DNA of 64,000 nucleotides, taken from positions 2,205,300 through 2,269,299 of the forward strand of contig JAFAYE010000001.1 in the NCBI GenBank assembly GCA_019240525.1, read 5' to 3'. The notes below the pieces were generated by a model, which was given only the letters and a program-made list of their open reading frames with translations, was not told the DNA's origin and did not search any database. The position numbers and the translations under genes were made by a program. The stretch comes from Candidatus Eremiobacterota bacterium (GTDB taxonomy: Bacteria; Vulcanimicrobiota; Vulcanimicrobiia; Vulcanimicrobiales; Vulcanimicrobiaceae). Shown here piece by piece: positions 1 to 64,000 of the stretch. Numbering within the stretch: the first letter of the stretch is position 1; every line of letters begins with the position of its first letter.

Positions 1-345
1 GCCGATTGCCGATTGGACGAGGTTCTGCACGTCGGCGGCCGCGATATCGAGATTGGTCTCGAGCGTGAACGTGCACGTGATTTGCGACGTCCCTTGCGTG
101 CTTTGAGAACTGATGTAGCGCAGACCTTGAACCGTGTTGACCGCTTGCTCGAGCGGCGTAGTAACCTGTGCTTCGACAGCCTGCGGCGACGCGCCGACAT
201 ACGTCGCGCTGATCGTGACGACCGGCGGCGCGATTTGCGGGTATTGCGCGAGCGGGAGGGTCGGCAGCACGACGAGGCCGCCAATCAGTATGATCAACGA
301 GCAGACCGCCGCGAGGACGGGCCGGGTGAGGAAGACCTTGGTCAC
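1..345 (-). CDS. RND efflux pump inner-membrane subunit, N-terminal part
   Basis: First 115 residues of an AcrB/MexB-like (HAE1) proton-driven efflux transporter; the remainder lies beyond the left edge. Read from the GTG at 345, the protein opens MTKVFLTRPVLAAVCSLI, the typical cytoplasmic start and first membrane helix of RND pumps, then LPLAQYPQIAPPVVTI and the beginning of the periplasmic porter domain (SATYVGASPQAVEAQ, then YISSQSTQGTSQITCTF). Family members export drugs, lipids or metabolites with a periplasmic adaptor and an outer-membrane channel, neither of which is visible here. It follows lipA by 53 bp on the same strand and could be read from the same transcript. The GTG has only a weak purine stretch upstream, so the start is likely but not certain. 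Confidence 0.88.
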   Translation of the reverse strand, partial: MTKVFLTRPVLAAVCSLIILIGGLVVLPTLPLAQYPQIAPPVVTISATYVGASPQAVEAQVTTPLEQAVNTVQGLRYISSQSTQGTSQITCTFTLETNLDIAAADVQNLVQSAIG

Positions 346-398
346 GTTAGCCCTACCAACCTACAGGCGGAAGCCTCGGTTGCGGCGATCGCGAGGAT

Positions 399-1277
399 CT
401 AAAAGGCCTGCTCCGCGTGGTACGAGCTGCGCGAGAGCGGGCTGGAAACGACTTGATGGAAGCCACGCTGCTTCGCCAGCGCGCCGAGGCGATCGAATTG
501 CTGGGGCGTAATAAACTCGGCCACCGGCAAATGCCTTTTGCTGGGCTGCAAGTACTGGCCGAGGGTGAAAATATCGACGCCGGCCGTGCGCGCGTCGTCC
601 ATGGCCGCTTCGACTTCGCAGTCGGTCTCGCCCAGCCCAAGCATCATCGAGGTCTTGGTGTAGCGCTGCGGCGCGCGCCGCTTGGCGTGAGCGAGGACGG
701 CCAGCGACTGATCGTAACCGGCGCGCTTGTCGCGAACCGAGGGTGTCAACCGACGCACCGTCTCCAAATTATGCGCGAAAACGTCGGGTTTGGCATCCAA
801 GACGATATCTACCGCGCGCAAATCGCCACGATAGTCGCCGCTGAGAATCTCGACTCGCGCCCCCGGAGCACGTTCGTGAATGGCGCGAACGGTGTTCGCG
901 AAAATCAGCGCGCCCCCGTCGGGAAGATCGTCGCGATCGACCGCGGTGACGACCAAATACTTCCAGCCAAGGTCCCGAACGGCGTCGGCCACGCGCAGCG
1001 GCTCGAGCCAATCGACGAGTCCGCGCGGATTCCCCGTCTTCACGTTGCAGAAGCGGCATCCGCGCGTGCAGGTGTCGCCGAGAATCATGATCGTTGCGGT
1101 ACCCGCGCCCCAACATTCGGCGACGTTCGGGCACGCCGCTTCTTTGCACACCGTATGCAGCGAAAGCGCATTGACTTTGGCTTTCACCCGCTCGTACTCG
1201 TCTCCGATCGGGAGTGAAACGCGCAGCCAATCGGGTTTACGAGCTCTTCCGCCGACAAGATCGATCTCGATCGCCAC
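399..1277 (-). CDS. lipA: Lipoyl synthase
   Basis: Radical-SAM enzyme that inserts two sulfurs into octanoyl groups on lipoyl domains, the last step of lipoate synthesis. At 292 aa it has normal length. The auxiliary [4Fe-4S] cluster motif CKEAACPNVAEC gives C44, C49 and C55; the radical-SAM motif CTRGCRFC gives C70, C74 and C77; the C-terminal RSSYHAEQ (about 283-290) holds the serine that ligates the auxiliary cluster. ATG start at 1277, 1 nt after the lipB stop, so it is the last gene of a tight lpdA-lipB-lipA run. No E2 or glycine-cleavage H gene is in the window, so the lipoylated targets are encoded elsewhere. Confidence 0.97.
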   Translation of the reverse strand: MAIEIDLVGGRARKPDWLRVSLPIGDEYERVKAKVNALSLHTVCKEAACPNVAECWGAGTATIMILGDTCTRGCRFCNVKTGNPRGLVDWLEPLRVADAVRDLGWKYLVVTAVDRDDLPDGGALIFANTVRAIHERAPGARVEILSGDYRGDLRAVDIVLDAKPDVFAHNLETVRRLTPSVRDKRAGYDQSLAVLAHAKRRAPQRYTKTSMMLGLGETDCEVEAAMDDARTAGVDIFTLGQYLQPSKRHLPVAEFITPQQFDRLGALAKQRGFHQVVSSPLSRSSYHAEQAF

Positions 1278-1278
1278 G

Positions 1279-1938
1279 TTATGCCTCGATCAACTCCGCG
1301 GGCGTAAAATCGACCTCGAACGTTCGCGCCAGTTCCTCGAGGAGAACGCGCTTTGCCTCGGCGACGGAGAGCCTCCGTCCGCTCTCTTTCGCGAGCGATG
1401 TGATGCCCCGGTCGTTCAAACCGCACGGCAGGATCAAGCGATCGTAGTCGAGCTCCGTGCAGACGTTGAGCGCAATCCCGTGAAGTGAGACCATCCGCTG
1501 TATCGCAAGGCCGATCGCACAAATTTGGTTGCGCCCGACCCAGACCCCCGCGTGCTCGCTCCAGCGTTCGCCGCGAACGCCAAAGCGCGCGCAGGCATTG
1601 ATCACCGAGGCTTCGAGCGAGCGCACCAAGGGTACCACCTCTCGAAATCGCTCGAGCTTTCGAATCGGATAGACGACGAGCTGCCCCGGACCGTGATAGG
1701 TGACGTCGCCGCCCCGCTCGATCTCGACGAGATCCACGCCGCGACGTGAAAGCTCCTCGGCCGAAAGGAAAACGTGCTCGTGCTTTGCCTGGCGCCCGAG
1801 CGTCACGACCGGCGGATGCTCGACCACGATCCAAGTATCGGGCTCGCGCCCTTCGCGCACGCGCTCGTGCAACTCGTGCTGTAGCTCCCATACTTCGCGG
1901 TACGGCTTGAGGCCGAGCTCCAGCAATCGTGCTTTCAA
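1279..1938 (-). CDS. lipB: Octanoyl-(acyl carrier protein) transferase LipB
   Basis: Transfers octanoyl groups from ACP to lipoyl domains, feeding LipA. The 219-aa protein has the family signatures: VVEHPPVVTLGR (39-49), RGGDVTYHGPGQLVVYPI (75-92), SLHGIALNV (151-159) and PCGLNDRGIT (171-180) with the expected catalytic Cys172. Odd point: in characterised LipB proteins a catalytic Lys sits just before the (I/V)..(L/I)G stretch (Lys135 in E. coli, Lys142 in M. tuberculosis); here that position reads Gln138 (GRNQICAIG), and the codon is clearly CAA. Start and stop abut lpdA (no gap) and lipA (1 nt). Identity is firm; whether the changed residue alters catalysis is open. Confidence 0.93.
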   Translation of the reverse strand: MKARLLELGLKPYREVWELQHELHERVREGREPDTWIVVEHPPVVTLGRQAKHEHVFLSAEELSRRGVDLVEIERGGDVTYHGPGQLVVYPIRKLERFREVVPLVRSLEASVINACARFGVRGERWSEHAGVWVGRNQICAIGLAIQRMVSLHGIALNVCTELDYDRLILPCGLNDRGITSLAKESGRRLSVAEAKRVLLEELARTFEVDFTPAELIEA

Positions 1939-3393
1939 TTAGTTTCCCGCGGCCACCGGCGTCTTTGGCTTCGGATTCAAAACATGAATCGCTTTGCCAT
2001 GCGCGGCTTCGGCGGCGTCCATGATGCCTTCGGTAAAAGTGGGATGTGGATGCACGGAGAGTCCGATGTCTTCGAGCGTCGCGCCCATCTCGAGAGCGAT
2101 AACGCCTTCGCCGATGAGCGATTCGGCTTGCGGCGCCACGACGTGCATGCCGAGCAGCGCGTCAGTCTTTGCATCGGCAACGAGCTTGATCAGACCCTCT
2201 GTCTCGTTCATCGTGCGTGCGCGGCCGCTCGCCGTCAGCGGAAACTTGCCGATACGCACCTCGAATCCGGCCGCTTTGGCCTCTTCTTCGGAGAGACCGA
2301 CAGTAGCGACTTCCGGGTCGGTGTAGATGCAGTTCGGAACGGCAACCGGATCGAACGCCGCCGAACGATCGCCGTTGATGACTTCGGCGGCAATGACGCC
2401 TTGTTTCATCGCGCGATGGGCGAGTAACGGCATGCCCGTCACGTCACCGATCGCAAAAATATTAGGCACCTTGGTGCGCTGCTGGCGATCGACGGCAATG
2501 AAGCCGCGCTCGTCAACGTCGATCCCGGCCGCCTTGAGCTCGAGACGATCGGTCACCGGCCGGCGTCCAACCGCGACGAGCACCATGTCGAACTCACGAC
2601 TCTCGTCTTTTCCGCCGGTACCTTCGCCGTTGAAGGTCGCCCGCACACCCGAGCCCTGTTTCTCCAGCTTGCCGACTTTCGTGCTCAGCATGATCTCAAT
2701 GCCTTGTTTTTTCAAAATCCGGCCGAGCGTTTTTCCGATTTCGAGATCGGTGCCGGTGATAATTTGCGGCATCATCTCAACTACGAGCACGTCGGCGCCG
2801 AGACGGCGATAGACCGTCGCGAACTCTAGCCCGATGACTCCACCGCCGATGACGAGCAAACGTTTGGGAATGCGGCCCAGTTGTACCGCGTCGTCGGAGT
2901 TCACGATGGTCTCCCCATCGCGCGGCCACGCTCCCACGTCGACCGGCGCCGAACCGGTGGCGATGACGATATCATGCGCGGTAACTCGCACGGTTTCGCC
3001 GTCGCCCTTCACCTCGATCTGCGTCGGCGATACGAACGATGCTTCGCCGCGAAGAAACTCCACGTTGTTTGCTTTGAAGAGCGTCTTCACTCCGCCGACG
3101 TTGGCATTGACGACATCATTTTTGAACTTCGCAACGGCTTCGCGTTCGACTTGCGCCTTTGGCACGGTGAGCCCGAGCGTTCCGGCGCGTTCGATGTGCC
3201 GAATGACTTCGCCCACGTGCAGCAATGCCTTGGTCGGTATGCAGCCCCAGTTCAGACAGACGCCGCCGACCTCGTCGCGATCGATGCAGACGACCTTCTT
3301 TCCAAGCTGCCCGAGGCGAATGGCGACGTGATAGCCGCCCGGGCCGGCGCCGATGACCGCGGCATCGACCTGACGTTCTGCCGAATTGTTCAT
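1939..3393 (-). CDS. lpdA: Dihydrolipoyl dehydrogenase (E3)
   Basis: FAD-dependent disulfide oxidoreductase that reoxidises dihydrolipoamide in 2-oxoacid dehydrogenase or glycine-cleavage complexes. 484 aa. The FAD Rossmann motif GAGPGGYHVA lies at 15-24, the redox disulfide in GGVCLNWGCIPTK (C46, C51), the NAD-binding GGGVIGLEF at 183-191, a second FAD segment IFAIGDVTG, and the dimer-interface catalytic HPHPTFTE at 448-455. First gene of lpdA-lipB-lipA, so E3 is made together with the lipoate-assembly enzymes. ATG at 3393; the 62-bp gap to the divergent MocR-type gene must hold both promoters. Confidence 0.96.
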   Translation of the reverse strand: MNNSAERQVDAAVIGAGPGGYHVAIRLGQLGKKVVCIDRDEVGGVCLNWGCIPTKALLHVGEVIRHIERAGTLGLTVPKAQVEREAVAKFKNDVVNANVGGVKTLFKANNVEFLRGEASFVSPTQIEVKGDGETVRVTAHDIVIATGSAPVDVGAWPRDGETIVNSDDAVQLGRIPKRLLVIGGGVIGLEFATVYRRLGADVLVVEMMPQIITGTDLEIGKTLGRILKKQGIEIMLSTKVGKLEKQGSGVRATFNGEGTGGKDESREFDMVLVAVGRRPVTDRLELKAAGIDVDERGFIAVDRQQRTKVPNIFAIGDVTGMPLLAHRAMKQGVIAAEVINGDRSAAFDPVAVPNCIYTDPEVATVGLSEEEAKAAGFEVRIGKFPLTASGRARTMNETEGLIKLVADAKTDALLGMHVVAPQAESLIGEGVIALEMGATLEDIGLSVHPHPTFTEGIMDAAEAAHGKAIHVLNPKPKTPVAAGN

Positions 3394-3455
3394 GCGGTCA
3401 AGTTTCGCACCGAGCGAGAGCGTTCCCCAGGGCGGAGGCGAAATGGAGTGATCCG

Positions 3456-4919
3456 GTGGCCAGAATTGGATGGGCCGGCCTGCTGCCGGAACTCGATCGC
3501 GATTCGATCGTTCCGCTTTATCGGCAAATCTACGAACTTCTTCGCGAGGCGATTCTTGCCGGAACGCTTCCCGAATCGACGCGGCTGCCTCCAGAGCGGA
3601 CGATGGCTCACCGCCTTGCGGTGAATCGCAGCACGATCGTGCATGCCTACCGTGAGCTGGTCAACGACGGCCTTATCGAGCAGCGCGTCGGCTCGGGCTC
3701 GAGGGTGGTGCCTCGGCTTCGCGGAGGACAGCCCGAGCGTGGCGCCGGCGTACCATGGTGGGTGACCTTGCCGCCGTGGCGCGTCGGCGAGTTTCCCAAC
3801 ATCTTGGGCGAGCTCGCGGCCAAACATGAGCCCGGTAGAATATCCTTCGTGCAGGGAGTCGCGCCCGACGAGCCTTCGCCCTTGGCCGAGCTCGCCAAGT
3901 CCTTCGCACGCGTCGCGCGCGATCCGCGCTTCGTGCTCTCCTACGGCGATTCGGAAGGCTACGAGCCGTTACGCGATAACATCGCCGCGCGCATGAACGC
4001 GCGCGGCGCGACAACCGTTACTCCGGGGAGCATCATCGTGCTAACCGGCTCGACGCAAGGCATCGCGATCGTCGCGCAGAGTTTAGCCGAGCCGGGCGAC
4101 GAGATCATCGTCGAGTCGCCGTCGTATCCCGGGGCGCTTCAGGTCTTCCAAATCAACGGTCTGCGTGCGATCTCGGTGCCGGTTGACGATGACGGCATGC
4201 GCGTGGATCACGTCGAGGCGGTATTGCGTACGCGCCGCCCGCGCTTCATTTACACGATGCCATCGTTGCACAACCCGACGAACGCGACGATGAACGCCGA
4301 TCGGCGGGAGCGCCTCGCGACGATCGCTCGGCGCGCGGGCGTTCCGATCGTCGAAGACGACCCATACGGTCCGCTTGCGTCGGGCGGCGTGCCGCTCGTC
4401 GCCCTCGCGCCCGATCACGTCGTCTACATTTCGACCTTCTCCAAGACTGTCGCGCCGAGTCTGCGCGTTGGTTGGCTGGCGGCGCCGCGAACGATTCTCG
4501 AGCGTCTGTTGCTGCGAAAGCAAGCCTATGACATGGCGACGAGTCTTTACGTGCAAGCGGCGATCGCCGATTATCTCGTGCGTGGTTACGACGCGCACCT
4601 GGATCAGTTACGCGGCGAACTCCTCGAACGGCGTGCGATTGCCGACCGAGCAATTGCGCAGCATTGGCCCGCCGGATTGAAGGTCAGCCGTCCGTCGGGC
4701 GGCTTCTATCTCTGGGCTTCAACACCGCGCGAATTGCGGGCCCGTCCGCTGCTCGACGCCGCCGAGCGGCTCGGTGCCTCGTTCCTCTTCGGCGAAGCTT
4801 TTTTTGCGAACTCCGGCGGCGACCATTACTTCCGGCTCGCGCTCACCGCCGTGACCCGCGAAGAGATCTCCGAAGGGATCCGCCGCATCGGGCAGGCGAT
4901 CGCGACGCTTCGCTCGTGA
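3456..4919 (+). CDS. MocR/PdxR-type GntR-family regulator with aminotransferase domain
   Basis: Transcription factor with an N-terminal GntR winged helix (about 17-85, with LPPERTMAHRLAVNRSTIV and GLIEQRVGSGSRVV) and a fold-type I aminotransferase effector domain (about 120-487). PLP-site residues are present: NPTN near 273, Asp301/302-Pro-Tyr, and Lys330 in STFSKTVAPSLRVGW. Family members sense PLP, amino acids or related compounds and often control neighbouring genes. GTG start at 3456 with GGAG 7 nt upstream. It is divergent from lpdA and translationally coupled (GTGA) to mutY downstream. A stand-alone aminotransferase role cannot be excluded. The target is not evident from sequence. Confidence 0.9.
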   Translation: MARIGWAGLLPELDRDSIVPLYRQIYELLREAILAGTLPESTRLPPERTMAHRLAVNRSTIVHAYRELVNDGLIEQRVGSGSRVVPRLRGGQPERGAGVPWWVTLPPWRVGEFPNILGELAAKHEPGRISFVQGVAPDEPSPLAELAKSFARVARDPRFVLSYGDSEGYEPLRDNIAARMNARGATTVTPGSIIVLTGSTQGIAIVAQSLAEPGDEIIVESPSYPGALQVFQINGLRAISVPVDDDGMRVDHVEAVLRTRRPRFIYTMPSLHNPTNATMNADRRERLATIARRAGVPIVEDDPYGPLASGGVPLVALAPDHVVYISTFSKTVAPSLRVGWLAAPRTILERLLLRKQAYDMATSLYVQAAIADYLVRGYDAHLDQLRGELLERRAIADRAIAQHWPAGLKVSRPSGGFYLWASTPRELRARPLLDAAERLGASFLFGEAFFANSGGDHYFRLALTAVTREEISEGIRRIGQAIATLRS

Positions 4920-5821
4920 GCCCGATTCAACGCCGTCTGCTGCGATGGTACCGCGTTCACGGGCGTTCCGCGCTGCCGTGGCGAACGCTGCGCGATCCCT
5001 ATCGCACGGTGATCAGCGAGTTCATGCTCGCGCAAACGCAAGTCGAACGAGTCGTGCCGAAGTTCGAAGCCTTCGTCAAGCGCTTTTCCGGCTTTGCTGC
5101 ACTTGGGCGAGCTTCGCGCGCCGACGTGTTGCGGCAATGGCGCGGCCTGGGCTACAATTCGCGGGCGGTGCGGTTGCACGCGCTGGCTGGTATCGTTGTC
5201 GACCGTTTCGGCGGCGCGCTGCCCACCGAGCGTGGCGAACTGCAATCGCTTCCCGGCATCGGTGAGTATACCGCTGCCGCGATTCGAGCTTTTGGCTTCA
5301 ATCTTGACGACGCACCACTCGACACGAACGTGCGACGCGTGGTTCAGCGGCTCTTCTTCGGGCTGGAGTATCCGCGCGGTGCGCCGCCGGCGGACGTTGC
5401 TTCGCGCGCCCGCGAGCTCGTTCCACGCGGGCGAGGACACGATTGGAGCTCGGCCGTGATGGACCTCGGCGCGATGATTTGCACGGCGCGTGCGCCCAAG
5501 TGCATGCTCTGTCCGCTGCGCGTCGATTGTGCGGCGGCGCCGGTCGACGCCGCGCGTCTCGAGGCTCTACGTGCCGCCGCTCGGCGCGCGAGCCCGCAGC
5601 CGAGCCTTCCGTTTGAACGAACGACGCGCTACGCGCGCGGCCGCATCGTCGATCGCCTGCGCGAACTTCCGCCGGGCGCGCGCATTTCGCTGCTCGATCT
5701 GCACCGCTCGATCGATGTCGCACCGGGGCGAAGTATTGAGGAAGTTCGCGAGTTCGTCGCGGCCTTGGAACGCGACGGCTTGGTGACGCACGACGGAAGC
5801 AACGTCGGGCTGCGCGAATAG
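4916..5821 (+). CDS. mutY: A/G-specific adenine glycosylase
   Basis: HhH-GPD base-excision enzyme that removes adenine opposite 8-oxoguanine. I start it at the GTG at 4916, which overlaps the upstream stop as GTGA; this gives 301 aa beginning VSPIQRRLLRWY. Visible are the catalytic Glu35 (TVISEFMLAQTQV), the helix-hairpin-helix LPGIGEYTAAAI with Tyr118 as in Bacillus-type MutY, Asp136 in LDTNVRRVVQRL, and a C-X6-C-X2-C-X5-C iron-sulfur motif at C189, C196, C199, C205. The C-terminal NUDIX-like 8-oxoG recognition domain of full-length MutY (about 350 aa) seems absent or strongly shortened; only about 95 residues follow the cluster. Followed at 6 bp by nth. Another mismatch glycosylase of the family is an alternative. 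Confidence 0.87.
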   Translation: MSPIQRRLLRWYRVHGRSALPWRTLRDPYRTVISEFMLAQTQVERVVPKFEAFVKRFSGFAALGRASRADVLRQWRGLGYNSRAVRLHALAGIVVDRFGGALPTERGELQSLPGIGEYTAAAIRAFGFNLDDAPLDTNVRRVVQRLFFGLEYPRGAPPADVASRARELVPRGRGHDWSSAVMDLGAMICTARAPKCMLCPLRVDCAAAPVDAARLEALRAAARRASPQPSLPFERTTRYARGRIVDRLRELPPGARISLLDLHRSIDVAPGRSIEEVREFVAALERDGLVTHDGSNVGLRE

Positions 5822-5827
5822 CGCATC

Positions 5828-6505
5828 GTGGCGCGCATTCCGTTTCCGCGCAAGAAAGTATCGCGCCGAGTCGCGGTCGAGGCCCTAGCAATTCTCGAAA
5901 AGACCTATCCGCATGCCGTCACGGCACTCGAATATGCCAGTGAATTCCAACTGCTCATCGCGGTGATTCTCTCAGCGCAGTGCACCGATGCCCGAGTCAA
6001 CGCCGTAACGCCGGCGCTCTTTGCAAAGTATCCGACGCCCGAGAAGCTCGCTCGCGCGCGCCAAGCCGACGTCGAAACGATCGTCAAATCGTGCGGCTTT
6101 TTCCGAATGAAAGCAAAGAACATCATTGCGTGCGCCGCCGACGTCGCCGAGCGCTTCGGTGGCAACGTACCGCACGAGCGCGAGGATCTCGAATCGCTTG
6201 CGGGAGTCGGGCGTAAAACGGCAAGCGTCGTTATGGCCGTCGCTTTCAAAGCCGAGGCGCTCGCGGTCGACACGCACGTCTTTCGCGTTTCGCACCGTCT
6301 CGGACTGACGCTTGGGACGACGCCGCGTCAGGTTGAGGACGATTTGACCCGGCTGGTGCCGGCGCCGAAATGGGGAGACACGACGCACTGGCTGATCATG
6401 CATGGGCGACAGGTCTGCAAGGCCCCGACGCCGCTCTGCGATCGCTGCCCCGTTAACACGCTCTGTCCGACCCCGCGCATCATCAAGAGAATGCGTGCGC
6501 GCTAA
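5828..6505 (+). CDS. nth: Endonuclease III (DNA glycosylase/AP lyase)
   Basis: Removes oxidised pyrimidines and cleaves the AP site. 225 aa. Motifs: LSAQCTD (49-55), HhH LAGVGRKTASVV with catalytic Lys130, VDTHVFRVSHRLGL with catalytic Asp148, and the [4Fe-4S] loop C197-X6-C204-X2-C207-X5-C213. GTG start at 5828, 6 bp after mutY, so the two oxidative-damage glycosylases form one repair operon behind the MocR-type regulator. Its 3' end overlaps the convergent phosphoesterase gene by 4 bp. Confidence 0.96.
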   Translation: MARIPFPRKKVSRRVAVEALAILEKTYPHAVTALEYASEFQLLIAVILSAQCTDARVNAVTPALFAKYPTPEKLARARQADVETIVKSCGFFRMKAKNIIACAADVAERFGGNVPHEREDLESLAGVGRKTASVVMAVAFKAEALAVDTHVFRVSHRLGLTLGTTPRQVEDDLTRLVPAPKWGDTTHWLIMHGRQVCKAPTPLCDRCPVNTLCPTPRIIKRMRAR

Positions 6506-7863
6506 TAATCGGGGTCTTCGTTCGATGGGGGCATATGCAAAAAGTATTGCGAGCCGACGGAACTTTTGATCGGCTTGAACGCGTGGGGCTTGCCGGTGAA
6601 ATTGAAGCAGTCGGAAAGGTCGTCGGCGCGAACGTCGGTCGTGCCCAGCGAGCCGAGCGCAAACGCTTCCTCTGTGAACTTCAAAATGCTGCCGAACTCG
6701 TGCTGGGCATGAGAAACGTAGCCCTGCTTCGCGTACGGACCGATAGCAATGAGCGGCACGCGAAAGCCCAGCTCGAACGAGTTATACATCGGCGGGGCGA
6801 CGTGGTCGTACCAACCGCCCCAGTCGTCCCAGGTAACGAAGACCGCCGTACTCTGCCAGTAATGGCTTTCGCCGATAGCGTTAACGACCGAAGCGACCCA
6901 CGACGGCCCGGTTCCATTCGTAATTCCCGCATGATCCGACGCTTTCGCGGTTGGCGTTACCCAGACGACGCTGGCCAGATTGCCGTTGGCAATGTCGGTC
7001 AGTACTTGTGAGGGCGGCGAGACGACGTCAGTCGCAAACTGCGAGCCCTCGCGAACGTGCTTGATTGCGTCGGGTGCGTTCCAGAGACCGGGGCCGGGGT
7101 GTGACTGATAGTAGCGCCACGTCAATCCCGCGGCCGAAATCAAATCGGTCAGCGAAGGGCGGTCGAAACACGGATATACCTGTTGATCTTCGGTTCCGTT
7201 GGCGTCGATAAGCATCACCAGAGAGCCCGACGGTGAATCGCAGCCTCCGGTAAATCCTTGGCTCGGATTCAACGGCAACTCAGACGCCCGCAGCGAGGAG
7301 CTCGTCGAGACCGTCGACGTGCCGCTGAGAATGTACTGGTGTGCGGCAAAACTCGGCCCTTGCTGCGTCGCGAACATATCGTCGCCGAACGCGTACTGTT
7401 GCGCCATCGTAAAATACGGCTGGATTTCCGCCCGAGGCACGTAGCCGTAAGCGCGCAGAGCCGCAGCCGGGCATTGCGCGCTCTTGCTCGAGCACGAGGA
7501 GCGGACCAGGTTGAACCCATCCATTCGACCCCCGTCGAACGCCGTTTCGAAGTCAAAGTGCGCGTGGTTGATATCGTACGGTGCGGTGAGCGACTCTTTC
7601 TGCAAGGGGATTCGATCGCCGTTTGAATTCGTTCCGGCGGCGACGACATTGGCTCCGGGCAATCCCGCAAAGAGATTGTCGGGAGTGCGATTCTCTTGAA
7701 AAATGATGACGACGTGTTGAACTTTCCCGCTGCCCAAGAGCGGAACCCGCATTCGGTGCTGCGCTGGCGGAGCGAGCGGCTGCGAGGACGCGATGCGCGG
7801 GCTCGACGATTGCGCGCAGGCGCTCAGCGCCGCGCCCAGCAGAAACGCGGAAGCGAGTTTCAC
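6502..7863 (-). CDS. Secreted phospholipase C/acid phosphatase-family phosphoesterase (lipoprotein)
   Basis: 453 aa with a signal peptide ending in a lipobox (LSAC, Cys16), so probably membrane anchored outside the cytoplasm. The mature part starts with the phosphoesterase family (PF04185) signature VQHVVIIFQENRTPDNLFAG, and carries metal-site pieces typical of PLC/AcpA enzymes: FVTWDDWGGWYDHV and a GFRVPLIAIGPYAK block. Family members hydrolyse phosphatidylcholine or phosphomonoesters to scavenge phosphate. The substrate cannot be read from sequence. It overlaps nth tail to tail and the acyl-CoA dehydrogenase stop by 4 bp (7860-7863), suggesting co-transcription with the latter. Confidence 0.87.
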   Translation of the reverse strand: MKLASAFLLGAALSACAQSSSPRIASSQPLAPPAQHRMRVPLLGSGKVQHVVIIFQENRTPDNLFAGLPGANVVAAGTNSNGDRIPLQKESLTAPYDINHAHFDFETAFDGGRMDGFNLVRSSCSSKSAQCPAAALRAYGYVPRAEIQPYFTMAQQYAFGDDMFATQQGPSFAAHQYILSGTSTVSTSSSLRASELPLNPSQGFTGGCDSPSGSLVMLIDANGTEDQQVYPCFDRPSLTDLISAAGLTWRYYQSHPGPGLWNAPDAIKHVREGSQFATDVVSPPSQVLTDIANGNLASVVWVTPTAKASDHAGITNGTGPSWVASVVNAIGESHYWQSTAVFVTWDDWGGWYDHVAPPMYNSFELGFRVPLIAIGPYAKQGYVSHAQHEFGSILKFTEEAFALGSLGTTDVRADDLSDCFNFTGKPHAFKPIKSSVGSQYFLHMPPSNEDPDY

Positions 7864-9023
7864 GCGCGTCCGACCAAGCCCCGCGAAATCACCAAACGCT
7901 GAATCTGCTGCGTGCCTTCATAGATTTGCGTGATCTTAGCGTCGCGCATCATTCGTTCGACGGGGTAGTCGACCGAATAACCAAATCCGCCGAGCACCTG
8001 CACGGCATCGGTCGTTACCGACATCGCCACGTCGCCGCACTTCAGCTTCGCCATTGCGGACCAGAGTGTCACATCCGGCGTTCCCTCGTCGCAACGTCGG
8101 GCCGCCTCGTAGAGCAGCAATCGCGCGGACTCAACCTCGGTCTTCATATCGGCAAGCATAAAGCCGACGCCCTGATGCTGCCCGATCGGTTTGCCGAAGG
8201 CGATGCGCTCCTTGGCGTAGTTGGTGGCGTACTCGAGTGCGCCGGCGGCAATGCCGAGCGCTTGTGCGGCGATTCCAGGCCGGGACTTGTCGAGCACTTT
8301 CATCGCGATCTTGAAACCCTGACCCTCTTCGCCCAAACGGTTGACGGCAGGCACTTCGCAATCTTCGAAAACGAGCTCGACGGTCGGTGAGCCGCGAATT
8401 CCCATTTTCTTCTCGGAGTTGCCCACAGAGAACCCCGGCGTGCCTTTCTCTACCACAAACGCGGTAACGCCGCGCGATCCGGCGGCGGGATCGGTTACCG
8501 CAAAGACGCAGACGACGTCGGCGACGCTGCCGTTGGTAATCCAAATTTTCTGGCCATTCAGCACGTAGCTATCGCCGCGTTTTTCGGCGCGCGTGCGCAT
8601 CGAGCCCAGGGCATCGGAACCGCTCGAAACCTCGGTCAGCGCGTAGGCAACGAGGTGTTCGCCCGAAGCGATCTTCGGCAGAAATCGGCGCTTCTGTTCG
8701 TCGCTGCCGCCGATCACGATCGGAAGCATGCCAAGTTCTTGCACGGCGACGATCAGCGCGCTCGAAGCGCACGCCTTGGCGATCTCCTCGACAACCTTAA
8801 CGTAGGTCAGAAAGGTACCGCCGAGTCCGCCGTAATCAGCGGGAATCGGGATGCCGAACAGGTCGTTCTGCGCAAAGAGCGCTTTGATGTCCCATGGAAA
8901 CTCGCCGCTCGAATCAATCTCGGCGGCCCGAGGCGCGACCTTTTCGGCGACTAACTCGCGGACCGCCGCGAGAATCATCGCCTCTTCGTCGCTGGTTGCA
9001 AGCGTTGTGGGTGCGGTGGTCAT
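7860..9023 (-). CDS. Acyl-CoA dehydrogenase
   Basis: FAD enzyme making trans-2-enoyl-CoA from acyl-CoA. A longer in-frame reading is possible, but the start at the ATG at 9023 (MTTAPTTLATSDEEA) matches the family N-terminus, leaving 387 aa. Motifs include the FAD/substrate block YALTEVSSGSDA, KIWITNGSVADV, and the C-terminal IYEGTQQIQRLVISR with the usual catalytic Glu (about 369). Divergent from the CoA-transferase genes across 54 bp; together they suggest short-chain or branched acyl-CoA (ketone body, amino-acid) catabolism. Chain-length preference cannot be told. Confidence 0.93.
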   Translation of the reverse strand: MTTAPTTLATSDEEAMILAAVRELVAEKVAPRAAEIDSSGEFPWDIKALFAQNDLFGIPIPADYGGLGGTFLTYVKVVEEIAKACASSALIVAVQELGMLPIVIGGSDEQKRRFLPKIASGEHLVAYALTEVSSGSDALGSMRTRAEKRGDSYVLNGQKIWITNGSVADVVCVFAVTDPAAGSRGVTAFVVEKGTPGFSVGNSEKKMGIRGSPTVELVFEDCEVPAVNRLGEEGQGFKIAMKVLDKSRPGIAAQALGIAAGALEYATNYAKERIAFGKPIGQHQGVGFMLADMKTEVESARLLLYEAARRCDEGTPDVTLWSAMAKLKCGDVAMSVTTDAVQVLGGFGYSVDYPVERMMRDAKITQIYEGTQQIQRLVISRGLVGRA

Positions 9024-9077
9024 AAACGCCAGCTTCCACGGAGGCGGCGTCCGTTCCGTCGGCGCATTTAGGGCGGC

Positions 9078-9842
9078 ATGGAGAAGGTCTATACCTCCTG
9101 TGCGCAGGCCGTCGCCGACATTTCGAGCGGCTCCTCCATTGCGGTCGGCGGTTTCGGATTGAGTGGAATCCCGCACAACTTGATCGAGGCGCTCCTTGAA
9201 CAAGGCGCGTCGGAACTCGTGACGGTTTCGAACAACTGCGGCGTGGATGGATGGGGCTTGGGCGTCCTGCTCGATCGCAAGCGTATACGCCGCACGACCG
9301 GCTCGTACGTGGGTGAAAATCGCGAGTTCGAACGCCAGTATCTCACTGGCGAGCTCGAAGTCGAGCTTGTGCCGCAGGGAACCCTGGCAGAGCGGCTGCG
9401 CGCCGGGGGCTGCGGGATTCCCGGTTTCTACACTCCGGCCGGCGACGGAACGCTCGTGGCCGACGGCGGATTACCTTGGCGTCACCGTGCCGATGGCGGC
9501 GTCGCAGTTGCATCCCCAAAGAAGGAAACGCGCGTCTTCGACGGGCGCGAATACGTGCTCGAAACGGGAATCGTCTGCGATTTCGCCATGGTGCGTGCGT
9601 CGATTGGCGATCGGAGCGGCAATTTGGTCTTCCACAAGGCAACGCGTAATTTCAATCCGCTCTGCGCAATGGCCGGGAAGATTACGATCGCCGAGGTCGA
9701 GGAGCTCGTCGAGCCCGGGGCGATCGATCCCGAAAACGTGCACTTGCCCGGCGTATTCGTTCAACGTATCGTCCACGTCGGCCCGCAGGGGAAACGCATC
9801 GAACGCGTGACGACCCGCAAGCGGCCGCAGGACAAACGTTAG
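9078..9842 (+). CDS. 3-oxoacid/acetate CoA-transferase subunit A
   Basis: Alpha subunit of a class I CoA transferase (ScoA/AtoD/PcaI type), 254 aa. It shows the CoA-binding GGFGLSGIPHNLI near 24-36, SNNCGVDGWGLG, the GTLAERLRAGGCGIPGFYTP block, and GNLVFHKATRNFNPL. Together with the next gene it moves CoA between succinyl-CoA (or acetyl-CoA) and 3-oxo acids. The stop TAG at 9840-9842 is followed directly by the ATG of subunit B. Succinyl-CoA:acetoacetate is the commonest assignment, but 3-oxoadipate transferase is possible. Confidence 0.93.
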   Translation: MEKVYTSCAQAVADISSGSSIAVGGFGLSGIPHNLIEALLEQGASELVTVSNNCGVDGWGLGVLLDRKRIRRTTGSYVGENREFERQYLTGELEVELVPQGTLAERLRAGGCGIPGFYTPAGDGTLVADGGLPWRHRADGGVAVASPKKETRVFDGREYVLETGIVCDFAMVRASIGDRSGNLVFHKATRNFNPLCAMAGKITIAEVEELVEPGAIDPENVHLPGVFVQRIVHVGPQGKRIERVTTRKRPQDKR

Positions 9843-10514
9843 ATGCCGCTCACGCGAACGCAACTTGCGGCACGCGTCGCGCAAGAGCTACGCGACGGTC
9901 AGTACGTCAATCTTGGCATTGGCTTGCCAACGCTGATCCCGAACTACGTACCGTCGGAGATCACGGTTACCTTGCAGAGCGAGAACGGCATTCTCGGGAT
10001 GGGGCCCTACCCGTACGAGGGTGAAGAAGATCCCGACTTGATCAACGCCGGAAAGGAGACGGTGACGGTGCTTGCGGGCGCGTCGTTCTTCGATTCCGCG
10101 CTCTCTTTCGGGATGATTCGCGGCGGACACATCGACCTCGCGGTTCTCGGCGCGATGCAAGTTTCGGAACAAGGCGATCTCGCGAACTGGATGATCCCCG
10201 GAAAGCTGGTGAAGGGAATGGGCGGCGCGATGGATCTCGTTCATGGTGCAAAGCGCGTGATCGTCATGATGGAGCACGTTGCGAAAGGCAACGCTCATAA
10301 GATATTGCGCCGGTGCACGCTGCCGTTGACCGGCAAGCGCGTCGTCCATCGAATCATCACCGATATGGGCACGATGGACGTGGGCACCGACGGTTTGATT
10401 GTGCGCGAGCTCGCACCCGGCGTCACCCTCGACGAACTTCAGGCGGCCACGGAGCCGAAACTGCACGTCCCCGTCGAACCGATGATTATGGACATCCCTG
10501 CAGGCGTAGCGTAA
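9843..10514 (+). CDS. 3-oxoacid/acetate CoA-transferase subunit B
   Basis: Beta subunit, 223 aa, carrying the active-site Glu47 in SENGILGMG. Other family blocks: [50 protein letters not shown]. No gap to subunit A, so the two are made in equal amounts. Followed within 18 bp by a lipoprotein gene that has its own strong ribosome site. Confidence 0.94.
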
Positions 10515-10531
10515 TATCACGAGGAGATATC

Positions 10532-11824
10532 GTGCCGATTCGCTCCCTTCTCTTCTTTGTGCTCGCAACGACGGTCGGTTCCGGCATCGCCGGCTGCGGC
10601 GGCAGCACGAGCCCGATTTCGGCGACGACTACCACATCGGCGGCCCGCCGGGAACTCTCTCCGCCGCAACCACACGTCAGTTGGCTTCAGCCCGGGTTGA
10701 ACTCCGAACACGCGGCCGACAACGCTACGGAGAAAGCACTAAAGCCCGGGACGATCTCCAACCTCAAGATGGCCTGGTCGTTCGCGACGGGGGGCACCAT
10801 CTCGGAGCCCGTGCTCACCGACGGAACCTTGGCGATTGCAAACTCCAGCGACGGGTATCTGTACGCAATCGATGTGAGATCCGGAACGCAGAAGTGGAGC
10901 TTTCAAACGAATGCGTCGCCAAATAACGGCTTGACCGCTGCGGCCGTCGCCGGCGACCTCGTCTACACCGGCTGTAATATCAACGACAACAACGAACAAG
11001 AAGGCCTCTGCGCCGTCAACGAAGCCACGGGCGTGTTGCTGTGGAGCTGGTATTACGACTGTACGTGCAAACACGCCGCATTCATCGCAACCGGCCCGGT
11101 CGTTTCGGGTTCGACGGTCCTCTTCGGTTACTTTACGGGTGGCGCGAGCGGAAAGAAAACGGTAACCGCCCTGAACGCTGCTACCGGCGAACTTCTTTGG
11201 CAGACGACGGCCGGTTCGGGCTCCGCGTCGGGCGGCTTGGCCAACTCAATCGCCGCGATCGACAACGGGAACGTCTACGTTGGTACCGATAAGGGACTCT
11301 GTTCGCTGCAGCTCGGCAGCGGTGTTGAAAACTGGTGCAACGGTCCCAACGATCTGGGGATCGCGCCGGCGGTGGCAAACGGCGTGGTCTTCATCAACAC
11401 GCTCCACAATGGTTTCTATGCGTTAAACGAAGCGACGGGCAACAAGATTTGGCAGTATACGCCCGCTACGGGTTACAGCGGACCTTGGAATCCGCCGGCG
11501 GTTGATGGGGCCACCGTCTATTTCACGACGACGCAAACGAATGGGACCCTCTACGCGCTCAACGCCGCCGATGGTTCGCCGATCTTCGCGAGCGGCGGCA
11601 GCGGTTCGGGCGCCGATGCACTCAGCTCGCCGTCGGTGGCGAATCGAATCGTTTACGTTACGTGTGGTGCCGGGATTTGCGCCTACGACGCGACGACGGG
11701 AGCCTTGCTCGTCGCGCAAGGGCGTAACGGTTCAGCCAACTCACCGCCGGCAATCGCCTACGGTAGAATCTACAACGGTTGCGGAGCTAGCAGCGGCAAC
11801 TCAGTCTGCATGTACGACCTGTAG
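10532..11824 (+). CDS. PQQ-like beta-propeller repeat lipoprotein
   Basis: 430 aa. The GTG at 10532 is chosen because GAGGAG lies 5 nt upstream (10521-10526) and the product then starts with a lipoprotein signal peptide (VPIRSLLFFVLATT, lipobox IAGC). The mature part has repeated PQQ/BamB-type blades with A-x-D/N-x-x-T/S-G-x-x-x-W motifs (AIDVRSGTQKWSF, AVNEATGVLLWSW, ALNAATGELLWQ, ALNEATGNKIWQY). No catalytic dehydrogenase residues seen, so a scaffold or binding role is more likely than quinoprotein catalysis. Overlaps the convergent ABC transporter by 24 bp. Confidence 0.88.
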   Translation: MPIRSLLFFVLATTVGSGIAGCGGSTSPISATTTTSAARRELSPPQPHVSWLQPGLNSEHAADNATEKALKPGTISNLKMAWSFATGGTISEPVLTDGTLAIANSSDGYLYAIDVRSGTQKWSFQTNASPNNGLTAAAVAGDLVYTGCNINDNNEQEGLCAVNEATGVLLWSWYYDCTCKHAAFIATGPVVSGSTVLFGYFTGGASGKKTVTALNAATGELLWQTTAGSGSASGGLANSIAAIDNGNVYVGTDKGLCSLQLGSGVENWCNGPNDLGIAPAVANGVVFINTLHNGFYALNEATGNKIWQYTPATGYSGPWNPPAVDGATVYFTTTQTNGTLYALNAADGSPIFASGGSGSGADALSSPSVANRIVYVTCGAGICAYDATTGALLVAQGRNGSANSPPAIAYGRIYNGCGASSGNSVCMYDL

Positions 11825-13639
11825 CGGAGCCGACTGCGACCCCGCAGCGCGAAACTGCGTCTGGTAGAGGCGGGCGTAGAGCCCACCGCGCGCGAGCAAG
11901 GCGGCGTGCCTTCCCTGCTCGACGATCCGGCCCTCGTCGACGACGAAGATGACGTCGGCTGCCAGCACCGTTGAAAGACGATGCGCGATGACCAAACTCG
12001 TACGGCCGCGCATCACGACCTCGAGCGCACGCTGAATGGCGGCTTCGTTTTCGTAGTCGAGCGAGCTGGTCGCTTCGTCGAGAATTAAGATTCGCGGATC
12101 CTTCAAAAGCACGCGGGCGATTGCGAGCCGTTGACGCTCGCCGCCGGACAGCTTATGCCCGCGCTCGCCGACGATCGTCTCGTACCGGTTGGGCAGCGAC
12201 GCAATGAAGTCGGCGATGTTGGCGGCGCGCGCGGCGGCCTCGAGTTCGCTATCGGTTGCGTCGGGCTTGCCGTAACGCAGATTCGCGGCGACTGTATCGT
12301 GAAAGAGATACGTCTCCTGCGTGACGATTCCGATGTCGCGTCGCAACGAATCTAAAGTGACCTTGCGAACGTCGTGTCCATCCACGAGAACGCGGCCACC
12401 TTGTGGGTCGTAAAAACGCGGCACCAGCTGCGTGATCGTCGTTTTTCCGGCGCCCGACGGTCCGACGAATGCCGCCACCTCGCCAGGGCGTACCTGAAAC
12501 GAAACGCCGTTGAGGATGTCACGGGTTCCGTCGTAGGCGAAGACGACGTTTTCAAAGGCAATCTCGCCGGCAACCCCCGGCAGCGCGATCGCATCGGGCG
12601 GATCGTACTCCTCCGGGGTCATGTCGAGATACTCGAAAATTCGCTCGAAGACCGCCAGCGCGCTGACGATTTGAACTTGAATCCCGGCAAGCGAGGCCGC
12701 CGGTCCGTAGAGCCGGCCTTGAATGAACGAGACGAAAGCGACGATGACGCCGACCTTGAGGCTCGAAACGATCGCCAACCAACCGCCGCCGAACCAAACG
12801 ACGGCCGGACCGACGACGACCATGGCCATGACCGAGGCCAAAAACCAGCGGCCGACCATCGCCAAATCAATTTCGAGCTGCATAAGCCGCGTTCCAACGG
12901 TGTAAAAGCGGGAGCGCTCGTAGGCTTCGCGCGCAAACGACTTGATTAAGGTGATGCCCGAGATCGAAAGCGTCTCTTGCGTGATCGACTCGATCTCGTC
13001 GCGTTTCTCGCGCGTGTTCTTGCGAATCGCGTACATCCGCCGCCCGACCGGCCCGAGCGGAAAGACCATCAGCGGGACGATCGCCACCGAAATGAGCGCA
13101 AGCCGCCAATTCCAAGCGAACATCGCGATCACGGTCGTTCCAATGATCACGGCGTTGGTAACGATTGAGGTGAGGGTGCCGGTAACGACGTTGTCGACGT
13201 TGTCGACGTCGTTGCTGACGCGGTTCATGATCTCGCCGGTCTTCGTGCCGGTGAAGAAGTGCAACGGCATGCGGTGCAGGTGGGCGACCAGACTCGTGCG
13301 GATGTCCCGCATGATCCCTTCGCCGACAAGCGAGTTGAGATAGCCCTGAAGTACTCCGATCGCGGCGGCGAGCAATGCCGACCCGAGAATAATGCCCACG
13401 TCGATGGCGAGTTCGCGCACGTTGCGATGCGGAATCGCCACATCGATGATGCGGGCCGTGATGAAGCCCGGCACGAGCCCAAGCGCCGAAACGGCCACGA
13501 TGCAACCCAGCACCGTGACTTGCTGGCGCCAATACGGAGCGAAGAGCGCGCCCATTCGCTTCCAATCGACGCGCCGCTTCACTTTCGGTTTTTCAGGCTG
13601 ATAGATGTTCGACCACATCAGCCCGTGCCCGGCCATCAC
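11801..13639 (-). CDS. ABC exporter, fused membrane and ATPase domains
   Basis: 612-aa half-transporter of the MsbA/LmrA (lipid or multidrug) type. Six membrane helices span about 40-325, followed by the nucleotide-binding domain: Walker A GPSGAGKTT (393-401), Q-loop VTQETYLFHD, signature LSGGERQR (497-504), Walker B ILILDEATSSLD (517-528), and H-loop IAHRLST. It works as a homo- or heterodimer in the inner membrane; substrate unknown. A GTG (13639) and an ATG (13636) are adjacent starts with AGGA upstream. It lies 12 bp after the VOC gene on the same strand and is probably co-transcribed. Confidence 0.93.
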   Translation of the reverse strand: MMAGHGLMWSNIYQPEKPKVKRRVDWKRMGALFAPYWRQQVTVLGCIVAVSALGLVPGFITARIIDVAIPHRNVRELAIDVGIILGSALLAAAIGVLQGYLNSLVGEGIMRDIRTSLVAHLHRMPLHFFTGTKTGEIMNRVSNDVDNVDNVVTGTLTSIVTNAVIIGTTVIAMFAWNWRLALISVAIVPLMVFPLGPVGRRMYAIRKNTREKRDEIESITQETLSISGITLIKSFAREAYERSRFYTVGTRLMQLEIDLAMVGRWFLASVMAMVVVGPAVVWFGGGWLAIVSSLKVGVIVAFVSFIQGRLYGPAASLAGIQVQIVSALAVFERIFEYLDMTPEEYDPPDAIALPGVAGEIAFENVVFAYDGTRDILNGVSFQVRPGEVAAFVGPSGAGKTTITQLVPRFYDPQGGRVLVDGHDVRKVTLDSLRRDIGIVTQETYLFHDTVAANLRYGKPDATDSELEAAARAANIADFIASLPNRYETIVGERGHKLSGGERQRLAIARVLLKDPRILILDEATSSLDYENEAAIQRALEVVMRGRTSLVIAHRLSTVLAADVIFVVDEGRIVEQGRHAALLARGGLYARLYQTQFRAAGSQSAPLQVVHAD

Positions 13640-13651
13640 GGCTTGGAGGTC

Positions 13652-14020
13652 CTAATGTGGAACGGTGACCTGATGGAGGCCGACCTTGTTGCCCTCCAAG
13701 TCACTGAACGATGCAATTTTGCAAACCGGCGTCGCATAGGGGTCTTCGACCTCGACGCCTTTCGCGCGCAGATCGGCGATGACGTTGTCGATGTTATCAA
13801 CCTCGAAGACGACCCCCGAGGCACTTCCCGGCTCACGCTCTTGCCACTCGTGCCACAAAACGGAAAAGTAACCGTTTCCGAGGTTTGCTTCGTTGTATTT
13901 TTCCACGCCGTCTTCTTCGAAGGGGCCGCTAAACTTGAGGCCCAGCTTCTCTTCGTACCATTTGCGCAAGCCGGCAACGTCTTTGGCCGGATACGCCGTA
14001 AACGCAATCTCTTTGATCAC
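13652..14020 (-). CDS. VOC (glyoxalase/bleomycin-resistance fold) protein
   Basis: 122 aa, one vicinal-oxygen-chelate domain with two beta-alpha-beta-beta-beta modules: IAFTAYPAKDVAGLRKWYEE at the start and GVVFEVDNIDNVIADLRAKG then DLEGNKVGLHQ in the second half. Members bind metal or small hydrophobic substrates and range from glyoxalases to resistance proteins. The substrate is not predictable. Located just upstream of the ABC exporter on the same strand, which could hint at a detoxification pair. A likely terminator separates it from dnaJ. Confidence 0.85.
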   Translation of the reverse strand: MIKEIAFTAYPAKDVAGLRKWYEEKLGLKFSGPFEEDGVEKYNEANLGNGYFSVLWHEWQEREPGSASGVVFEVDNIDNVIADLRAKGVEVEDPYATPVCKIASFSDLEGNKVGLHQVTVPH

Positions 14021-14035
14021 GAACTTCTCCTACAA

Positions 14036-14070
14036 CAGAAATAAAGGGTTTGGGTTCTTCGCTAAACCCC
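14036..14070 (-). terminator. Rho-independent terminator after dnaK-grpE-dnaJ
   Basis: On the minus strand, about 50 nt after the dnaJ stop, GGGTTT (14064-14069) pairs with AAACCC (14046-14051), followed by a T-rich run read from 14045 down to 14036 (TTTATTTCTG). Position and shape fit an intrinsic terminator closing the chaperone operon before the VOC gene. Confidence 0.6.
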
Positions 14071-14117
14071 ATCGGGCCACTCCCGGTTGCCGTTGCGGCC
14101 GGCGAAGCCTCGCGGCG

Positions 14118-15122
14118 CTACGCTTTGCCGTTGCGCAACGATGAGAGCTCTCTAAAGAGCTTCTGTTCCTTTTCGGAGAGATTCTGTGGAAGCTGACCGA
14201 TGAGACGTACGTATTCGTCGCCGTTTCCGCTGCCTTTGACGTGGGGAATGCCGCGACCCGAGAGGCGCAGCAGGCGGTTGTTCTGGGTGCCCGCAGGGAC
14301 GGTCATCGCGACCTCGCCGCTGAGCGTTGGAACGTTGACTTCGCCACCCAAGACGAGATCGTAGATACTGACCGGCAGATCGACGTAAAGGTCGTCACCC
14401 TTGCGTTTGTACGTCGCATCTTCTTGGAGCGTAACGATGAGATGCAGGTCGCCGGGCGGGCCCCCGTTGATGCCGGCGCCCCCTTGCCCGGCCAGACGAA
14501 TTCGTTGGCCCGCAGCGATGCCGCGCGGAATGGTCACCTCGAATCGTTTATTGAACAGGACGCGCCCAGTGCCGTGGCACTGTGGACAGAGCTGCCCGTT
14601 TTCGGTGCCCGCGCCGTGGCAGCGTGGACAGCGATCTTCGATCTGCAACGAGACTGCCTTGGACCCGCCGGCGTAAACATCGCGCAGGTTGAGCTCGATC
14701 GTCGTTTCCAGATCTTGGCCGCGCCGCTCGAGACCTGGTGCGCGCGCGGTCTGCCGCCGGCCGACGCTGGAAAAAAACATATCGAAGAAATCCGAAAAGC
14801 CGCTTGGAGCGCCCGCGCCGCCAAGATCGAACTCAAACTCTTCGTCGCCGACGGTGCTGCGATAGCGCCGCTGTTGTTCGGCTTGATGCGCGGCCTGCTG
14901 CCAATTCGGGCCGAGAACGTCGTACTTTTTGCGTTTTTCCGGATCGCCCAACACCTCGTAGGCCTCGGAAATCTCTTTAAACTTTTCCTCAGCCTCTTTC
15001 GGGTTTTTCGGATTCGCATCGGGATGCCACTTGCGAGCCAGCTTCCGATAGGCGGACTTGATGTCTTTCTCGGCCGCATTCTTCGGAACGCCTAAGATCG
15101 CATAATAGTCCTTAAAGTTCAT
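14118..15122 (-). CDS. dnaJ: DnaJ-type co-chaperone with reduced zinc finger
   Basis: J-domain protein that delivers substrates to DnaK and stimulates its ATPase. 334 aa: J domain 1-70 with HPD at 33-35, a short Gly/Phe-poor linker containing [14 protein letters not shown], a zinc centre, then the two beta-sandwich C-terminal domains. Classical DnaJ has four CxxCxGxG repeats (8 Cys, two zincs). Here only two are seen, CPRCHGAG (C165, C168) and CPQCHGTG (C179, C182), enough for one zinc. It is thus intermediate between DnaJ and CbpA. ATG overlaps the grpE stop by 4 nt. Confidence 0.9.
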
Positions 15123-15649
15123 TCGTCGCGATGCTTCGCCACGATCACCTTCGCCGGGCGAAGTAGCTCGCCACCGAGCGTATAGCCCTTTTCGGTGACC
15201 TCGACGACGGTATCCTCGGCCACGCCGTCGGGTGTCGCGGTTCCAACCGCCTCGGCAACGCGCGGATCGAAAGGCTCGCCTTGAACCTCGACAGGTTTTA
15301 CGCCTTCGCCGGCCATGACGGCTTCGAACCCGCGCAACGTCTGCTCGAGGCCGCCGCGCAGCATTTCCACGCTTGCGTTCGATTGTAACGCGCGCTGCAG
15401 ATTGTCGAGCACCGGAAGCAGGCGCTCGAGCAGCATTCTGCGGCGCGACGAGACCATCGAGTCTATGTCGCGCTGCATTCGTTTCCGGTAGTTATCGAAG
15501 TCGGCCACGGAGAGAAGGAACTTTCCATAGTTCTCGTCCGCGCGAGCATTGGCCGCGGCGAGCTGCTCCTCGAGCGAGGGAGTCGCCGCGGCTTCTTCTA
15601 TGGTGGCTTCACCGGCCTCGGTTCTTAGAACCGCCGAATCGTCTGACAT
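15119..15649 (-). CDS. grpE: Nucleotide exchange factor GrpE
   Basis: Releases ADP from DnaK. 176 aa from the ATG at 15649; the longer upstream reading only runs through dnaK in another frame. An acidic N-terminus is followed by a long coiled coil ([34 protein letters not shown]) and the beta-wing domain (EGEPFDPR-like [34 protein letters not shown]). It lies 22 bp behind dnaK and overlaps dnaJ by 4 nt. Confidence 0.95.
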
Positions 15650-15671
15650 CGGTACTTCGTTCAAGTCGAGC

Positions 15672-17522
15672 CTATTTGGCTTCTTTGAACTCGGCGTCGA
15701 TGACGTCTTCGCCGCCGGCTCCGGCAGCGGAACCGTTGCCGGTCGGTGCGCCGTCGCCCGTGGGAGGAGCCTGTTCGCCTTGCGGACCCGCAGCCTTGTA
15801 GAGCAACTCGGCCATCTTGTAACTTGCCTGCTGCAACGTCTCGATTGCCGGTTTGATCTCCGCGACCGTGCCGTTCTCGCTGACGCGTTTGAGCTCGCCG
15901 AGCGCCTTTTCCACTTCGCCTCGCGCGCCGGTGTCGAGCTTCTCGCCGACTTCCTTGAGCGACTTCTCGGTGGAGTAGATGAGGCTCGACGCGTTGTTCC
16001 GTACCTCCGCCTCTTCGCGCTTCGCCTTGTCGGCCTCGGATTGAAGTTCGGCGTCGCGAACCATTCGGTCGACCTCATCCTTGTTGAGGTTTGTCGAGGC
16101 CGTGATCGTGATCGCTTGCTCCTTGCCGGTGCCGAGATCTTTCGCGCTCACATTGACGATGCCGTTCGCATCGATGTTGAACGTTACTTCGATCTGGGGT
16201 ACGCCGCGAGGGGCCGGCGGAATGCCTTCGAGCCGGAATCGTCCGAGCGTCTTGTTATCTTGCGCCATCGGGCGTTCGCCCTGAAGCACGTGGATGTCGA
16301 CCGACGTTTGGCCGTCTTCGGCCGTCGTAAAGATCTGCGATTTCTTCGTCGGAATCGTCGTGTTGCGATCGATGAGTTTCGTCAGCACGCCGCCCAGCGT
16401 CTCGAGGCCAAGCGAAAGAGGCGTAACGTCGAGCAAGACCACGTCGCGGACTTCACCCGAAAGCACACCGGCTTGAATCGCCGCGCCGACCGCGACGACT
16501 TCGTCGGGGTTGACGGTAAGATTCGGTTCCTTACCAGTCAGCTTGCGCACGAGTTCCTGAATAACCGGCATGCGCGTCGCACCGCCGACCATAATGACTT
16601 CGTCGATCTTCGAAACGTCGAGCTTTGCGTCGGCAATTGCATTCCGGAACGGGCCGACGCACCGATCGGTGAGATCGCCCGTGAGTTCCTCGAATTTCGC
16701 CCGCGTGAGCGTGTAGTCGAGATGCTTGGGTCCTTCTTGATCGGCCGTGATGAAGGGTAGGTTGATACTCGTTTGCACGACCGACGAGAGCTCGATCTTC
16801 GCTTTTTCGGCCGCCTCGGTAAGGCGCTGCATTGCCTGCTTGTCTTTAGCTAAGTCGATGCCTTGGTCGCGGCGGAACTGATCGACGAGCCATTCCACGA
16901 CGCGATGGTCGTAATCATCGCCGCCGAGTCGTGTGTCGCCGTTGGTCGCCTTCACCTCGAAGACGCCGTCGCCAACCTCGAGAATCGACACGTCGTACGT
17001 GCCGCCGCCGAGGTCCCAAACGAGAATTGTTTCGTTGCCTTTCTTATCGAGGCCGTAGGCGAGCGCCGCCGCGGTCGGCTCGTTGATGATTCGCAAGACG
17101 TCGAGTCCCGCGATCTTGCCCGCATCCTTCGTCGCTTGGCGCTGCGAATCGTTGAAATAGGCGGGCACCGTGATGACCGCTTTGGTCACCCGTTCGCCCA
17201 AATAGTTGCTCGCGTCATTCACGAGCTTTTGCAGGATCATCGCCGAGATTTCTTGCGGCGTATAATCCTTGCCGTCGATCTTGACGTTGTAGTCTCCCTC
17301 GCCCATATGTCGCTTGATCGAACTGATCGTGCGATCGGGATTGGTGATCGCCTGACGCTTTGCAAGCTGGCCGACGAGACGTTCGCCGGTCTTTGTAAAG
17401 GCGACGACGGAAGGCGTCGTACGCGAGCCTTCGGCGTTTGGAATGACGACGGGCTGAGTGCCCTCCATGACGGCGACGACGGAGTTGGTCGTGCCGAGGT
17501 CGATACCGACCGTTTTAGCCAT
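15672..17522 (-). CDS. dnaK: Hsp70 chaperone DnaK
   Basis: 616 aa. Nucleotide-binding domain signatures: [16 protein letters not shown] (6-21), [32 protein letters not shown]. Substrate-binding domain begins after the linker [18 protein letters not shown], and the tail ends in [12 protein letters not shown] at 17522 with AGGA 6 nt upstream. Heads dnaK-grpE-dnaJ. I see no HrcA gene and no CIRCE element in the 354-bp upstream region, so its heat control is not obvious; a structured element lies about 230 bp upstream. Confidence 0.98.
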
Positions 17523-17876
17523 AAATTTCCTGTACCTCGTTGTGCAGATGACCGACTTTTCTGGACCAGCTTTGCCGGAGATCGCGCGTGGAGCTGAGGT
17601 AAGACCCGCGCGCCGGACCCGGGGGCGCCTTGCCGCTTACGACAAGTCGGAGTGAAGAATACCGCATCATCATACCCGATGCGCGGTAAGAGTTGTTTCG
17701 CTACTTATAACAATGAAGGGCCGCCCCAGGTTGCAGGACCGGCCTGCAAAGGCTCAGATTTGGTCCAGCTCTTTGTCGCCTCGGGCCTCGTTTACCATAG
17801 TAAACGTCGGCCGCTCGGCTCCTCGATCTGAGCCAAATCTGTGCCTTTGAGTTGAGGTATGCGCTGAGCCCTTGGT
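17523..17876. other. Intergenic region between htrA and dnaK
   Basis: 354 bp with no credible gene. The part next to dnaK should hold its promoter and 5' leader; I find no CIRCE-type inverted repeat. The part near htrA carries the stem-loops annotated separately at 17731-17849, and an AGCCC/GGGCT hairpin around the htrA stop (17867-17884). Confidence 0.6.
17731..17849. ncRNA. Candidate structured RNA or cruciform element
   Basis: Three nested or adjacent inverted repeats. A hairpin TTGCAGG/CCTGCAA with a 5-nt loop covers 17731-17749. A 17-bp stem (17747-17763 with 17833-17849) pairs at 16 of 17 positions. Inside it an exact 7-bp stem CGTTTAC/GTAAACG with loop CATA lies at 17789-17806, extended by GGCC/GGCC pairing after a 1-2 nt bulge. 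No protein frame explains this. Strand is unknown because inverted repeats fold on both; neighbours on either side are minus-strand genes. It could be a small RNA, a leader structure for dnaK or an htrA terminator. I know no Rfam family that fits. Confidence 0.45.
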
Positions 17877-19127
17877 CTAGGGCTGTTGCTCCTCGGGAGG
17901 CTGCTGCTGCCCTTGGCCCTGTTCGACCGAGAGCGGCTGCTCGGCGGGCGTTTCGCCAAGCTTGATCGCGACGAACTTTTTCATGCCCTGGGACCAGACG
18001 TTGAGCCGAATCGTGTCACCGGGTTTTTTCGAGGCGATGTAGTCGTGCAGGTCCTTGATGCTATCGTAGTTCTTACCGTCGGCTTGCAAGATTACGTCGC
18101 CAGGCTGGATGCCGGCTTGATCGGCCGGTGACCCGGAGAAGACTTGCTGTACCGCGACGCCGTCGCTGCCGTTATAGCCGACTTGGTTCTTGATTCCCGC
18201 GGTCAGGTTCGCCATGTAGATGCCGAGAAAGCCGGTGTCGGTACCCTGGTGCGCTCCGGGGTTGCGCTGAAGCGAAGCGACGACGGAACGAATAGTGTTC
18301 GAGGGAATCGCAAAGCCGATGCCTTGCGCGTATGCCGATTTCACCGTCGATTGATTCATGCCGATGACCTGCCCGTCGATGTCGATGAGCGGACCGCCGG
18401 AGTTGCCGGGATTGATCGGCGCGGAGGTCTGAAGAAGACCTTTGAAATCGATCTCGCCGCCGGCCTCAGTCGGAATCGGTTCGGAGCGATTGAAAGCCGA
18501 AACGACGCCAACCGTTACGGTCTGCTGAAGCTGAAGCGGCTCGCCGATCGCGATCGCCCATTGCCCCTGCTCGAGTTTGGTCGAGTCGCCCAGTTGGAGC
18601 GGTGGCGGCAACCTCGAATAGTTGCTGACTTGTAGAAGCCCAACGTCGGCTGCCACATTGTAGGCCACCACATGGGCCGGGACACGGTCGCCGTTCGCAA
18701 AGACGACGGTCAGCTTCGTGATCCGCCCGCCCGATGGAGGCTGCAGCACGTGCGCATTGGTAACGATGTCGCCCTGCGCATCGATCACGAATCCGGAGCC
18801 CGAGGCTTCGCCGCGGTACGGCTGAACGATGTTTGGCCCGCCCTGCCCGCCGAAGAACTGTTGGAAGAAGGGATCGGCGGGAATGACTTGCTGCCCGTTA
18901 ACCTGCTCCGTGATCGCCACCACCGACGACTTCGTGCGCTTCACTGCGCTGACGATGCGATCTTGGTCGCTCACCCCGCTCAGCGGAACGGCCGCGACTG
19001 CGGGTGGCGTGCGATCGGGCCCAGTTGCTCCGCCGAAATGTCCGCTTGCGTAGAGCATCATGAGGAAACTGCCGACAACGGCGCCCACGAGCCCGACAAT
19101 GAGCGTGGGCAGTACGCGATTCTTCAT
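17877..19127 (-). CDS. DegP/HtrA-type periplasmic serine protease
   Basis: Trypsin-like protease with one PDZ domain, membrane-anchored, for envelope protein quality control. The ATG at 19127 (MKNRVLPTLIVG) directly precedes the signal anchor (about 8-28), giving 416 aa. Catalytic triad: His126 (IVTNAHVL), Asp161 (NVAADVGLLQV), Ser243 (INPGNSGGPLIDI). PDZ covers about 290-395 (GVAVQQVFSGSPADQAGIQPG). A Pro/Gln-rich tail follows. Domain layout is nearer to the one-PDZ DegS/HhoA kind than to two-PDZ DegP. Located upstream of the dnaK operon on the same strand. Confidence 0.93.
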   Translation of the reverse strand: MKNRVLPTLIVGLVGAVVGSFLMMLYASGHFGGATGPDRTPPAVAAVPLSGVSDQDRIVSAVKRTKSSVVAITEQVNGQQVIPADPFFQQFFGGQGGPNIVQPYRGEASGSGFVIDAQGDIVTNAHVLQPPSGGRITKLTVVFANGDRVPAHVVAYNVAADVGLLQVSNYSRLPPPLQLGDSTKLEQGQWAIAIGEPLQLQQTVTVGVVSAFNRSEPIPTEAGGEIDFKGLLQTSAPINPGNSGGPLIDIDGQVIGMNQSTVKSAYAQGIGFAIPSNTIRSVVASLQRNPGAHQGTDTGFLGIYMANLTAGIKNQVGYNGSDGVAVQQVFSGSPADQAGIQPGDVILQADGKNYDSIKDLHDYIASKKPGDTIRLNVWSQGMKKFVAIKLGETPAEQPLSVEQGQGQQQPPEEQQP

Positions 19128-19236
19128 CTCAAACCTATTCCGTAATCCGTAAGGTGTTCTTTCACCCAATACCCGGCTCACGGAAAAAAGTCGCACCTCC
19201 GCCCATTGTTTTGAGCGGGACGAAAGGTCGCTTGGT

Positions 19237-19563
19237 TTAGAATTTCAAGAGATCGGCGCATCGCGCCGCGGCCTCGCGCGCGCCGGCGCTGCCACGCGAG
19301 GGCGAGGGCTCCTCGGGCCAAAGCGCGTCGGGGAGCTCGCGGCGAAGCGCCTCGCGGATACATTCGAGACGTTCGTCGCGCAGTTGCGCCATCCGCATTT
19401 GGATGAGAAGACGGGCGCGGCGAAGTGCGCGACGCGAAAAGAGCTCGTCGGGCGAAAGTGGACTCGCCGCCGTGGCGGGGGCGGAGCGAGCCGGCTGGGG
19501 TGAGGCCGCGCCGGCGGGCGCGGCGCCGAGCAGTATCGCAAAGAGAACGGTAAATCGGAACAT
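19237..19563 (-). CDS. Small secreted protein of unknown function
   Basis: 108 aa with a clear signal peptide (MFRFTVLFAILLGAAPAGA), then an Ala/Pro-rich stretch and a charged helical segment rich in Arg/Leu (SRRALRRARLLIQMRMAQL). GGAGG lies 7 nt before the ATG at 19563, supporting translation over the overlapping frames. Divergent from the RNase J gene. The helical charged core recalls Spy/CpxP-like periplasmic stress proteins only in size and charge; I make no assignment. Confidence 0.6.
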   Translation of the reverse strand: MFRFTVLFAILLGAAPAGAASPQPARSAPATAASPLSPDELFSRRALRRARLLIQMRMAQLRDERLECIREALRRELPDALWPEEPSPSRGSAGAREAAARCADLLKF

Positions 19564-19633
19564 TGAAAAGCCTCCGGCCCCAATTCACGCCGCCGGCGCG
19601 GGGAAGCAAGGATGCAGAACAAAAGGACGGCGA

Positions 19634-21328
19634 GTGAGCACCGATGCATTGACCGTCCCGTCGCCTCCGCAGACCGAGTATCTTCGCATCGTTCCGCTGG
19701 GCGGCTGCGGCGAGATCGGTCGGAACATGACGGTGATCGAAACCAACCACGACATGGTCGTGGTGGACTGCGGTCTGATGTTTCCCGACGACGAGATGTA
19801 TGGCGTCGACATCGTCATCAACGACTTCACGTATGTGCGCGAGCGTGCCGAGAAGTTGCGCGCGCTCCTGGTGACGCACGGCCACGAGGATCATATCGGC
19901 GGCATCCCTTACTTTGCCAAAGAGTTTCCCAAGACGCCGATCGTGGGCACGCCGCTCACGATCGCATTGATTAAGGCAAAGTCACGCGAGCAGCATCTGG
20001 GCGAGGCCGAGTTTACCCACGTGCAGCCGGGAGGACGGGTGCGGTACGGTTCGATCGAGGGCGAGTTCGTTCACGTCAACCATTCGGTCGCCGGCGCCTG
20101 TGCGATCGCGTTGCGCACTCCGGTCGGAACGATCTTCCATACCGGCGATTTCAAATTCGATCAGACCCCCATCGACGGCAAACCGGCCGATTTCGCGCGC
20201 ATCGCGACCATCGGCGATGAAGGCGTGCTCTGTATGCTCGCCGACTCGACGAATGCCGAACGTCCGGGACACACCTTATCGGAACGAATCGTCGGTGAGG
20301 CTTTCACCGCAATTTTTTCGCACGCGAAAGGACGCATCGTCGTCGCGTCGTTTGCCTCGAACGTCCCGCGCATCCAACAGACGGTCGACCATGCCGTCCG
20401 TTTCAATCGAAAGATCGCCTTTTTGGGGCGTTCGATGCGGAACGTGGTTCATTTCGCGGGCGAGCTGGGGTATCTTCGCATTCCCCCCGACACCGTGGTC
20501 AAGATCGAGGATATCGATCAATATCCGCCCGAGCGAGTCGTCGTCATGACCACCGGGTCGCAGGGCGAGCCGATGAGTGGTCTGGCACGAATGTCGGTGC
20601 GAGATCACGCGCGCTTTCGCATCGACTCGGGCGATACGGTCGTTGTCAGCGCGACACCGATTCCGGGCAACGAGAAGAGCGTGCACAAGACGATCAACAA
20701 TCTCTGTAAGCTCGGTGCGACGGTGGTCCACGGAACCGACGGCCGATCGCATGTCTCGGGACATGCGTCGCAAGAAGAGCTATTGCTGATGCTGAACTTG
20801 GTGCGCCCCGAGTTTCTCGTCCCGATCCATGGCGAGTACCGTATGCTGGATGCTCACAAACGGCTAGCCGTGCAGACCGGCGTCGAGCAAGGGAATGTGT
20901 TCTTGCTCGATAACGGCGACGTGCTCGAGTTCACGCACGAGTACGCCGACAAGATCGGCAAGACGTACGGCGGTCATGTCTTCGTTGACGGTTCGGGCAT
21001 CGGCGATATCGGCGAGGCGGTCTTGCGCGACCGAAAGGCCCTTTCCAACGACGGGATCATCATGGTGGTCGTTGCCATCGACGCCGAAGAGGCGCGGGTC
21101 ATCGCCGGGCCTGATCTCATCTCGCGCGGCGTCTTCTATTTGCCCGAAGCCGGCGGCGTGCTCGACGAACTTCGCACCCAGCTTCGCGCGATGATCGACG
21201 GCCTATCCGTGGATGCGCGGCGCGATGTCGATTCGATGCGAGAGCATATACGCAGCTCGTTAGCGAGCTCGGTCTACGCGCGGACCAAGCGCCGACCCAT
21301 AGTCATCCCCGTCGTCATGGAAGTCTAG
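19634..21328 (+). CDS. rnj: Ribonuclease J
   Basis: Metallo-beta-lactamase/beta-CASP RNase with 5'-3' exo- and endonuclease activity, central to mRNA decay where RNase E is absent. The GTG at 19634 (VSTDALTVPSPPQTEYL) gives 564 aa, the normal size. Zinc-site motifs: HGHEDH (82-87), NHSVAGACAIAL, HTGDFKFDQ; beta-CASP: VMTTGSQGEPMSGLARM, SGHASQEELLLML, PIHGEYRML. C-terminal domain about 450-564. Convergent with the dehydrogenase, overlapping by 14 bp. Confidence 0.95.
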   Translation: MSTDALTVPSPPQTEYLRIVPLGGCGEIGRNMTVIETNHDMVVVDCGLMFPDDEMYGVDIVINDFTYVRERAEKLRALLVTHGHEDHIGGIPYFAKEFPKTPIVGTPLTIALIKAKSREQHLGEAEFTHVQPGGRVRYGSIEGEFVHVNHSVAGACAIALRTPVGTIFHTGDFKFDQTPIDGKPADFARIATIGDEGVLCMLADSTNAERPGHTLSERIVGEAFTAIFSHAKGRIVVASFASNVPRIQQTVDHAVRFNRKIAFLGRSMRNVVHFAGELGYLRIPPDTVVKIEDIDQYPPERVVVMTTGSQGEPMSGLARMSVRDHARFRIDSGDTVVVSATPIPGNEKSVHKTINNLCKLGATVVHGTDGRSHVSGHASQEELLLMLNLVRPEFLVPIHGEYRMLDAHKRLAVQTGVEQGNVFLLDNGDVLEFTHEYADKIGKTYGGHVFVDGSGIGDIGEAVLRDRKALSNDGIIMVVVAIDAEEARVIAGPDLISRGVFYLPEAGGVLDELRTQLRAMIDGLSVDARRDVDSMREHIRSSLASSVYARTKRRPIVIPVVMEV

Positions 21329-22358
21329 CGATCACCGCGTCGGTGAACTCGGTCGTTGTTGCCTGGCCGCCGAGGTCGGCGGTGGCGACGCCGTCGCGCA
21401 ACGCGCCGATCGCCGCATCGTAGATCCAGCGGGAAGCGTTCGCGGCGCGCGGATCGGGAACGTACGATAGCGCGGCCGCCGCCGCGAGAATCATCGCAAG
21501 TGGATTGGCAACGTTCTTTCCTTGCAAACGGGGTGCCGTGCCGTGCGGCGCCTCGGAGAGCACGATCGAAGGTTTCAAATTCGCATCGAACGCTAAAACG
21601 AGCGATTCGGCGCCTGCGATCGAGCCGAAGAGCTGCATCACGAGGTCGGAGAGCGAGTCGCCGTCGCGATTGAGCGCCGGAATCACCAGCGGCCGGTCGC
21701 CCGACGACGAGAGCAGTAGCGCATAGGTGGCGTCGATGAGCTGCGGATCGTAGCCGACGCCGGGATGGCGTCGCGCGGCCGCATCCATCTCCTCTTTGAG
21801 CATTCCTTCGTAGATTGGGCTGACGGTAAACTTCGGGCCGCCGAAGACGGTAGCGCCCAGCTTCGCCGCGTGCTCGAAAGCGTATTCGGCGACGTAACGG
21901 CAGATACGCCGCTCGATCGTTTCGGTGCGGCAGGCAATTTCGTCGATCCCATCGCCGCTGCGCCATTCTTTGGCTCCATAGGCATCGCCGACGGCCATGC
22001 GCACGACCGAAATGGGAGCGTGGATTCCGGCGACGGGCCGAACGCCCGGTAATTTTCGGCCGGTGCGCACGATAACGGCAGCACCGATCGCTTCGCGCAG
22101 GATGCGGTTGGGCGAGCCGACGTCGCCCGCGACTTCGGGCGTAATCGTTGCCGCTTTGATGCCGATGCCGTGGCGCTGCAACGCCTCGGCGGCATCGAGC
22201 ACGATCTGATTCGAGGTTCGGCGTCGATGATCCAATGAAAGATCGTAACGCTCGAAGTGCAGTCGAACGCCGAGGGCGGGGGCGTCGAGCACGCGCAGTG
22301 CTTCCAACAGCAACTCTTGGCCGGTTTGATCGCCCTCGAGGACGACGATGGTCGTCAA
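21315..22358 (-). CDS. Isocitrate/isopropylmalate dehydrogenase family protein
   Basis: Decarboxylating 2-hydroxyacid dehydrogenase, 347 aa when started from the TTG at 22358, which has GGGAG 6 nt upstream and begins exactly at the family N-terminus (TTIVVLEGDQTGQELL). Motifs: TITPEVAGDVGSPNRIL, RTGRKLPGVRP, DGDSLSDLVMQLFGSIAG and the NAD(P) loop APHGTAPRLQGKNVANP. The RxxxxxxxR substrate region does not let me separate isocitrate from 3-isopropylmalate or tartrate-type activity. Its 5' end lies 37 bp from ftsK on the opposite strand, so the two genes share a very short promoter region. Confidence 0.85.
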   Translation of the reverse strand: MTTIVVLEGDQTGQELLLEALRVLDAPALGVRLHFERYDLSLDHRRRTSNQIVLDAAEALQRHGIGIKAATITPEVAGDVGSPNRILREAIGAAVIVRTGRKLPGVRPVAGIHAPISVVRMAVGDAYGAKEWRSGDGIDEIACRTETIERRICRYVAEYAFEHAAKLGATVFGGPKFTVSPIYEGMLKEEMDAAARRHPGVGYDPQLIDATYALLLSSSGDRPLVIPALNRDGDSLSDLVMQLFGSIAGAESLVLAFDANLKPSIVLSEAPHGTAPRLQGKNVANPLAMILAAAAALSYVPDPRAANASRWIYDAAIGALRDGVATADLGGQATTTEFTDAVIARLP

Positions 22359-22395
22359 AATGAACTCCCGCTGTAACGAAGAAGAGAAAGATTCC

Positions 22396-24594
22396 ATGGC
22401 ACGCACCCGCCGGAGGGCGTATGCGCGGACGCGGCTGAACCTCGAAATCGTCGGGATCGCTGCCGTCGCACTCGCCGTCTTCTGCGGCGTTTCCCTCGCC
22501 TTTCCGCACCATGCCGGCGCCATCGGCGGCTGGAGTGCTGCGGAGCTGCGCCGACTCTTTGGAGGTGCGGCGCCGCTTTTCCCGGTGCTCGTCATCTTGT
22601 TCGGCGCAATCGTCTTCCTCGAAGTCAACGTGCCGCGGATGATCGCCGGCTTGGGCACGACCGCGCTCGCGTACTTCCTATTAATTACGGCGATGTTCGG
22701 CGCCAGCGGCGCGCGGCATGGGGGAATCGTCGGCTCGAACATTTGGTGGGCGTTGCGGGCATTGGTCGGCAACGTCGGAGCATGGATCGTGCTTGGCGTG
22801 GCGATGCTTTCGCTAACGCTCTGGCTCACGAACTCCAGCATGAAGCAACTCATCGGGCGCGTCATCGTCTTCTTCGGCGGTTTGCGGCCGCCGGCGATGC
22901 CCAAGCTGCCCAAGGTCGAGATGCCTCGAGGTCATGATTCGTTGCGCGAAGCGTTTGCGCTGCCGTTAGCACCGATTACTCCGGTCGAGGTAATCGTGAG
23001 TGCGCCTGTCGTCGACGATGCGGATCCGCAACCCGTCGTCGCGCGCGAGCCTGAAGAACGACGCACTTGGAACGATGTCGCCCCTGCGGAGGATACCCGC
23101 GCAGTTGAGGATGCGCCGAGAGTTCAGGTAACGTCGGCCGAGGGCGCACGATCCTATCGCCTGCCGGATCTAGCGCTCTTCGACGTGCCACCCGGTCAGA
23201 CGGTCGACCAATCGAATCGGGCGCATATTCTCGAGGACACGCTGGCGAGCTTCGGTGTCGGCGCGAAGGTTTCGCATATCGAACGCGGGCCGTCGATTAC
23301 GCGTTACGAGCTCAAGCCCGAGCGCGGAATCAAGATTTCACGGATTGCGTCACTTGCCGATGATTTAGCGCTCGCGCTCGCGGCGACGAGCGTGCGGATC
23401 GAAGCGCCGATTCCCGGAAAATCCGCGGTGGGGATCGAGGTTCCGAACCAGACGGTCTCGATTGTCGCGATTCGCGAGATCCTCGACGCGCTTCCCAATC
23501 GCGGTCAGGTTCCGCCTCTCTGGATGGCCCTCGGCAAAGACATCACCGGCCGGCCGGTTTTCGGCGATCTCTGCAAAATGCCGCACCTTCTCGTTGCCGG
23601 TGCGACCGGCGCGGGCAAATCGGTCTGCTTGAATATGATCATCGCCTCGCTCTTGGTCACCGCGACACCCGATCAAGTGCAGATGCTCATGATCGATCCC
23701 AAACGAGTCGAGCTGACCGTCTTCAACGGAATTCCTCATCTCATTAAGGACGTCATTGCCGATCCGCGCCTCGCCGCGGGCGCACTCTTCGAAATGACCA
23801 AAGAGATGGAATCGCGCTACGAGCGTTTTGCCAAAGCGTCGGTTCGCAAGATCGAGGAATATAACGCCAAGTATCCCGACGAGCGGCTGCCCTACGTCGT
23901 GATCGTGATCGACGAGCTTGCCGATCTCATGCTCGTCGCCCCGGCGAGAGTCGAAACGACGATCATGCGCCTTGCGCAACTGGGCCGGGCGACGGGGATT
24001 CATCTCGTCGTGGCCACACAGCGACCCTCGGTCGACGTCATTACGGGCCTCATCAAGGCAAACGTTCCTTCACGCATCGCCTTTGCGGTAAGCTCGCAGA
24101 CCGACTCCCGCGTCATCCTCGACATGAATGGCGCGGAGCGCTTGCTGGGACGCGGCGACATGCTCTATCTGCCGATCGACGCGCCGAAACCGATTCGCGC
24201 GCAAGGAGCGCTTATCACCTCCTCGGAGGTAAGCCGGCTCGTCGAATTTTGGGCGCGTCAGTCGCGGCCGAATAACCTGCTCGACGTCGAAGTCGTGCCG
24301 GTCGGAGACGAAGATCTTGCGCGCCGTGACACCGATCCGCTCTGCTTCGATGCGGCAAAATTCATCATCGAAGCAAACTATGCTTCGACCGCCGCCTTAC
24401 AATCGCAATTCCAAATCGGGCATCCTCGCGCCGTTCGCATCATGAAACAGCTCGAAGACTTCAAGGTCGTCGGCCGGCACGAAGGAACGAAGCCGCGCAA
24501 GATTCTCGTCGGCTTACCCGAGCTGGATTTGATGGCGTCGCGCCTTGGCAAAGATCGCAACGACCAAGCGGACTTGTTTTCGAATGCGGATTAG
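22396..24594 (+). CDS. ftsK: FtsK/SpoIIIE DNA translocase
   Basis: Septum-anchored dsDNA pump for chromosome segregation. From the ATG at 22396 the protein has 732 aa. Four N-terminal membrane helices (about 16-150), a Pro/Glu-containing linker (about 170-260), the motor with Walker A GATGAGKS (402-409) and Walker B VIVIDELAD (about 502-510), and a C-terminal gamma winged helix (about 650-715: FIIEANYASTAALQ, IGHPRAVRIMKQLED) that reads KOPS/SRS-like motifs. A slightly earlier in-frame start at 22348 exists but is less conserved in style. The 3' end overlaps the PAP2 gene by 11 bp. Confidence 0.95.
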   Translation: MARTRRRAYARTRLNLEIVGIAAVALAVFCGVSLAFPHHAGAIGGWSAAELRRLFGGAAPLFPVLVILFGAIVFLEVNVPRMIAGLGTTALAYFLLITAMFGASGARHGGIVGSNIWWALRALVGNVGAWIVLGVAMLSLTLWLTNSSMKQLIGRVIVFFGGLRPPAMPKLPKVEMPRGHDSLREAFALPLAPITPVEVIVSAPVVDDADPQPVVAREPEERRTWNDVAPAEDTRAVEDAPRVQVTSAEGARSYRLPDLALFDVPPGQTVDQSNRAHILEDTLASFGVGAKVSHIERGPSITRYELKPERGIKISRIASLADDLALALAATSVRIEAPIPGKSAVGIEVPNQTVSIVAIREILDALPNRGQVPPLWMALGKDITGRPVFGDLCKMPHLLVAGATGAGKSVCLNMIIASLLVTATPDQVQMLMIDPKRVELTVFNGIPHLIKDVIADPRLAAGALFEMTKEMESRYERFAKASVRKIEEYNAKYPDERLPYVVIVIDELADLMLVAPARVETTIMRLAQLGRATGIHLVVATQRPSVDVITGLIKANVPSRIAFAVSSQTDSRVILDMNGAERLLGRGDMLYLPIDAPKPIRAQGALITSSEVSRLVEFWARQSRPNNLLDVEVVPVGDEDLARRDTDPLCFDAAKFIIEANYASTAALQSQFQIGHPRAVRIMKQLEDFKVVGRHEGTKPRKILVGLPELDLMASRLGKDRNDQADLFSNAD

Positions 24595-25222
24595 AGCGGC
24601 GCTCGTTGCGATCGTCGCCTTCGCGTGCTTCGTCGGGCTTGGTATTTCGGTCGGGAGGCACGGCGAACCGGCGGCATTGCTTTCTTGGGAGTCGGCGCTC
24701 GTCGACCGATCGACATTGGTGGCGTGGTGGCTCACCTGGGACGTTTATACGCAGTTGCTTTTCCCGCTCGCCTTCGCGCTGCTCGTGGTGGCCTGGCGCG
24801 TGCCGTCGTGGCGGACGCGGATTCTTTTCAGCATTGCGATGTTGCTGCTCTGCTGGCGTGGAGCCGATCTCTTCCAGCAGATCTTCGCGCGTCCGCGGCG
24901 GTTGGATTGGGTGGTAAAGCACGAAACCTCGTTCTCATATCCGAGCTCGCATGCAGCGATTGCGACCGGATTCTACGGGCTCTGGGCGTTGATACTCGCT
25001 CTTTCCGAGCTGCCGCGCTCGGCACGGGCGATCGGCGCCTTCTTGCTTATCGTCTTAGCGTTTGCGACGTGTTGGAGCCGGCTCGCGCTGGGCGCGCATT
25101 ACCTCACCGACCTCGTCGGCGGCGCCCTGTTCGCGGGGGCGCTTGTCGCGGCAGGTCTTGCGGTGGTGCCCTCAGCCCTGACCTTTCCGGTTGCGGGTCG
25201 CCTCTCGCGGGCGGCAGAATAG
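24584..25222 (+). CDS. PAP2-family membrane phosphatase
   Basis: 212-aa integral membrane protein with about six helices. Acid-phosphatase-superfamily motifs: ARPRRLDW (C1 region), SYPSSHA (C2) and SRLALGAHYLTDLVGG (C3 with the catalytic His). The Lys of C1 (KxxxxxxRP) is not evident. Members dephosphorylate undecaprenyl pyrophosphate or phosphatidate in the periplasm, so a role in lipid-carrier recycling is plausible. ATG at 24584 overlaps the end of ftsK. Confidence 0.86.
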   Translation: MRIRAALVAIVAFACFVGLGISVGRHGEPAALLSWESALVDRSTLVAWWLTWDVYTQLLFPLAFALLVVAWRVPSWRTRILFSIAMLLLCWRGADLFQQIFARPRRLDWVVKHETSFSYPSSHAAIATGFYGLWALILALSELPRSARAIGAFLLIVLAFATCWSRLALGAHYLTDLVGGALFAGALVAAGLAVVPSALTFPVAGRLSRAAE

Positions 25223-25229
25223 GCCTGTA

Positions 25230-26390
25230 GTGCTTTCCCCCGACCGGCTGCTGATCGAGATCGAACGCAAGCTCGACGCCAACGCTGCGCTTTCGATGGA
25301 CGACGGCCTCGCGCTCTATCGCACGCGCGACATTCATACGTTAGGCCGGCTCGCGCGCGAGCAGAAAGAGCGCAAGAGCGGCAAAAAGGTCTTTTACGTC
25401 CTCAACCGCTACATCAACTCGACGAACGTCTGCTTTGCCGGCTGCACGTTTTGCTCGTTCGCGGCCGACGAGTTCAAAGAGCCCCAGCGCGTCTTCCGGA
25501 TGACGCCGGACCAAGTTTTCGCCAAGGCGGTCGAAACCGGCACGAACTTCAATCAGCTCCACATCGTCGGCGGTCACGACCCGCGTCAGCTTTCGCTCGA
25601 TTACTGGCTGCCACTGATGCGCCGGTTTAAAACGGCGCTGCCGCACGTTCAACTTTCGCTCTTTACCGCAGCCGAGATCGAGTACATGGCCAAACGCCAT
25701 CGGCTCTCGTTTCCGGCGCTGATCGCGTCATTGAAGGAAGCCGGACTCGACAACGTCAACGGCGGGGCCGCCGAAATCTTCGGTGAGGAAACGCGCGCAA
25801 AAATCTGCCCGCATAAGGTTTCCACCGATAATTGGCTAGCGATTCACGAAGAACTTCATCGCCAGGGAATTGCCAGCAATGCGACCATGCTCTACGGTCA
25901 CATCGAGTCGATCGAGGACCGAGTCGATCATTTGATCAGGCTGCGCGAATCGCAGGAGCGGTCGCCGGGATACAACGCGTTCATTCCTCTCGCCTTTCAT
26001 CCCGACGGCAACGAGCTTTCGTACTGTGGCTGGACGACCGGGCTCGACGACATCAGGACGTTCGCGGTCGCGCGGTTGATGCTGAACAATTTCGACCATA
26101 TCAAGGCCTATTGGATGATCCAAGGCCTGAAGGTTTGCCAGGTGGCGCTGCATTTCGGCGCCGACGACATGGACGGCACCCACGGCTCGACCGACGAAGA
26201 GATGATTTACCACTCCGCCGGAACGAGCTCGGGCCAATATGTGGACGATCGCGAGTTTCGCCGTTTGATCGAAGAAGCGGGCTACGTTCCCGTGCGCCGA
26301 AACTCGACGTACGACGAATTTCCGTGCGATTGGATTCCGCCAGCCGTTTCGCCGGAACGCGAGCTGGCTTCCGCCACCGTGTCATCCTGA
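25230..26390 (+). CDS. mqnE: Aminofutalosine synthase
   Basis: Radical-SAM enzyme that joins 3-(1-carboxyvinyl)oxybenzoate to SAM to form 6-amino-6-deoxyfutalosine in the futalosine menaquinone route. The GTG at 25230 (VLSPDRLLIEIERK) gives 386 aa. Cluster motif CFAGCTFC at C68, C72, C75; other blocks: FNQLHIVGGHDPRQLS, LDNVNGGAAEIFGEE, HFGADDMDGTHGSTDEE. First gene of mqnE-mqnA-mqnC. The last two codons and the stop (TCA TCC TGA) come from a REP-like repeat. Confidence 0.94.
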   Translation: MLSPDRLLIEIERKLDANAALSMDDGLALYRTRDIHTLGRLAREQKERKSGKKVFYVLNRYINSTNVCFAGCTFCSFAADEFKEPQRVFRMTPDQVFAKAVETGTNFNQLHIVGGHDPRQLSLDYWLPLMRRFKTALPHVQLSLFTAAEIEYMAKRHRLSFPALIASLKEAGLDNVNGGAAEIFGEETRAKICPHKVSTDNWLAIHEELHRQGIASNATMLYGHIESIEDRVDHLIRLRESQERSPGYNAFIPLAFHPDGNELSYCGWTTGLDDIRTFAVARLMLNNFDHIKAYWMIQGLKVCQVALHFGADDMDGTHGSTDEEMIYHSAGTSSGQYVDDREFRRLIEEAGYVPVRRNSTYDEFPCDWIPPAVSPERELASATVSS

Positions 26391-26430
26391 GCCTGTCGAA
26401 GGAAATGTCATCCTGAGCCTGTCGAAGGAT
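26381..26430 (+). repeat. Two direct copies of REP-like palindromic repeat
   Basis: Copies at 26381-26403 and 26407-26430 share CATCCTGAGCCTGTCGAA and differ little. The first contains the mqnE stop (TGA 26388-26390); the second ends 9 bp before the mqnA ATG. The same unit forms the 28.4-28.8 kb array. Confidence 0.9.
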
Positions 26431-26439
26431 AGCACGCCA

Positions 26440-27273
26440 ATGACGTTGCGCTGCGGTCGGATACGGTACACCAACGACCTGCCGGTCTATGCGGCCTTTG
26501 ACCGCGGTGCAATCGAGTACCCCGGCAGTCTGCACGCCGACACGCCCGCACGTCTGAACGCGATGTTGCTTGCGGGCGAGCTCGATCTCAGCCCGATCAG
26601 CGCTTTTACATGGGCGGCAAATGCAAGCGACCTCGTCCTGCTGCCCGATCTCTGCATCGGCGCGCGCGACGAGGTCATCTCGGTCGTGCTGGTTTCTTCG
26701 GTTCCTCCATCATCATTGCATGCGACCCCGATTTTCGTGAGCGAAGAATCCGCCAGCGGTCGAAACCTGTTGCGCGTGATTCTCGAACGGCGATATGGAA
26801 TCTACCCCACGTATATCGATGAAGCGCAGCCGGTCGATCGCGCGTTGCGCGGCGATCCCACGTTGCTCATCGGTGATTCGGCGATCGACGCGATCGAACG
26901 TTTCCCCGCAGAACGTATTTACGATTTAGGAAAGCTGTGGCACGACTGGACCGGCCTACAGACGGTCTTCGCGGTATGGGCGGCCCGGCGCGACGTTTAT
27001 CTGCGCGATTACTCGGCGGTGCGCGATTGCATGCGCGCGCTGACCGACGCTTACACCTGGTCGCGATCGCATTCCGAAGACGTAATTGCTTTGGCACAGC
27101 GCACGATCGCGCGGCCACGCGGTTTTTACGAGCGTTACTACGGCAAGTTGAACTTTACGCTTCACACGGCCGCGCAGGACGGATTAGAGGCCTACTGCCG
27201 CGAGCTGCTCGCCATTGGCGCGATCGACGTGCTGCCGTCTTTTCCCGAGGTCGTCGGTGCCGTCGCTAACTAG
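26440..27273 (+). CDS. mqnA: Chorismate dehydratase
   Basis: Makes 3-[(1-carboxyvinyl)oxy]benzoate from chorismate, the entry step of the futalosine pathway. 277 aa with a periplasmic-binding-protein-like fold; typical blocks are GRIRYTNDLPVYAAFD, GELDLSPISAFTWA, LLIGDSAIDA and WHDWTGLQTVFAVWA. Sandwiched between the two radical-SAM genes and overlapping mqnC by 17 bp, which supports the assignment. mqnB and mqnD are not in the window. Confidence 0.93.
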   Translation: MTLRCGRIRYTNDLPVYAAFDRGAIEYPGSLHADTPARLNAMLLAGELDLSPISAFTWAANASDLVLLPDLCIGARDEVISVVLVSSVPPSSLHATPIFVSEESASGRNLLRVILERRYGIYPTYIDEAQPVDRALRGDPTLLIGDSAIDAIERFPAERIYDLGKLWHDWTGLQTVFAVWAARRDVYLRDYSAVRDCMRALTDAYTWSRSHSEDVIALAQRTIARPRGFYERYYGKLNFTLHTAAQDGLEAYCRELLAIGAIDVLPSFPEVVGAVAN

Positions 27274-28336
27274 TCTGCTCGACCGCGCCGCGACCGGCGG
27301 GCGGCTGTCGTTCGAAGAGGGCGTCCGGCTCTACAACGACGCCGATCTTCACGAGCTCGGCGCTGCCGCGCACGCGCGGCGCATGGCGATGCACTCACCG
27401 GAGATCGTGACCTATGTGATCGATACGACGATCAACTATACTAATGTTTGCAACGTGCATTGCAGTTTCTGCGCCTTCTTTCGACCCGAGCATCACAAGG
27501 AAGGCTACACGATGCCGCACGATCGGGTGCTCGATCGCGTGAAGCACGCGGTCGATCAAGGCGCGACTCAAATCATGATTCAAGGAGGCGTCAATCCGGA
27601 GCTTGGCATCGATTGGTTCGAAACGCTCTTCCAGCGCGTGCGCGCGGAATATCCGCAAGCCGATCTGCACTCGTTGTCCGTTTCCGAAATCGTTGGTTTG
27701 GCCCATATCGAGGAAATCTCAACGCGCGAGGTACTCGAGCGGCTCAAAGCGGCGGGCATGAAGTCGCTTCCCGGAGCGGGCGCCGAGATTTTGGTCGAAC
27801 GCGTTCGTAAACGTATTTCGGCGCGCAAAGTCAAGCCGCACGAGTGGCTTGGAGTCATGCGCGAGGCACAACTGCTCGGAATGCCGACGACCGCCACGAT
27901 GATGTTCGGCTCGATCGAAACGCCAGCCGAGCGTATCGAACATTTGCACGTCCTGCGCGAACTGCAAGACGAGACCGGCGGCTTCACCGCATTCATTCCG
28001 TGGTACTACGTGCCGTTCAAAACGCCGCTGCGCGGCAAAGAGTCGACCGGCTTGGAGTATCTGCGCGTGCTCGCCATTTCGCGGCTCTACCTCGACAACT
28101 TCGCGCATTTGCAAGCGTCGTGGCTAACACCGGGTCTAAAGATGGGCCAGCTCGCGCTCTTTTACGGCTGCGACGATATGGGCGGGACGATCATCGAAGA
28201 GCAAGTCGTGCACGACGCCGGCAGCACGAACGAAGCGACGCGCCGCGATATCGAGAATATCATCGTCGACGCCGGATTCCAGCCCGTCGTGCGAGACACG
28301 TACTGGAACCTGCGCCCGGAGATGGCCCTAGCCTAA
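27257..28336 (+). CDS. mqnC: Cyclic dehypoxanthinyl futalosine synthase
   Basis: Radical-SAM cyclase of the futalosine pathway. I use the GTG at 27257 inside the end of mqnA, giving 359 aa (VPSLTSLLDRAATGG). Cluster motif CNVHCSFC at C65, C69, C72; further signatures IMIQGGVNPELGIDWFE, LPGAGAEILVERVRK and DDMGGTIIEEQVVHDAG. Last gene of the mqnEAC set; the REP array follows its stop. Confidence 0.94.
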   Translation: MPSLTSLLDRAATGGRLSFEEGVRLYNDADLHELGAAAHARRMAMHSPEIVTYVIDTTINYTNVCNVHCSFCAFFRPEHHKEGYTMPHDRVLDRVKHAVDQGATQIMIQGGVNPELGIDWFETLFQRVRAEYPQADLHSLSVSEIVGLAHIEEISTREVLERLKAAGMKSLPGAGAEILVERVRKRISARKVKPHEWLGVMREAQLLGMPTTATMMFGSIETPAERIEHLHVLRELQDETGGFTAFIPWYYVPFKTPLRGKESTGLEYLRVLAISRLYLDNFAHLQASWLTPGLKMGQLALFYGCDDMGGTIIEEQVVHDAGSTNEATRRDIENIIVDAGFQPVVRDTYWNLRPEMALA

Positions 28337-28385
28337 AACGCATCCTGCCATCGTGGCATCGAGTCATTGTGGCATCGTGTCATTG

Positions 28386-28797
28386 TGTCATGCTGAGCTT
28401 GTCGAAGCATGGTGGCGCATCGATTGTGTCATGCTGAGCTTGTCGAAGCATGGTGCGCATCCATTGTGTCATGCTGAGCTTGTCGAAGCATGATTCGAGG
28501 ATCCTTCGACAAGCTCAGGATGACAATGGCGGGGCATCCTTCGACAGGCTCAGGATGACAAAGCATCGCACCTGCACGCTTGTGTCATTGTGTCATGCTG
28601 AGCTTGTCGAAGCATGATTCGAGGATCCTTCGACAGGCTCAGGATGACAATGGCGGGTCATCCTTCGACAGGCTCTGGATGACAAAGACGGGTCATCCTT
28701 CGACAGGCTCAGGATGACAATGGTGCGTCATCCTTCGACAGGCTAGGATGACACAACGACAAGCTCAGGATGACAGAACGACAGGCTCAGGATGACA
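28386..28797. repeat. Array of about 12 REP-like palindromic repeats
   Basis: Between the converging mqnC and mnmA. Four copies read CATGCTGAGCTTGTCGAAGC (near 28389, 28431, 28471, 28595), about eight read the other way as CCTTCGACARGCTCAGGATG (near 28503, 28538, 28626, 28662, 28696, 28730, and two shortened ones at 28758 and 28780). Two head-to-head pairs (28467-28524, 28591-28648) are near-identical and could fold into long hairpins. The end pairs GC..GC versus CC..GG change together, keeping the hairpin. The array can also stop transcription from both sides. The 28337-28385 stretch is related but degenerate (CATCGTGGCATCGAG...). Confidence 0.92.
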
Positions 28798-29869
28798 AGG
28801 CGCGGATTGTTGCGGCGCCTAAAATTTCGTCGCTGTCGGCGTCGAGTAGCGCGACGAGCTGGCCCGGCGTGATTGCGCGCTGCGGCGTTTCGAAGCGCAA
28901 CCGTAGCGAGCCGTCGTCCAAAATCGTCGCGAATGCCGGTGCCGGAGCCGAGCGATAGCGGATCATCGCGCGCAGTGGAATTTCTCGCCCAATGAATTGT
29001 TCGGGGCGAATCAAATTGACTTCGCCGGCTTCGAGCTCGTTGGAAAGCAGCTCGTCCTCGTGCCCGATGACGATCGTATTGTTCGCTGCGTTGATGCGCG
29101 TGACGTACCGCGCGCCGTCGCGTGCCGCCGGCAGCCGCGCGCGCTGGCCGACGGTGTAGTTGGCAATGCCGGAATGCTCGCCGACCAGCTCGCCCCCGGT
29201 CGTAACGATCTCACCGGTAACGGCGACCTCAGGTCGCATTCGCGAGAGAACCGTGCGATAGTCGCCGCCCTCGACAAAACAGATGTCTTGCGATTCGGTC
29301 TTGTCATGCACCGGCAAACCCAATCGGCGCGCATGGGCGCGCGTCGTAGCCTTGTCGAACTCGCCGAGTGGAAGCAAGAGCCGCTCGAGCTGCACCGGCG
29401 CGAGCTGCGCGAGCGCATAAGCTTGATCTTTGGCGTATTCATTTCGGAAGAGATGCGGCCCGTCGCGGCGCCGATCGATGCGCGCGTAGTGGCCGGTGGC
29501 GACATAACGCGCGCCAAGCCGATCGGCGTACTGCACGAGACTCCCCAGCTTGACGAAGTTGTTACACGACACGCAAGGATTTGGAGTACGGCCGCCAGCG
29601 TAATCGTTGGCGAAACGCTCGATGACGGTTCGACGAAAGACTTCTTCGAAATCGAGAACGTAGTGCGCAATGCCCAACACCGCGGCGCTGCGCCGCGCGT
29701 CGTCGAAGTCGTCGACTCCGCAGCAGCTCTTCGCGTGTGCCGGCCGCGATGGCGCGTACATCTTCATTGTAATTCCGACGACGTCGTAGCCGTTTTCCGC
29801 TAAGAGGCCCGCGGCAACGGCCGAGTCAACGCCGCCGCTCATCGCTGCAATTACGCGCTCTTTTGCCAT
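28787..29869 (-). CDS. mnmA: tRNA-specific 2-thiouridylase MnmA
   Basis: Thiolates U34 of Lys/Glu/Gln tRNAs. The ATG at 29869 ([10 protein letters not shown]) gives 360 aa. PP-loop SGGVDS at 11-16, catalytic Cys99 in TPNPCVSCN, second catalytic Cys197 in [10 protein letters not shown], and GQRARLPA-type tRNA-binding segment. The final codons (TTG TCA TCC TGA) are REP-repeat sequence, so the C-terminal LSS is supplied by the repeat. Divergent from the RodZ-like gene. Confidence 0.95.
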
Positions 29870-29916
29870 ATAACGTGGACAGGATAACACTAGGGCGGGG
29901 CAAACTCAAAGGCTAA

Positions 29917-30660
29917 ATGCCAGGAGCGTCCGAAGCGCTGGGTGAGCGGCTTCGCGCGGCACGCGAGGCCCGTGGACTTTCACTCTCCGATGTCGCCGAG
30001 CAGATACGCATTCGCTCCCTCTACCTCGCGGCGATCGAAGAGGAGAACTGGAACACGGTCGGCGCGCCCGTCTACGTCCGCGGCTTCCTGCGCACGTACG
30101 CGCGCTTTTTGGGCATGGATCCCGAAGAGGCGGTTGCCGCGTTCAATCGCAATCAGCCGGCATACGGGTCGCCGCAAGCCGGTCCGGGGCGCCAGGGGGC
30201 CGAACCGGAAGGATCGTTACGGCGCAACTCTCTGCTGATTTGGATCGCCGGAGTAGTCGCCGTGCTCCTGATCGCCTTTGTCGTCTATAACGAGGTGACG
30301 CTGCGCCGGGCGCCGGTTGCCGCCAACGTGGCAGCGTCGCCGGTCGCGACCACGTCCCCGAGCGTGGCCGCCGCGACGCCGCTTCCCTCTCCGACCGCCG
30401 GGGCGCGCCCGTCAGGACCGGCCGGCGGCGCGAACTCGCTTGCACTGGTTCTCTTGGCGCCGTCCTGGCTCAGGGTCACCGTTGACGGAAGTGTTAGCAT
30501 GGAGGGTACGTTTCCGGCGGGAACCGCGAAGACGTTCCACGGAAAGAACGCGCTGGTGCGCATCGGCAATGCCGGCGGCGTCGAAATATACGTCGATGGC
30601 AAGGACGTCGGGAAGCTTGGAAAACCGGGCGACGTCGTCGAGCACACCTTCACGCTTTGA
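29917..30660 (+). CDS. RodZ-like helix-turn-helix membrane protein
   Basis: 247 aa. Cytoplasmic HTH_25 domain at about 7-70 (LGERLRAAREARGLSLSDVA, YVRGFLRTYARFLGM), one membrane helix at about 107-128, a Pro/Ala/Thr-rich linker, and a DUF4115 beta domain at the C-terminus (RVTVDGSVSMEGTFPAGT, GKNALVRIGNAGGVEIYVDG). This is the RodZ architecture, a partner of MreB in rod-shape maintenance. No mreB is nearby, so the functional link is from family knowledge. Confidence 0.83.
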   Translation: MPGASEALGERLRAAREARGLSLSDVAEQIRIRSLYLAAIEEENWNTVGAPVYVRGFLRTYARFLGMDPEEAVAAFNRNQPAYGSPQAGPGRQGAEPEGSLRRNSLLIWIAGVVAVLLIAFVVYNEVTLRRAPVAANVAASPVATTSPSVAAATPLPSPTAGARPSGPAGGANSLALVLLAPSWLRVTVDGSVSMEGTFPAGTAKTFHGKNALVRIGNAGGVEIYVDGKDVGKLGKPGDVVEHTFTL

Positions 30661-30680
30661 GAGGAGTATCGTAAAGATCC

Positions 30681-31172
30681 GTGGCGAGCGAATCCTCGTT
30701 CGACGTCGTTTCGCGCGTCGACGCGCAAGAACTCGACAACGCATTAAACCAAACGCGCAAAGAGATCGAAAATCGCTTCGATTTCAAACATAGCAAGACC
30801 CAGATCGATTTCGACGGTAAGAAGATCACGCTGATCTCCGACGACGAGCTGAAAATGCGCAACGTCGTCGACGTGCTGCAAAGCAAAGCCGTGCGGCGCG
30901 GTATCGATATCAAAGCCTTCGAGTTCGGTGCGCTCGAACCGGCCGCGGGCAGCACGGTCCGCCAAGTCGTCACGTTACGTAGCGGCATTCCAAAGGAGCA
31001 GAGCCGAGCTCTGCTCGCCCACATCAAGTCGTTGAAGCTCAAGGTGACGGCCCAATATCAAGACGAGCAAGTTCGCGTTGCCGCCAAGAGCAAGGACGAT
31101 TTGCAGAAAGTTATCACGGCGCTACGGTCGATGGAGTTCGAGCTCCCGCTGCAGTTTGTCAACTACCGGTAA
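30681..31172 (+). CDS. yajQ: YajQ-family protein
   Basis: 163-aa protein with two ferredoxin-like domains. Signatures: SSFDVVSRVDAQELDNALNQ at the N-terminus, RFDFKHSKTQIDFDGKKIT, and the C-terminal LPLQFVNYR. Members bind nucleotides or cyclic-di-GMP in some species and are linked with phage or virulence regulation. GTG at 30681; GAGGAG is 14 nt upstream, rather far. Confidence 0.93.
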   Translation: MASESSFDVVSRVDAQELDNALNQTRKEIENRFDFKHSKTQIDFDGKKITLISDDELKMRNVVDVLQSKAVRRGIDIKAFEFGALEPAAGSTVRQVVTLRSGIPKEQSRALLAHIKSLKLKVTAQYQDEQVRVAAKSKDDLQKVITALRSMEFELPLQFVNYR

Positions 31173-31182
31173 ACGAGGCGTC

Positions 31183-32556
31183 GTGCGAAGCGTTGCGTTT
31201 GTGAGTCTGGGCTGTGCGAAGAATTTGGTCGATACGGAAGTGATGATCGCCAAGCTGGGCGCGGCCGGTTGGCATTTGGAATCGCAAGCGAACCGCGCCG
31301 ATACCGTGGTGATCAATACATGCGCCTTCATCGATCCGGCGAAGGAAGAGTCTACGCACGTGATTTTGGAGCACGCGGCGCAGAAGCGGCCCAATCAGCA
31401 GCTCATCGTGGCGGGATGTTTGGCGCAGCGGTACGGCGCGCAGCTGCAAAGTCTGGTTCCCGAGATCGACGGGGTCGTCGGTACCGGCGCGTATGCCGGC
31501 ATCGTCGAGCTGCTCGACGACGTCGAGGCCGGGCGCCGGCCGGTGCGTCTGGAGATGCAGCCCGAACCGGAGCACGAATTTTTGCCTCGGCTGGTGACGA
31601 CGCCGCGCGCGACGGCGTACCTCAAGATTGCCGAAGGCTGCGATCACCCCTGTACGTTTTGCATCATTCCCGCCTTGCGCGGCCGGTTTCGCAGCCGCAG
31701 CGCCGAGTCGATCTGTGCCGAAGCGCGCGCACTCGTCGCCGGCGGCGCAAAAGAGCTCATCCTTATCGCGCAGGATACGTCGATGTGGGGACGCGACCGC
31801 GGCATACGCCGCGCGGGGCTCGCGCAGTTATTGGAACGCCTGCACGACATTGATGGCCTCGAGTGGATTCGGCTTCTCTATCTCTATCCCGCAACGGTCG
31901 ATCGCGAGCTCATCGACGCAATCGCCGGCCTTCCGAAGGTCTGCAAGTATATGGACATGCCGCTGCAGCACGCGCATCCCGAGGTGCTTCGCGCAATGCG
32001 CCGCCCGAGCAACGGCGAGCGGTATCTGGAAATCATCGAAGAGTTTCGTGCGCGCGTACCACAGATCACGATGCGCTCGACGTTCATCGTCGGATTCCCA
32101 GGCGAGCGCGAAGAGCACGTGGAGTACCTCGAAGCGTGGATCGAGCGCGCGCAGCTCGACCGGGTCGGCTTTTTCGAATACAGCGCCGAGGAAGGCACGC
32201 CGGCGGCCGAGCTCGCAGGCCGCACCGGCCTTCGCCGCCGCCGCGAACGATTGATTCGCTTGAGAGAAGCGCAGCGGCACGCTTCGGAACACGCGCGAAA
32301 CAAGCGTTGCGGCAGCCCCGTGCGCGTGCTGGTGGAAGAGTCGCGACGTTTGCGCGAACGCGATGCGTTGCAGCGAGAGCTCGGTGCCGCGCGGGCGTGG
32401 TACGGGCGTTCGCAAGGCGAGGCGCCCGGCGTCGACGGGGGCGTTTATTTTACCGGCGATGCCGAGATCGGCGAATTTGCCGACGTACGTCTCGACGGTT
32501 CCAACGCGATCGATTTCTTCGGGCGCAGCCTCTGCGCGCAGCCTGCGGCCGTATGA
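31183..32556 (+). CDS. rimO: Ribosomal protein S12 methylthiotransferase RimO
   Basis: Methylthiolates Asp88-equivalent of ribosomal protein S12. The GTG at 31183 with GAGG upstream gives 457 aa. N-terminal UPF0004 cluster Cys11, Cys47, Cys79; radical-SAM CDHPCTFC (C153, C157, C160); ALRGRFRSRS as in RimO rather than MiaB; C-terminal TRAM-like domain (about 375-450). ATGA overlap with the LCP gene. Confidence 0.94.
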   Translation: MRSVAFVSLGCAKNLVDTEVMIAKLGAAGWHLESQANRADTVVINTCAFIDPAKEESTHVILEHAAQKRPNQQLIVAGCLAQRYGAQLQSLVPEIDGVVGTGAYAGIVELLDDVEAGRRPVRLEMQPEPEHEFLPRLVTTPRATAYLKIAEGCDHPCTFCIIPALRGRFRSRSAESICAEARALVAGGAKELILIAQDTSMWGRDRGIRRAGLAQLLERLHDIDGLEWIRLLYLYPATVDRELIDAIAGLPKVCKYMDMPLQHAHPEVLRAMRRPSNGERYLEIIEEFRARVPQITMRSTFIVGFPGEREEHVEYLEAWIERAQLDRVGFFEYSAEEGTPAAELAGRTGLRRRRERLIRLREAQRHASEHARNKRCGSPVRVLVEESRRLRERDALQRELGAARAWYGRSQGEAPGVDGGVYFTGDAEIGEFADVRLDGSNAIDFFGRSLCAQPAAV

Positions 32557-33881
32557 TCGTTCGGCGCATCGCCCAGGTCGTCGGGCTCATCGTTCTGGCC
32601 GTCGGTTCGGCAATGGCCGGGTACGCGATCATCGAGCACCGCAATCCCGTGACGGCGTTCTCGCAGATCTTCGTCCCGGCGCCGCAACAGGTGTTCGGTA
32701 AGCCGAACTTGCTCGTGCTCGTCGAAGGGTTGGATTACGACTACACGCCCAGCGACGAAGAGTATTCGACGAACTCGCGCAGCGACGTGATCTGGGCCGT
32801 CAACCTCGACTTCGCCAACAAGCGCGTGGACCAGCTTTCAATTCCGCGCGATATGGTCGCGACACTGCCGAACGGCACGCAGGCGAAGATCAACCAAGCC
32901 CAGTCCGACGGCGGCGTGAACGAGGCGAAGAAGGTTATCGCGCAATGGTTGGGGATTCCGGAGTTCGACCGCTACATCGTCTTACGCATCGATGCTACCA
33001 AGGCTTTCATCGGTGCGGTCGGCGGGGTGAACGTGGATGTGAAGTCCTCCGACTGCCTACGCTATCATACCGGCTGCAGCGGCGATTCGCTCAACTATGA
33101 CGACACCTGGGGGCATCTGCACATTCATTTAAAGGAAGGCATGCAGCATCTCAACGGCGAGCAGGCGGTCGCGTACATGCGCTTCCGGCACGACTGGTGC
33201 AGCGACCCCTGCCGTATCATGCGTCAACAGCAAGTGCTTCATGCCCTCATCGATAAGCTCAAAGGCGATCGTTTTAACACATTGATCCATCTGGGCGATT
33301 TGCTCAACGTCTTTCGCAAGTACGTGCAGACCGATTTTTCCAATTCGGAGCTCATTTCGATCGCGAGCTACTACCAAGGCATTCCGAACTCCGCGATCGT
33401 CAGCAATCAGGTGCCATACACCAGCGACATCGATCTGCCCGGCTATGGCGACTCGCTAGTTCCGGATACCACAGCGCGCGCGCATTTGGTCGCGACGATG
33501 CTCGTCGAGCCGCCCGTGCCGATACCATCGCCCGACGCGCTCGCGCTTGCCGCGATTCCGGCTGCGACCTTGCGCGTTGATGTCGAGAACGGCAGCGGCG
33601 TTACCGGCGCAGCCGCTCGCATGGCTGCGACCTTGCGCCAGCGCGGCTTCACGATCGGCGCGGTCGGCGATGCGGAACGATCCGACTATGCGAGCACCGA
33701 GATCCACGAGCACTCAAACGTCACGTTTGCCGGCGCGAAAGTGCGACAGGCGCTGCCAGGCGCGCTGCGCAACGCGCCGGTGATCGGCGATTCTGCCGCG
33801 ACCGCGTCGCCGGCGTCGACCGCAACGGTGACGAGCGACGTAACGGTGATCGTCGGCAGCGATTTTGCAAAGAGTTCGTAG
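32553..33881 (+). CDS. LytR-CpsA-Psr family protein
   Basis: 442 aa: N-terminal membrane anchor (about 5-25), LCP catalytic domain (about 45-290: LLVLVEGLDYDYTPSDEE, SRSDVIWAVNLDFANKRV, LSIPRDMVATLP, GEQAVAYMRFRHD), then a LytR_C domain (about 335-440: LRVDVENGSGVTGAAARMA). LCP enzymes transfer glycopolymers from lipid carriers to peptidoglycan or proteins. Cys pairs at DCLRYHTGC and CSDPC are unusual for the domain and could form disulfides. Next to a polysaccharide deacetylase, which fits envelope glycan work. Confidence 0.9.
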   Translation: MIVRRIAQVVGLIVLAVGSAMAGYAIIEHRNPVTAFSQIFVPAPQQVFGKPNLLVLVEGLDYDYTPSDEEYSTNSRSDVIWAVNLDFANKRVDQLSIPRDMVATLPNGTQAKINQAQSDGGVNEAKKVIAQWLGIPEFDRYIVLRIDATKAFIGAVGGVNVDVKSSDCLRYHTGCSGDSLNYDDTWGHLHIHLKEGMQHLNGEQAVAYMRFRHDWCSDPCRIMRQQQVLHALIDKLKGDRFNTLIHLGDLLNVFRKYVQTDFSNSELISIASYYQGIPNSAIVSNQVPYTSDIDLPGYGDSLVPDTTARAHLVATMLVEPPVPIPSPDALALAAIPAATLRVDVENGSGVTGAAARMAATLRQRGFTIGAVGDAERSDYASTEIHEHSNVTFAGAKVRQALPGALRNAPVIGDSAATASPASTATVTSDVTVIVGSDFAKSS

Positions 33882-33882
33882 C

Positions 33883-34689
33883 GTGAAGGGACTCTCCGTC
33901 ATTGTCTTGGCAGCTGCGGTGATTTACGGCGGCTGGCGTCTGATCGTCCACAAGAGCAACGTGCCGCCCGCGCTCGTTACGCCGGCGTCGAACGTGCATC
34001 TCGAGTTTTCCGGCGACGTCGGTTCGCGTCTCTACCGAATGTCGCACGACCTACGCTCCGCTGACCGCTCGCGGCGTCCGCGGCTGATCGCACTGACGTT
34101 CGACGACGGTCCATATCCGATCTACACGCCGATGCTGCTCGACGTTCTGCGCGATCTGCACGTTCCGGCGACGTTCTTTCTCATCGGCAAAGATGCAGAG
34201 CAATGGCCCGAGATTACGCAGCGCATCGAGGCCGACGGGAACGAGATTGCCGATCACACGTATACGCATCCCAATCTCGATCAAGAATCGGCCGAGGCCG
34301 TCCGCAAAGAGATCGTCGAGGGAGGCGATACGCTGTGGGCGCTCACGCACGACCCGGCCGCACGAACGTTCATGCGACCCCCGCACGGCCGCTACACCGA
34401 GCAGACGCTGCAGATCGCGCAAGCCCTCGGCTATTCCGTCGTGCTCTGGACCGACGACAGTGGCGATTGGCGAACGTTGACAGTACCCCAGCTCCAGCGG
34501 CATTTGCTCGCACACGCTACTGCACCTGAGATCGTCTTGCTCCACAGCGGTAAGCTGGCGACGATCCAAGCATTGCCGTACGTCGTCGCGCGCTTCAGAG
34601 CGGCGGGCTACCGTTTCGTCACGGTTGGCGAGCTGCTCAAGCTCGTGCAGACCGACGAGCTCAACCATCCGCTTCGGCACGCTGTTTAG
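33883..34689 (+). CDS. NodB-type polysaccharide deacetylase
   Basis: 268 aa from the GTG at 33883, 1 nt after the LCP stop. Membrane anchor at about 3-22, then carbohydrate esterase 4 domain: LTFDDGPYPIYT (Asp74 base, Asp75 metal), HTYTHPN (His125, His129 metal ligands), RPPHGRYTEQ, LWTDDSGDW, and VLLHSG. Removes N-acetyl groups from peptidoglycan or other glycans outside the membrane. Confidence 0.92.
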   Translation: MKGLSVIVLAAAVIYGGWRLIVHKSNVPPALVTPASNVHLEFSGDVGSRLYRMSHDLRSADRSRRPRLIALTFDDGPYPIYTPMLLDVLRDLHVPATFFLIGKDAEQWPEITQRIEADGNEIADHTYTHPNLDQESAEAVRKEIVEGGDTLWALTHDPAARTFMRPPHGRYTEQTLQIAQALGYSVVLWTDDSGDWRTLTVPQLQRHLLAHATAPEIVLLHSGKLATIQALPYVVARFRAAGYRFVTVGELLKLVQTDELNHPLRHAV

Positions 34690-34704
34690 AGGTTTGTTAG
34701 AAAA

Positions 34705-34917
34705 ATGCCGCGACAGATCATCGACACGGAATCGAGCCGCCCGGCCTACGTTCGCCGGCGCGCGCGCCGGATGGTAATTTCATTGCTCGTCTTCGCGCTG
34801 CTCGTAGCCGCCATCTGGTTCCTTGCTCATCGCGCCATCGGCCAGGAAATTGGGTCGAGTGCGGGAACCGCATCGCTGTGCCTGTTTATAGAAAAAGAGG
34901 TCCCGTGCGCGCGTTGA
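34705..34917 (+). CDS. Small single-helix membrane protein
   Basis: 70 aa. Basic N-terminus (VRRRARRMV), one hydrophobic helix (about 24-43, VISLLVFALLVAAIWFLAHR), then a short polar tail. AGAGG lies about 14 nt before the ATG. Overlaps the next gene's start by 13 bp. No recognised family; it may assist the envelope genes around it. Confidence 0.5.
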   Translation: MPRQIIDTESSRPAYVRRRARRMVISLLVFALLVAAIWFLAHRAIGQEIGSSAGTASLCLFIEKEVPCAR

Positions 34918-36056
34918 GCTTTCTTGCGCTGGTCATGACCGGCGCGATCGTTGCATGCAGCAATTTGGGGCAAACGTCGGGTGTTAACGTTGGGCCGAAC
35001 TTCCCTTCGAAAACGCTCTACGCTACCAATAGCAATCAGAACGCCATCAGCATCTACTCCAACGGTACGAAGAGTGGTGGAGGCCCCGCCTACCAGATCG
35101 GCGGGTCGACCACGTCGCTCAACGGGCCACAGTATCTGGCCTTCGACCGGGGCCAGAATCTTTGGGTGACCAACTATAATCCGAGCACCAATAAAGCAGC
35201 GCTGCTTGAGTTCGAAGCACTTGCGACGGGCGACGTTGTGCCGCTCAGCGTCTCGGCGCTTCCCGGACGACCGCGCGGCATCGCCTTCACTCCGAAAGGG
35301 CCGACGCCCGCGCCGTCGAGCTCGGCAAGCCCAGTGCCGCGAATCATGGTGATCGCCGACAACGATCCCACGACGACCTACCCCAACGAAATCTTGCTCT
35401 ACGCCTTCGGCTCGACGTCGCCATACCAATCCATCGCCGGACCTAGACCGGACCTTCATCTGCCCGGCGGAGTCGCGATTGACGGACAAGGGCACATTTA
35501 CGTCGCCAACATTCAAGGTAAGTCGGTCTCGCAGTTCTTGTTGCCGACGCCCTCGCCGACGCCCAAACCGACGGCAACGCCATCGTCGACGCCTTCGCCC
35601 TCACCTTCGCCCAGCTCAAGTGCGTCGCCGAGCCCCACGCCTTCGCCGACGCCGACGCCGGTCAATATCAGGCCGCGCTTCAGCATCGGCGCAAAGAACG
35701 GTGTCATCACTCCGTTCGGCGTTGCCCTCGATCCGCAAGGCAACATTTACATCGCCGATCAGGGCAAGCCCAATGCCGGCTGTGGATCGAGCGAAGGTCC
35801 GGCGATTCTGGTCTTCCCGCCGTATAACAAAAAGATTCCGTATACCAAGCCGATTCGCAAGATCCACGGCTGCAACACGCATTTGATCGCCCCGACCGAC
35901 GTGAAAGTGAACTCCGACGGCGTCACCTTCGTAGCGGATACCACCAAGAGCGGCGCAGGCATCATTCTCATCTTTGCCGCCGGGGCAAACGGCAATGCAA
36001 CGTCAACCTCGTACACGTCGCCGGGCGCGGTAACCGGAATCGGGATCGTGCCGTAG
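34905..36056 (+). CDS. NHL-like beta-propeller lipoprotein with Pro/Ser/Thr linker
   Basis: 383 aa from the GTG at 34905 (AGAGG 4 nt upstream). Lipoprotein signal VRALSFLALVMTGAIVAC. The mature part has NHL/SMP-30-like blades (LYATNSNQNAISIYSNG, GVAIDGQGHIYVANIQG, GVALDPQGNIYIADQG) interrupted by a repetitive linker of about 40 residues made of TPSPTP-type units (about 210-250). Function unknown; likely surface display or binding. Ends 6 bp before secA. Confidence 0.8.
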   Translation: MRALSFLALVMTGAIVACSNLGQTSGVNVGPNFPSKTLYATNSNQNAISIYSNGTKSGGGPAYQIGGSTTSLNGPQYLAFDRGQNLWVTNYNPSTNKAALLEFEALATGDVVPLSVSALPGRPRGIAFTPKGPTPAPSSSASPVPRIMVIADNDPTTTYPNEILLYAFGSTSPYQSIAGPRPDLHLPGGVAIDGQGHIYVANIQGKSVSQFLLPTPSPTPKPTATPSSTPSPSPSPSSSASPSPTPSPTPTPVNIRPRFSIGAKNGVITPFGVALDPQGNIYIADQGKPNAGCGSSEGPAILVFPPYNKKIPYTKPIRKIHGCNTHLIAPTDVKVNSDGVTFVADTTKSGAGIILIFAAGANGNATSTSYTSPGAVTGIGIVP

Positions 36057-36062
36057 CGACCC

Positions 36063-38714
36063 ATGGCGTTTCTCAAGTCCATCATTGACGGCAACGAGCG
36101 CGAAGTCGCTCGTCTGCGCCGGACCGCGAAGGCGGTAAACGAGTTCGAGCCGCAGCTCACCGCACTCTCCGACGCGGAGCTGCAAGCCAAAACCCCGGAG
36201 TTCAAGAGCCGCATCGAGCAAGGCGAAGCGCTCGATGCGATGTTGCCCGAGATTTTCGCGGTCGTGCGCGAGGCCGGAAAACGAACGATCGGCATGCGCC
36301 ACTTCGACGTGCAAATCATGGGTGGTCAAGTGCTATACGAAGGGCGTATCGCCGAGATGAAGACGGGCGAAGGCAAAACGCTCGTCGCCACCTTGCCGGT
36401 CTACGCGCGAGCGCTCGAAGGACGCGGCGTTCACGTCGTTACGGTCAACGACTATTTAGCGCGCCGCGACGCGGAGTGGATGGGGCCCGTCTACGAATTC
36501 CTCGGCCTGAAGGTGGGCGTGATTCAACACGGACTCGATTCGGCACAACGCCGTGCCGCGTATTCGTGCGACGTCACCTATGTGACCAACAACGAAGTTG
36601 GTTTCGATTATCTGCGCGACAACATGGCCTGGCAAGTCGAAGATCTCGTTCAGCGCGAGCTTTACTTTGCGCTCGTCGACGAAGTCGACTCGATCCTGGT
36701 TGACGAGGCGCGCACTCCACTGATCATCAGCGGACCGTCGCAAGAGTCGGGCGAGCTCTACGATAAGTTCGCGCAAATCATCCCGCGGCTGAAGAAGGGT
36801 GAAGACTACACTGTCGATGAGAAGGCGCATGCCGTTCCGATTACGGAAGCCGGCGTTGCGCGCGTCGAGAAGATGCTGGGCATTCAAAATCTCTACGAGC
36901 AACGGAATATCGAGCTGACGCATCAGCTCAACGCCGCGCTCAAAGCCTGGAACCTCTTCCACCGCGACCAGCAGTACATCGTCAAAGAAGGCGAAGTGAT
37001 CATCGTCGACGAGTTTACCGGCCGTCTGATGTACGGCCGGCGTTACTCCGACGGCATTCACCAAGCGATCGAAGCGAAGGAAGGCATCAAGGTTCGCGGC
37101 GAGGACCAGACGCTGGCGACGATCACGTTCCAGAATCTTTTCAGACTGTACGACCACCTCGCCGGCATGACGGGCACGGCGAAGACCGAGGAGCGGGAGT
37201 TTCGCGACATTTACGGCCTCGACGTGGTCGTCGTTCCGACCAATATGCCGATGGTGCGCAAAGACGCCTCGGACATCGTTTACAAATCGGAGAAGGCGAA
37301 GTTCGACGCCGTCGTCAACGAAATCATCGCCGAGCATCAGAAAGGACGACCGGTGCTCGTCGGCACGCGTTCGATCGAAAAGAGCGAGCTGCTGGCCACG
37401 ATGTTGCGGCGCAAAGGCGTCGAGTGCAACGTGCTCAATGCCAAGTACCACGAGCAAGAAGCCGAAATCATCAAAGATGCCGGGCAGACCGCGCAAGTGA
37501 CGATCGCGACCAACATGGCCGGCCGCGGCACGGATATCAAACTCGGCGACGGCGTTGCACGCAACGGCGGCCTGCACATCATCGGCACGGAACGCCATGA
37601 ATCGCGGCGCATTGATAACCAGCTGCGCGGACGTTCGGGCCGCCAGGGCGACCCCGGATCGTCGCGGTTCTACGTTTCGCTCGAAGACGAAGTGATGCGG
37701 CTCTTCGGCGGCGAGCGCATGACCAACATCATGGAGCGCGTCGGCTTCACCGACGAGCAGCCGATTGAATCGGGACTCGTCACCCGATCGATTCAGCGTG
37801 CTCAGGGCAAGGTGGAGAACCACAACTACGAGATTCGCAAACACGTCCTCGAGTACGACGACGTGATGAACAAGCAGCGCACGATTATTTATGCCGACCG
37901 GCGCGCAACGTTAGAAGGTAAGTTCGACTCGCGCACGTTCATGCTGCAGACGCTTCAAGCCAAAGTCGACGAGACGGTTGAGGAGAACGCGCCCGAGAAC
38001 GCGCATCCCAGCGAATGGGACCTCGAGGAAATGATCAACGCGCTCGAGTTAATTTTTCCGATCAAGGGAGATTTGCGGGTCGAAGATCTTGCGGGAAAGG
38101 ATCGTGAGGAGATTCGCCGCTTGCTGCGCGAACGCGCGCGTGAGGCGTACGAAGCCAAGGAGCGCGAAGTGACGCCGGAGATTCTGCGCGTCGTCGAGCA
38201 GCGCTATCTCTTATTGCCGATCATCGATCGGCAATGGGTCGATCATCTTTATGTGATGGATCATTTGAAGACCGGCATCGGGCTGCGTGGTTACGGTCAA
38301 AAAGATCCGCGCGTCGAGTATGAGAAAGAAGCCTTCGAGATCTTCGAGTCGCTCAAGAACAACATCGCCGATGAGGCGATCAAAGGCGTTTTCCGCGTCG
38401 TAATCGAGCAGGGTCCCCCCGACCAACAACTTCGTCCGTACGAATCGGGGCCGCCACAGTTCGAACCCATTCCGTCGGGCCAGATGGTTCCGCAGCCCGT
38501 CGCCGCCGGCAACGCGTTGCCGCCGCAACAACTCGAGCAAATGCTCGGCCCGATGCCCAGCGGCGGCCGCCGCGTGCAGCAGCTACACACGAACAAAGAC
38601 GACGAGTCGCCCGCCAAGCCTCTGCATCGTGACCAGCCAAAAGTCGGCCGCAACGAACTATGTCCCTGCGGCAGCGGACGCAAATTTAAAAAGTGCCACG
38701 GGACCGCTGCATAG
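36063..38714 (+). CDS. secA: Preprotein translocase ATPase SecA
   Basis: 883 aa. DEAD motor with Walker A TGEGKT (101-106), [53 protein letters not shown]; preprotein cross-linking and helical scaffold domains between. The C-terminal zinc-binding tail [13 protein letters not shown] (C867, C869, C878, H879) is intact. It drives Sec export of the many lipoproteins encoded around it. Last clear housekeeping gene of the window. Confidence 0.98.
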
Positions 38715-38819
38715 CGGGATAGGAGTTGGACCCCCAAAATTGTGCGCCCCCCAATCCCACGCGCTAAGCCATCCAATTCTCGGCCCGTCAATCTAAGCCA
38801 TAACGCGTTAAGCGACAGG

Positions 38820-38960
38820 CGATCTAAACTGCGAGCACTGCGAGGCGCTGCGAGGCATTAATGCGAGGCGTTTTACGCGTTTCGATCGGCGCCGGGTTGC
38901 GCAGCTGCGAGGCTTTACGCCGCTACGCGCCTAGCGCGATGCGGCCTCGCGAGCGCGGGG
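38820..38960 (-). repeat. 3'-end repeat, copy 1
   Basis: Read on the minus strand from 38960, it starts CCCCGCGCTCGCGAGG, continues through CGCTAGGCGCGTAGCG and GCCTCGCAGCTGCGCA, and reaches CGGCGCCGATCG at 38882; a less conserved distal part with repeated TGCGAGGC extends to about 38820. It begins 4 nt after the stop of the minus-strand CPBP gene. Confidence 0.85.
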
Positions 38961-38964
38961 GGGG

Positions 38965-39723
38965 TCAGAAACCGTTCGCACGCAGCATGTAATATATGAT
39001 CGAGTAGAAACTCACCGCATTATAGATAATGTGGCCTACTGAGCTGGGTACGATCGAGCGTGTTCGCAGGTAAAGCCAACCTAGGAGGAGCCCGAGTATA
39101 AACGTACTGACTATCTGGTCGACTCCCCCCACCCAATGTATTCCAGCGAAGATCACGGCGGATACGACGACCGAGACCGTGCCGTTTGTCACTTTGATGA
39201 GACCTTCCAGCACGATGCCGCGAAAAATGATCTCTTCCACAATCGGACCAAAAATTACAAAGGCGAATAGCAACGCTGCGGCAATCAACCCAGTGGCCTG
39301 AGATAAAATGTAATGCTCGTACTGAAGATCGTAACTGCTCTGTAGTCGCATTGCTTTCATCAGTAGAGTAACGATAAGCGATGCTGCTAAGCCGGCAGCG
39401 ACCCCTAATGCAAAGCCAGCGCCTTTTGGTAACCGCAGCCCTATTGACGAAAGCGGAACCTGCAGAATAGCCTAGACGCCGAACAGCGCCAAGCACAGTT
39501 CCGCCCCGACGCGAGCCAGGCTCATTGCTACCAGCGCTTGCGGCGTCATGTTTGCCAGCCCGTGAACGCCCAACCAGCTGGCGACGTAGGCTAAGGCCAA
39601 CTCGCCGCCCGTTAGCACGAGTAATACGAGTGCTAGGAATGGCGCTAAGCGGCGAAGATTCCTGAGACCGCCGCTTCCGCTCGAAACGGTGTTTTCCGAG
39701 GCTAGCGCGGGCAAGGTCCGCAA
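38965..39723 (-). pseudogene. CPBP intramembrane metalloprotease, interrupted by in-frame TAG
   Basis: One continuous frame from about 39723 (TTG) to 38965, broken only by TAG at 39472-39474. The upstream half (to ALFGV) has two membrane helices; the downstream half continues AILQVPLSSIGLRLPKG and carries all CPBP (Abi/Rce1-like) motifs: EEIIFRG, FAGIHW and GHIIYNAV. A TGG-to-TAG change would explain the break (…FGVWAIL…). A second product could start at the ATG at 39360, but would lack the first helices. N-terminus is itself uncertain: upstream codons run into a lipoprotein-linker remnant. Members process prenylated or bacteriocin-type peptides. Confidence 0.75.
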
Positions 39724-39740
39724 TCCAAGCTTTACACCAT

Positions 39741-39776
39741 CGCGCCCGGGGCGCCGATCGGCTGCTGCGAATCCGC
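39741..39776 (-). repeat. Remnant of lipoprotein linker module
   Basis: Minus-strand sequence matches the linker DNA of the GloVer lipoproteins (TCGCAGC.GCCGATCGGC, then CCCCGGGCGCGATG) with a 1-nt insertion that destroys the QPPIG frame. It lies just before the CPBP remnant. Confidence 0.6.
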
Positions 39777-39806
39777 AGATGCGCGCCTCACTTCGCTGTT
39801 GTAATC

Positions 39807-40875
39807 AGGAGTCATATACATAATCGAGCGTAAAGAGGTCTTTACCGTCAGGCTGTTTGCAGATGCCGTACATGACGATGCCTTTGAAAGTTCTTATTAC
39901 GGAATCTAACGCCTCATCTACGGTAACGTTTTGCAGCAGTCTTGGAAGATGAGGTGCTCCCGGGATTGGCCCCGACACAATGATGTCGATTATCCTAAAC
40001 GGCGTTCCGATATTCAGGCGGCGCTTCGCGGCGGAGACTTCCGGTGCGCTTTCGATTGTGACGACGGCTGACGGCGCGCTGTACTGCGCGTATCGACTAA
40101 GGGTCAGAGCCTGTATCCTGGTCTGTAATATTGCGGTCGAAGCGCCTCCAATCGTAATCCTTGTCATTCCGGCTTGGTCTTGTATGACCGTGACATTCGG
40201 ATCGTCACGAAAAATCTGCCGGACAGTGGTTATTCCCGTGGCTTCCTGTCGCGGGGGCTGGAGATATACCGCAGGAAAAAGGAGGTGCTGTGCGCGTGGC
40301 CCGGATGATCCTTGTTCGAATGGCCGGCATTCGCCCGCGTAGTAGACCCGGGCGGTTCCCCCCACGTATGTAAGGGCTGGACGCAGGTAATCGATAACGG
40401 CGTCCATGTGTCCAACGGGTGAAGCATTCTTATCAGATGGGCGATACCACGTGGCCTCGACGAGCTGACCGTCGTATGGGCCGTGAAAGCGAACCTCGAC
40501 CACGGAACGATCCGGTACGCCATACGTCAACCCATTGAATGCACTACACGGCGTCCTTTCCAGAGCAAGCTCAAGATTCACATGGGAGTCTTGAACCGGA
40601 AAAGAGTGAAGGCAAGGGAGGTCGATGTAATCGCGCTGACCTTTGTCCGCTTGAAAATCTACCCTGGTGATTCTGCCGAGGTCATCCGCGGTGATCGTAA
40701 CCATACCGCCTCCGCGTCTGCTCCAACGCCACCAGCGGCCGAAACCTGTGGCAGGTCGCTGCGCATCAGGATGTTCCGAAAGTACCTCCCTAACGTTATT
40801 ACCGAGCGTCACGCCGGCAAGGGTGTGCAGTTCGTCTGCAGCCGTCAAAACAGCCGCTAGCAAAAACGAGATCAT
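39807..40875 (-). CDS. Secreted protein of unknown function
   Basis: About 355 aa (stop TGA at 39805-39807). Signal peptide MISFLLAAVLTAADELHT; mature part begins AGVTLGNNVREVLSEHPDA, resembling a repeat-type periplasmic domain in which a start-of-helix 'LG-x-x-x-x-V' motif recurs, and ends with a secretin/TonB N-domain-like stretch (RLNIGTPFRIIDIIVSG, VTVDEALDSVIRTFKGIVMYG). That second part recalls STN domains, but I do not claim it. Its ATG overlaps the stop of the small lipoprotein by 4 nt, so both form an operon. Confidence 0.72.
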
Positions 40876-41030
40876 TGTTTCGATCCCTTGCGCCTGGGCT
40901 TAGTGGCGTTACCGCTTTGCGGCATCGCGCCCGGCGTGCCGATCGGCGGCTGCGATCCACCGCACGCCGCCAGCAAGACTGCAGCGACGCAGCTGCTAAG
41001 TACGTAGCGGCCAAAGCCCAAGCTCCTCAT
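40872..41030 (-). CDS. Small lipoprotein consisting of signal peptide and linker
   Basis: 52 aa from the ATG at 41030. A 23-residue signal ending VAAVLLAAC with Cys at 23, then the shared linker GGSQPPIGTPGAMPQ and a basic tail (TKPRRKGSKQ). It has the same N-terminal module as the GloVer proteins but no mature domain. ATGA coupling to the secreted-protein gene suggests it is really translated. Confidence 0.65.
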   Translation of the reverse strand: MRSLGFGRYVLSSCVAAVLLAACGGSQPPIGTPGAMPQSGNATKPRRKGSKQ

Positions 41031-41216
41031 AATGCTTCTCCCTCTTCGCCGCATCAACGGATCGGCGGCATAGGATGTTCGGCCTCTGCTGCTCGGTTCC
41101 GCGGAGTAGCCGGGCCGCTCGCCATAAAAGCTGCATCGGCAGCACATCGCCGATCGGCAGGTCTTCGCTGCGGGAGGGTGGCCGGAGCGACCTGCGGTAC
41201 GGTCGAACCGCGGAGC

Positions 41217-41714
41217 ATGGCAATCTACTTTCAAGGCTTTGTATGCGATGAGGACTCCCAGCACTTGCGCGCCTGCATACGCCACCAAAGCGTCGTGTCA
41301 CTCGCGGAGATCGGCATAACCGTAGGCCGAGGCACCCCGGATGAAGCGGTGCTGCATCACGCGCGCGAGGCTGGGCGAGTGCTTATAACTGCGAACGAGA
41401 GTGACTTCGCCGTGGAAATGAAGCGTGCTGCACAACGTTGCACGCCTTCCAAGTGCTACGAAGGCGGCGGGATGATTACAGTCCCGAATGGCATGCAGTC
41501 CTTCCCATATATGACCATGAGCCGGACGATGCGGTTAGGTGAAGCCGAGATTGGATGGGATGATGTTTTCTTCCTTAACCTGCACGTTCAAGTTCAGCGC
41601 GATAGGAAGTTTCGCGTGCAGCGGTTGCCAATCTGCCCGTACTTGCTTAAGGACCACACCGAGTGCGAGACTTGCGCGCATCTCGGTATCTCGATCGAGG
41701 CGGAGCCAGGGTGA
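41217..41714 (+). CDS. PIN-like (DUF5615/Mut7-C type) domain protein
   Basis: 165 aa. The first half has the pattern of PIN-like proteins: CDEDSQHLRACIRHQ, a short strand, GTPDEAVLHHAREAGRVLIT and ANESDF, with acidic residues where the nuclease site lies. Such proteins are toxin nucleases or RNases. The C-terminal part is unlike the short family and ends with CPYLLKDHTECETC, a possible metal knuckle. No DUF433-type antitoxin is next to it. It is coupled by GTGA to a membrane protein gene. Start at 41217 is my choice; the ribosome site is weak. Confidence 0.55.
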   Translation: MAIYFQGFVCDEDSQHLRACIRHQSVVSLAEIGITVGRGTPDEAVLHHAREAGRVLITANESDFAVEMKRAAQRCTPSKCYEGGGMITVPNGMQSFPYMTMSRTMRLGEAEIGWDDVFFLNLHVQVQRDRKFRVQRLPICPYLLKDHTECETCAHLGISIEAEPG

Positions 41715-42163
41715 GCCTTACGTGGCTAATCGGCTGCATTAATAGCCAGGTAGCTCCTACCCAATCTGGCATCGTTCCGGCTTGGACAGCTATTGTCACT
41801 GCTGAATCGAGTGCGGTCCTCGTCATAAGTGTGTTTTGGGCTGCTAGACAGTTTTTTCTTACTCGAAGAATTGCGCGAGTTACCGAGACCGGCCGCCTCG
41901 TGGACAACTGGCTTGAAGAAACTCCGCTTGAAAGGCTCATCGAGAAGCTGGACCTCTGTCCAGAGCCACGTCAAAATGCGCTTGTGCGTGTGATCGAAGC
42001 CACTGCGGCCGCGCAATATTTCGCCGCTTGGCGCGACGTGCGAATCCGCTTTCGCGATCGGGACCTCACACGGATACCCGCACGTTGGCTGCGAGCCGAC
42101 TCGCGGGCATCAGTCCTGACCGGCGCATCCGCGGCACTGGGAAGCCTTGTTCACCCTTGTTGA
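41711..42163 (+). CDS. Small membrane protein coupled to PIN-like gene
   Basis: 150 aa from the GTG overlapping the previous stop (GTGA). One strong hydrophobic helix at about 20-45 (WTAIVTAESSAVLVISVFWA), followed by a charged cytoplasmic part (RIARVTETGRLVDNWLEETP). No family recognised. The tight coupling suggests that the PIN-like protein works with it at the membrane. Confidence 0.6.
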   Translation: MSLTWLIGCINSQVAPTQSGIVPAWTAIVTAESSAVLVISVFWAARQFFLTRRIARVTETGRLVDNWLEETPLERLIEKLDLCPEPRQNALVRVIEATAAAQYFAAWRDVRIRFRDRDLTRIPARWLRADSRASVLTGASAALGSLVHPC

Positions 42164-42243
42164 AAGCATTGGTTAGAGAGTTAAGCGTTGCCGCGGCGAA
42201 CGTTCTCTGCGATTCGGCCGTTCAGCTTTCGGAGGCGTGGCAT

Positions 42244-43518
42244 ATGGGAACCTTAGCTCTTAGTCGCTTCGCGCTTATGGTCAGCGCTGCAACCGTATTA
42301 CTAGCAGCCTGCGGCGGATCACAGCCGCCGATCGGCGCGCCGGGCGCTTTTCCGCAAACTCCGGCGTTCTGGGGCCGCACCAATAGCACGAACTACAAAG
42401 TGGCGTATAGCTTCGCCGACACCACTGACGGCAGTTTCCCCGTCGCTCCCGTAGTCTACGTGGGCGGCACGTTCTATGGCACGACAGAATATGGCGGCGA
42501 ATGCAATACCAACCCCACCTGCGGGACCGTGTACAGCCTAAGCCTGATTGGGCACGAGAAGGTGCTCTACCGTTTTGCTAGCGCCCCAGACGGAACTTAC
42601 CCTCTTGCCGGCTTGACCGACGTCGGTGCCACCTTCTACGGTACGACCGTCGTGGGCGGCTCGAACGTGTGCGGCAACCGCTCGTATTACTTCAGCTGCG
42701 GGACGGTCTTTAGTGTCACGCCGGGCGGCTCGGAGAAAGTGTTGCATAGCTTCGGCAATCCTCCTGACGGCAACTTTCCCGCGGCCGGGCTCATCAACGT
42801 AAACGGCACGCTTTACGGCACGACCCAATTTGGCGGAAAAGGTAGGAAGTGCAACTTCAGCTGCGGGACGGTCTTTAGCATCACGATGAGCGGCAAGGAG
42901 AGAGTGCTTCACACGTTCAGCGGCACCAATGGCGGGGGCCCCGTCGCGCCCCTGATCGCGGTCAAGGGCAAGCTTTACGGCACGACGGAAACTGGCGGCG
43001 CGTACAACGCCGGTACGGTGTTTAGCATGACGCTGAGCGGAAAAGAGAAAGTGCTGCATAGTTTTGGCAACGGAACCGACGGTAAAGAGCCTATGGCTGC
43101 CCTGATCGACGTAAACGGCACGCTGTACGGCACGACGCAGGTTGGTGGCGCGAATAATTGTTATCAATATACCGCCTGCGGGACGGTCTTTAGCATCACG
43201 CCAGGCGGCAAGGAAAAAGTGCTGCATGTCTTCGGCGGATCCGATGGAGCTGGCCCTGTCGCACCCCTAATCGAGGTTAAGGGCACGCTTTACGGTACGA
43301 CGGAAAGTGGCGGCAGCTACTCTTGCGGCGGCGGTGGTTGCGGGACGATCTTTAGCATCACGCCAAACGGCACGGAGACAGTGCTGCACAGTTTCGGCAG
43401 CGGCACCGATGGCGCGAATGCCTACGCTCCTTTGACCGACGTGAATGGCACGCTGTATGGGACGACAGCGCGTGGTGGTACACACGGCTCGGGAACCTTC
43501 TTCGCGTTGAGTCTATAA
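42244..43518 (+). CDS. Seven-repeat GloVer-type propeller lipoprotein 1
   Basis: 424 aa from the ATG at 42244, GGAGG 8 nt upstream. Signal peptide with Cys23 (VLLAAC), shared linker GGSQPPIGAPGAFPQ, then seven repeats of about 50 residues, each with a hydrophobic strand (VLHSFG), DG, a LIxVNG strand and the hallmark G-x-LYGTT-x-x-GG (TIGR03803 'Gloeo_Verruco' family). Seven units fit a seven-bladed propeller. Five repeats have a pair of Cys in the loop behind YGTT (C…CGTVF). Function of the family unknown; likely displayed on the outer membrane. Confidence 0.88.
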   Translation: MGTLALSRFALMVSAATVLLAACGGSQPPIGAPGAFPQTPAFWGRTNSTNYKVAYSFADTTDGSFPVAPVVYVGGTFYGTTEYGGECNTNPTCGTVYSLSLIGHEKVLYRFASAPDGTYPLAGLTDVGATFYGTTVVGGSNVCGNRSYYFSCGTVFSVTPGGSEKVLHSFGNPPDGNFPAAGLINVNGTLYGTTQFGGKGRKCNFSCGTVFSITMSGKERVLHTFSGTNGGGPVAPLIAVKGKLYGTTETGGAYNAGTVFSMTLSGKEKVLHSFGNGTDGKEPMAALIDVNGTLYGTTQVGGANNCYQYTACGTVFSITPGGKEKVLHVFGGSDGAGPVAPLIEVKGTLYGTTESGGSYSCGGGGCGTIFSITPNGTETVLHSFGSGTDGANAYAPLTDVNGTLYGTTARGGTHGSGTFFALSL

Positions 43519-43648
43519 CGCGAGCGATCCACGGCATCAGACGTCCAACCCCGAACTCGTGGACCTCATAGCCGATCGCTTCGCTGGAGTGCGGCGACGG
43601 CGGTGGCCAACATACTAGCCACTACTTTCTTCCGAGGGAACTTTGCTG

Positions 43649-44140
43649 ATGACTACTTTCACTTTGAGCCGCGTCGCACTGAGCATCAACTTAGCCGCAG
43701 CGCTGCTTTCTGCTTGCGGCAGAGCGCAGCCGCCGCTCGGCGTGCCCGGCGCAATCCCGCAAGCGCCAGCTGGCGCAGCTCGGTCCGCGCAAGCACCGCG
43801 ATCGTTCCTATATATGGCTCAATGCTGTGCGGGGTTTTCGTACAAGGGCAGCGTCACACTCTACGATCTCGGACTTACCAAAGACGCTCACACGATAACG
43901 AAGGGTGTCTCAAACCCCTGGGCTCTTACCGTCGACCGAGCCCGACGACTCTATATGGTCGGCTTTGGTTATACGCAGGGCGTCATTGAATTTGACGCCG
44001 GAAGTGACCGACCGTCTCGCCGCGTTAAGCTATCCTACGCATCGGCGGCGGCGACGGACGCTTCCAATAATCTCTACGCTGCATCGTGCCCCGCGTGCCA
44101 ACGCGCCGCGATCCAAATCGATGGCATGGCCGTTGGGTAA
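43649..44140 (+). pseudogene. Truncated beta-propeller lipoprotein
   Basis: 163 aa from the ATG at 43649 with GAGGG upstream. Has the same 23-residue signal (ALLSAC) and linker (RAQPPLGVPGAIPQ) as its neighbours, then about two propeller blades (FLYMAQCCAGFSYKGSVTLYD, PWALTVDRARRLYMVG, ATDASNNLYAASC) and an abrupt end. Full-length relatives at 55.1 and 60.0 kb have more than 300 aa. The 3' end runs into an opposing decayed gene, so the gene was probably cut by a recombination near 44100-44120. It may still make a short lipoprotein. Confidence 0.6.
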
Positions 44141-45340
44141 GAACAAGACATTGCGCGGCCCTTCGTTCCCATCGCCTCCCCACATCATGCCGTTGACGAC
44201 AGAATGAAGACGGGGAACTAGCGCGCTGTAGGCTACGGGAGAACGGGTTTTCAAATCGGCGACGGTAATCCGCCAGTCTAGGGAGTTTGACCCACCAACA
44301 AAAGACCTCCAGGAGCATCTTCGGGTGCTGCGTTTTCTCGAACCATCGGCGAACCCAGGGTAGCGAAGTGATTGAGTCCCCGCGTTCTTTCGTCTCGCGT
44401 AGCACGCGTAAGCCTAACTTTGTCAACGCCGCCGGGTTTGGCGGGCTGCTTTTCAGAGAGACCTGATAGGTCACGCTCTTAGGCCATTCCGCAAACCAGA
44501 GCCGGCCGTAAATGCTGCTGAGGTCTTCACTCACTCGGAAATCATCCGTAACAATCCGCTCCGACGTGATAAACTGAGCGATTCGCGGCGCCCACGCCAT
44601 GATCACGGCCAGGCTTATCTGATCTTGAAATGCTTCGCACAGCCAGTCGCTATACGCCGAAAAGAGGGATGCGCTACCGTCGAGCCGCTCGCTGTTAACA
44701 CCGCCAACAGTAAGGGTTGCTACGGCTCGCGGAATCCGATCGTCGAAAGTTGCGTAGCTCTTACCATTCCGTGCAACGTCGAAGGGCAACATGAGAATCT
44801 TCTGGCTGTGCGAGGAGGCTCTGACCGTGGAACCATTCTCGAACGTCACCGTTATTTGCTCTGTGGGATAATCATCGGTATGGAAGGTTCGGGCACTATA
44901 CTCGTCGCCGAGCCACTTTCGTTGGTTCTTATCCTCATAAAAGAGGCTTTTGAACAAAGTCCTCGGTTCGCTGAGGTCGGCGCCGTCACCAGCGCACTGT
45001 CTGAGACCGACATTCACAAAATAGTCCACGTCGTACTGCTGCGCTTGATCTTCGATGAGCGTTGGCGAGGGAGCTCGTTGCGGCTCAGTAAACAGCGCCG
45101 TCAGTAACGCTTCGATCTTATCAGCGTCCACAGTCTGATCGTCGATCGCGAACGTGTTACCAGTTCGCTGAATTACGGTATGCTCGTACTGCGCTGGGCC
45201 TAAGCCACCCCAGCTCGCTACAATGTCAATGCGAAGCACGCTCGTTGCCGGAGGGGTCGCCACATGCGCCAAGCCACTGCCGCCACGGAGACAGCAGTGC
45301 TTGCTACGATGACTGCGAGGTAAAGGCCGAAAAGCTTCAC
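44030..45340 (-). pseudogene. Decayed membrane-anchored hypothetical protein
   Basis: The long central frame (to 45272) encodes a protein-like segment (SVLRIDIVASWGGLGPAQYE, EPRTLFKSLFYEDKNQRKW, EDLSSIYGRLWFAEWPKSV). Both ends look shifted. Upstream, another frame from the GTG at 45340 gives a good membrane helix (LFGLYLAVIVASTAVSVAAV) that stops at 45218. Downstream, near 44300, a third frame continues sensibly (SLDWRITVADLKTRSPVAY, then GNEGPRNVLFLPNGHAIDL) while the main frame becomes basic and random. I therefore read it as one gene with two frameshifts. No family recognised. Confidence 0.5.
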
Positions 45341-45683
45341 CAGGCTACCATGCCGGTCGCGCCGATCAGTGCGCGCTCCGCCTTTCATTACGACCGATTA
45401 CTTTACGACCGATTACTTTCCGACAGGTACCGCCAGATCGCGGACTGCACGGCAACATCCGAGTTGTCAATCACGATAAGAGTGCGCGCGTCAGAGCTCG
45501 CAATGCCTACGGGCCTCTTTTATATCGCACATCTCTGGAGGCACACGAAACTGCTCTTGCCAGGGGGCCGCTTCTTATCCTTTCGGAATGCGACGAGCTT
45601 TCTGGGTGGCTCTTCGTGAGCTTCCGGATTCTAGCGGCTTGCTCGGTCGGGCCGTGGGCGTTTATTGGCGAACGTTTTTATAG
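45341..45683. other. Intergenic region with short tandem repeat
   Basis: 343 bp. A 15-bp unit ACGACCGATTACTTT is repeated exactly twice at 45390-45419, followed by a partial third. No gene that I can support; the plus-strand frame here has neither a ribosome site nor protein-like composition. Upstream signals of the hydrolase gene should be at the right end. Confidence 0.5.
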
Positions 45684-47201
45684 GTGCACCACTTGAGGAG
45701 GCTTTGCGGAAAGTTGACACGACGATTAAACGTTCGTAAGACTCGAGTACTCACTCTGATCGCGACACTGATTTACACTGCTTTTGCGCTGCCGGTCCCA
45801 ACGTCGCCTCAAGAGCAAAGCCTAGGCCTCCAGAGCGCGGCTTGCCTAATTGGAAAAGCTGAGCTTCCTGCGGAATGTGGTACCTTCGCCGTCTACGAGA
45901 ATCGTCGTGCGCATTCCGGCCGCATTATCAAGCTCAGCTTCATTGCGCTGCGAGCGTCTCGCAGACGTGAAGGTACCATCGCGTTCTTAGCAGGCGGTCC
46001 AGGTCAAAGTGCGACCGCCTTCGCTCCGATGGTGGCCGACCGTCACTTTGGGCAAGCGCTATCGACCTTACGGGCCAGTTACGACATTCTCTTTCTGGAC
46101 AACCGCGGTATGGGGCACTCGAACCCTTTCCCGTGCGATTTCGCGCCGCGAACTGATCCGAGCGCCTATTTCTTGCAGCTTTGGCCGGATGCGCTGGTAG
46201 CAGGATGCCGAGCTACGAGTTCGTCCTCTCACGTTCTTGCTCAGTACAATACCGCGAACGCCACCGACGATCTCGATGACCTCAGAGCAGCATTGCGTAT
46301 AAAGGATCTCGTTTTATATGGAGGATCTGACGGAACATTCTTTTCATTTATCTATCTGCGACGGCACCCCGCGTCAGTCAAAAGCGCTGTCCTGTCGGGC
46401 GTGGCGCCCCCGGGTTTTCAGCCTTTGCCGGGTGCACCCGATGGAGCGCAAAGAGCGCTAAGCGATCTGATAGCGGATTGCGAGAGCGATTCCGTTTGTC
46501 ATTCACATTTTCCCAACTTCGGGCACCAGTTTTACGCTGTTTTGCACCGTTTCGATACCGGTCCGATCCCAATGACAATTAAAAGTCCTGGTAGCGGTGA
46601 TCTGCCCGTTCGACTTTCAAAAGAGGTCTTCGTTGACCAAATGCGCCAGGTCTTGGACGACCCAAACAACGCCGCATATATCCCTTACATTATCGACAAG
46701 GCCTATAATCGAGAATACGGGCCTCTTGTCGAAATGATTAATGCCGTAAGTCTCGGCTTAGCGAACGCCCTAAATTGGGGTGCTTTTCTGTCATATAGCT
46801 GCTCCGATTGGATGCCGTTCGTCACCGCTAGCGAAATGACGGCTGCGGCACAGGGCTCGTTCGCGGACGAGCTTCGCTTTATGGCGCAAAAGCGAGCCTG
46901 CCTTATATGGAATGTACCGCCAATGCCTCCAGACTTCAACAAACCGGTCACAAGCGCTGTACCAATATTGATGATCGATGGTAGCGACGATCCGGCGACC
47001 CCGCCCCGCTATGCTCAAGAGGAACTGCCGTATTTGAAAAACGCAAAACTGATCATTGTGGAGGGCGCCGGGCACGCCGAGGAACACGCTTGTACGGACC
47101 GGCTGATCGTGCAGTTCATCGAGTCGCAATCTGGAGCCAATCTGCCCAGCGCCAGTTGTAAGAACAGCTTCGCTCGTCCGCCGTTCGCGACTTCAGGCTA
47201 G
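45684..47201 (+). CDS. Secreted alpha/beta hydrolase (tripeptidyl-aminopeptidase-like)
   Basis: 505 aa when started at the GTG at 45684; a later TTG near 45710 behind GAGGAGG is possible. Signal-anchor at about 20-38, then the hydrolase fold: oxyanion GGPGQ (104-108), LDNRGMGHSNP, nucleophile Ser215 in YGGSDGTFFS, acid Asp435/436 in DGSDDPATP and His464 in GAGHAEE. A TAP-like C-terminal domain is included. Relatives are secreted peptidases or esterases of the S33 clan. In most relatives the elbow is GGSYG; Asp replaces Tyr here. Copy 2 of the 3'-end repeat follows the stop by 24 nt. Confidence 0.85.
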   Translation: MHHLRRLCGKLTRRLNVRKTRVLTLIATLIYTAFALPVPTSPQEQSLGLQSAACLIGKAELPAECGTFAVYENRRAHSGRIIKLSFIALRASRRREGTIAFLAGGPGQSATAFAPMVADRHFGQALSTLRASYDILFLDNRGMGHSNPFPCDFAPRTDPSAYFLQLWPDALVAGCRATSSSSHVLAQYNTANATDDLDDLRAALRIKDLVLYGGSDGTFFSFIYLRRHPASVKSAVLSGVAPPGFQPLPGAPDGAQRALSDLIADCESDSVCHSHFPNFGHQFYAVLHRFDTGPIPMTIKSPGSGDLPVRLSKEVFVDQMRQVLDDPNNAAYIPYIIDKAYNREYGPLVEMINAVSLGLANALNWGAFLSYSCSDWMPFVTASEMTAAAQGSFADELRFMAQKRACLIWNVPPMPPDFNKPVTSAVPILMIDGSDDPATPPRYAQEELPYLKNAKLIIVEGAGHAEEHACTDRLIVQFIESQSGANLPSASCKNSFARPPFATSG

Positions 47202-47225
47202 AGCTCTTTATCATGTGTGTGGCAT

Positions 47226-47376
47226 CCCCGCGCTCGCGAGGCCGCATCGCGCTAGAAGATAAGCTAATCTCGCAGCCACGGGGCCCGTCGCCGATCAGCG
47301 TTGCCTATTGCGGCCTCGTAGTCTAGCAGCGACTCCTAGCGGCGTGCTCGTAGTCTCGCAGTTTTAGATCGTGCTG
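47226..47376 (+). repeat. 3'-end repeat, copy 2
   Basis: Plus-strand reading starts CCCCGCGCTCGCGAGG and GCCGCATCGCGCTAG, identical to copies 1 and 6, then diverges in the middle (AAGATAAGCTAATCTCGCAG) and resumes with CGCCGATCAGCG; the distal end (CTCGCAGTTTTAGATCG) matches the far end of copy 1. It begins 24 nt after the hydrolase stop in the same polarity. Confidence 0.75.
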
Positions 47377-47483
47377 CGACGCAGCGCAGCGGCTTGGATT
47401 GTGCGGCGGCCTCGATTGAGCTCGGTTACGTTAACGAGGTTCGAAGAGCACGATGGCTTTCGTTGCGCGAGGGTTTCTCACCA

Positions 47484-47552
47484 AGTGAGTATCTGGACTT
47501 CATTGGCGTGCCACAACACAGAGGCGTTCCTACCAGGTTGATTGATGTTACA
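47484..47552 (+). pseudogene. Possible FRG-domain remnant
   Basis: A 23-residue stretch (SEYLDFIGVPQHRGVPTRL then IDVT) resembles the conserved QHxGxPTRLLDxT core of FRG domains. No start or ribosome site suits it, and downstream it runs antisense into the TetR gene, so at best it is a fragment. Confidence 0.25.
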
Positions 47553-47593
47553 GCAGAACGCAGGTCGCTCTCTCTAGTCTTCACCATCCAGCA

Positions 47594-48223
47594 TCAAGGT
47601 GCTGACGCGACATTTCTCCGAGGCATGAGTACCAAGTCGGCCGCTTCCTCGGCGTCATTGAGGAGCCTCTCACGTGACGTGCCCATCCGTGCCCGCATCG
47701 TCAGACCGCGGACAAGGTCGACGGCCTGGCTCGCTCGCGCGGCTACTGGAAAGTCTGGCGGAACTTCTCCCGCGCTCATCCCATCGCGGAAACGGCGTTC
47801 CACTAGCTCGATGGCGCCATCTGCCGCCATCTTCACGAACTGGTGGACATCTGCATCGTCCACGAGTGGCGCGACGCACATGAGAAGACATCCCGGGGCG
47901 GATCCTTCCTCGGTCGCTGTTTCTACGGCGTTCCTCATGAAGGCGCCCAGCGAGTCGCGAAGTGTGCTCGGCGAGTGGAGTGCCGCCGCAGCAAGGGCGC
48001 CTTTCCTCTCGGCGTAGGCCTTGAGAACGCGCAAGAACAACGTCCGCTTGTCCCCGAAGATGGAATACAGGCTCGGCCGGCCCACGCCCATCCCGGCGAC
48101 GAGATCGTCCACCGTCACTGCATCGTAGCCCTTAGACCAGAACACCTGGATCGCGTTTCCCAGCGCGGCGCTCTCATTGAAGCTGCGCGGGCGTCCGCGC
48201 GGCCTGGCAGCCTTTTGAATCAT
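47594..48223 (-). CDS. TetR/AcrR-family regulator
   Basis: 209 aa. N-terminal HTH (about 15-60: GNAIQVFWSKGYDAVTVDDL, GVGRPSLYSIFGDKRTLFLR), then a helical ligand domain of the YcdC-like kind (PGCLLMCVAPLVDDADVHQF). Divergent from the SDR gene, with repeated TTCGAA-containing sites between them; probably represses itself and the SDR. The pair looks more like a transferred regulator/enzyme module than like its lipoprotein-rich surroundings. Confidence 0.9.
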   Translation of the reverse strand: MIQKAARPRGRPRSFNESAALGNAIQVFWSKGYDAVTVDDLVAGMGVGRPSLYSIFGDKRTLFLRVLKAYAERKGALAAAALHSPSTLRDSLGAFMRNAVETATEEGSAPGCLLMCVAPLVDDADVHQFVKMAADGAIELVERRFRDGMSAGEVPPDFPVAARASQAVDLVRGLTMRARMGTSRERLLNDAEEAADLVLMPRRNVASAP

Positions 48224-48226
48224 TTA

Positions 48227-48286
48227 GTTCGAAAATCCTTGCGCTTGACCATCTGATCCATTATTGTACCAAAAGGTTCGAAAATC
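48227..48286. promoter_or_regulatory. Candidate TetR operator sites
   Basis: The 11-mer GTTCGAAAATC occurs at 48227-48237, touching the TetR start, and again at 48276-48286; flanks CCTTGCG and CGCAAGG are inverted to each other. Position in the divergent promoter region fits operators for the TetR protein. No experimental motif is known to me. Confidence 0.4.
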
Positions 48287-48350
48287 GCAAGGCGGACCCG
48301 GCGGTGCGGCGCCGACCCACTCGACCTAGGGATTCGTCACGGAGAAGCGC

Positions 48351-49320
48351 ATGGAACATTCGAGAGCTCTCGTCACCGGTACCACCTCCGGGCTCGGATA
48401 TGCGGCAGCCCGCTTGCTCGCCGCCCAGGGCTATCGCGATGTCATCGTCACCGGGCGCAGCCTGGGCCGGGTCCGGGAAACGGCCGCTCAGCTCGCGGTT
48501 GAGACGCACACCCAGGTCTTCACACCCCTGGAGCTGGATCTGAACGCGTCGGCCAGCGTTCAGTCCGCCCTCGCCGAACTCGTCAAGCGAGGCCTGCCGA
48601 TCGATTTCCTACTGCTCAACGCCGGAATGGTCGGTGGTAAGAAGCGCGTGCTCACTGCTGCGGGCGTCGAGGCGGCTCAGGCGCCACTCATCGGCCATCA
48701 TCAACTGACGGTCGGGTTGCTCCGGGCCAATTTACTGAGTCCCCACGCGCGGATCGTTATCGCCGGCGCGGAACCTGCCCGTGGGGACGTCCCTATGTTC
48801 AGCTACACCGACGTGGCGGCTCTTGCGGCCAAGCAATTCCTCGGAGACCGCAGCGCCGCGGTGGAAGCCCTGATCCGCAACGGACCGAACGTGAAGTACG
48901 AGCCCAACCGGGCGTATGCCGACGCGAAACTCATCATTGCTTGGTGGGCGGCGGCGCTGGCGCGCCGGCTGCCCTCTGGCATGGCCGTCTACGCCGTTGC
49001 GCCCGGCAGCGCGCCCGACACCCAGGCGGTGCGAAACCTTGGTCCAGTCATGAAGTCGCTGATGCCGCTAATAAAGCTCATCCCCGGCATGTCCCACGCC
49101 GGAGACGGCTGCTCGTCGCTACCTCCAAGCATCGAAGTTCGGAACCGACGTCTCGGGGCAATTCTTCGCCTCGGCGCCCAAGAAGCTCACCGGCCCAATC
49201 GAGGCGATGCGCCACCCACACTTGCACGATCGCACCAACCAGGAAGCCGCGTGGCAGGCCGTCGCCAAGGTCTCCGGCGCCGACTGGTCTGGCCCTTCAT
49301 CTTTGACCGCGGTGTCTTGA
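48351..49320 (+). pseudogene. Short-chain dehydrogenase/reductase with frameshift
   Basis: SDR enzyme: NAD(P) motif GTTSGLGYAAARLLA (10-24), NAG in LLLNAGMVGG, YADAKLIIAWW where the Tyr-x3-Lys pair lies, and PGSAPDTQAVRN. Around 49100, after LIPGMSHAG, the frame becomes random, while the +1 frame continues normally (ARRYLQASKFGTDVSGQFF, ASAPKKLTGPIEAMRHPH) to TGA at 49318-49320. The span has one base more than a multiple of three, as expected for a 1-nt insertion. A sequencing error cannot be excluded. Divergent from and probably controlled by the TetR gene. Confidence 0.8.
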
Positions 49321-49363
49321 AGGACCGCCAGCGCTGCGAGCAACTTGCGAGGGGCGATGCTGG

Positions 49364-49442
49364 GCGATCGGCGTCGGGCTGCGCAACTGCGAGGCCCTAC
49401 GCCGCTAAGCGCCTAGCGCGATGCGCGCTCGTGGGCGCGGGG
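49364..49442 (-). repeat. 3'-end repeat, copy 3
   Basis: Minus-strand reading from 49442: CCCCGCGCCCACGAGC, GCATCGCGCTAGGCGCTTAG, CGGCGTAGGGCCTCGCAG, then GCGCAGCCCGACGCCGATCG. Weak similarity may continue leftwards to about 49330. It lies 21 nt behind the stop of the minus-strand secreted protein gene and faces the SDR remnant on the other side. Confidence 0.85.
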
Positions 49443-49463
49443 AGGCGCCGGCCCTACAGGCTA

Positions 49464-49976
49464 CTAATGAGGCGCGTAACTATCGACGATTGCTGCTATC
49501 CGCTGGGTCAATGCAAGACGATATTTGTAAGGGTTCGGCGGGCTTGCTGGAAGGGTCGCATCCAATGCCGCGACTTGGTCGTAAATGCCCTTCCAAGTCG
49601 GTCCGGCGAAGCCGGTGGCCATGCATGCGAGTTCCATCGCGGCGCGCAGGGCATGAGCGCTAGTAGGCGTCTTCGGCGGTGACTTCATTATCCAGATCGT
49701 CGCAGCTCCCGATTTCGCGTCGATGCCGACGAAATGAACAATGGGATCGTAGGTTGGCATGTCCATAACGGCCTTGCCGACGACGTTTATTGTGATATTA
49801 GGACTCGCTTCCGCGTCTTTGGTAGCCTTCAGGAGCGTGGCCACATCTTGGGCAGTAAACTGAATGTCGCCCGCGGACGGAGCTCCCGGGGATGCGCTCG
49901 GCGATTGAGCAAGAGCCGGCGTAGCAACACCGATGCCAAAAGCCAACACTAAAGCGCTGAACCTCATGTGTGACAT
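49464..49976 (-). CDS. Secreted protein of unknown function
   Basis: 170 aa. Signal peptide MSHMRFSALVLAFGIGVATPALAQ-like (cleavage after ALA at about 23), a short Ser/Pro/Ala linker, then a compact domain (DIQFTAQDVATLLKATKDAE, ITINVVGKAVMDMPTYDPIV, ALTQRIAAIVDSYAPH). AGGCG precedes the ATG at 49976. No family recognised. Confidence 0.7.
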   Translation of the reverse strand: MSHMRFSALVLAFGIGVATPALAQSPSASPGAPSAGDIQFTAQDVATLLKATKDAEASPNITINVVGKAVMDMPTYDPIVHFVGIDAKSGAATIWIMKSPPKTPTSAHALRAAMELACMATGFAGPTWKGIYDQVAALDATLPASPPNPYKYRLALTQRIAAIVDSYAPH

Positions 49977-50074
49977 TTCAGCGGACGCCTTTAGCTCGCC
50001 TTTTTCAGATCACACCACGCGTTAAACTGTGTGCTCGCTGCGAGGCAGTTGCCTCGATGTTGCAATGCACAACG

Positions 50075-50140
50075 CCACTCGGCGCCGGGCTGCGCAACTG
50101 CAAGGCTTTACGGACGCTTAGGCCAGCGCGGCGGGTGCGA
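50075..50140 (-). repeat. 3'-end repeat, degenerate copy 4
   Basis: Retains the central GCGCCGGGCTGCGCAACTGC and AAGGCTTTACGG pieces, but the CCCCGCGCTCGCGAGG end is lost. Not adjacent to a stop codon. Confidence 0.5.
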
Positions 50141-50400
50141 GCAAGCTAGGCGTTCCGCACTTCTGATGCCGCAATTCGCTCATCGCCGCGGCCGACTGGA
50201 AAGCGATCATCATTTACATTTTCGAAGTTGCAGTGAAAACCATGAAGGCCGTTCTGTAGCGCGGCCGCCCCGTGCAAACTTTACAGCGCCCTTTGCAAAA
50301 AATCCGATACGTAGAAAACGCTATGTGGTCGTAAGGTTTTTACCGTAAGGCTGCAATGGGTGGCTTTGCGCGATGCATTCGACGTGCATCGATCCGCGTT

Positions 50401-50481
50401 GCGATTGGTGCCGGGCTGCGCAGCTGCGAGCCGCACTAAACCGCTAAGCGTCTAACGCGATGCGGCGTCGCGAGCGCGGGG
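50401..50481 (-). repeat. 3'-end repeat, copy 5
   Basis: Minus-strand reading from 50481: CCCCGCGCTCGCGACG, CCGCATCGCGTTAGACGC, TTAGCGGTTTAG, GGCTCGCAGCTGCGCAGC. It lies 7 nt behind the GloVer 2 stop in the same polarity. The inner stem keeps pairing through a U-G wobble. Confidence 0.85.
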
Positions 50482-50488
50482 TTGCGAT

Positions 50489-51757
50489 CTACGGTGAGAG
50501 TGTAAAGACCGTTCCGCAATGATTGAGGCGCCTGCATCCTGAGCCGCCGGTTTCTGTCGTGCCGTAGAGCGCGCCGTTTACTTCGAGTAAGGCGGCTTCC
50601 GGCTCCAAACCATCCGAGGCGCGAACAAAGTCGTGCAGCACCATCTCCACGCCAGTCGTGCTGACGCTATAAATGGTTCCGCACCCCGCGCCACAACTCG
50701 AACCCCCGCCATAACTCGTTGTACCGTATAGCGTGCCGTTCACGTCGATCAATCCCGCGTCGGGATATTCCCCATCGGCGCCGCCAGTAAAGCTATACAG
50801 AACCTTCTCTCTGCCGTCGGTGGTAACGCTGTAAACTGTCCCGCAGCCGATATTGAAGTCGCATGACGTCCCTCCGCCACCAGTGGTCGTTCCGTACAGC
50901 AAACCTTTGACGCTCACCAGGCCTGAAGAAGCATTCTCGCCATCGCTCCCGCCCATGAAGCTGTACAGCACCTTCTCTGCACCCCGCGGGCTTATACTGT
51001 ATATCGTCCCGCAGCCCGTGGGATAGCAGCCTGGACCACCCCAGATCGTCGTGCCGTACAGAGTTCCCTTTACGGCGATCAAGCTGGCCTGCGGCATGTA
51101 GCCATCGGAATTGCCGGTGAAACTGTGCAGGATCTTCTCCTTACCGCTCGGGCCAATGCTAAAGACGGTTCCGCAGCTCGCGCAACCTGATCCACCCAAG
51201 TCGGTTGATCCATAAAGCGTACCGTTGAAATCGATCAGGCTTGCCTCTGGGTTCGCTCCATCTGGCGACCCGGTAAAAACGTGCAGTACCTTCTCGGTGC
51301 CGCCCGTGGTTATGTTGTAAACTACACCGCAACCGCCGAGAGAAGCGCCGCAACTGCCGGCGCCGCCGTTGACCGTCGTGCCATATAGGATGCCGTCCAA
51401 ATCAACCAACCCCGCGCGCGGATTGGCCCCATCCGCCCCGGCGAACGAATACAACACTTTTTCAGCCCCGCTTGGGCTGACGCTGTAAACGGTTCCTTTC
51501 TTGTGCGTGCCGCCATATTCGGTCGTGCCGTAGAGCGTGCCGTTCACCTCGATCAAGCTGGCTCGCGGGTGCGCTCCGGTCAATGTGTGGAAGCGATACA
51601 ACAGCTTGTACGATCGCGCCGATATGTTGGTTTGCGGCATCACACCGGGCGCGCTGATCGGCGGCTGGGATCCGCTGCAGCCCGCGAGCAATGCAGCCGC
51701 GAGCAATGCAGCGACGCTGATCGTAAGCGCGGATCGGGGGAAGGTTTTCATCTGCAT
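50489..51757 (-). CDS. Seven-repeat GloVer-type propeller lipoprotein 2
   Basis: 422 aa. Signal peptide with Cys27 (ALLAGC), extended by a duplicated 13-bp unit (CGAGCAATGCAGC twice near 51690), shared linker SGSQPPISAPGVMPQ, then seven YGTT/YGST repeats (GTLYGTTEYGG first, GALYGTTETGG last). Cys pairs occur in the loops of six repeats (for example CGASLGGCG and CDFNIGCG). ATG at 51757 or 51751. Copy 5 of the 3'-end repeat follows its stop. Confidence 0.88.
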   Translation of the reverse strand: MQMKTFPRSALTISVAALLAAALLAGCSGSQPPISAPGVMPQTNISARSYKLLYRFHTLTGAHPRASLIEVNGTLYGTTEYGGTHKKGTVYSVSPSGAEKVLYSFAGADGANPRAGLVDLDGILYGTTVNGGAGSCGASLGGCGVVYNITTGGTEKVLHVFTGSPDGANPEASLIDFNGTLYGSTDLGGSGCASCGTVFSIGPSGKEKILHSFTGNSDGYMPQASLIAVKGTLYGTTIWGGPGCYPTGCGTIYSISPRGAEKVLYSFMGGSDGENASSGLVSVKGLLYGTTTGGGGTSCDFNIGCGTVYSVTTDGREKVLYSFTGGADGEYPDAGLIDVNGTLYGTTSYGGGSSCGAGCGTIYSVSTTGVEMVLHDFVRASDGLEPEAALLEVNGALYGTTETGGSGCRRLNHCGTVFTLSP

Positions 51758-52157
51758 CGTCTCCAGAAGCTGACCTGATTACCTGCTGGGAAGTTCGGCG
51801 ACGGCAGCCAGTTCCATCGCAACACGCCGAGTGCTGCACCGGATCGCCCCTGATCCGCAGGTGCGGGAACGCTGGCGATATTATTTCCGAAGCCTGTCCA
51901 GCTTCCGGAGGATGCTGATTCGCTATCTATTTAGAGCATTCGACGCCGACAGGGGCGCGAGCATTCGGGCCAGCGCGTCGAGGCGTGGTTCAAGCGAGAG
52001 ATCGTGCCGAAGCTCGATGCCTTCACTCTCTCGGATATCGCGGCGGCGGCCCGTGCAAAGGTCCCGCATCCCCGCCATTGGCAAGCACTGCACAGTTGAT
52101 AGATCACACATAGAGGCGCGAGGACCTCAGGGCAAACGTCGTCAAAAAAGAACGCCG
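51758..52157. other. Region upstream of GloVer 2 and the 52-kb operon
   Basis: 400 bp between divergent genes. It contains a short remnant coding stretch (51935-52099) and otherwise should hold two promoters. I see no other structure. Confidence 0.5.
51935..52099 (+). pseudogene. Fragment of an HTH-containing protein C-terminus
   Basis: From a TAG at 51932 to TGA at 52097-52099 the frame reads REHSGQRVEAWFKREIVPKL, then DAFTLSDIAAAARAKVPHP and RHWQALHS. The WFxREIVPxL plus PHPRHWxAL pattern looks like the C-terminal helix-turn-helix end of a larger bacterial protein from which an internal segment is missing. No start codon suits it. The parent family cannot be named with confidence. Confidence 0.35.
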
Positions 52158-52991
52158 ATGGGGGTTTGGGGAGCCGGCATCTATTCGGATGACACAGCGA
52201 CAGATGTTCGCGACCAATATCGCGACTATCTAGCCGAAGGGTTGGATGGCATTGCGGCTACTGACAAGCTTCTCGTCTTATTCAAGGACTCGCAGGATGA
52301 CGCAGATGATGGACCGCCATTCTGGCTGTCACTGGCGACAACACAGTTTCGCTACGGTAGGCTAGAAGATCGCGTCCGCGACCGAGCTCTAAAAATCATA
52401 GACGGCGGAAGCGACATGGCCCGATTCGAGCGCAATGGAAAACTCAAGCGCGCGCGTTCGCAGGTCCTCCAGAGACTACGCGCTCAACTTGTCGGACCGC
52501 AGAGACAGGCTGCAAAAGTCCGTCGCGATATTCCGAGCGAATGCGACTGGGAGCCAGGAGAGGTGGTCGGGTTCAAGCGCAATTCAGGGGAATGGATAGC
52601 GCTGCACGTCCAAGGCATCGGTGAACAGCGCCGCAGCCGCTATCCCATTGTGTGTGTTCTCGACGCGCCCTTCGAGCAAATAGAGCAGGCTGATCAGCAT
52701 ACTCCCGTCTTGCGAACTTTGGTCATTCCCCGGCGCTATTGTCGGGTCCCGGACAAAGACAACTTTGGACCTCACCCTTTTTTCACGATTTTTGGCCTAA
52801 AAAAGCGTGATTTGACTTCCGAGCGGGTACGGAGGCCCGGAAAAAAGATCGCGCCCAAGATTACCGTTGAGGGCCACGGCATCCCGCCGCTAACGCCGTG
52901 CACTGCTTGGAAGTATCTTGACAATTTCTGCGACGAAGATCTTGAACGGAACCATAAATTGCCCGATCAGCACGACGCTACAAACGATTAA
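52158..52991 (+). CDS. Uncharacterised protein with MGxWGxG N-terminus
   Basis: 277 aa from the ATG at 52158. The start MGVWGAGIYSDDTATDVRDQ is the signature of DUF4259-like and related uncharacterised proteins of bacteria. A middle part is rich in Arg/Lys, and the C-terminal half contains DWEPGEVVGFKRNSGEWIAL and RYPIVCVLDAPFEQIEQ, beta-rich and hydrophobic. Function unknown; in other genomes such proteins often lie in immunity or accessory clusters. First gene of a six-ORF, closely coupled run ending at 54755. Confidence 0.7.
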   Translation: MGVWGAGIYSDDTATDVRDQYRDYLAEGLDGIAATDKLLVLFKDSQDDADDGPPFWLSLATTQFRYGRLEDRVRDRALKIIDGGSDMARFERNGKLKRARSQVLQRLRAQLVGPQRQAAKVRRDIPSECDWEPGEVVGFKRNSGEWIALHVQGIGEQRRSRYPIVCVLDAPFEQIEQADQHTPVLRTLVIPRRYCRVPDKDNFGPHPFFTIFGLKKRDLTSERVRRPGKKIAPKITVEGHGIPPLTPCTAWKYLDNFCDEDLERNHKLPDQHDATND

Positions 52992-52993
52992 AG

Positions 52994-53098
52994 ATGGGAA
53001 ACTCCACCCCGTCCTTCTCTTGTAGCATAGAAGCCGCGCTGCTCGCACCCAACGGCGGATCGCAGCCGCCGATCGGCGCGCCGGGCGGTGCCACGTGA
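52994..53098 (+). CDS. Mini-ORF carrying the lipoprotein linker (34 aa)
   Basis: ATG at 52994 lies 2 nt after the previous stop, and TGA at 53096-53098 overlaps the GTG of the next gene as GTGA. The product ends LLAPNGGSQPPIGAPGGAT, that is, the linker of the GloVer lipoproteins with the lipobox Cys replaced by Pro-Asn. It could serve as a translational coupler, or be a relic of an inserted repeat. No separate ribosome site seen. Confidence 0.4.
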   Translation: MGNSTPSFSCSIEAALLAPNGGSQPPIGAPGGAT

Positions 53099-53598
53099 CT
53101 AACAACTCGCAAATGGCGCGCGACTTTGCGTATTACGCTGAGCTTTATGTTACCTGGTTCGATGAGGTGGTATCTGATGAGGCAACGCCGCTTAGCATGC
53201 GCAGGCTTCACGAGGTACTGGCATTACTGCAGGCTGCTGCCGCGCGGCTTACGGCAATTCCGCCGGACGACGAAGCAGATAGCGATTTCGAGGGTCGCGA
53301 CGTTGTGGGCGCCCTTAGGGCAAAGCTACCCACAGACGCATACAGCGTCGTGTTTGATCCCTTCGAGTACGATCCGCTCGAAGTGAACCCGCCAAAACCG
53401 GTGATGGCGACGATCGCCGACGATCTTGGCGACATCTACAACAATGTGAAGGAAGGCCTAGCGCTATACCGGGCCGGTCAAATCCAAAACGCCCTATGGC
53501 ACTGGCATTTCAGCTACTATGCTCACTGGGGTCGGCACCTGAGCAACGCGCAGCCGGCCATCTGGCAATACTTACGTGAAGGAAACTCGGTACAGTGA
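53095..53598 (+). CDS. DUF5063-like protein
   Basis: 167 aa, GTG start. Conserved features are the N-terminal ARDFAYYAELYVTWFDEVV, a central YSVVFDPFEYDPLE, and the family hallmark ADDLGDIYNNVKEGLALYRA followed by ALWHWHFSYYAHWGRH. Known only as a domain of unknown function, mostly helical. Overlaps its neighbours on both sides by 4 nt. Confidence 0.75.
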   Translation: MTNNSQMARDFAYYAELYVTWFDEVVSDEATPLSMRRLHEVLALLQAAAARLTAIPPDDEADSDFEGRDVVGALRAKLPTDAYSVVFDPFEYDPLEVNPPKPVMATIADDLGDIYNNVKEGLALYRAGQIQNALWHWHFSYYAHWGRHLSNAQPAIWQYLREGNSVQ

Positions 53599-54008
53599 CA
53601 GATTTTCTTAGCGAAGCTAACCGTGTAATGGACAAACTTTCGTCGGATTCACGCATATCGGCGATTGCTTTGACATCGGACGCGTATGAGTATCTGATTT
53701 TGACTGACTCGACTGATGAGTATTTTGCGAGCGATGCGTGGGCCGCCGATTTTGACTTACATCTTCGCGAGCCGGAAGAACTCGGTGGGCTTATGATGCG
53801 CAAAGGAAATCTCGCTGGGGCTGGCGTTACATTCCTGTTCGGTCGCGCCACGTGGGCGAAGATCGACCCCATCGATCCCGACACCGAAAAGCTCGCTCGA
53901 TCTGGTCTCTTCGCAGTTCACGATCCGAAGGGCCTAATACGAGCTTTGCAAGAGTTTTGTACACCAAACATGATCCGGTTCGCCGACGATTTCCAATGGA
54001 CAAAATAG
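53595..54008 (+). CDS. Uncharacterised protein, possibly degenerate nucleotidyltransferase fold
   Basis: 137 aa; GTG overlaps the DUF5063 stop (GTGA). Sequence such as RISAIALTSDAYEYLILTDS, GVTFLFGRATWAKIDPIDPD and GLFAVHDPKGLIRALQEF has the order of strands seen in aminoglycoside-type nucleotidyltransferases, yet the GS…DxD metal motif is not present. I treat the resemblance as weak. Its end overlaps the next mini-ORF. Confidence 0.6.
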   Translation: MTDFLSEANRVMDKLSSDSRISAIALTSDAYEYLILTDSTDEYFASDAWAADFDLHLREPEELGGLMMRKGNLAGAGVTFLFGRATWAKIDPIDPDTEKLARSGLFAVHDPKGLIRALQEFCTPNMIRFADDFQWTK

Positions 54009-54106
54009 AGTTAACGGGCCCATCTCTTGCACCCAACGGCGAATCGCAGCCGCCGATCGGCGGGTCGGGCGCGATACCACTGCAGTTGATCACTTGTGAA
54101 CTATAA
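53996..54106 (+). CDS. Mini-ORF carrying the lipoprotein linker (36 aa)
   Basis: ATG at 53996 lies inside the end of the preceding gene; TAA at 54104-54106 lies inside the start of the following one. The middle reads SLAPNGESQPPIGGSGAIP, closely matching the 52994 mini-ORF (APNG in place of the lipobox AACGG). Two such bridging ORFs in one operon make chance less likely. Confidence 0.4.
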   Translation: MDKIELTGPSLAPNGESQPPIGGSGAIPLQLITCEL

Positions 54107-54755
54107 AGCCACGCTCCGCTGGACAGTGACCTTTATGGCAGCAGCCGCCACAGGCGCACTCCTGTTCACATTCCATCAGATAACCTGGAACCGTGATTTT
54201 ACGCTGTTAGACCAGCCTATGCGAGTCGCTGCTAATCGCACGATAACCAATTTATTTACTGTACCGGTGAACGCGCCTTATGAGATCAACATCTATGTCC
54301 AGGCAAAGGTACCGTACGCTGATTGCTTACTTGGCCAAAGCGGTTATCTCCAGGAACGATGCAGTCCGTATTACCGAGTCATAGACGTGGTCTGGCTCGT
54401 CCACGATAGGGAAGGTCGAGTTCTTCGGCAGGGCGTGTCGGAAGGGACCTGTTGCACTTACACTGTCGACGAGCATAAGAATCCGGTAGTTTTCACAACG
54501 TTAGGCGACTTTAGACTGGCGGTGGGCACCACGGCCTACCTTGAGTTGAAGAACAGGCGAGATGTATCGCAACTCGAAAACCTCGCGCCACGCATTACTG
54601 TGCGACGCAGTGATCCCATGGAGTCGGAGCTGGGCCTAACGGCGTGGTCATTGCTGGGCATAGCCTCTATGCTGCTCATTAGCCTAGTGCTACTCGTTGT
54701 GACTTGGTTGCAATACCGCGCGTCACAAGCGAATCGTCAGTACAGTACGCGATAG
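54096..54755 (+). CDS. Membrane protein with two helices and an external domain
   Basis: 219 aa, GTG start at 54096. Helix 1 at about 10-28 (TVTFMAAAATGALLFTF), an extracytoplasmic beta-rich region with five Cys (ADCLLGQSGYLQERC, GTCCTYTVD), and helix 2 at about 182-206 (TAWSLLGIASMLLISLVLLV). No family recognised. Last gene of the 52-55 kb run; copy 6 of the 3'-end repeat follows 24 nt later. Confidence 0.68.
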   Translation: MNYKATLRWTVTFMAAAATGALLFTFHQITWNRDFTLLDQPMRVAANRTITNLFTVPVNAPYEINIYVQAKVPYADCLLGQSGYLQERCSPYYRVIDVVWLVHDREGRVLRQGVSEGTCCTYTVDEHKNPVVFTTLGDFRLAVGTTAYLELKNRRDVSQLENLAPRITVRRSDPMESELGLTAWSLLGIASMLLISLVLLVVTWLQYRASQANRQYSTR

Positions 54756-54779
54756 GCATGTTCTCTATGTTCCATTTCG

Positions 54780-54858
54780 CCCCGCGCTCGCGAGGCCGCA
54801 TCGCGCTAGGCGCTTAGCGGCTCGCCGGTGCGCAGCTGCGCAGCCCGGCGCCGATCGC
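54780..54858 (+). repeat. 3'-end repeat, copy 6
   Basis: Plus-strand CCCCGCGCTCGCGAGG, CCGCATCGCGCTAGGCGC, TTAGCGGCTCGCCGG, then GCGCAGCTGCGCAGCCCG and GCGCCGATCGC. Same polarity as the upstream membrane protein gene, 24 nt behind its stop. Confidence 0.88.
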
Positions 54859-54944
54859 AATGCCCATTACAGCCTTGCAGCGCGAGGCGCAAATCTCCCA
54901 TGCTGGTGTTTGCCGCGCCGCCAGCTACCTAGCAGGGTAAGCGG

Positions 54945-55052
54945 TTATAAACTCGCGTCGCGAGCGATTGTACGAGCGGCTTGCGGCAGCGCACACCGCG
55001 GGCCGATCGGCGGCTGCAATCCGGCGCAGGCCGCGACAAATATTGGAACCAC
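54945..55052 (-). pseudogene. Lipoprotein N-terminus remnant
   Basis: 35-residue frame from a GTG at 55052: hydrophobic VVPIFVAAC (lipobox-like), then AGLQPPIGPRCALPQAAR and a stop. Equivalent to the signal/linker module of the GloVer lipoproteins without a mature domain. No ribosome site, and a stop lies shortly upstream, so probably not expressed. Confidence 0.5.
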
Positions 55053-55086
55053 CGCGAGAGCAGAGCCGTGTGCTTACCCATACTCC

Positions 55087-56004
55087 TTAGTGGCGCGAAC
55101 GCGATGGGGCGACGGAAATCGCAGAACCCCAAGCACCTCCCGCAGTGAGCTCCTTATATTCAGCCCCCCCCGTTGGATAGTGCCAAAATCCAACGTCGCC
55201 GCCCCTCAGCGTTCCAATTAGGGCCGCACCCTGTACCAAGAAAAATCCACCCGGTTCTATTTGCCTAAGAGGAGTTTTCGCAACGACCGTTCCCTTTTGT
55301 CCTTTTATTCTAAGGCGATAAATCAATTGATGGTGTCCTATTCTGGCATCCTTATCGTTGGTCAAGACGGCGACGTACTTTCCGTCCCATTGGACGCTGC
55401 CCGCCCAGTGTGTCGGCTTATCAAGCGTAATGGTTTTGAACTGACTGGAACCGTTAGGTAGCTCCGCAAGTAGTACCGTTTCGTCGCTTGCCGTACCGTC
55501 AACCCAAAGGTTACCGCGATTATCGTATGCGATTGTCCAAGGCTTAAACGGCGCCGCGTACGTCGTCGGTGTGCCTTGAGCGTTCGGCCAGATGTCTATG
55601 GACGCCAGGTTCCCCGTCGTTGCGTCCACGGAGCAAGATGTTGCGAAAGCGGGCGCCGGCATCTGAATTGTACGCGTCGGAACAGTAGACCCGTGAGCAA
55701 ACTCATAGATTAGTCCTGCGTCTACGTAGACATTCCCAGCGGTATCCGAACAGATGCCCCACGCTGGGTAAAGGTTCGATACGGTCGCATAAAGTTGACC
55801 TTGTGGATAGGTAAAAATCAAAACGTTAACGCTGTCGCTTTCCTCCGCGACATACAACAAATCGCCGCTGTACCCAGACGCCCTGTGCGCTTTACTTTGC
55901 GCCGCAATGCTCGGAGGTAGTGCGCTCGGGCCATTCTGCGCGCCACAGCCAGCGACAAGCGTAGCCGCGCCAATCGTAAGCGCCAAACGGACTAGATTCC
56001 ACAT
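55087..56004 (-). CDS. Beta-propeller lipoprotein
   Basis: 305 aa from the ATG at 56004 (GGAGG 8 nt upstream). Signal MWNLVRLALTIGAATLVAGC with Cys20. Mature repeats include DLLYVAEESDSVNVLIFTYP, WGICSDTAGNVYVDAG, TSCSVDATTGNLASIDIWP and WTIAYDNRGNLWVDG, each a propeller blade of NHL/SMP-30 style. Paralogue of the 59983 gene and of the truncated 43649 gene. Likely surface-exposed; function unknown. Confidence 0.8.
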   Translation of the reverse strand: MWNLVRLALTIGAATLVAGCGAQNGPSALPPSIAAQSKAHRASGYSGDLLYVAEESDSVNVLIFTYPQGQLYATVSNLYPAWGICSDTAGNVYVDAGLIYEFAHGSTVPTRTIQMPAPAFATSCSVDATTGNLASIDIWPNAQGTPTTYAAPFKPWTIAYDNRGNLWVDGTASDETVLLAELPNGSSQFKTITLDKPTHWAGSVQWDGKYVAVLTNDKDARIGHHQLIYRLRIKGQKGTVVAKTPLRQIEPGGFFLVQGAALIGTLRGGDVGFWHYPTGGAEYKELTAGGAWGSAISVAPSRSRH

Positions 56005-56353
56005 ATGCGATGCCTCCAGAAGCCGAAGGGACAAACGGCTAAAGCCGTTCGGCGCGTCGGTGAGCTGTCCCAGCATAGCAAGCGTCTACGAGTACGCGAG
56101 CTGAGAAACCTTATGGGTTTTCCTCCCTGCGGATACTTGCGAGAGCGAGCCATTCCACCCGTCGTGGCAACAATATTCCGCTGATCCTAAACTCATGGTC
56201 TCGACTTCGTCCGCTCTTCAGTGTACACGTTGCTCTCCGCCGGAGGGCAGTTTTGCGCGGAGTCGGGATAGTAACGCTCGCTTGGCTGGGGTGGCCAACG
56301 GTCGCGGCGAAAAATGGGCTAACCATTCGCTTGTCGCCCCGGGAGCGTAATCG
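56005..56353. other. Divergent promoter region
   Basis: 349 bp between the divergent propeller lipoprotein and GloVer 3. Ribosome sites lie at both ends. I see no credible ORF or repeat family inside. Confidence 0.5.
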
Positions 56354-57604
56354 ATGAGAATCTTTGCTTTCAGCCGTTCCGCACTATGCCTGAGCGCCGC
56401 GGCAGCAATGCTTGCGAGTTGCGGTGGCCTTCGACAGGCTCAGGGTGACACGCCGACGACTGGCATGTCGGGTGTTATGCCGCAAACGCGAGATATTGCT
56501 GGCCCCGCGTCGTCCGCTTACCGTGTCCTCTACCGATTCAGAGACCAGTCTCACGGCAATTACCCGGCGGCGGGGTTAATCGAGGTGGACGGATCGCTTT
56601 ACGGCACGACGAGGTTTGGCGGCTCCAACACAGGGGTCGTTTATCGCGTGACCACTAACGGCGCGCAAAGCGTGCTGCACCGCTTCGGTGGCAGCGGAGA
56701 TGGACAATATCCCACCGCCGGCCTTGTCGATGTTGGCGGCACGCTCTACGGCACGACCTCCGCAGGCGGCGCCTCAGGCGACGGGACCGTTTACAGTATC
56801 ACCCCGAGCGGCGAAGAGAAGGTCCTCTTCAGCTTTGGCGGACCTGACGGAGCTAAGCCATGGGCGCCTGTAATCAATGTAAATGGCACGCTGTACGGTA
56901 CGACCGACTCTGGCGGCGCCCATCGTAAAGGAACCGTCTACAGCGTGAACACCAAGGGCGTGGAGAAAGTGCTGCACAGCTTCGCCGGACCGCCGACTGA
57001 CGGAGAATTCCCAATAGCAGGTCTTATCAATGTGAACGGCACGCTGTATGGCACGACGCAATGGGGCGGCAACGGTTGCGGCGTGTCTCACCGGTGCGGG
57101 GCGATCTTCAGCATTACCCCGAGCGGTGAAGAGAAGGTGGTCTACAGTTTCGGGGGACCTGACGGAGCGTTTCCTCACTCTAGTTTGATCGACGTCAACG
57201 GCACGCTGTACGGCACGACATATGGCGGCGGCACCTACGGCGATGGTACGGTTTACAGCATAACGACGCAAGGGAAAGAGGGCGTGCTACACGACTTCGG
57301 CGCCGCCAACGATGGAATGCTTCCCCAGGCGGGCGTAATCGACGTGAATGGCAAGCTGTACGGCACCACCGCAGCCGGCGGCGGCGCCAGTAAGGACTGC
57401 CGCATCGGCAGCGGCTGTGGAACCGTCTACAGCGTCACTATGTCGGGCGTGGAACAGGTGCTACACGGCTTCACCGGCGGATCCGACGGGGGCTATCCGG
57501 TGGCGAACCTGATACACGTAAAGGGAACGTTGTACGGCACAACGGCCTCGCCCGAGGTCGATATGTACGATGGAATCTCAACCGTCTTCACGCTGACGCC
57601 CTGA
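56354..57604 (+). CDS. Seven-repeat GloVer-type propeller lipoprotein 3
   Basis: 416 aa, GGGAG upstream of the ATG. Signal with Cys23 (AMLASC). The linker contains a translated REP-like repeat (DNA 56428-56450, giving LRQAQGDTP) followed by TGMSGVMPQ. Then seven repeats from GSLYGTTRFGG to GTLYGTTASPE; the last lacks the usual GG. Fewer Cys pairs than paralogues 1 and 2 (for example CGVSHRCG). A 17-mer identical to part of the GloVer 1 signal-peptide DNA (TCTTAGTCGCTTCGCGC) lies just after its stop at 57621-57637 and can form an AGTCGC/GCGACT hairpin. Confidence 0.88.
   Translation: MRIFAFSRSALCLSAAAAMLASCGGLRQAQGDTPTTGMSGVMPQTRDIAGPASSAYRVLYRFRDQSHGNYPAAGLIEVDGSLYGTTRFGGSNTGVVYRVTTNGAQSVLHRFGGSGDGQYPTAGLVDVGGTLYGTTSAGGASGDGTVYSITPSGEEKVLFSFGGPDGAKPWAPVINVNGTLYGTTDSGGAHRKGTVYSVNTKGVEKVLHSFAGPPTDGEFPIAGLINVNGTLYGTTQWGGNGCGVSHRCGAIFSITPSGEEKVVYSFGGPDGAFPHSSLIDVNGTLYGTTYGGGTYGDGTVYSITTQGKEGVLHDFGAANDGMLPQAGVIDVNGKLYGTTAAGGGASKDCRIGSGCGTVYSVTMSGVEQVLHGFTGGSDGGYPVANLIHVKGTLYGTTASPEVDMYDGISTVFTLTP
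56428..56450 (+). repeat. REP-like repeat inside GloVer 3
   Basis: CCTTCGACAGGCTCAGGGTG plus ACA, the same unit as in the 28-kb array with one change, sits in frame directly behind the lipobox codon region. Confidence 0.9.
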
Positions 57605-57697
57605 ATTAGCGCAGTATAAATCTTAGTCGCTTCGCGCGACTGGTGTAATGTAAGGGGGCAGGTCACGGTCCCCTTTAGCGGAGCACTATATCCGTAG

Positions 57698-59830
57698 ATG
57701 CTAAAGGCCGTTGCGGCAGCGTTCCTGATGTTGCAAATCGTTGCGCCTTGGTTGGTCGCCGACAGTACCGGTGTCGTCACCTCGGCAATGCTTACGCGTA
57801 CAACGTTCCTTTCAACGGAGACTGCGCAAGCGACGCTTTCGGTTTTCAACAGGACGGCCTCGCAAGTCGTTCTGGATTTGGGTCAGGCAAAGCTACGTGT
57901 TTATTCAGGCACCTGGGAAGAGTGGCCGTATTGTCGGCGGGATTGCTGGAGGGCGGAACCGCTAATTTCTGCTGGGGCACAGCGTTCCTTTTCGATAACG
58001 TTGCCTTCGTGCGAGGCTCTTTCGGACCCGTGCGACGAGGACGTGATACTGGAGTATCCGATTAGGGCGCGTGGCGAAACGCACATATACTCCGTACACT
58101 TATCGCGATATCGATTCGTTCCCGATCCAAATGCAAGGTACGGCGACGTGAAGGACGGCGTCGCAGTCTATCTCACGCAAGGCTCGGCACGAACGACTGT
58201 GGCGCCGAACTTAGTCGACGTCAGCATTCTCACGCAGCCCTCAACGTCGTTCTCAACCGTGTCGGAGCCGACGATTTCCGCTGCCATCGCAACGATATTC
58301 AGGGAAGCGGGCCTGAGCGTCAGGGGTATGAGTACTGAGCCGGATAATCCGCAATGGTATAAGACCCTGGCGACGGGCACTGGCGCGATGCGCATGCCAA
58401 GACCGGAAATTTATCCGCCCAACTCGTGGCGAATGCTTTACAAAGTCGAGGTAGGAATACAGCAGCTTTCCGTTCTCAATGAGACGCTCGAGCACGTTCG
58501 AAGCCAGTTCCGTGATCAGATCGGCCGGACGTACGAGTGTGCAGGGGTTGTCGTTGATGGCCCGGAGTCGGAGGCAACGTGGTCAAGGGCTGAGGACGAC
58601 GCGAGTCGGCGAGCCGAAGAACTAGCTCAGATCACCCGAGGCGGCGCTATTGGATGGGGACGTCGGGTGGGGTCCTGGTTCTCTCAATCTTCGTCCTCGC
58701 CTGACGCGTTCTGTGACATCGGCGACGCCGTCGTCTATGTCACATTGCCAACGTTTGTGCCCTTCACTGCCGACACTCAAGTGGAGATGCGTTACCAGGG
58801 CTCGCAGTCGCCAAGCAACGGGATCTCGCCGGGAGTAGCCGCGTTGGCGCGAGCAGCATTTGCGGCGCCACACCCATTGTCGACATACGTACCGGTTCTC
58901 TCGATCGCCGCGGACCGCCCCGAGTTGTACGTGTTGGGCGGCGCTTTGGCGAACGCATCGGTCAAAGCCGGGCTCCTGCCAAACGCGGTTGCAATCCTCG
59001 CGGCTCGCGCCCAAGCGCAAACCGTAGCCACAATCCTCGGTTTGAAGCTCGGAACGGAATCGCTATACGCGACGGACGTACCGTTGTCGGGCGATTCTAC
59101 GGTTGGCGTCGCCACGACGTTCTCGCGTAACGGAGTCGCGCTTTCCTTTCCGAGATCGGATGCGGCGGGCTCGCTCCAGCTTCATGGCGTGCAAAACTCG
59201 AATTCGATCGATGAGGAGTTTTCTCCGAAAGTCCCAATCGACGTCGCCCAACCGGGAACGGCCCTTCGCGAGCGTACCTACGCCCAGGCGTACGCGCCGT
59301 ATCATATGCTACGTTTTCAGATGGAGTTGAACTCGGACAATGGTTCAAGTTCGATCGCAACGACTCCAATCATCGCGAAGCTTCGCTCGGTGCGCGGCGT
59401 AATCGACGCTGCCGCGTCGTCCGCAAACGGGGGAGCTGGCGCGCTCTATAACGTCATCGTGCAACGTACGGCTCGCAGTACAATACCGCAAATCGCAAAC
59501 ATTATTGCAGCACCGTATGGGTCCGCTAAGGCTGAAGTGAGGTTTGGGCTTAATCCGTTCATTGGAGATTGTGCTCCGGCTGCGCGGGAAATGCTTCGCC
59601 TGACGCTACAAGAAAGCTGGCACGCAGCGCAGGCCGCGGCGTCAGCAAAGCACGTTCGCTTACGCAAGCTATTGCTCGTTGCGGTGTCTCCGGAGGACAA
59701 TGGCGCGCTTTGCTATCCGTTGGCGAAGGATGCCGGCGGCCGCGAATACGAAAGCGTCGATGAAATCCCGCTCGTTCCGACTCCCGTGATGGAATCGGGT
59801 GTTCGTCTCGTCTTCCGAACTAGCCAATGA
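57698..59830 (+). CDS. Large secreted protein with SIMPL (DUF541)-like segments
   Basis: 710 aa. Signal peptide at 1-21 (LKAVAAAFLMLQIVAPWLVA). An N-terminal beta-sandwich follows (about 25-140, with paired Cys in WPYCRRDCW and CEALSDPCD), similar to intracellular proteinase-inhibitor (BsuPI)-like domains. Later parts have SIMPL-type helices where A…A..RA…A..LG..LG recurs: EDDASRRAEELAQITRG (about 290), AARAQAQTVATILGLKLG (about 430) and AAQAAASAKHVRLRKLLLVA (about 650). SIMPL proteins are periplasmic or outer-membrane oligomers of poorly known role. Plausible but not certain domain calls. Confidence 0.6.
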   Translation: MLKAVAAAFLMLQIVAPWLVADSTGVVTSAMLTRTTFLSTETAQATLSVFNRTASQVVLDLGQAKLRVYSGTWEEWPYCRRDCWRAEPLISAGAQRSFSITLPSCEALSDPCDEDVILEYPIRARGETHIYSVHLSRYRFVPDPNARYGDVKDGVAVYLTQGSARTTVAPNLVDVSILTQPSTSFSTVSEPTISAAIATIFREAGLSVRGMSTEPDNPQWYKTLATGTGAMRMPRPEIYPPNSWRMLYKVEVGIQQLSVLNETLEHVRSQFRDQIGRTYECAGVVVDGPESEATWSRAEDDASRRAEELAQITRGGAIGWGRRVGSWFSQSSSSPDAFCDIGDAVVYVTLPTFVPFTADTQVEMRYQGSQSPSNGISPGVAALARAAFAAPHPLSTYVPVLSIAADRPELYVLGGALANASVKAGLLPNAVAILAARAQAQTVATILGLKLGTESLYATDVPLSGDSTVGVATTFSRNGVALSFPRSDAAGSLQLHGVQNSNSIDEEFSPKVPIDVAQPGTALRERTYAQAYAPYHMLRFQMELNSDNGSSSIATTPIIAKLRSVRGVIDAAASSANGGAGALYNVIVQRTARSTIPQIANIIAAPYGSAKAEVRFGLNPFIGDCAPAAREMLRLTLQESWHAAQAAASAKHVRLRKLLLVAVSPEDNGALCYPLAKDAGGREYESVDEIPLVPTPVMESGVRLVFRTSQ

Positions 59831-59982
59831 CTAAACAACCTGCGGGAAAGCCGAGAACGATAGTTCCGCGGCATCCGCCCTTCCAGGCAGCGAGCGTATT
59901 GATAGCTTGGCCGGGGCCAGGGCTGGTTCACGGCGAATGAGTTTATAACGCTGCAGCGTTCTAGCAGCGGAGGAGCGAGGCC

Positions 59983-60990
59983 ATGAGAAATCAAGGTTTG
60001 CCTATCGCGCTTAGCGGTTGCATTTTAGCAGCATTGCTCGGAGGCTGTGGCGGATTACAGGGATCACCGGCGGGATCGCTCCCGAGCAGCGCGGTTGCGG
60101 AAAATCCCGCATCGCGGTCGACCGGCGCTATGGGCGACCTGTTGTACGTTGCGCACGCATCTAGTATCTACGATAAGCACACGTTCGTTTCAATTCTGTC
60201 GCTCCCGCAGGGTAAGGTCGTCGCACAGATTTCACTCGGAGCCCTCTCCGGAATGTGCTCCGACACGGGCGGAAACGTCTGGCTCATCGTTTATCGGTCG
60301 AACTTCCAGGCCTATTATGCTGAAAAATACGCGCACGGTGGCACCCAGCCGATCGCGCAGATTCGCATGCCGAAGTATTATAAATCGGGGTGCGCCGTCG
60401 ACCCGTCGAGCGGCGATCTTGCCATCATGAATCCCGCCGGTGGCAGCCAAGAGGGCCACGGCTCTATTGACGTATGGGCCGGTGCGCGCCCAGGCAAGCC
60501 CGCCGTATACGACGTGCCGTTCACGCCGGAAAACGCTGCGTACGACGACGCCGGGAATCTCTTTTTTGACGGCTGTGCCTGCGCAAACAGCGATCCAGGG
60601 TTGCTCTTCGGCGAGTTGGTTAAGGACAGTCGTGCGGTCGCAGCTATCCGCCTCGACAAGAACACCGCGTTACCCGGCGGTGTGCAGTGGGATGGCCACT
60701 ACATCGCCCTACAGACGGGAGGCTATCAGCCTTACCTCAAGGGGAGGCCGCGAATCTATCGCATTGAGGCGTCAGGTGGATTGGGTCATGTCGTCGGCAT
60801 CGTGATCCCCAAAGATACTGCACTCACCGGCACTGCGTGGTTTGCCACATACGGCAGTAGCGTCGTCGCGACCACCAAAGCTCACCGTGGCCAAATCGAT
60901 ATTTGGCCGTATCCCGCGGGGGGCCCGCACACGCACATCGTCGGCCGCTTCGGCGATGTTAGAGGGCTCGTGATTTCTTTCGGACATTGA
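59983..60990 (+). CDS. Beta-propeller lipoprotein
   Basis: 335 aa. Signal with lipobox LGGC (Cys22), then propeller repeats: DLLYVAHASSIYDKHTFVSI, GMCSDTGGNVWLIVYRS, SGCAVDPSSGDLAIMNPAGG, AAYDDAGNLFFDGCACANSD and PGGVQWDGHYIALQTGG. Strong paralogue of the 55087 gene (shared order of blades and WDG…IAL motif). The ATG at 59983 has GGAGG about 12 nt upstream. Overlaps the reading of the next region by a few bases but ends before the GloVer 4 start. Confidence 0.82.
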   Translation: MRNQGLPIALSGCILAALLGGCGGLQGSPAGSLPSSAVAENPASRSTGAMGDLLYVAHASSIYDKHTFVSILSLPQGKVVAQISLGALSGMCSDTGGNVWLIVYRSNFQAYYAEKYAHGGTQPIAQIRMPKYYKSGCAVDPSSGDLAIMNPAGGSQEGHGSIDVWAGARPGKPAVYDVPFTPENAAYDDAGNLFFDGCACANSDPGLLFGELVKDSRAVAAIRLDKNTALPGGVQWDGHYIALQTGGYQPYLKGRPRIYRIEASGGLGHVVGIVIPKDTALTGTAWFATYGSSVVATTKAHRGQIDIWPYPAGGPHTHIVGRFGDVRGLVISFGH

Positions 60991-61025
60991 ATTCTCGCGG
61001 CTTGGACGTAAAGGGGACAAATAGA

Positions 61026-62354
61026 ATGACGAATTCGAATCTTGGGCGCAACGCACTTTGCGCTTTCGTGGTCGCGGTTTTGCTCACGGCTTGTGATGCC
61101 CTTCGACAGGCTCAGGATGACACGCCGCCGGTCGGCGTGCCCAGCGCAACGACGCAGGTACGTGGCAGCGGCGTTCGAGCAACCGCGCTTCGCAGTTCAA
61201 GCTCGTCGTATTATGAGGTGCTATTCAGATTTGGTCAACATGCTAACCCCCGTCACGACATCGGAGGAGCACTCCCTGAAGGCTTGCTCGCCGTGGGTGG
61301 CGAGCTCTATGGCACGACCGCGCAAGGCGGCTACCGCAGTTCTGGAACAGTCTACAGCGCGAGCACGCTAGGCGCGCACACGGTACTGCACCGTTTCGGC
61401 GTGGGGTCTAACGCGGCGAGCGACGGAGTTAACCCTGTAGGCACTTTGATCGCGGTGAAGAGTCTGCTGTACGGCGCGACGATTGTTGGCGGTAAATGCG
61501 GATCGGGGAGCGTTTACAGCATTAGCACGTCCGGCACGGAGACCTTGCTACACAGTTTCTGCGGCTCCGACGGCATTCAACCCTTAGCAGGATTAGTCAA
61601 TGTGAATGGAACGTTGTACGGCACCACGGAATACGGTGTCTCGAGCGAGAACTACGGTACCGTCTACAGCGTTGCCACCTCGGGTACGTTCAAAATCGTG
61701 CACAACTTTACCGGCTCGCCCAAAGATGGCGCTGAACCGGCTGCGCCGTTGCTCGATGTGAATGGTACGCTCTACGGTACGACGGGTTACGGCGGCTCGA
61801 ACGAGCTTGGCACCGTTTTCACGATAGACGCGGCCGGCAAGGAGAAGGTGCTGTACAGCTTTCAAGGCGGCGCCGACGGCGCACAACCGTTCTCGGACTT
61901 GATCGACGTGAACGGCACGCTCTATGGGACGACGCTTCGAGGAGGCGGTCATCACGTCGGGTGCGCGCCTTCGTACGCCGGTTGCGGAACTGTCTATAGC
62001 ATAACGCCGAGCGGCTCGGAGAGCGTGCTTTATAGCTTCGGTTGCAATTCTTGTTCCAACGCCCCCAATGGAGCAAGTCCTTCTGCCGGATTGGTGGAGT
62101 TGAATGGCGTTTTATACGGCACGACCACTGCGGGCGGCTCGGACAGTTTGGGAGTCGTCTTCAGCCTCACTCCGAGCGGGAGTGAAAAGGTTTTGCATAA
62201 TTTCGCCGGTGGTTCAGATGGGGCCGACCCGTCAGGAGGACTGATCGACTTGAACGGAACGTTCTACGGGACGACCGCGCAGGGCGGTTCAACGACGGGC
62301 TGCAAGCGTTTTGGCGGCAGTGGCTGCGGAACCATCTTCACTTTAACCCCCTAG
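61026..62354 (+). CDS. Seven-repeat GloVer-type propeller lipoprotein 4
   Basis: 442 aa from the ATG at 61026 (AGGGG upstream). Signal with Cys23 (VLLTAC). Linker contains the translated REP-like repeat (61100-61122, giving LRQAQDDTP) followed by PVGVPSATTQ. Seven repeats follow (GELYGTTAQGG to GTFYGTTAQGG), two with changes in the hallmark (LLYGATIVGG, LYGTTEYGV). Convergent with GloVer 5 across 23 bp, so the two paralogues form a large inverted repeat. Confidence 0.88.
   Translation: MTNSNLGRNALCAFVVAVLLTACDALRQAQDDTPPVGVPSATTQVRGSGVRATALRSSSSSYYEVLFRFGQHANPRHDIGGALPEGLLAVGGELYGTTAQGGYRSSGTVYSASTLGAHTVLHRFGVGSNAASDGVNPVGTLIAVKSLLYGATIVGGKCGSGSVYSISTSGTETLLHSFCGSDGIQPLAGLVNVNGTLYGTTEYGVSSENYGTVYSVATSGTFKIVHNFTGSPKDGAEPAAPLLDVNGTLYGTTGYGGSNELGTVFTIDAAGKEKVLYSFQGGADGAQPFSDLIDVNGTLYGTTLRGGGHHVGCAPSYAGCGTVYSITPSGSESVLYSFGCNSCSNAPNGASPSAGLVELNGVLYGTTTAGGSDSLGVVFSLTPSGSEKVLHNFAGGSDGADPSGGLIDLNGTFYGTTAQGGSTTGCKRFGGSGCGTIFTLTP
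61100..61122 (+). repeat. REP-like repeat inside GloVer 4
   Basis: CCTTCGACAGGCTCAGGATG plus ACA, identical to array copies at 28 kb, in frame just behind the lipobox Cys codon. Confidence 0.92.
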
Positions 62355-62377
62355 TCGCCTAACGCGCGCGTTTGCGC

Positions 62378-63664
62378 TTACGGGGAGACCTCGAAAGCTG
62401 TTCCGCAGCCGTCGCCGCACTGCGAATTGCCTCCCGCTTTGGTTGTGCCGTAGAGCTTATCTTTCGAAAAGAGTAATGCCGCCACGGGGTTGGCGCCGTT
62501 GGGTTCGCCGGGAAAGCTGTATATCGTTGTTTTGCTGCCCGTTGTCGTAATGCTGAAGATCGTTCCACACCCATTGGTCGCACACCCGACCCCGCCAGAC
62601 TCAGTGACGCCGTAGAGCAGTCCTTTGGCGTAAATCAAACCCCCGATCGGCGTCGAGCCGTCTTGACCGCCGTGGAAATGGTAGAGCATGGTGTAGGCTC
62701 CATGCATATTCAGCTTGTAAACGGTGCCGCTTTGCGTCTCACCGCCTGCCGTGCCGTACAGCGCTCCCTGAACCTCGACCAAGCTCCCGTCGGGAAACTC
62801 CTGGCCCGAACCGAACGCATAAAGCGACGTCGCCGCGCCGCTCGTGCGAATTTTGTAAGCGGTCCCGCATCCGAAACTGTAACCATCACATTGCACGCCG
62901 CCGACTGACGTAACTCCGTACAATGCGCCGTTCACGTCGATTAAATGGCCGATCGGGAGCCAGCCGGCAATCGAAGAGCTTCCACCAAAGCGATACAGAA
63001 CTTGCTCCGAACCGCTCGTAGTTATGTCGTAAACGCTTCCGCAACCGCTACCGGAGCATCCCTTTACCACTCCGCCGGCACTGGTCGTGCCGTACAGCGT
63101 ACCGTTGACGGCGACCAATGCGCCTGAGGGTGAGGCGCCATCGGAACCGCCTCGGAAGCGATATAGCACTTTCTCCGAGCCGCTCGGGCTGATGCTGTAG
63201 ACGGTTCCACAGCCCAGACCGCTGCATCCCGAACCACCGCCCTCATATGTCGTGCCGTAAAGCGCACCGTTGAACTCGATCAATCCCCCCGCGGGACGGG
63301 CACCATCGGAGGCACCGCCTTGGAACTGATAAAGCACTTTCTTCGCGCCCGTCGCGTTAATACCAAACACCGTTCCATATCCGCAAACGTTCTTTTGATG
63401 CGGCGGACATGGACCGCCATACTCCGTCGTGCCGTAAAAGATTCCGTTGACGTTAATGAGCGGCGAATTTGGTTCGGCGCCGCCTTCGGAGTTGCGGTAA
63501 CCGAAGCGATGCAATACCTGTTCCGCAGAGGATGAGGCATTCGTAATCGTTCGTGACATTGCGCTTGAGGTGCTAATCGGAAGCGCCGACCCCGCGCATC
63601 CTGCGAGTAATGCCGCGACGACGATCGCACAAAACGCGTTACAACTACAACGTAAGTTATTCAT
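62378..63664 (-). CDS. Seven-repeat GloVer-type propeller lipoprotein 5
   Basis: 428 aa. Signal with Cys23 (ALLAGC); the linker (AGSALPISTSSAMS) only vaguely resembles the QPPIG type. Seven repeats from GIFYGTTEYGG to DKLYGTTKAGG, with variants LYGVTSVGG, LYGTAGGE and LYGVTESGG. Cys pairs cap the loops of most blades (CPPHQKNVCG, CSGLGCG, CDGYSFGCG, CATNGCG, CGDGCG). Confidence 0.88.
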   Translation of the reverse strand: MNNLRCSCNAFCAIVVAALLAGCAGSALPISTSSAMSRTITNASSSAEQVLHRFGYRNSEGGAEPNSPLINVNGIFYGTTEYGGPCPPHQKNVCGYGTVFGINATGAKKVLYQFQGGASDGARPAGGLIEFNGALYGTTYEGGGSGCSGLGCGTVYSISPSGSEKVLYRFRGGSDGASPSGALVAVNGTLYGTTSAGGVVKGCSGSGCGSVYDITTSGSEQVLYRFGGSSSIAGWLPIGHLIDVNGALYGVTSVGGVQCDGYSFGCGTAYKIRTSGAATSLYAFGSGQEFPDGSLVEVQGALYGTAGGETQSGTVYKLNMHGAYTMLYHFHGGQDGSTPIGGLIYAKGLLYGVTESGGVGCATNGCGTIFSITTTGSKTTIYSFPGEPNGANPVAALLFSKDKLYGTTKAGGNSQCGDGCGTAFEVSP

Positions 63665-63746
63665 CGTTATTCTACCTTTATATCCAGCACAACGAGCCTT
63701 TCGCCACGGCGTTTCCTCGCCCCGTACGGAGCCTGCCGGTGCGTTT

Positions 63747-64000
63747 TTAATGAACCGCGATGCCTTGGGGAAAGTCGAGAGACGTGTGGCTGCCTGCGAT
63801 CACTTTGACGGGACGCACGTTGCCGTCTGAGCCGGACGTGTATACCGTAATGCGGCTATTGCCGGCAATCCCGCTCGCCGCATAGATATTGCCGGCCCTA
63901 TCGATTGCCACGCCAAATGCGCTCCCTAGTTTGGTCCGACGGCCGTGAATATCGACGATCGGTGCGACGTTTCCGTTCGCGCCGGCATCATACACGGTCA
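63747..64000 (-). CDS. NHL/propeller-repeat protein, C-terminal end (partial)
   Basis: 84 residues up to the stop; the N-terminal part lies past the right edge. Two NHL-like blades: VYDAGANGNVAPIVDI then AFGVAIDRAGNIYAASG, and ITVYTSGSDGNVRPVKVI then DFPQGIAV. Family relatives are secreted propellers; another member of the local lipoprotein set is likely. Confidence 0.75.
   Translation of the reverse strand, partial: TVYDAGANGNVAPIVDIHGRRTKLGSAFGVAIDRAGNIYAASGIAGNSRITVYTSGSDGNVRPVKVIAGSHTSLDFPQGIAVH

Follow-up and report, generated by a model that had tools for sequence, protein, structure and literature searches.

The 16 kb downstream of secA in a genome of the uncultured phylum Eremiobacterota hold five copies of a DNA element, each lying behind the 3' end of a gene and in the polarity of that gene. 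With about an even chance of being right, we regard it as an intergenic DNA repeat that sits at gene 3' ends, is mosaic, specific to its lineage and low in copy number, and resembles the REP/BIME repeats. The element is recognizable by its sequence and boundaries, keeps its polarity in relatives, has a mosaic make-up, belongs mainly to one genus and in one case has stayed in place while the gene in front of it was replaced. The DNA analysed, here called the window, is a stretch of 64,000 nucleotides, C1:2205300-2269299 of genome G000, which has 2.8 Mb in all.

The gene secA (36063-38714, forward strand) bounds a variable region on one side as its fixed anchor. The first copy, c1 (38715-38960, reverse strand), is a full-length element of 246 nt, head to tail. 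It begins 4 nt after the stop codon of a CPBP/Rce1-like protease gene (38965-39351, reverse; Pfam E 2e-23) and occupies the entire gap from there to the secA stop. Its head module is at 38883-38960 (reverse), and its tail module (38715-38751, reverse) adjoins the secA stop; the GGGATAGGAGTT-type sequence of this tail is present after secA in relatives too. Copy c2 (47226-47376, forward) starts 24 nt past the stop of an alpha/beta hydrolase gene (45714-47201, forward; E 2e-15) and agrees fully with the consensus for the first 30 nt only, the rest being divergent. Copy c3 (49354-49442, reverse) starts 21 nt past the stop of a secreted-protein gene without Pfam matches (49464-49976, reverse). On the opposite side of c3, an SDR gene (48351-49682) seems to shift frame close to its 3' end, immediately before the copy. 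Copy c4 (50380-50481, reverse) lies between tandem genes, 7 nt past the stop of an SQPPI-type lipoprotein gene with GloVer-type 'GTLYGTT' repeats (50489-51757, reverse). Copy c5 (54780-54879, forward) follows the stop of a membrane-protein gene without Pfam matches (54096-54755, forward) by 24 nt. Downstream of c4 there is a sixth, partial copy lacking the head (c3b, 50053-50130, reverse).

The five places, the distances to the upstream stops and the location of four of the five copies in convergent gaps had all been proposed in the initial annotation and were found again, the copies by BLAST against the consensus with E values of 1e-32 to 1e-10. The copies were placed at 38883-38960 (reverse), 47226-47296 (forward), 49365-49442 (reverse), 50402-50481 (reverse) and 54780-54857 (forward), and the headless one at 50079-50130 (reverse). 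These are the only full copies found in G000; a whole-genome BLAST search and a covariance model found none outside the 16-kb stretch. No Pfam transposase was present among ten window proteins scanned.

Sites that follow the 3' ends of unrelated genes in the sense of those genes, crowd together in a single island and vary in the middle bring to mind integron attC sites or a CALIN, an attC cluster without integrase. However, the RYYYAAC...GTTRRRY core pair is absent from all five window copies, three of which are on the reverse and two on the forward strand, so that both orientations occur inside one island. No integron integrase scored over the curated cut-off in 31 genomes, although a CALIN would not need one. 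An integron or attC origin was rejected on these grounds and is very improbable.

An alignment of 22 copies has a strongly conserved head, CCGCGCYCGCGAGGCCGCATCGCGYTAG, which is sharply bounded and begins at or just past a stop codon. A variable stretch of TTAGC-like motifs follows, and after it CTCGCAGCTGCGCAGCCCGGCGCCGATCG, a chain of short palindromes. Full copies run on via CTCGCAG repeats, CTTAACGCGTT and a G-rich tail up to AACTCCTATCCC, and this tail can abut the end of a second gene, classically secA. Short palindromes abound in the body, as do TTAGC and CTCGCAG motifs, and its length varies. Copies measure 80-430 nt, the far end being undefined in most of them, and a tail-to-tail pair of full copies occurs in G002 and in G005. 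The mosaic construction is evident in c1, which is 92% identical to one G002 copy over nt 1-123, 88% identical to a G005 copy over nt 178-246 and 95% identical to a second G002 copy over its last 37 nt. Identity within a genome (0.660) was close to that between genomes (0.649; permutation p 0.13), showing no clustering by genome. A recent burst inside each genome was therefore rejected. Directly beside two copies in G005 (L050:440-700 and 2500-2600), there are AAAATTGACCCACC repeats that look like insertion-sequence ends.

About 37 copies were found in 14 genomes, 12 of them from one genus of soil-dwelling bacteria and two from other genera. Most of the 18 genomes of the genus have 1-6 copies each, and none was found in several. 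Outside the genus, among 99 genomes of the family, single loci occur in G031 and G060, which represent two other genera; a few weaker matches elsewhere have E values of 1e-4 to 6e-4. The matching named records are metagenome-assembled genomes of Candidatus Eremiobacteria/Eremiobacterota, with isolate names that include palsa and pasture. Viral contigs gave no exact pattern match and plasmid and phage records gave no match, so a virus or plasmid origin was rejected. The relatives are draft metagenome assemblies that are only about 78-88% identical to G000 at the SecA end, which makes a comparison within one species impossible.

The rule that the element lies at gene 3' ends in gene polarity is general across the copies from the 14 genomes. 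Distance and polarity were tabulated by hand for 37 copies, with approximate gene calls from a home-made hexamer gene finder. The strand of the element is that of the upstream gene in about 33 of the 37, against 51% for random intergenic placement. The head is within 60 nt of the upstream stop in 23 of 37 (chance 5.6% by the same placement), a count that includes two genes reading into the element and falls to about 18 without weakly scored genes. The copies are not fully independent, four of them being beside secA in G000, G005, G014 and G015 (by contig end). All are extragenic save those at L061 and L062, where the element provides the stop codon of the gene and forms an in-frame gene end. 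In relatives the rule withstood the refutation that the initial annotation had set for it, random polarity or distance in genome-wide copies. The same annotation had named a target preference as the main competing explanation, since four of the five copies lie between converging genes. That concern was justified in so far as polarity is trivial in convergent gaps, but tandem gene pairs, where it is informative, still hold 8-10 copies in sense and 0-1 in antisense orientation, depending on the gene-score threshold. Divergent gaps hold 2-3 copies. The description of the carrier genes as unrelated holds within the window; across the genus the carriers are mostly exported proteins or lipoproteins, along with regulators of adenylate-cyclase/NB-ARC-like/TPR type, named by their sequence appearance.

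Group IIC introns also insert behind unrelated genes with polarity, and the element shares this polar position with them. It differs from these introns in having no intron RNA and no Rfam match, and its 80-430 nt are too short for an intron with a reverse-transcriptase gene.

In G003 the end of a cyclase/NB-ARC-like/TPR gene is intact, and its copy's head starts 4 nt past the stop. In G002 the head is preceded by the stop of a HAF-repeat-like lipoprotein gene and then by a 45-nt stub of such a cyclase/NB-ARC-like gene end; across 55 nt, the sequence leading up to the head shares 84% identity with the G003 gene end. The position of the stub between the stop of the new gene and the element implies that the front gene was replaced and the element stayed. 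A paralogue of the gene in G003 has the same stop followed by CCAC, then diverges and has no element. The comparison offers direct, though single, evidence that the front gene was swapped with the element kept, and that the head starts at a junction.

Orthologues of the c2 hydrolase, found in several genomes at 45-56% identity, and those of the c3 gene, at 64-74%, are located elsewhere and lack the element. Because of these bare orthologues a fixed unit of gene and element was rejected. Together with the G002 replacement, they leave the suggestion that the two generally travel as a unit without support.

The chief rival holds that the element is a MITE-like non-autonomous transposable element which inserts with the head facing gene 3' ends and is mobilised in trans by a putative transposase that prefers gene ends as targets. 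Such an element would account for the sharp head boundary, the gene-end polarity at many non-homologous genes, the empty paralogous site in G003, the orthologues lacking the element and the loci in two other genera. On the other hand, no terminal inverted repeats or target duplication are visible at c1, and the far end, where defined at all, is variable rather than fixed. The copy number is very low, and two copies of one genome differ as much as copies of different genomes do, which argues against a recent burst. We consider this rival unlikely.

The second rival is a selected 3'-end regulatory element of genes for exported proteins and regulators, acting as a terminator, an mRNA 3'-end protector or a stop-codon safety cassette. 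The fixed sense position, the conserved head and the skew of carriers to exported proteins favour it, and a selected function could lie behind the strong conservation that the head shows across genera (G031 and G060). Stops in all three frames occur within 60 nt on the sense strand in 11 of 36 copies, with 2.1 expected, compared with 5 on the antisense strand, with 2.9 expected. Since the copies are related, these stops fit a safety role and simple homology alike. Against regulation are the orthologues that do without the element and the lipoprotein family described below, most of whose genes have none. An intrinsic terminator was rejected, because no terminator-like site coincides with a copy and no copy has a U-tract terminator. 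A consensus fold and covariation are missing as well, and on balance a regulatory role is probably not the explanation.

The initial annotation had drawn two stems in the element and offered a 3'-UTR structured RNA as one explanation. The stems can be drawn in c1, but across the 22 copies the share of paired cells is 83.1%, compared with 83.0% for shuffles, and covariation in the stems, proposed there as a check, is not above that of shuffles. The RNAalifold consensus reaches only -3.95 kcal/mol with almost no covariation. Folding z-scores of single copies are mostly near 0, c3 being the exception at -2.2, and no Rfam family matches the element. The structured-RNA explanation fails in the face of these results, and a genuine conserved 3'-UTR RNA has next to no probability.

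The element shares its extragenic location and the mosaic arrangement of its modules with the REP/BIME repeats. The latter also occur in convergent spaces and have been proposed to be recombination hot spots (PMC1525189), and usually number more than 100 copies per genome (PMC2817692). The REP/BIME unit is short (about 20-65 nt), palindromic and of high copy number, and is characteristically associated with a RAYT transposase. By comparison, the element has 80-430 nt, a single fixed orientation to the upstream gene and a tendency to cluster in islands. Its 1-6 copies per genome are far below the usual REP numbers and count against a REP-like nature.

Under the preferred reading, that of a mosaic repeat of gene ends, we infer that copies spread by homologous or illegitimate recombination together with horizontal exchange between gene-end regions. 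The arena of exchange would be the hypervariable lipoprotein island next to secA. Such repeats may be tolerated at gene ends, and shared gene ends may in turn favour the swapping of genes, the element acting as a DNA recombination or boundary module rather than as a folded RNA. No recombinase or transposase was found linked to the copies, which counts against this reading, as does the fact that just one clear stub and one vacant paralogous site were seen. In a bolder reading, which we hold to be doubtful, the element would be the fixed end in a gene-exchange system that works without an integrase. The shared gene-end modules on the secA side would serve as recombination anchors, through which whole upstream genes, mostly for surface lipoproteins, would be replaced in an integron-like turnover without an integron. 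If the element were such an anchor, an uncultured phylum would have a simple route to reshuffling its surface lipoproteins with no dedicated recombinase. Taken as no more than an ordinary repeat, it still illustrates cleanly both a strict orientation relative to genes and a hypervariable site that directly follows the essential gene secA.

In the relatives examined, the genes that come after secA differ and often encode SQPPIGAPG-type lipoproteins. Several contigs break off 2-141 nt past secA, which would be expected of a variable or repeated junction. The lipoprotein family is large and clustered, with a common LLAGCGGSQPPIGAPG-like N-terminus and varied repeat bodies (window 42160-63998; G000:C1:2687600-2691000). 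Its N-terminus is matched 20 times in G000, with about eight of the matches in or beside the island, and the c4 gene is the only one with a head directly behind it. The element is consequently no fixed part of this gene family.

A simple attL/attR model, in which a site-specific island is flanked by direct repeats of the secA end, does not fit, because G003 has a secA-end-like fragment 38 kb away that is inverted with respect to secA. Fragments like the secA 3' end are also found beside element tails in L063, L067 and L069, and short insertions behind secA in G016 (L105) and G006 (L108) terminate in roughly 30 nt copied from the secA 3' end.

Cas1-family genes of about 440-560 aa (L112:13512-15173, L118:3946-5637 and L140-L151) are present in 8 of the 18 genomes of the genus, with up to seven matches in G016. 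No CRISPR-like array was found in the surrounding DNA examined, and they possibly belong to Cas1-solo mobile elements. Cas1-solo was rejected as the mover of the element: such genes lie near some copies in G003 and G016 and were not found in the carriers G000, G002, G005, G015 and G017, some of which are incomplete genomes. Several of the Cas1-family genes come in pairs with a partner (about 370-395 aa) to which no Pfam family applies, and two lie just downstream of secA. In L101, L103 and L105, from G001, G003 and partly G016, the same secA tail is followed by a second, unrelated intergenic body (GTGCAAACTTTGCA, AAAACGCTATAT).

Follow-up and report, generated by a model that had tools for sequence, protein, structure and literature searches.

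Linker DNA shared among lipoprotein genes points to a portable 5′ module in one genus of Eremiobacterota

The window analyzed here, a stretch of 64,000 nucleotides from a Candidatus Eremiobacterota bacterium, raises the question of why four of its lipoprotein genes and four detached pieces share one lipobox-linker DNA, with the consensus TGCGGCGGATCGCAGCCGCCGATCGGCGCGCCGGGCGCGATGCCGCAA. An earlier note on this DNA described a signal-lipobox-linker common to different proteins, and proposed either that an export module had been shuffled onto new mature domains or that a palindromic repeat had been domesticated to serve as a linker. All of the pieces that it described were located by an nhmmer DNA model of the linker, which was built from 11 in-frame copies of the genome containing the window (G000).

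Among the full-length genes, the GloVer 1 lipoprotein (42244–43518, + strand; TIGR03803, E 2.4e-67) contains the linker DNA at 42298–42359 (+) and the protein linker GGSQPPIGAPGAFPQ, and the GloVer 2 lipoprotein (50489–51757, − strand; E 9.7e-70) contains it at 51630–51691 (−), with SGSQPPISAPGVMPQ following Cys27. A truncated propeller lipoprotein (43649–44140, + strand), which shows a weak match to ScyD/ScyE below the cut-off, carries a variant linker, GRAQPPLGVPGAIPQ, at 43704–43763 (+). The linker GGSQPPIGxPGAMPQ given in the earlier note is present, except that GloVer 1 has F instead of M. A further gene, absent from that note, encodes GloVer 3 (56354–57604, + strand); its signal region is related, whereas its linker position holds another, REP-like repeat (56429–56450), CTTCGACAGGCTCAGGGTGACA. 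GloVer 1–3 exceed the TIGR03803 curated cut-off (222.5, 230.2, and 242.7 bits, respectively, vs 44). The identity between GloVer 1 and GloVer 2 is 0.81 in the linker, 0.66 in the mature domain, and 0.63 in the signal, which is a weak test within the window alone.

For the fourth gene, encoding a 52-aa lipoprotein (40872–41030, − strand; linker DNA 40915–40976 (−), protein linker GGSQPPIGTPGAMPQ), a complete signal-lipobox-linker is followed by only 14 residues, and the stop codon overlaps (ATGA) the start of a 356-aa gene (39805–40875, − strand). The latter matched no Pfam or NCBIfam family, and in G003 a homologue with 67% identity is found without the module. A detached linker remnant, DSQQPIGAPGAM (39730–39775, − strand), lies between the 356-aa gene and a CPBP/Rce1-like protease pseudogene with one stop (38965–39723, − strand), the G010 homologue of which matches PF02517 (E 2.3e-22); in G010, a complete signal-linker ORF precedes the same gene with an ATGA overlap. 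For the piece at 53053–53087 (+ strand; AALLAPNGGSQPPIGAPG), in which the lipobox Cys is replaced by Asn, the module ORF overlaps by its stop (GTGA) a DUF5063 gene (53095–53598, + strand; PF16702, E 1.5e-21), and the upstream region of the G003 homologue lacks the module. Its sister piece, LAPNGESQPPIGGSG (54037–54078, + strand), belongs to an ORF overlapping the start of a 219-aa ORF (54096–54755, + strand) with a weak Golvesin_C match below the cut-off. The last piece, VAACAGLQPPIGPRCALPQA (54980–55040, − strand), is a decayed lipoprotein-gene 5′ end without a mature domain.

These pieces bear on the possibility of duplication and decay, whereby copies of a single ancestral lipoprotein gene with this linker would have lost all recognizable similarity in their mature domains, leaving the detached pieces as dead 5′ remnants. 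In favor of this possibility, a number of the truncated modules (54980–55040, L084_p2694, L138_m1481, and L141_p4072) have clearly decayed or are nonsense genes. The detached pieces are of mixed kinds, however: the 52-aa lipoprotein and the 53053 module are short ORFs overlapping unrelated genes. In total, 7 of the 27 truncated modules exhibited an ATGA or GTGA overlap with a following ORF of at least 100 aa. The corresponding numbers were 3 of 125 for full-length genes and 1226 of 19885 for all stop codons; when one frameshifted gene was dropped, 6 of 26 truncated modules remained (binomial 0.004). As a general rule, translational coupling was not accepted and is regarded as suggestive only: the short module ORFs overlapping unrelated genes are possibly translationally coupled leaders.

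The linker DNA model gave 343 matches in 17 of the 18 genomes of the genus, with a maximum of 82 per genome, and only marginal matches outside the genus. The genomes are mostly fragmented metagenome assemblies, and the pattern was also observed in G000 (5 contigs) and G013 (9 contigs). In the window, the core 16-mer with at most three mismatches matched 17 times versus 3.7 expected, a number equaled in none of 100 shuffles, and GCCGATCGGC occurred nine times (expected 0.5–1.1), six of these being linker copies and three (4296, 29518, and 41149) lying outside a linker. A genome-wide search, as proposed in the earlier note, yielded 16 matches of the 22-mer with at most three mismatches versus none for the reversed control, although two of the 16 (1234322 and 2303671) are probable chance matches within genes. 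The copies form same-strand arrays, with 74 of 89 neighboring pairs under 3 kb, which also agrees with duplication.

In G000, all strong matches of the linker (GGSQPPIG) DNA follow a lipobox or are located close to a lipobox gene, and are not scattered in and between other genes. Clean-empty-site insertions of the linker in unrelated genes were not seen in G000, and the homology continues through the linker into the signal and the upstream DNA. Carriage by phages or viruses was rejected, as an exact 23-mer had no match in viral contigs. In contrast, a real REP-like repeat with 207 genome matches sits in the post-lipobox linkers of 4 of the 18 G000 GloVer genes (LRQAQGD/LPQAQGD or LRQAQDD), which speaks in favor of a mobile element. 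A palindromic mobile repeat was accepted for these REP-like linkers, as a separate fact, but was rejected for the GGSQPPIG DNA, for which a domesticated palindromic or REP-like element that inserts behind lipoboxes, in the manner of the palindromic elements found within Rickettsia proteins, is very improbable. The palindrome itself gave no support to such an origin: in 0.82–0.86 of 128 distinct sequences the CGCC-GATC-GGCG hairpin pairs at its four positions, but compensatory changes between the arms are nearly absent, unpaired cells make up about 17%, and synonymous sites vary more in the right half (GGC 70%, GGT 23%) than in the left. An RNA hairpin in the linker was also rejected, as the departures are mostly breaks rather than compensations.

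Behind the linker, mature domains of about ten unrelated classes were found, among them NHL-like and GloVer propellers, phosphoesterases, and DUF642. The module is present on unrelated folds and enzymes, contrary to simple duplication. Genes with different mature domains have common 5′ DNA of up to ~240 nt at 80–86% identity, which ends at the linker. Among the 231 upstream-homologous pairs, 118 were of different classes, 52 of these over at least 100 nt; the best such pair, a DUF642-class gene of G003 and an NHL-class gene of G014, was 86.4% identical over 243 nt. Upstream relatedness did not predict the mature class: the best upstream neighbor belonged to the same class in 31 of 70 cases, against an average of 27.7 after shuffling. 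On the weakly resolved tree of NHL mature domains, linker presence was unclustered, with 10 changes needed for the 11 rows, versus a mean of 10.3 in the shuffles, of which 245 of 500 were as low. In a two-genome control set, an upstream homologue was found for 6 of 16 linker genes versus 3 of 83 others (Fisher 0.0004), although, contrary to module shuffling, the partner was of the same class (NHL) for all six.

Homologous mature domains, in turn, mostly lose their homology at the lipobox: 24 of 33 same-class alignments reaching at least +600 nt started at or after −20. For the pair L096/L104, the mature domains are 96% identical over 950 nt, whereas the signal and spacer differ. Near-identical mature domains with unrelated signals and unrelated mature domains with related 5′ regions were both observed, in support of the shuffling of an export module. 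In 17 mosaic genes, the switch interval overlapped −15 to +60 in 12, with midpoints there in 10, and the switch fell outside the linker zone in five, two of which have no resolved switch; GloVer 1 is a mosaic gene that switches within the interval from −12 to +36 nt relative to the Cys codon. Since the edge distributions of the mosaic genes are bounded by the selection limits of our analysis, the evidence for homology edges consists of the same-class alignments only.

The linker is conserved at the nucleotide level. In 125 genes, the synonymous identity for same- and different-class pairs was 0.77 and 0.76 in the linker, and 0.43 and 0.41 in the signal, compared to 0.40 in the mature domain; the linker synonymous sites are unsaturated, whereas the mature sites are near saturation. 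In 129 genes, the Gly3 codon was GGA in 93% of linkers versus 17% in mature domains, and TCG was used in 93% versus 18%. In the identity comparison proposed by the earlier note, linker DNA exceeded mature DNA in 3003 of 3076 same-class pairs, as that note anticipated for a moved module. Classes 8, 9, and 11 and the double-module row L090_m2490, which are frameshift, chimeric, or duplicate products, are still inside this count, the comparison within and between genomes given below, the 24 of 33 alignments, and the 17 mosaic genes; dropping them for the synonymous-identity, upstream-sharing, and class-shuffle counts left the conclusions unchanged. To control for ascertainment, we used 99 propeller genes with a lipobox from G000 and G013, which had been found mainly by their mature domains; linker amino acid identity was at least 0.5 in 16 of them, with the consensus codon at 153 of 181 matching positions. 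These unsaturated sites, the independence from the NHL tree, and the unrelated signals on near-identical mature domains already contradict simple duplication and decay, which is unlikely.

The linker identity within genomes did not exceed that between genomes (0.78 vs 0.77 for the same class and 0.77 vs 0.76 for different classes), so that within-genome conversion alone cannot explain the uniformity, and interspecies transfer or DNA-level constraint is also needed. These values, the fixation of synonymous sites over ~45 nt, and the detached copies just upstream of other genes are consistent with a linker that functions as DNA or RNA, such as an intragenic operator or mRNA element, and is uniform without much shuffling. 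The palindrome results described above argue against this explanation, which also leaves the homology edges and mosaic genes unaccounted for; it is doubtful as an alternative, although such constraint could act in addition to shuffling.

Taken together, these results suggest that a portable lipoprotein 5′ module has probably been joined repeatedly to different mature domains within one genus, with the linker as the hinge. Upstream DNA of about 60–240 nt, a lipobox-bearing signal peptide of ~22 residues, and the ~48-nt linker make up the module, which is a predicted export signal, as judged from the lipobox and the hydrophobic signal. Many of these lipoprotein genes are mosaics, the 5′ and mature halves of which probably recombine at the linker; the mosaic structure, the homology edges at the linker, its conservation at the nucleotide level, and the independence of the mature class from the 5′ type are direct observations. 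The likeliest, though unproven, mechanism is ordinary homologous recombination or gene conversion within the ~50 nt that the genes have in common, and the linker protein may be a mere flexible tether. The swapped unit seems to be a promoter with an export signal, which sometimes lands before other genes; the benefit would be the re-use of a functioning promoter and signal on new surface domains. Some exchanges would yield truncated modules, part of which decay and part of which persist as short ORFs overlapping an unrelated gene.

The linker might instead be a dedicated cassette recombination site, at which an enzyme would exchange 5′ modules, mature domains, and even whole unrelated genes; we consider this reading improbable. 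If so, signal-linker modules and linker scars would separate interchangeable genes (DUF5063, CPBP protease, and the 356-aa gene), and the module-gene-linker-gene orders at 41030–38965 and 53053–54755 would be cassettes. No PF00589 tyrosine recombinase was found near the module clusters of G000 (2.245–2.270, 2.687–2.691, 0.70, and 0.76 Mb), the matches lying at 0.04, 1.65, and 1.72 Mb.

The birth of surface proteins in bacteria is usually visible only afterwards. Here, one genus holds up to dozens of promoter-signal-linker copies on unrelated domains, with failed or half-made joins alongside; with the hinge legible at the nucleotide level, events in which exported proteins arise through module capture become countable. 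One can then ask whether the conservation of such a short DNA linker is due to its promotion of further exchange. No report of such a module was found in the open-access papers searched on Eremiobacterota lipoproteins or on terminal reassortment and lipoprotein signal peptides.

Rickettsia palindromic elements are palindromic DNA read in frame within proteins, a feature shared by the present linker, which differs in being limited to one position of lipoprotein genes and in moving with its flanking 5′ DNA; a closer counterpart is provided by the REP-like linkers in four GloVer genes of G000. The GloVer family (TIGR03803) is defined by its mature repeats, and its lipoproteins in this lineage mostly have linkers of other kinds. 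The Mycoplasma vpma/vsp genes, as described in PMC2268961, are likewise multigene lipoprotein families in which the 5′ untranslated region and the signal peptide are conserved and the mature parts are diverse. There, the Xer1 recombinase switches expression by inversion, acting on a 72-nt site that precedes the start codon, whereas the hinge here lies within the coding region after the lipobox, and no PF00589 match lies near the G000 clusters. In the terminal reassortment of type III and IV effectors (Stavrinides, Ma and Guttman 2006), as outlined in PMC5675462 and PMC2668190, an export-signal terminus is fused to unrelated functional sequences, which yields new exported proteins. The present module resembles this process, with about ten mature classes and a shared terminus too similar for vertical descent along with the attached parts. 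It differs in that the terminus is a lipoprotein signal with linker, in an uncultured soil lineage, and in that the joint is a nucleotide-conserved ~48-nt hinge, re-used in up to dozens of copies per genome.

Every module piece that the earlier note had listed was confirmed in the window, with small corrections. In the 2.8-Mb genome holding the window (G000; 5 contigs, 97% complete), a 63-position DNA model of the lipobox and linker gave 18 strong matches (E below 1e-5), grouped in a few places: one takes in the window together with its right edge (2.245-2.271 Mb), and the others lie at 2.687-2.691, 0.70, and 0.757 Mb. Across the 18 genomes of the genus, of which the other 17 are mostly fragmented assemblies, 343 matches were obtained, with at least one in 17 genomes and the most in G016 (82), G003 (58), and G009 and G013 (30 each). 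Of 23 genomes outside the genus, 7 contained 1-2 marginal matches (best E 1e-4). An exact 32-base linker pattern matched 15 contig stretches, all from Candidatus Eremiobacterota.

Sixty stretches taken around the better matches gave, together with the window, 161 hits, with the Cys codon in place in 154, and 132 of these 154 run on for at least 90 residues from that codon. The mature parts were sorted by blastp linkage into 13 classes, three of which were later left out as frameshift or chimeric products. The remaining classes include an NHL-like propeller, GloVer, a glycine-rich class, a second propeller, PF04185 phosphoesterases, represented by three proteins (E as low as 7.8e-49), a DUF642 protein, a beta-helix-like protein with a match below the cut-off, and others that match no Pfam family. 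The propeller repertoire of G000 is very large (93 NHL-model and 147 GloVer-repeat matches, several per gene, in 2.8 Mb), and many of its propeller genes carry a lipobox.

The module had been predicted to be more similar than the attached domains, and this was the case for the linker. When scored only at aligned codons for the same residue, and with four rows of an earlier run excluded, linker codons were identical at 0.77 within the same class and 0.76 between different classes, as compared with 0.43 and 0.41, respectively, for the signal peptide and 0.40 for the mature domain. Among 129 genes, the linker Gly3 and Ser4 codons were GGA and TCG in 93% each, versus 17% and 18% in the mature parts. 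Because the linker genes had been found by DNA similarity, a control set was built of 99 lipobox NHL and GloVer genes that were recognised in G000 and G013 from the mature domain, on stretches mainly from mature-domain searches plus linker-fetched ones from the same two genomes. In this set, 16 of the 99 linkers had half or more of the consensus residues, and the consensus codon was used at 153 of 181 matching residues (sums by hand). The distribution had two peaks with some intermediates, indicating that the linker uniformity is not solely a product of the DNA-based search. Linker similarity inside genomes was practically no higher than across genomes, so that the data show no homogenisation inside each genome.

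Four tests, of upstream DNA, homology edges, recent cases, and the NHL tree, agree on shuffling of 5' parts and mature domains. With the linker left out, an upstream homologue of at least 60 nt was present for 70 of 125 genes; the best one belonged to the same mature class in 31 of the 70, close to the value for shuffled labels (27.7 +/- 5.0; 1452 of 5000 shuffles as high). The 231 upstream-homologous pairs joined different classes in 118 cases and different genomes in 166, the best different-class pair being 86.4% identical over 243 nt. Counting against shuffling, six linker genes of the two-genome control set had upstream homologues, and every one of the six had a same-class partner.

For the homology edges (in nt from the lipobox Cys codon), 24 of 33 same-class alignments reaching +600 start no further upstream than -20, and the majority of the 3289 different-class alignments through the linker stop between +25 and +60. 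In the recent cases, the mature domains of L096_m4130 (G016) and L104_m2682 (G014) are 96% identical over 950 nt, from +73 and +127, respectively, behind differing signals and spacers, and two G003 genes (L085_m4039 and L088_p1222) are 87% identical from the Cys codon onward with unrelated signals. Homology does not have to break off at the lipobox, since L102_m1506 and L117_m2545 are colinear from about -600, and a tandem GloVer pair with REP-like linkers (L195) from -63. Switch intervals in 17 mosaic genes, each with its 5' part from one gene and its mature part from another, overlap -15 to +60 in 12, lie outside in 3, and are ambiguous in 2; GloVer 1 of the window (42244..43518, +) is one such mosaic, with a switch between -12 and +36. 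When mapped on the poorly resolved tree of 64 NHL domains, the linker requires 10 changes to account for the 11 rows that carry it (shuffled mean 10.3; 245 of 500 as low), and the starred branches force at least 5.

Among the detached pieces, 54980-55040(-) has retained the lipobox and the linker but lacks a mature domain, and it looks like a decayed 5' end. The pieces at 53053 and 54037 share a variant with the lipobox Cys replaced by Asn (GCACCCAACGGC), which means that one came from the other or both from a common copy. The stop of the short ORF at 53053 overlaps the DUF5063 gene (53095..53598, +) in a GTGA, that of the 52-aa lipoprotein (40872..41030, -) overlaps the 356-aa gene (39805..40875, -) in an ATGA, and the ORF at 54037 runs into the start of a 219-aa ORF (54096..54755, +). 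Such ATGA/GTGA overlaps occurred in 7 of 27 truncated modules versus 3 of 125 full genes across genomes. In G003, no module precedes the homologue of the 356-aa gene (67% identical) or that of the DUF5063 gene. The CPBP/Rce1-like protease gene adjoining the 39730 remnant (38965-39723) is broken by one TAG stop; its intact G010 homologue (71% identical) lies behind a complete signal-linker ORF with an ATGA overlap. Some modules thus lie ahead of intact unrelated genes, where they are possible leaders, and not all detached modules are debris.

Two further arrangements were observed. In G013 (contig C9), an apparently doubled linker remnant (L295:2960-3090) lies directly 3' of a partial homologue of the 356-aa gene, as a remnant does in the window, and overlaps a 192-aa ORF (GTGA). 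In G003 (L090:2259-2490), two tandem modules share a single open frame, the truncated one 196 nt upstream of the complete one.

At about 48 nt, the conserved stretch is probably of sufficient length for homologous recombination to start there. No tyrosine recombinase was found near the G000 linker clusters, and the linker palindrome displayed neither compensatory change nor symmetric conservation. Taken together, these observations favour an exchange of 5' and mature parts by recombination or gene conversion through the linker, in which transfer between species would probably also be involved; an added DNA-level constraint on the linker may be a further factor.

A REP-like repeat (LRQAQGD/LPQAQGD), read in frame, takes the place of the linker in 4 of the 18 GloVer genes of G000. 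The repeat, CTTCGACAGGCTCAGGGTGACA, forms the linker of two GloVer lipoproteins in the window (56429-56450 and 61101-61122) and, in several tandem copies, that of the two genes at 2.70 Mb (L195); it has 207 genome-wide matches with up to 3 mismatches, versus 0 for the reversed control. These linkers mark the post-lipobox tether as a place that tolerates repeat DNA as protein. A separate GC-rich intergenic repeat (CGCTCGCGAGGCCGCATCGCGCTAGGCGCTTAGCG-like) occurs in both orientations at 38880-38970, 47225-47300, 50400-50480, and 54781-54860, by eye at gene ends.

Searches of open-access literature for terminal reassortment together with lipoprotein and signal peptide returned no paper, and nothing related appeared among the papers listed for Eremiobacterota and lipoproteins. 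In the mycoplasma vpma/vsp families, conserved 5' untranslated and signal regions are recombined by Xer1 (PMC2268961). The architecture here is similar; no counterpart of that defining recombinase was found near the G000 clusters. The process itself resembles the terminal reassortment of secreted effectors (PMC5675462, PMC2668190).
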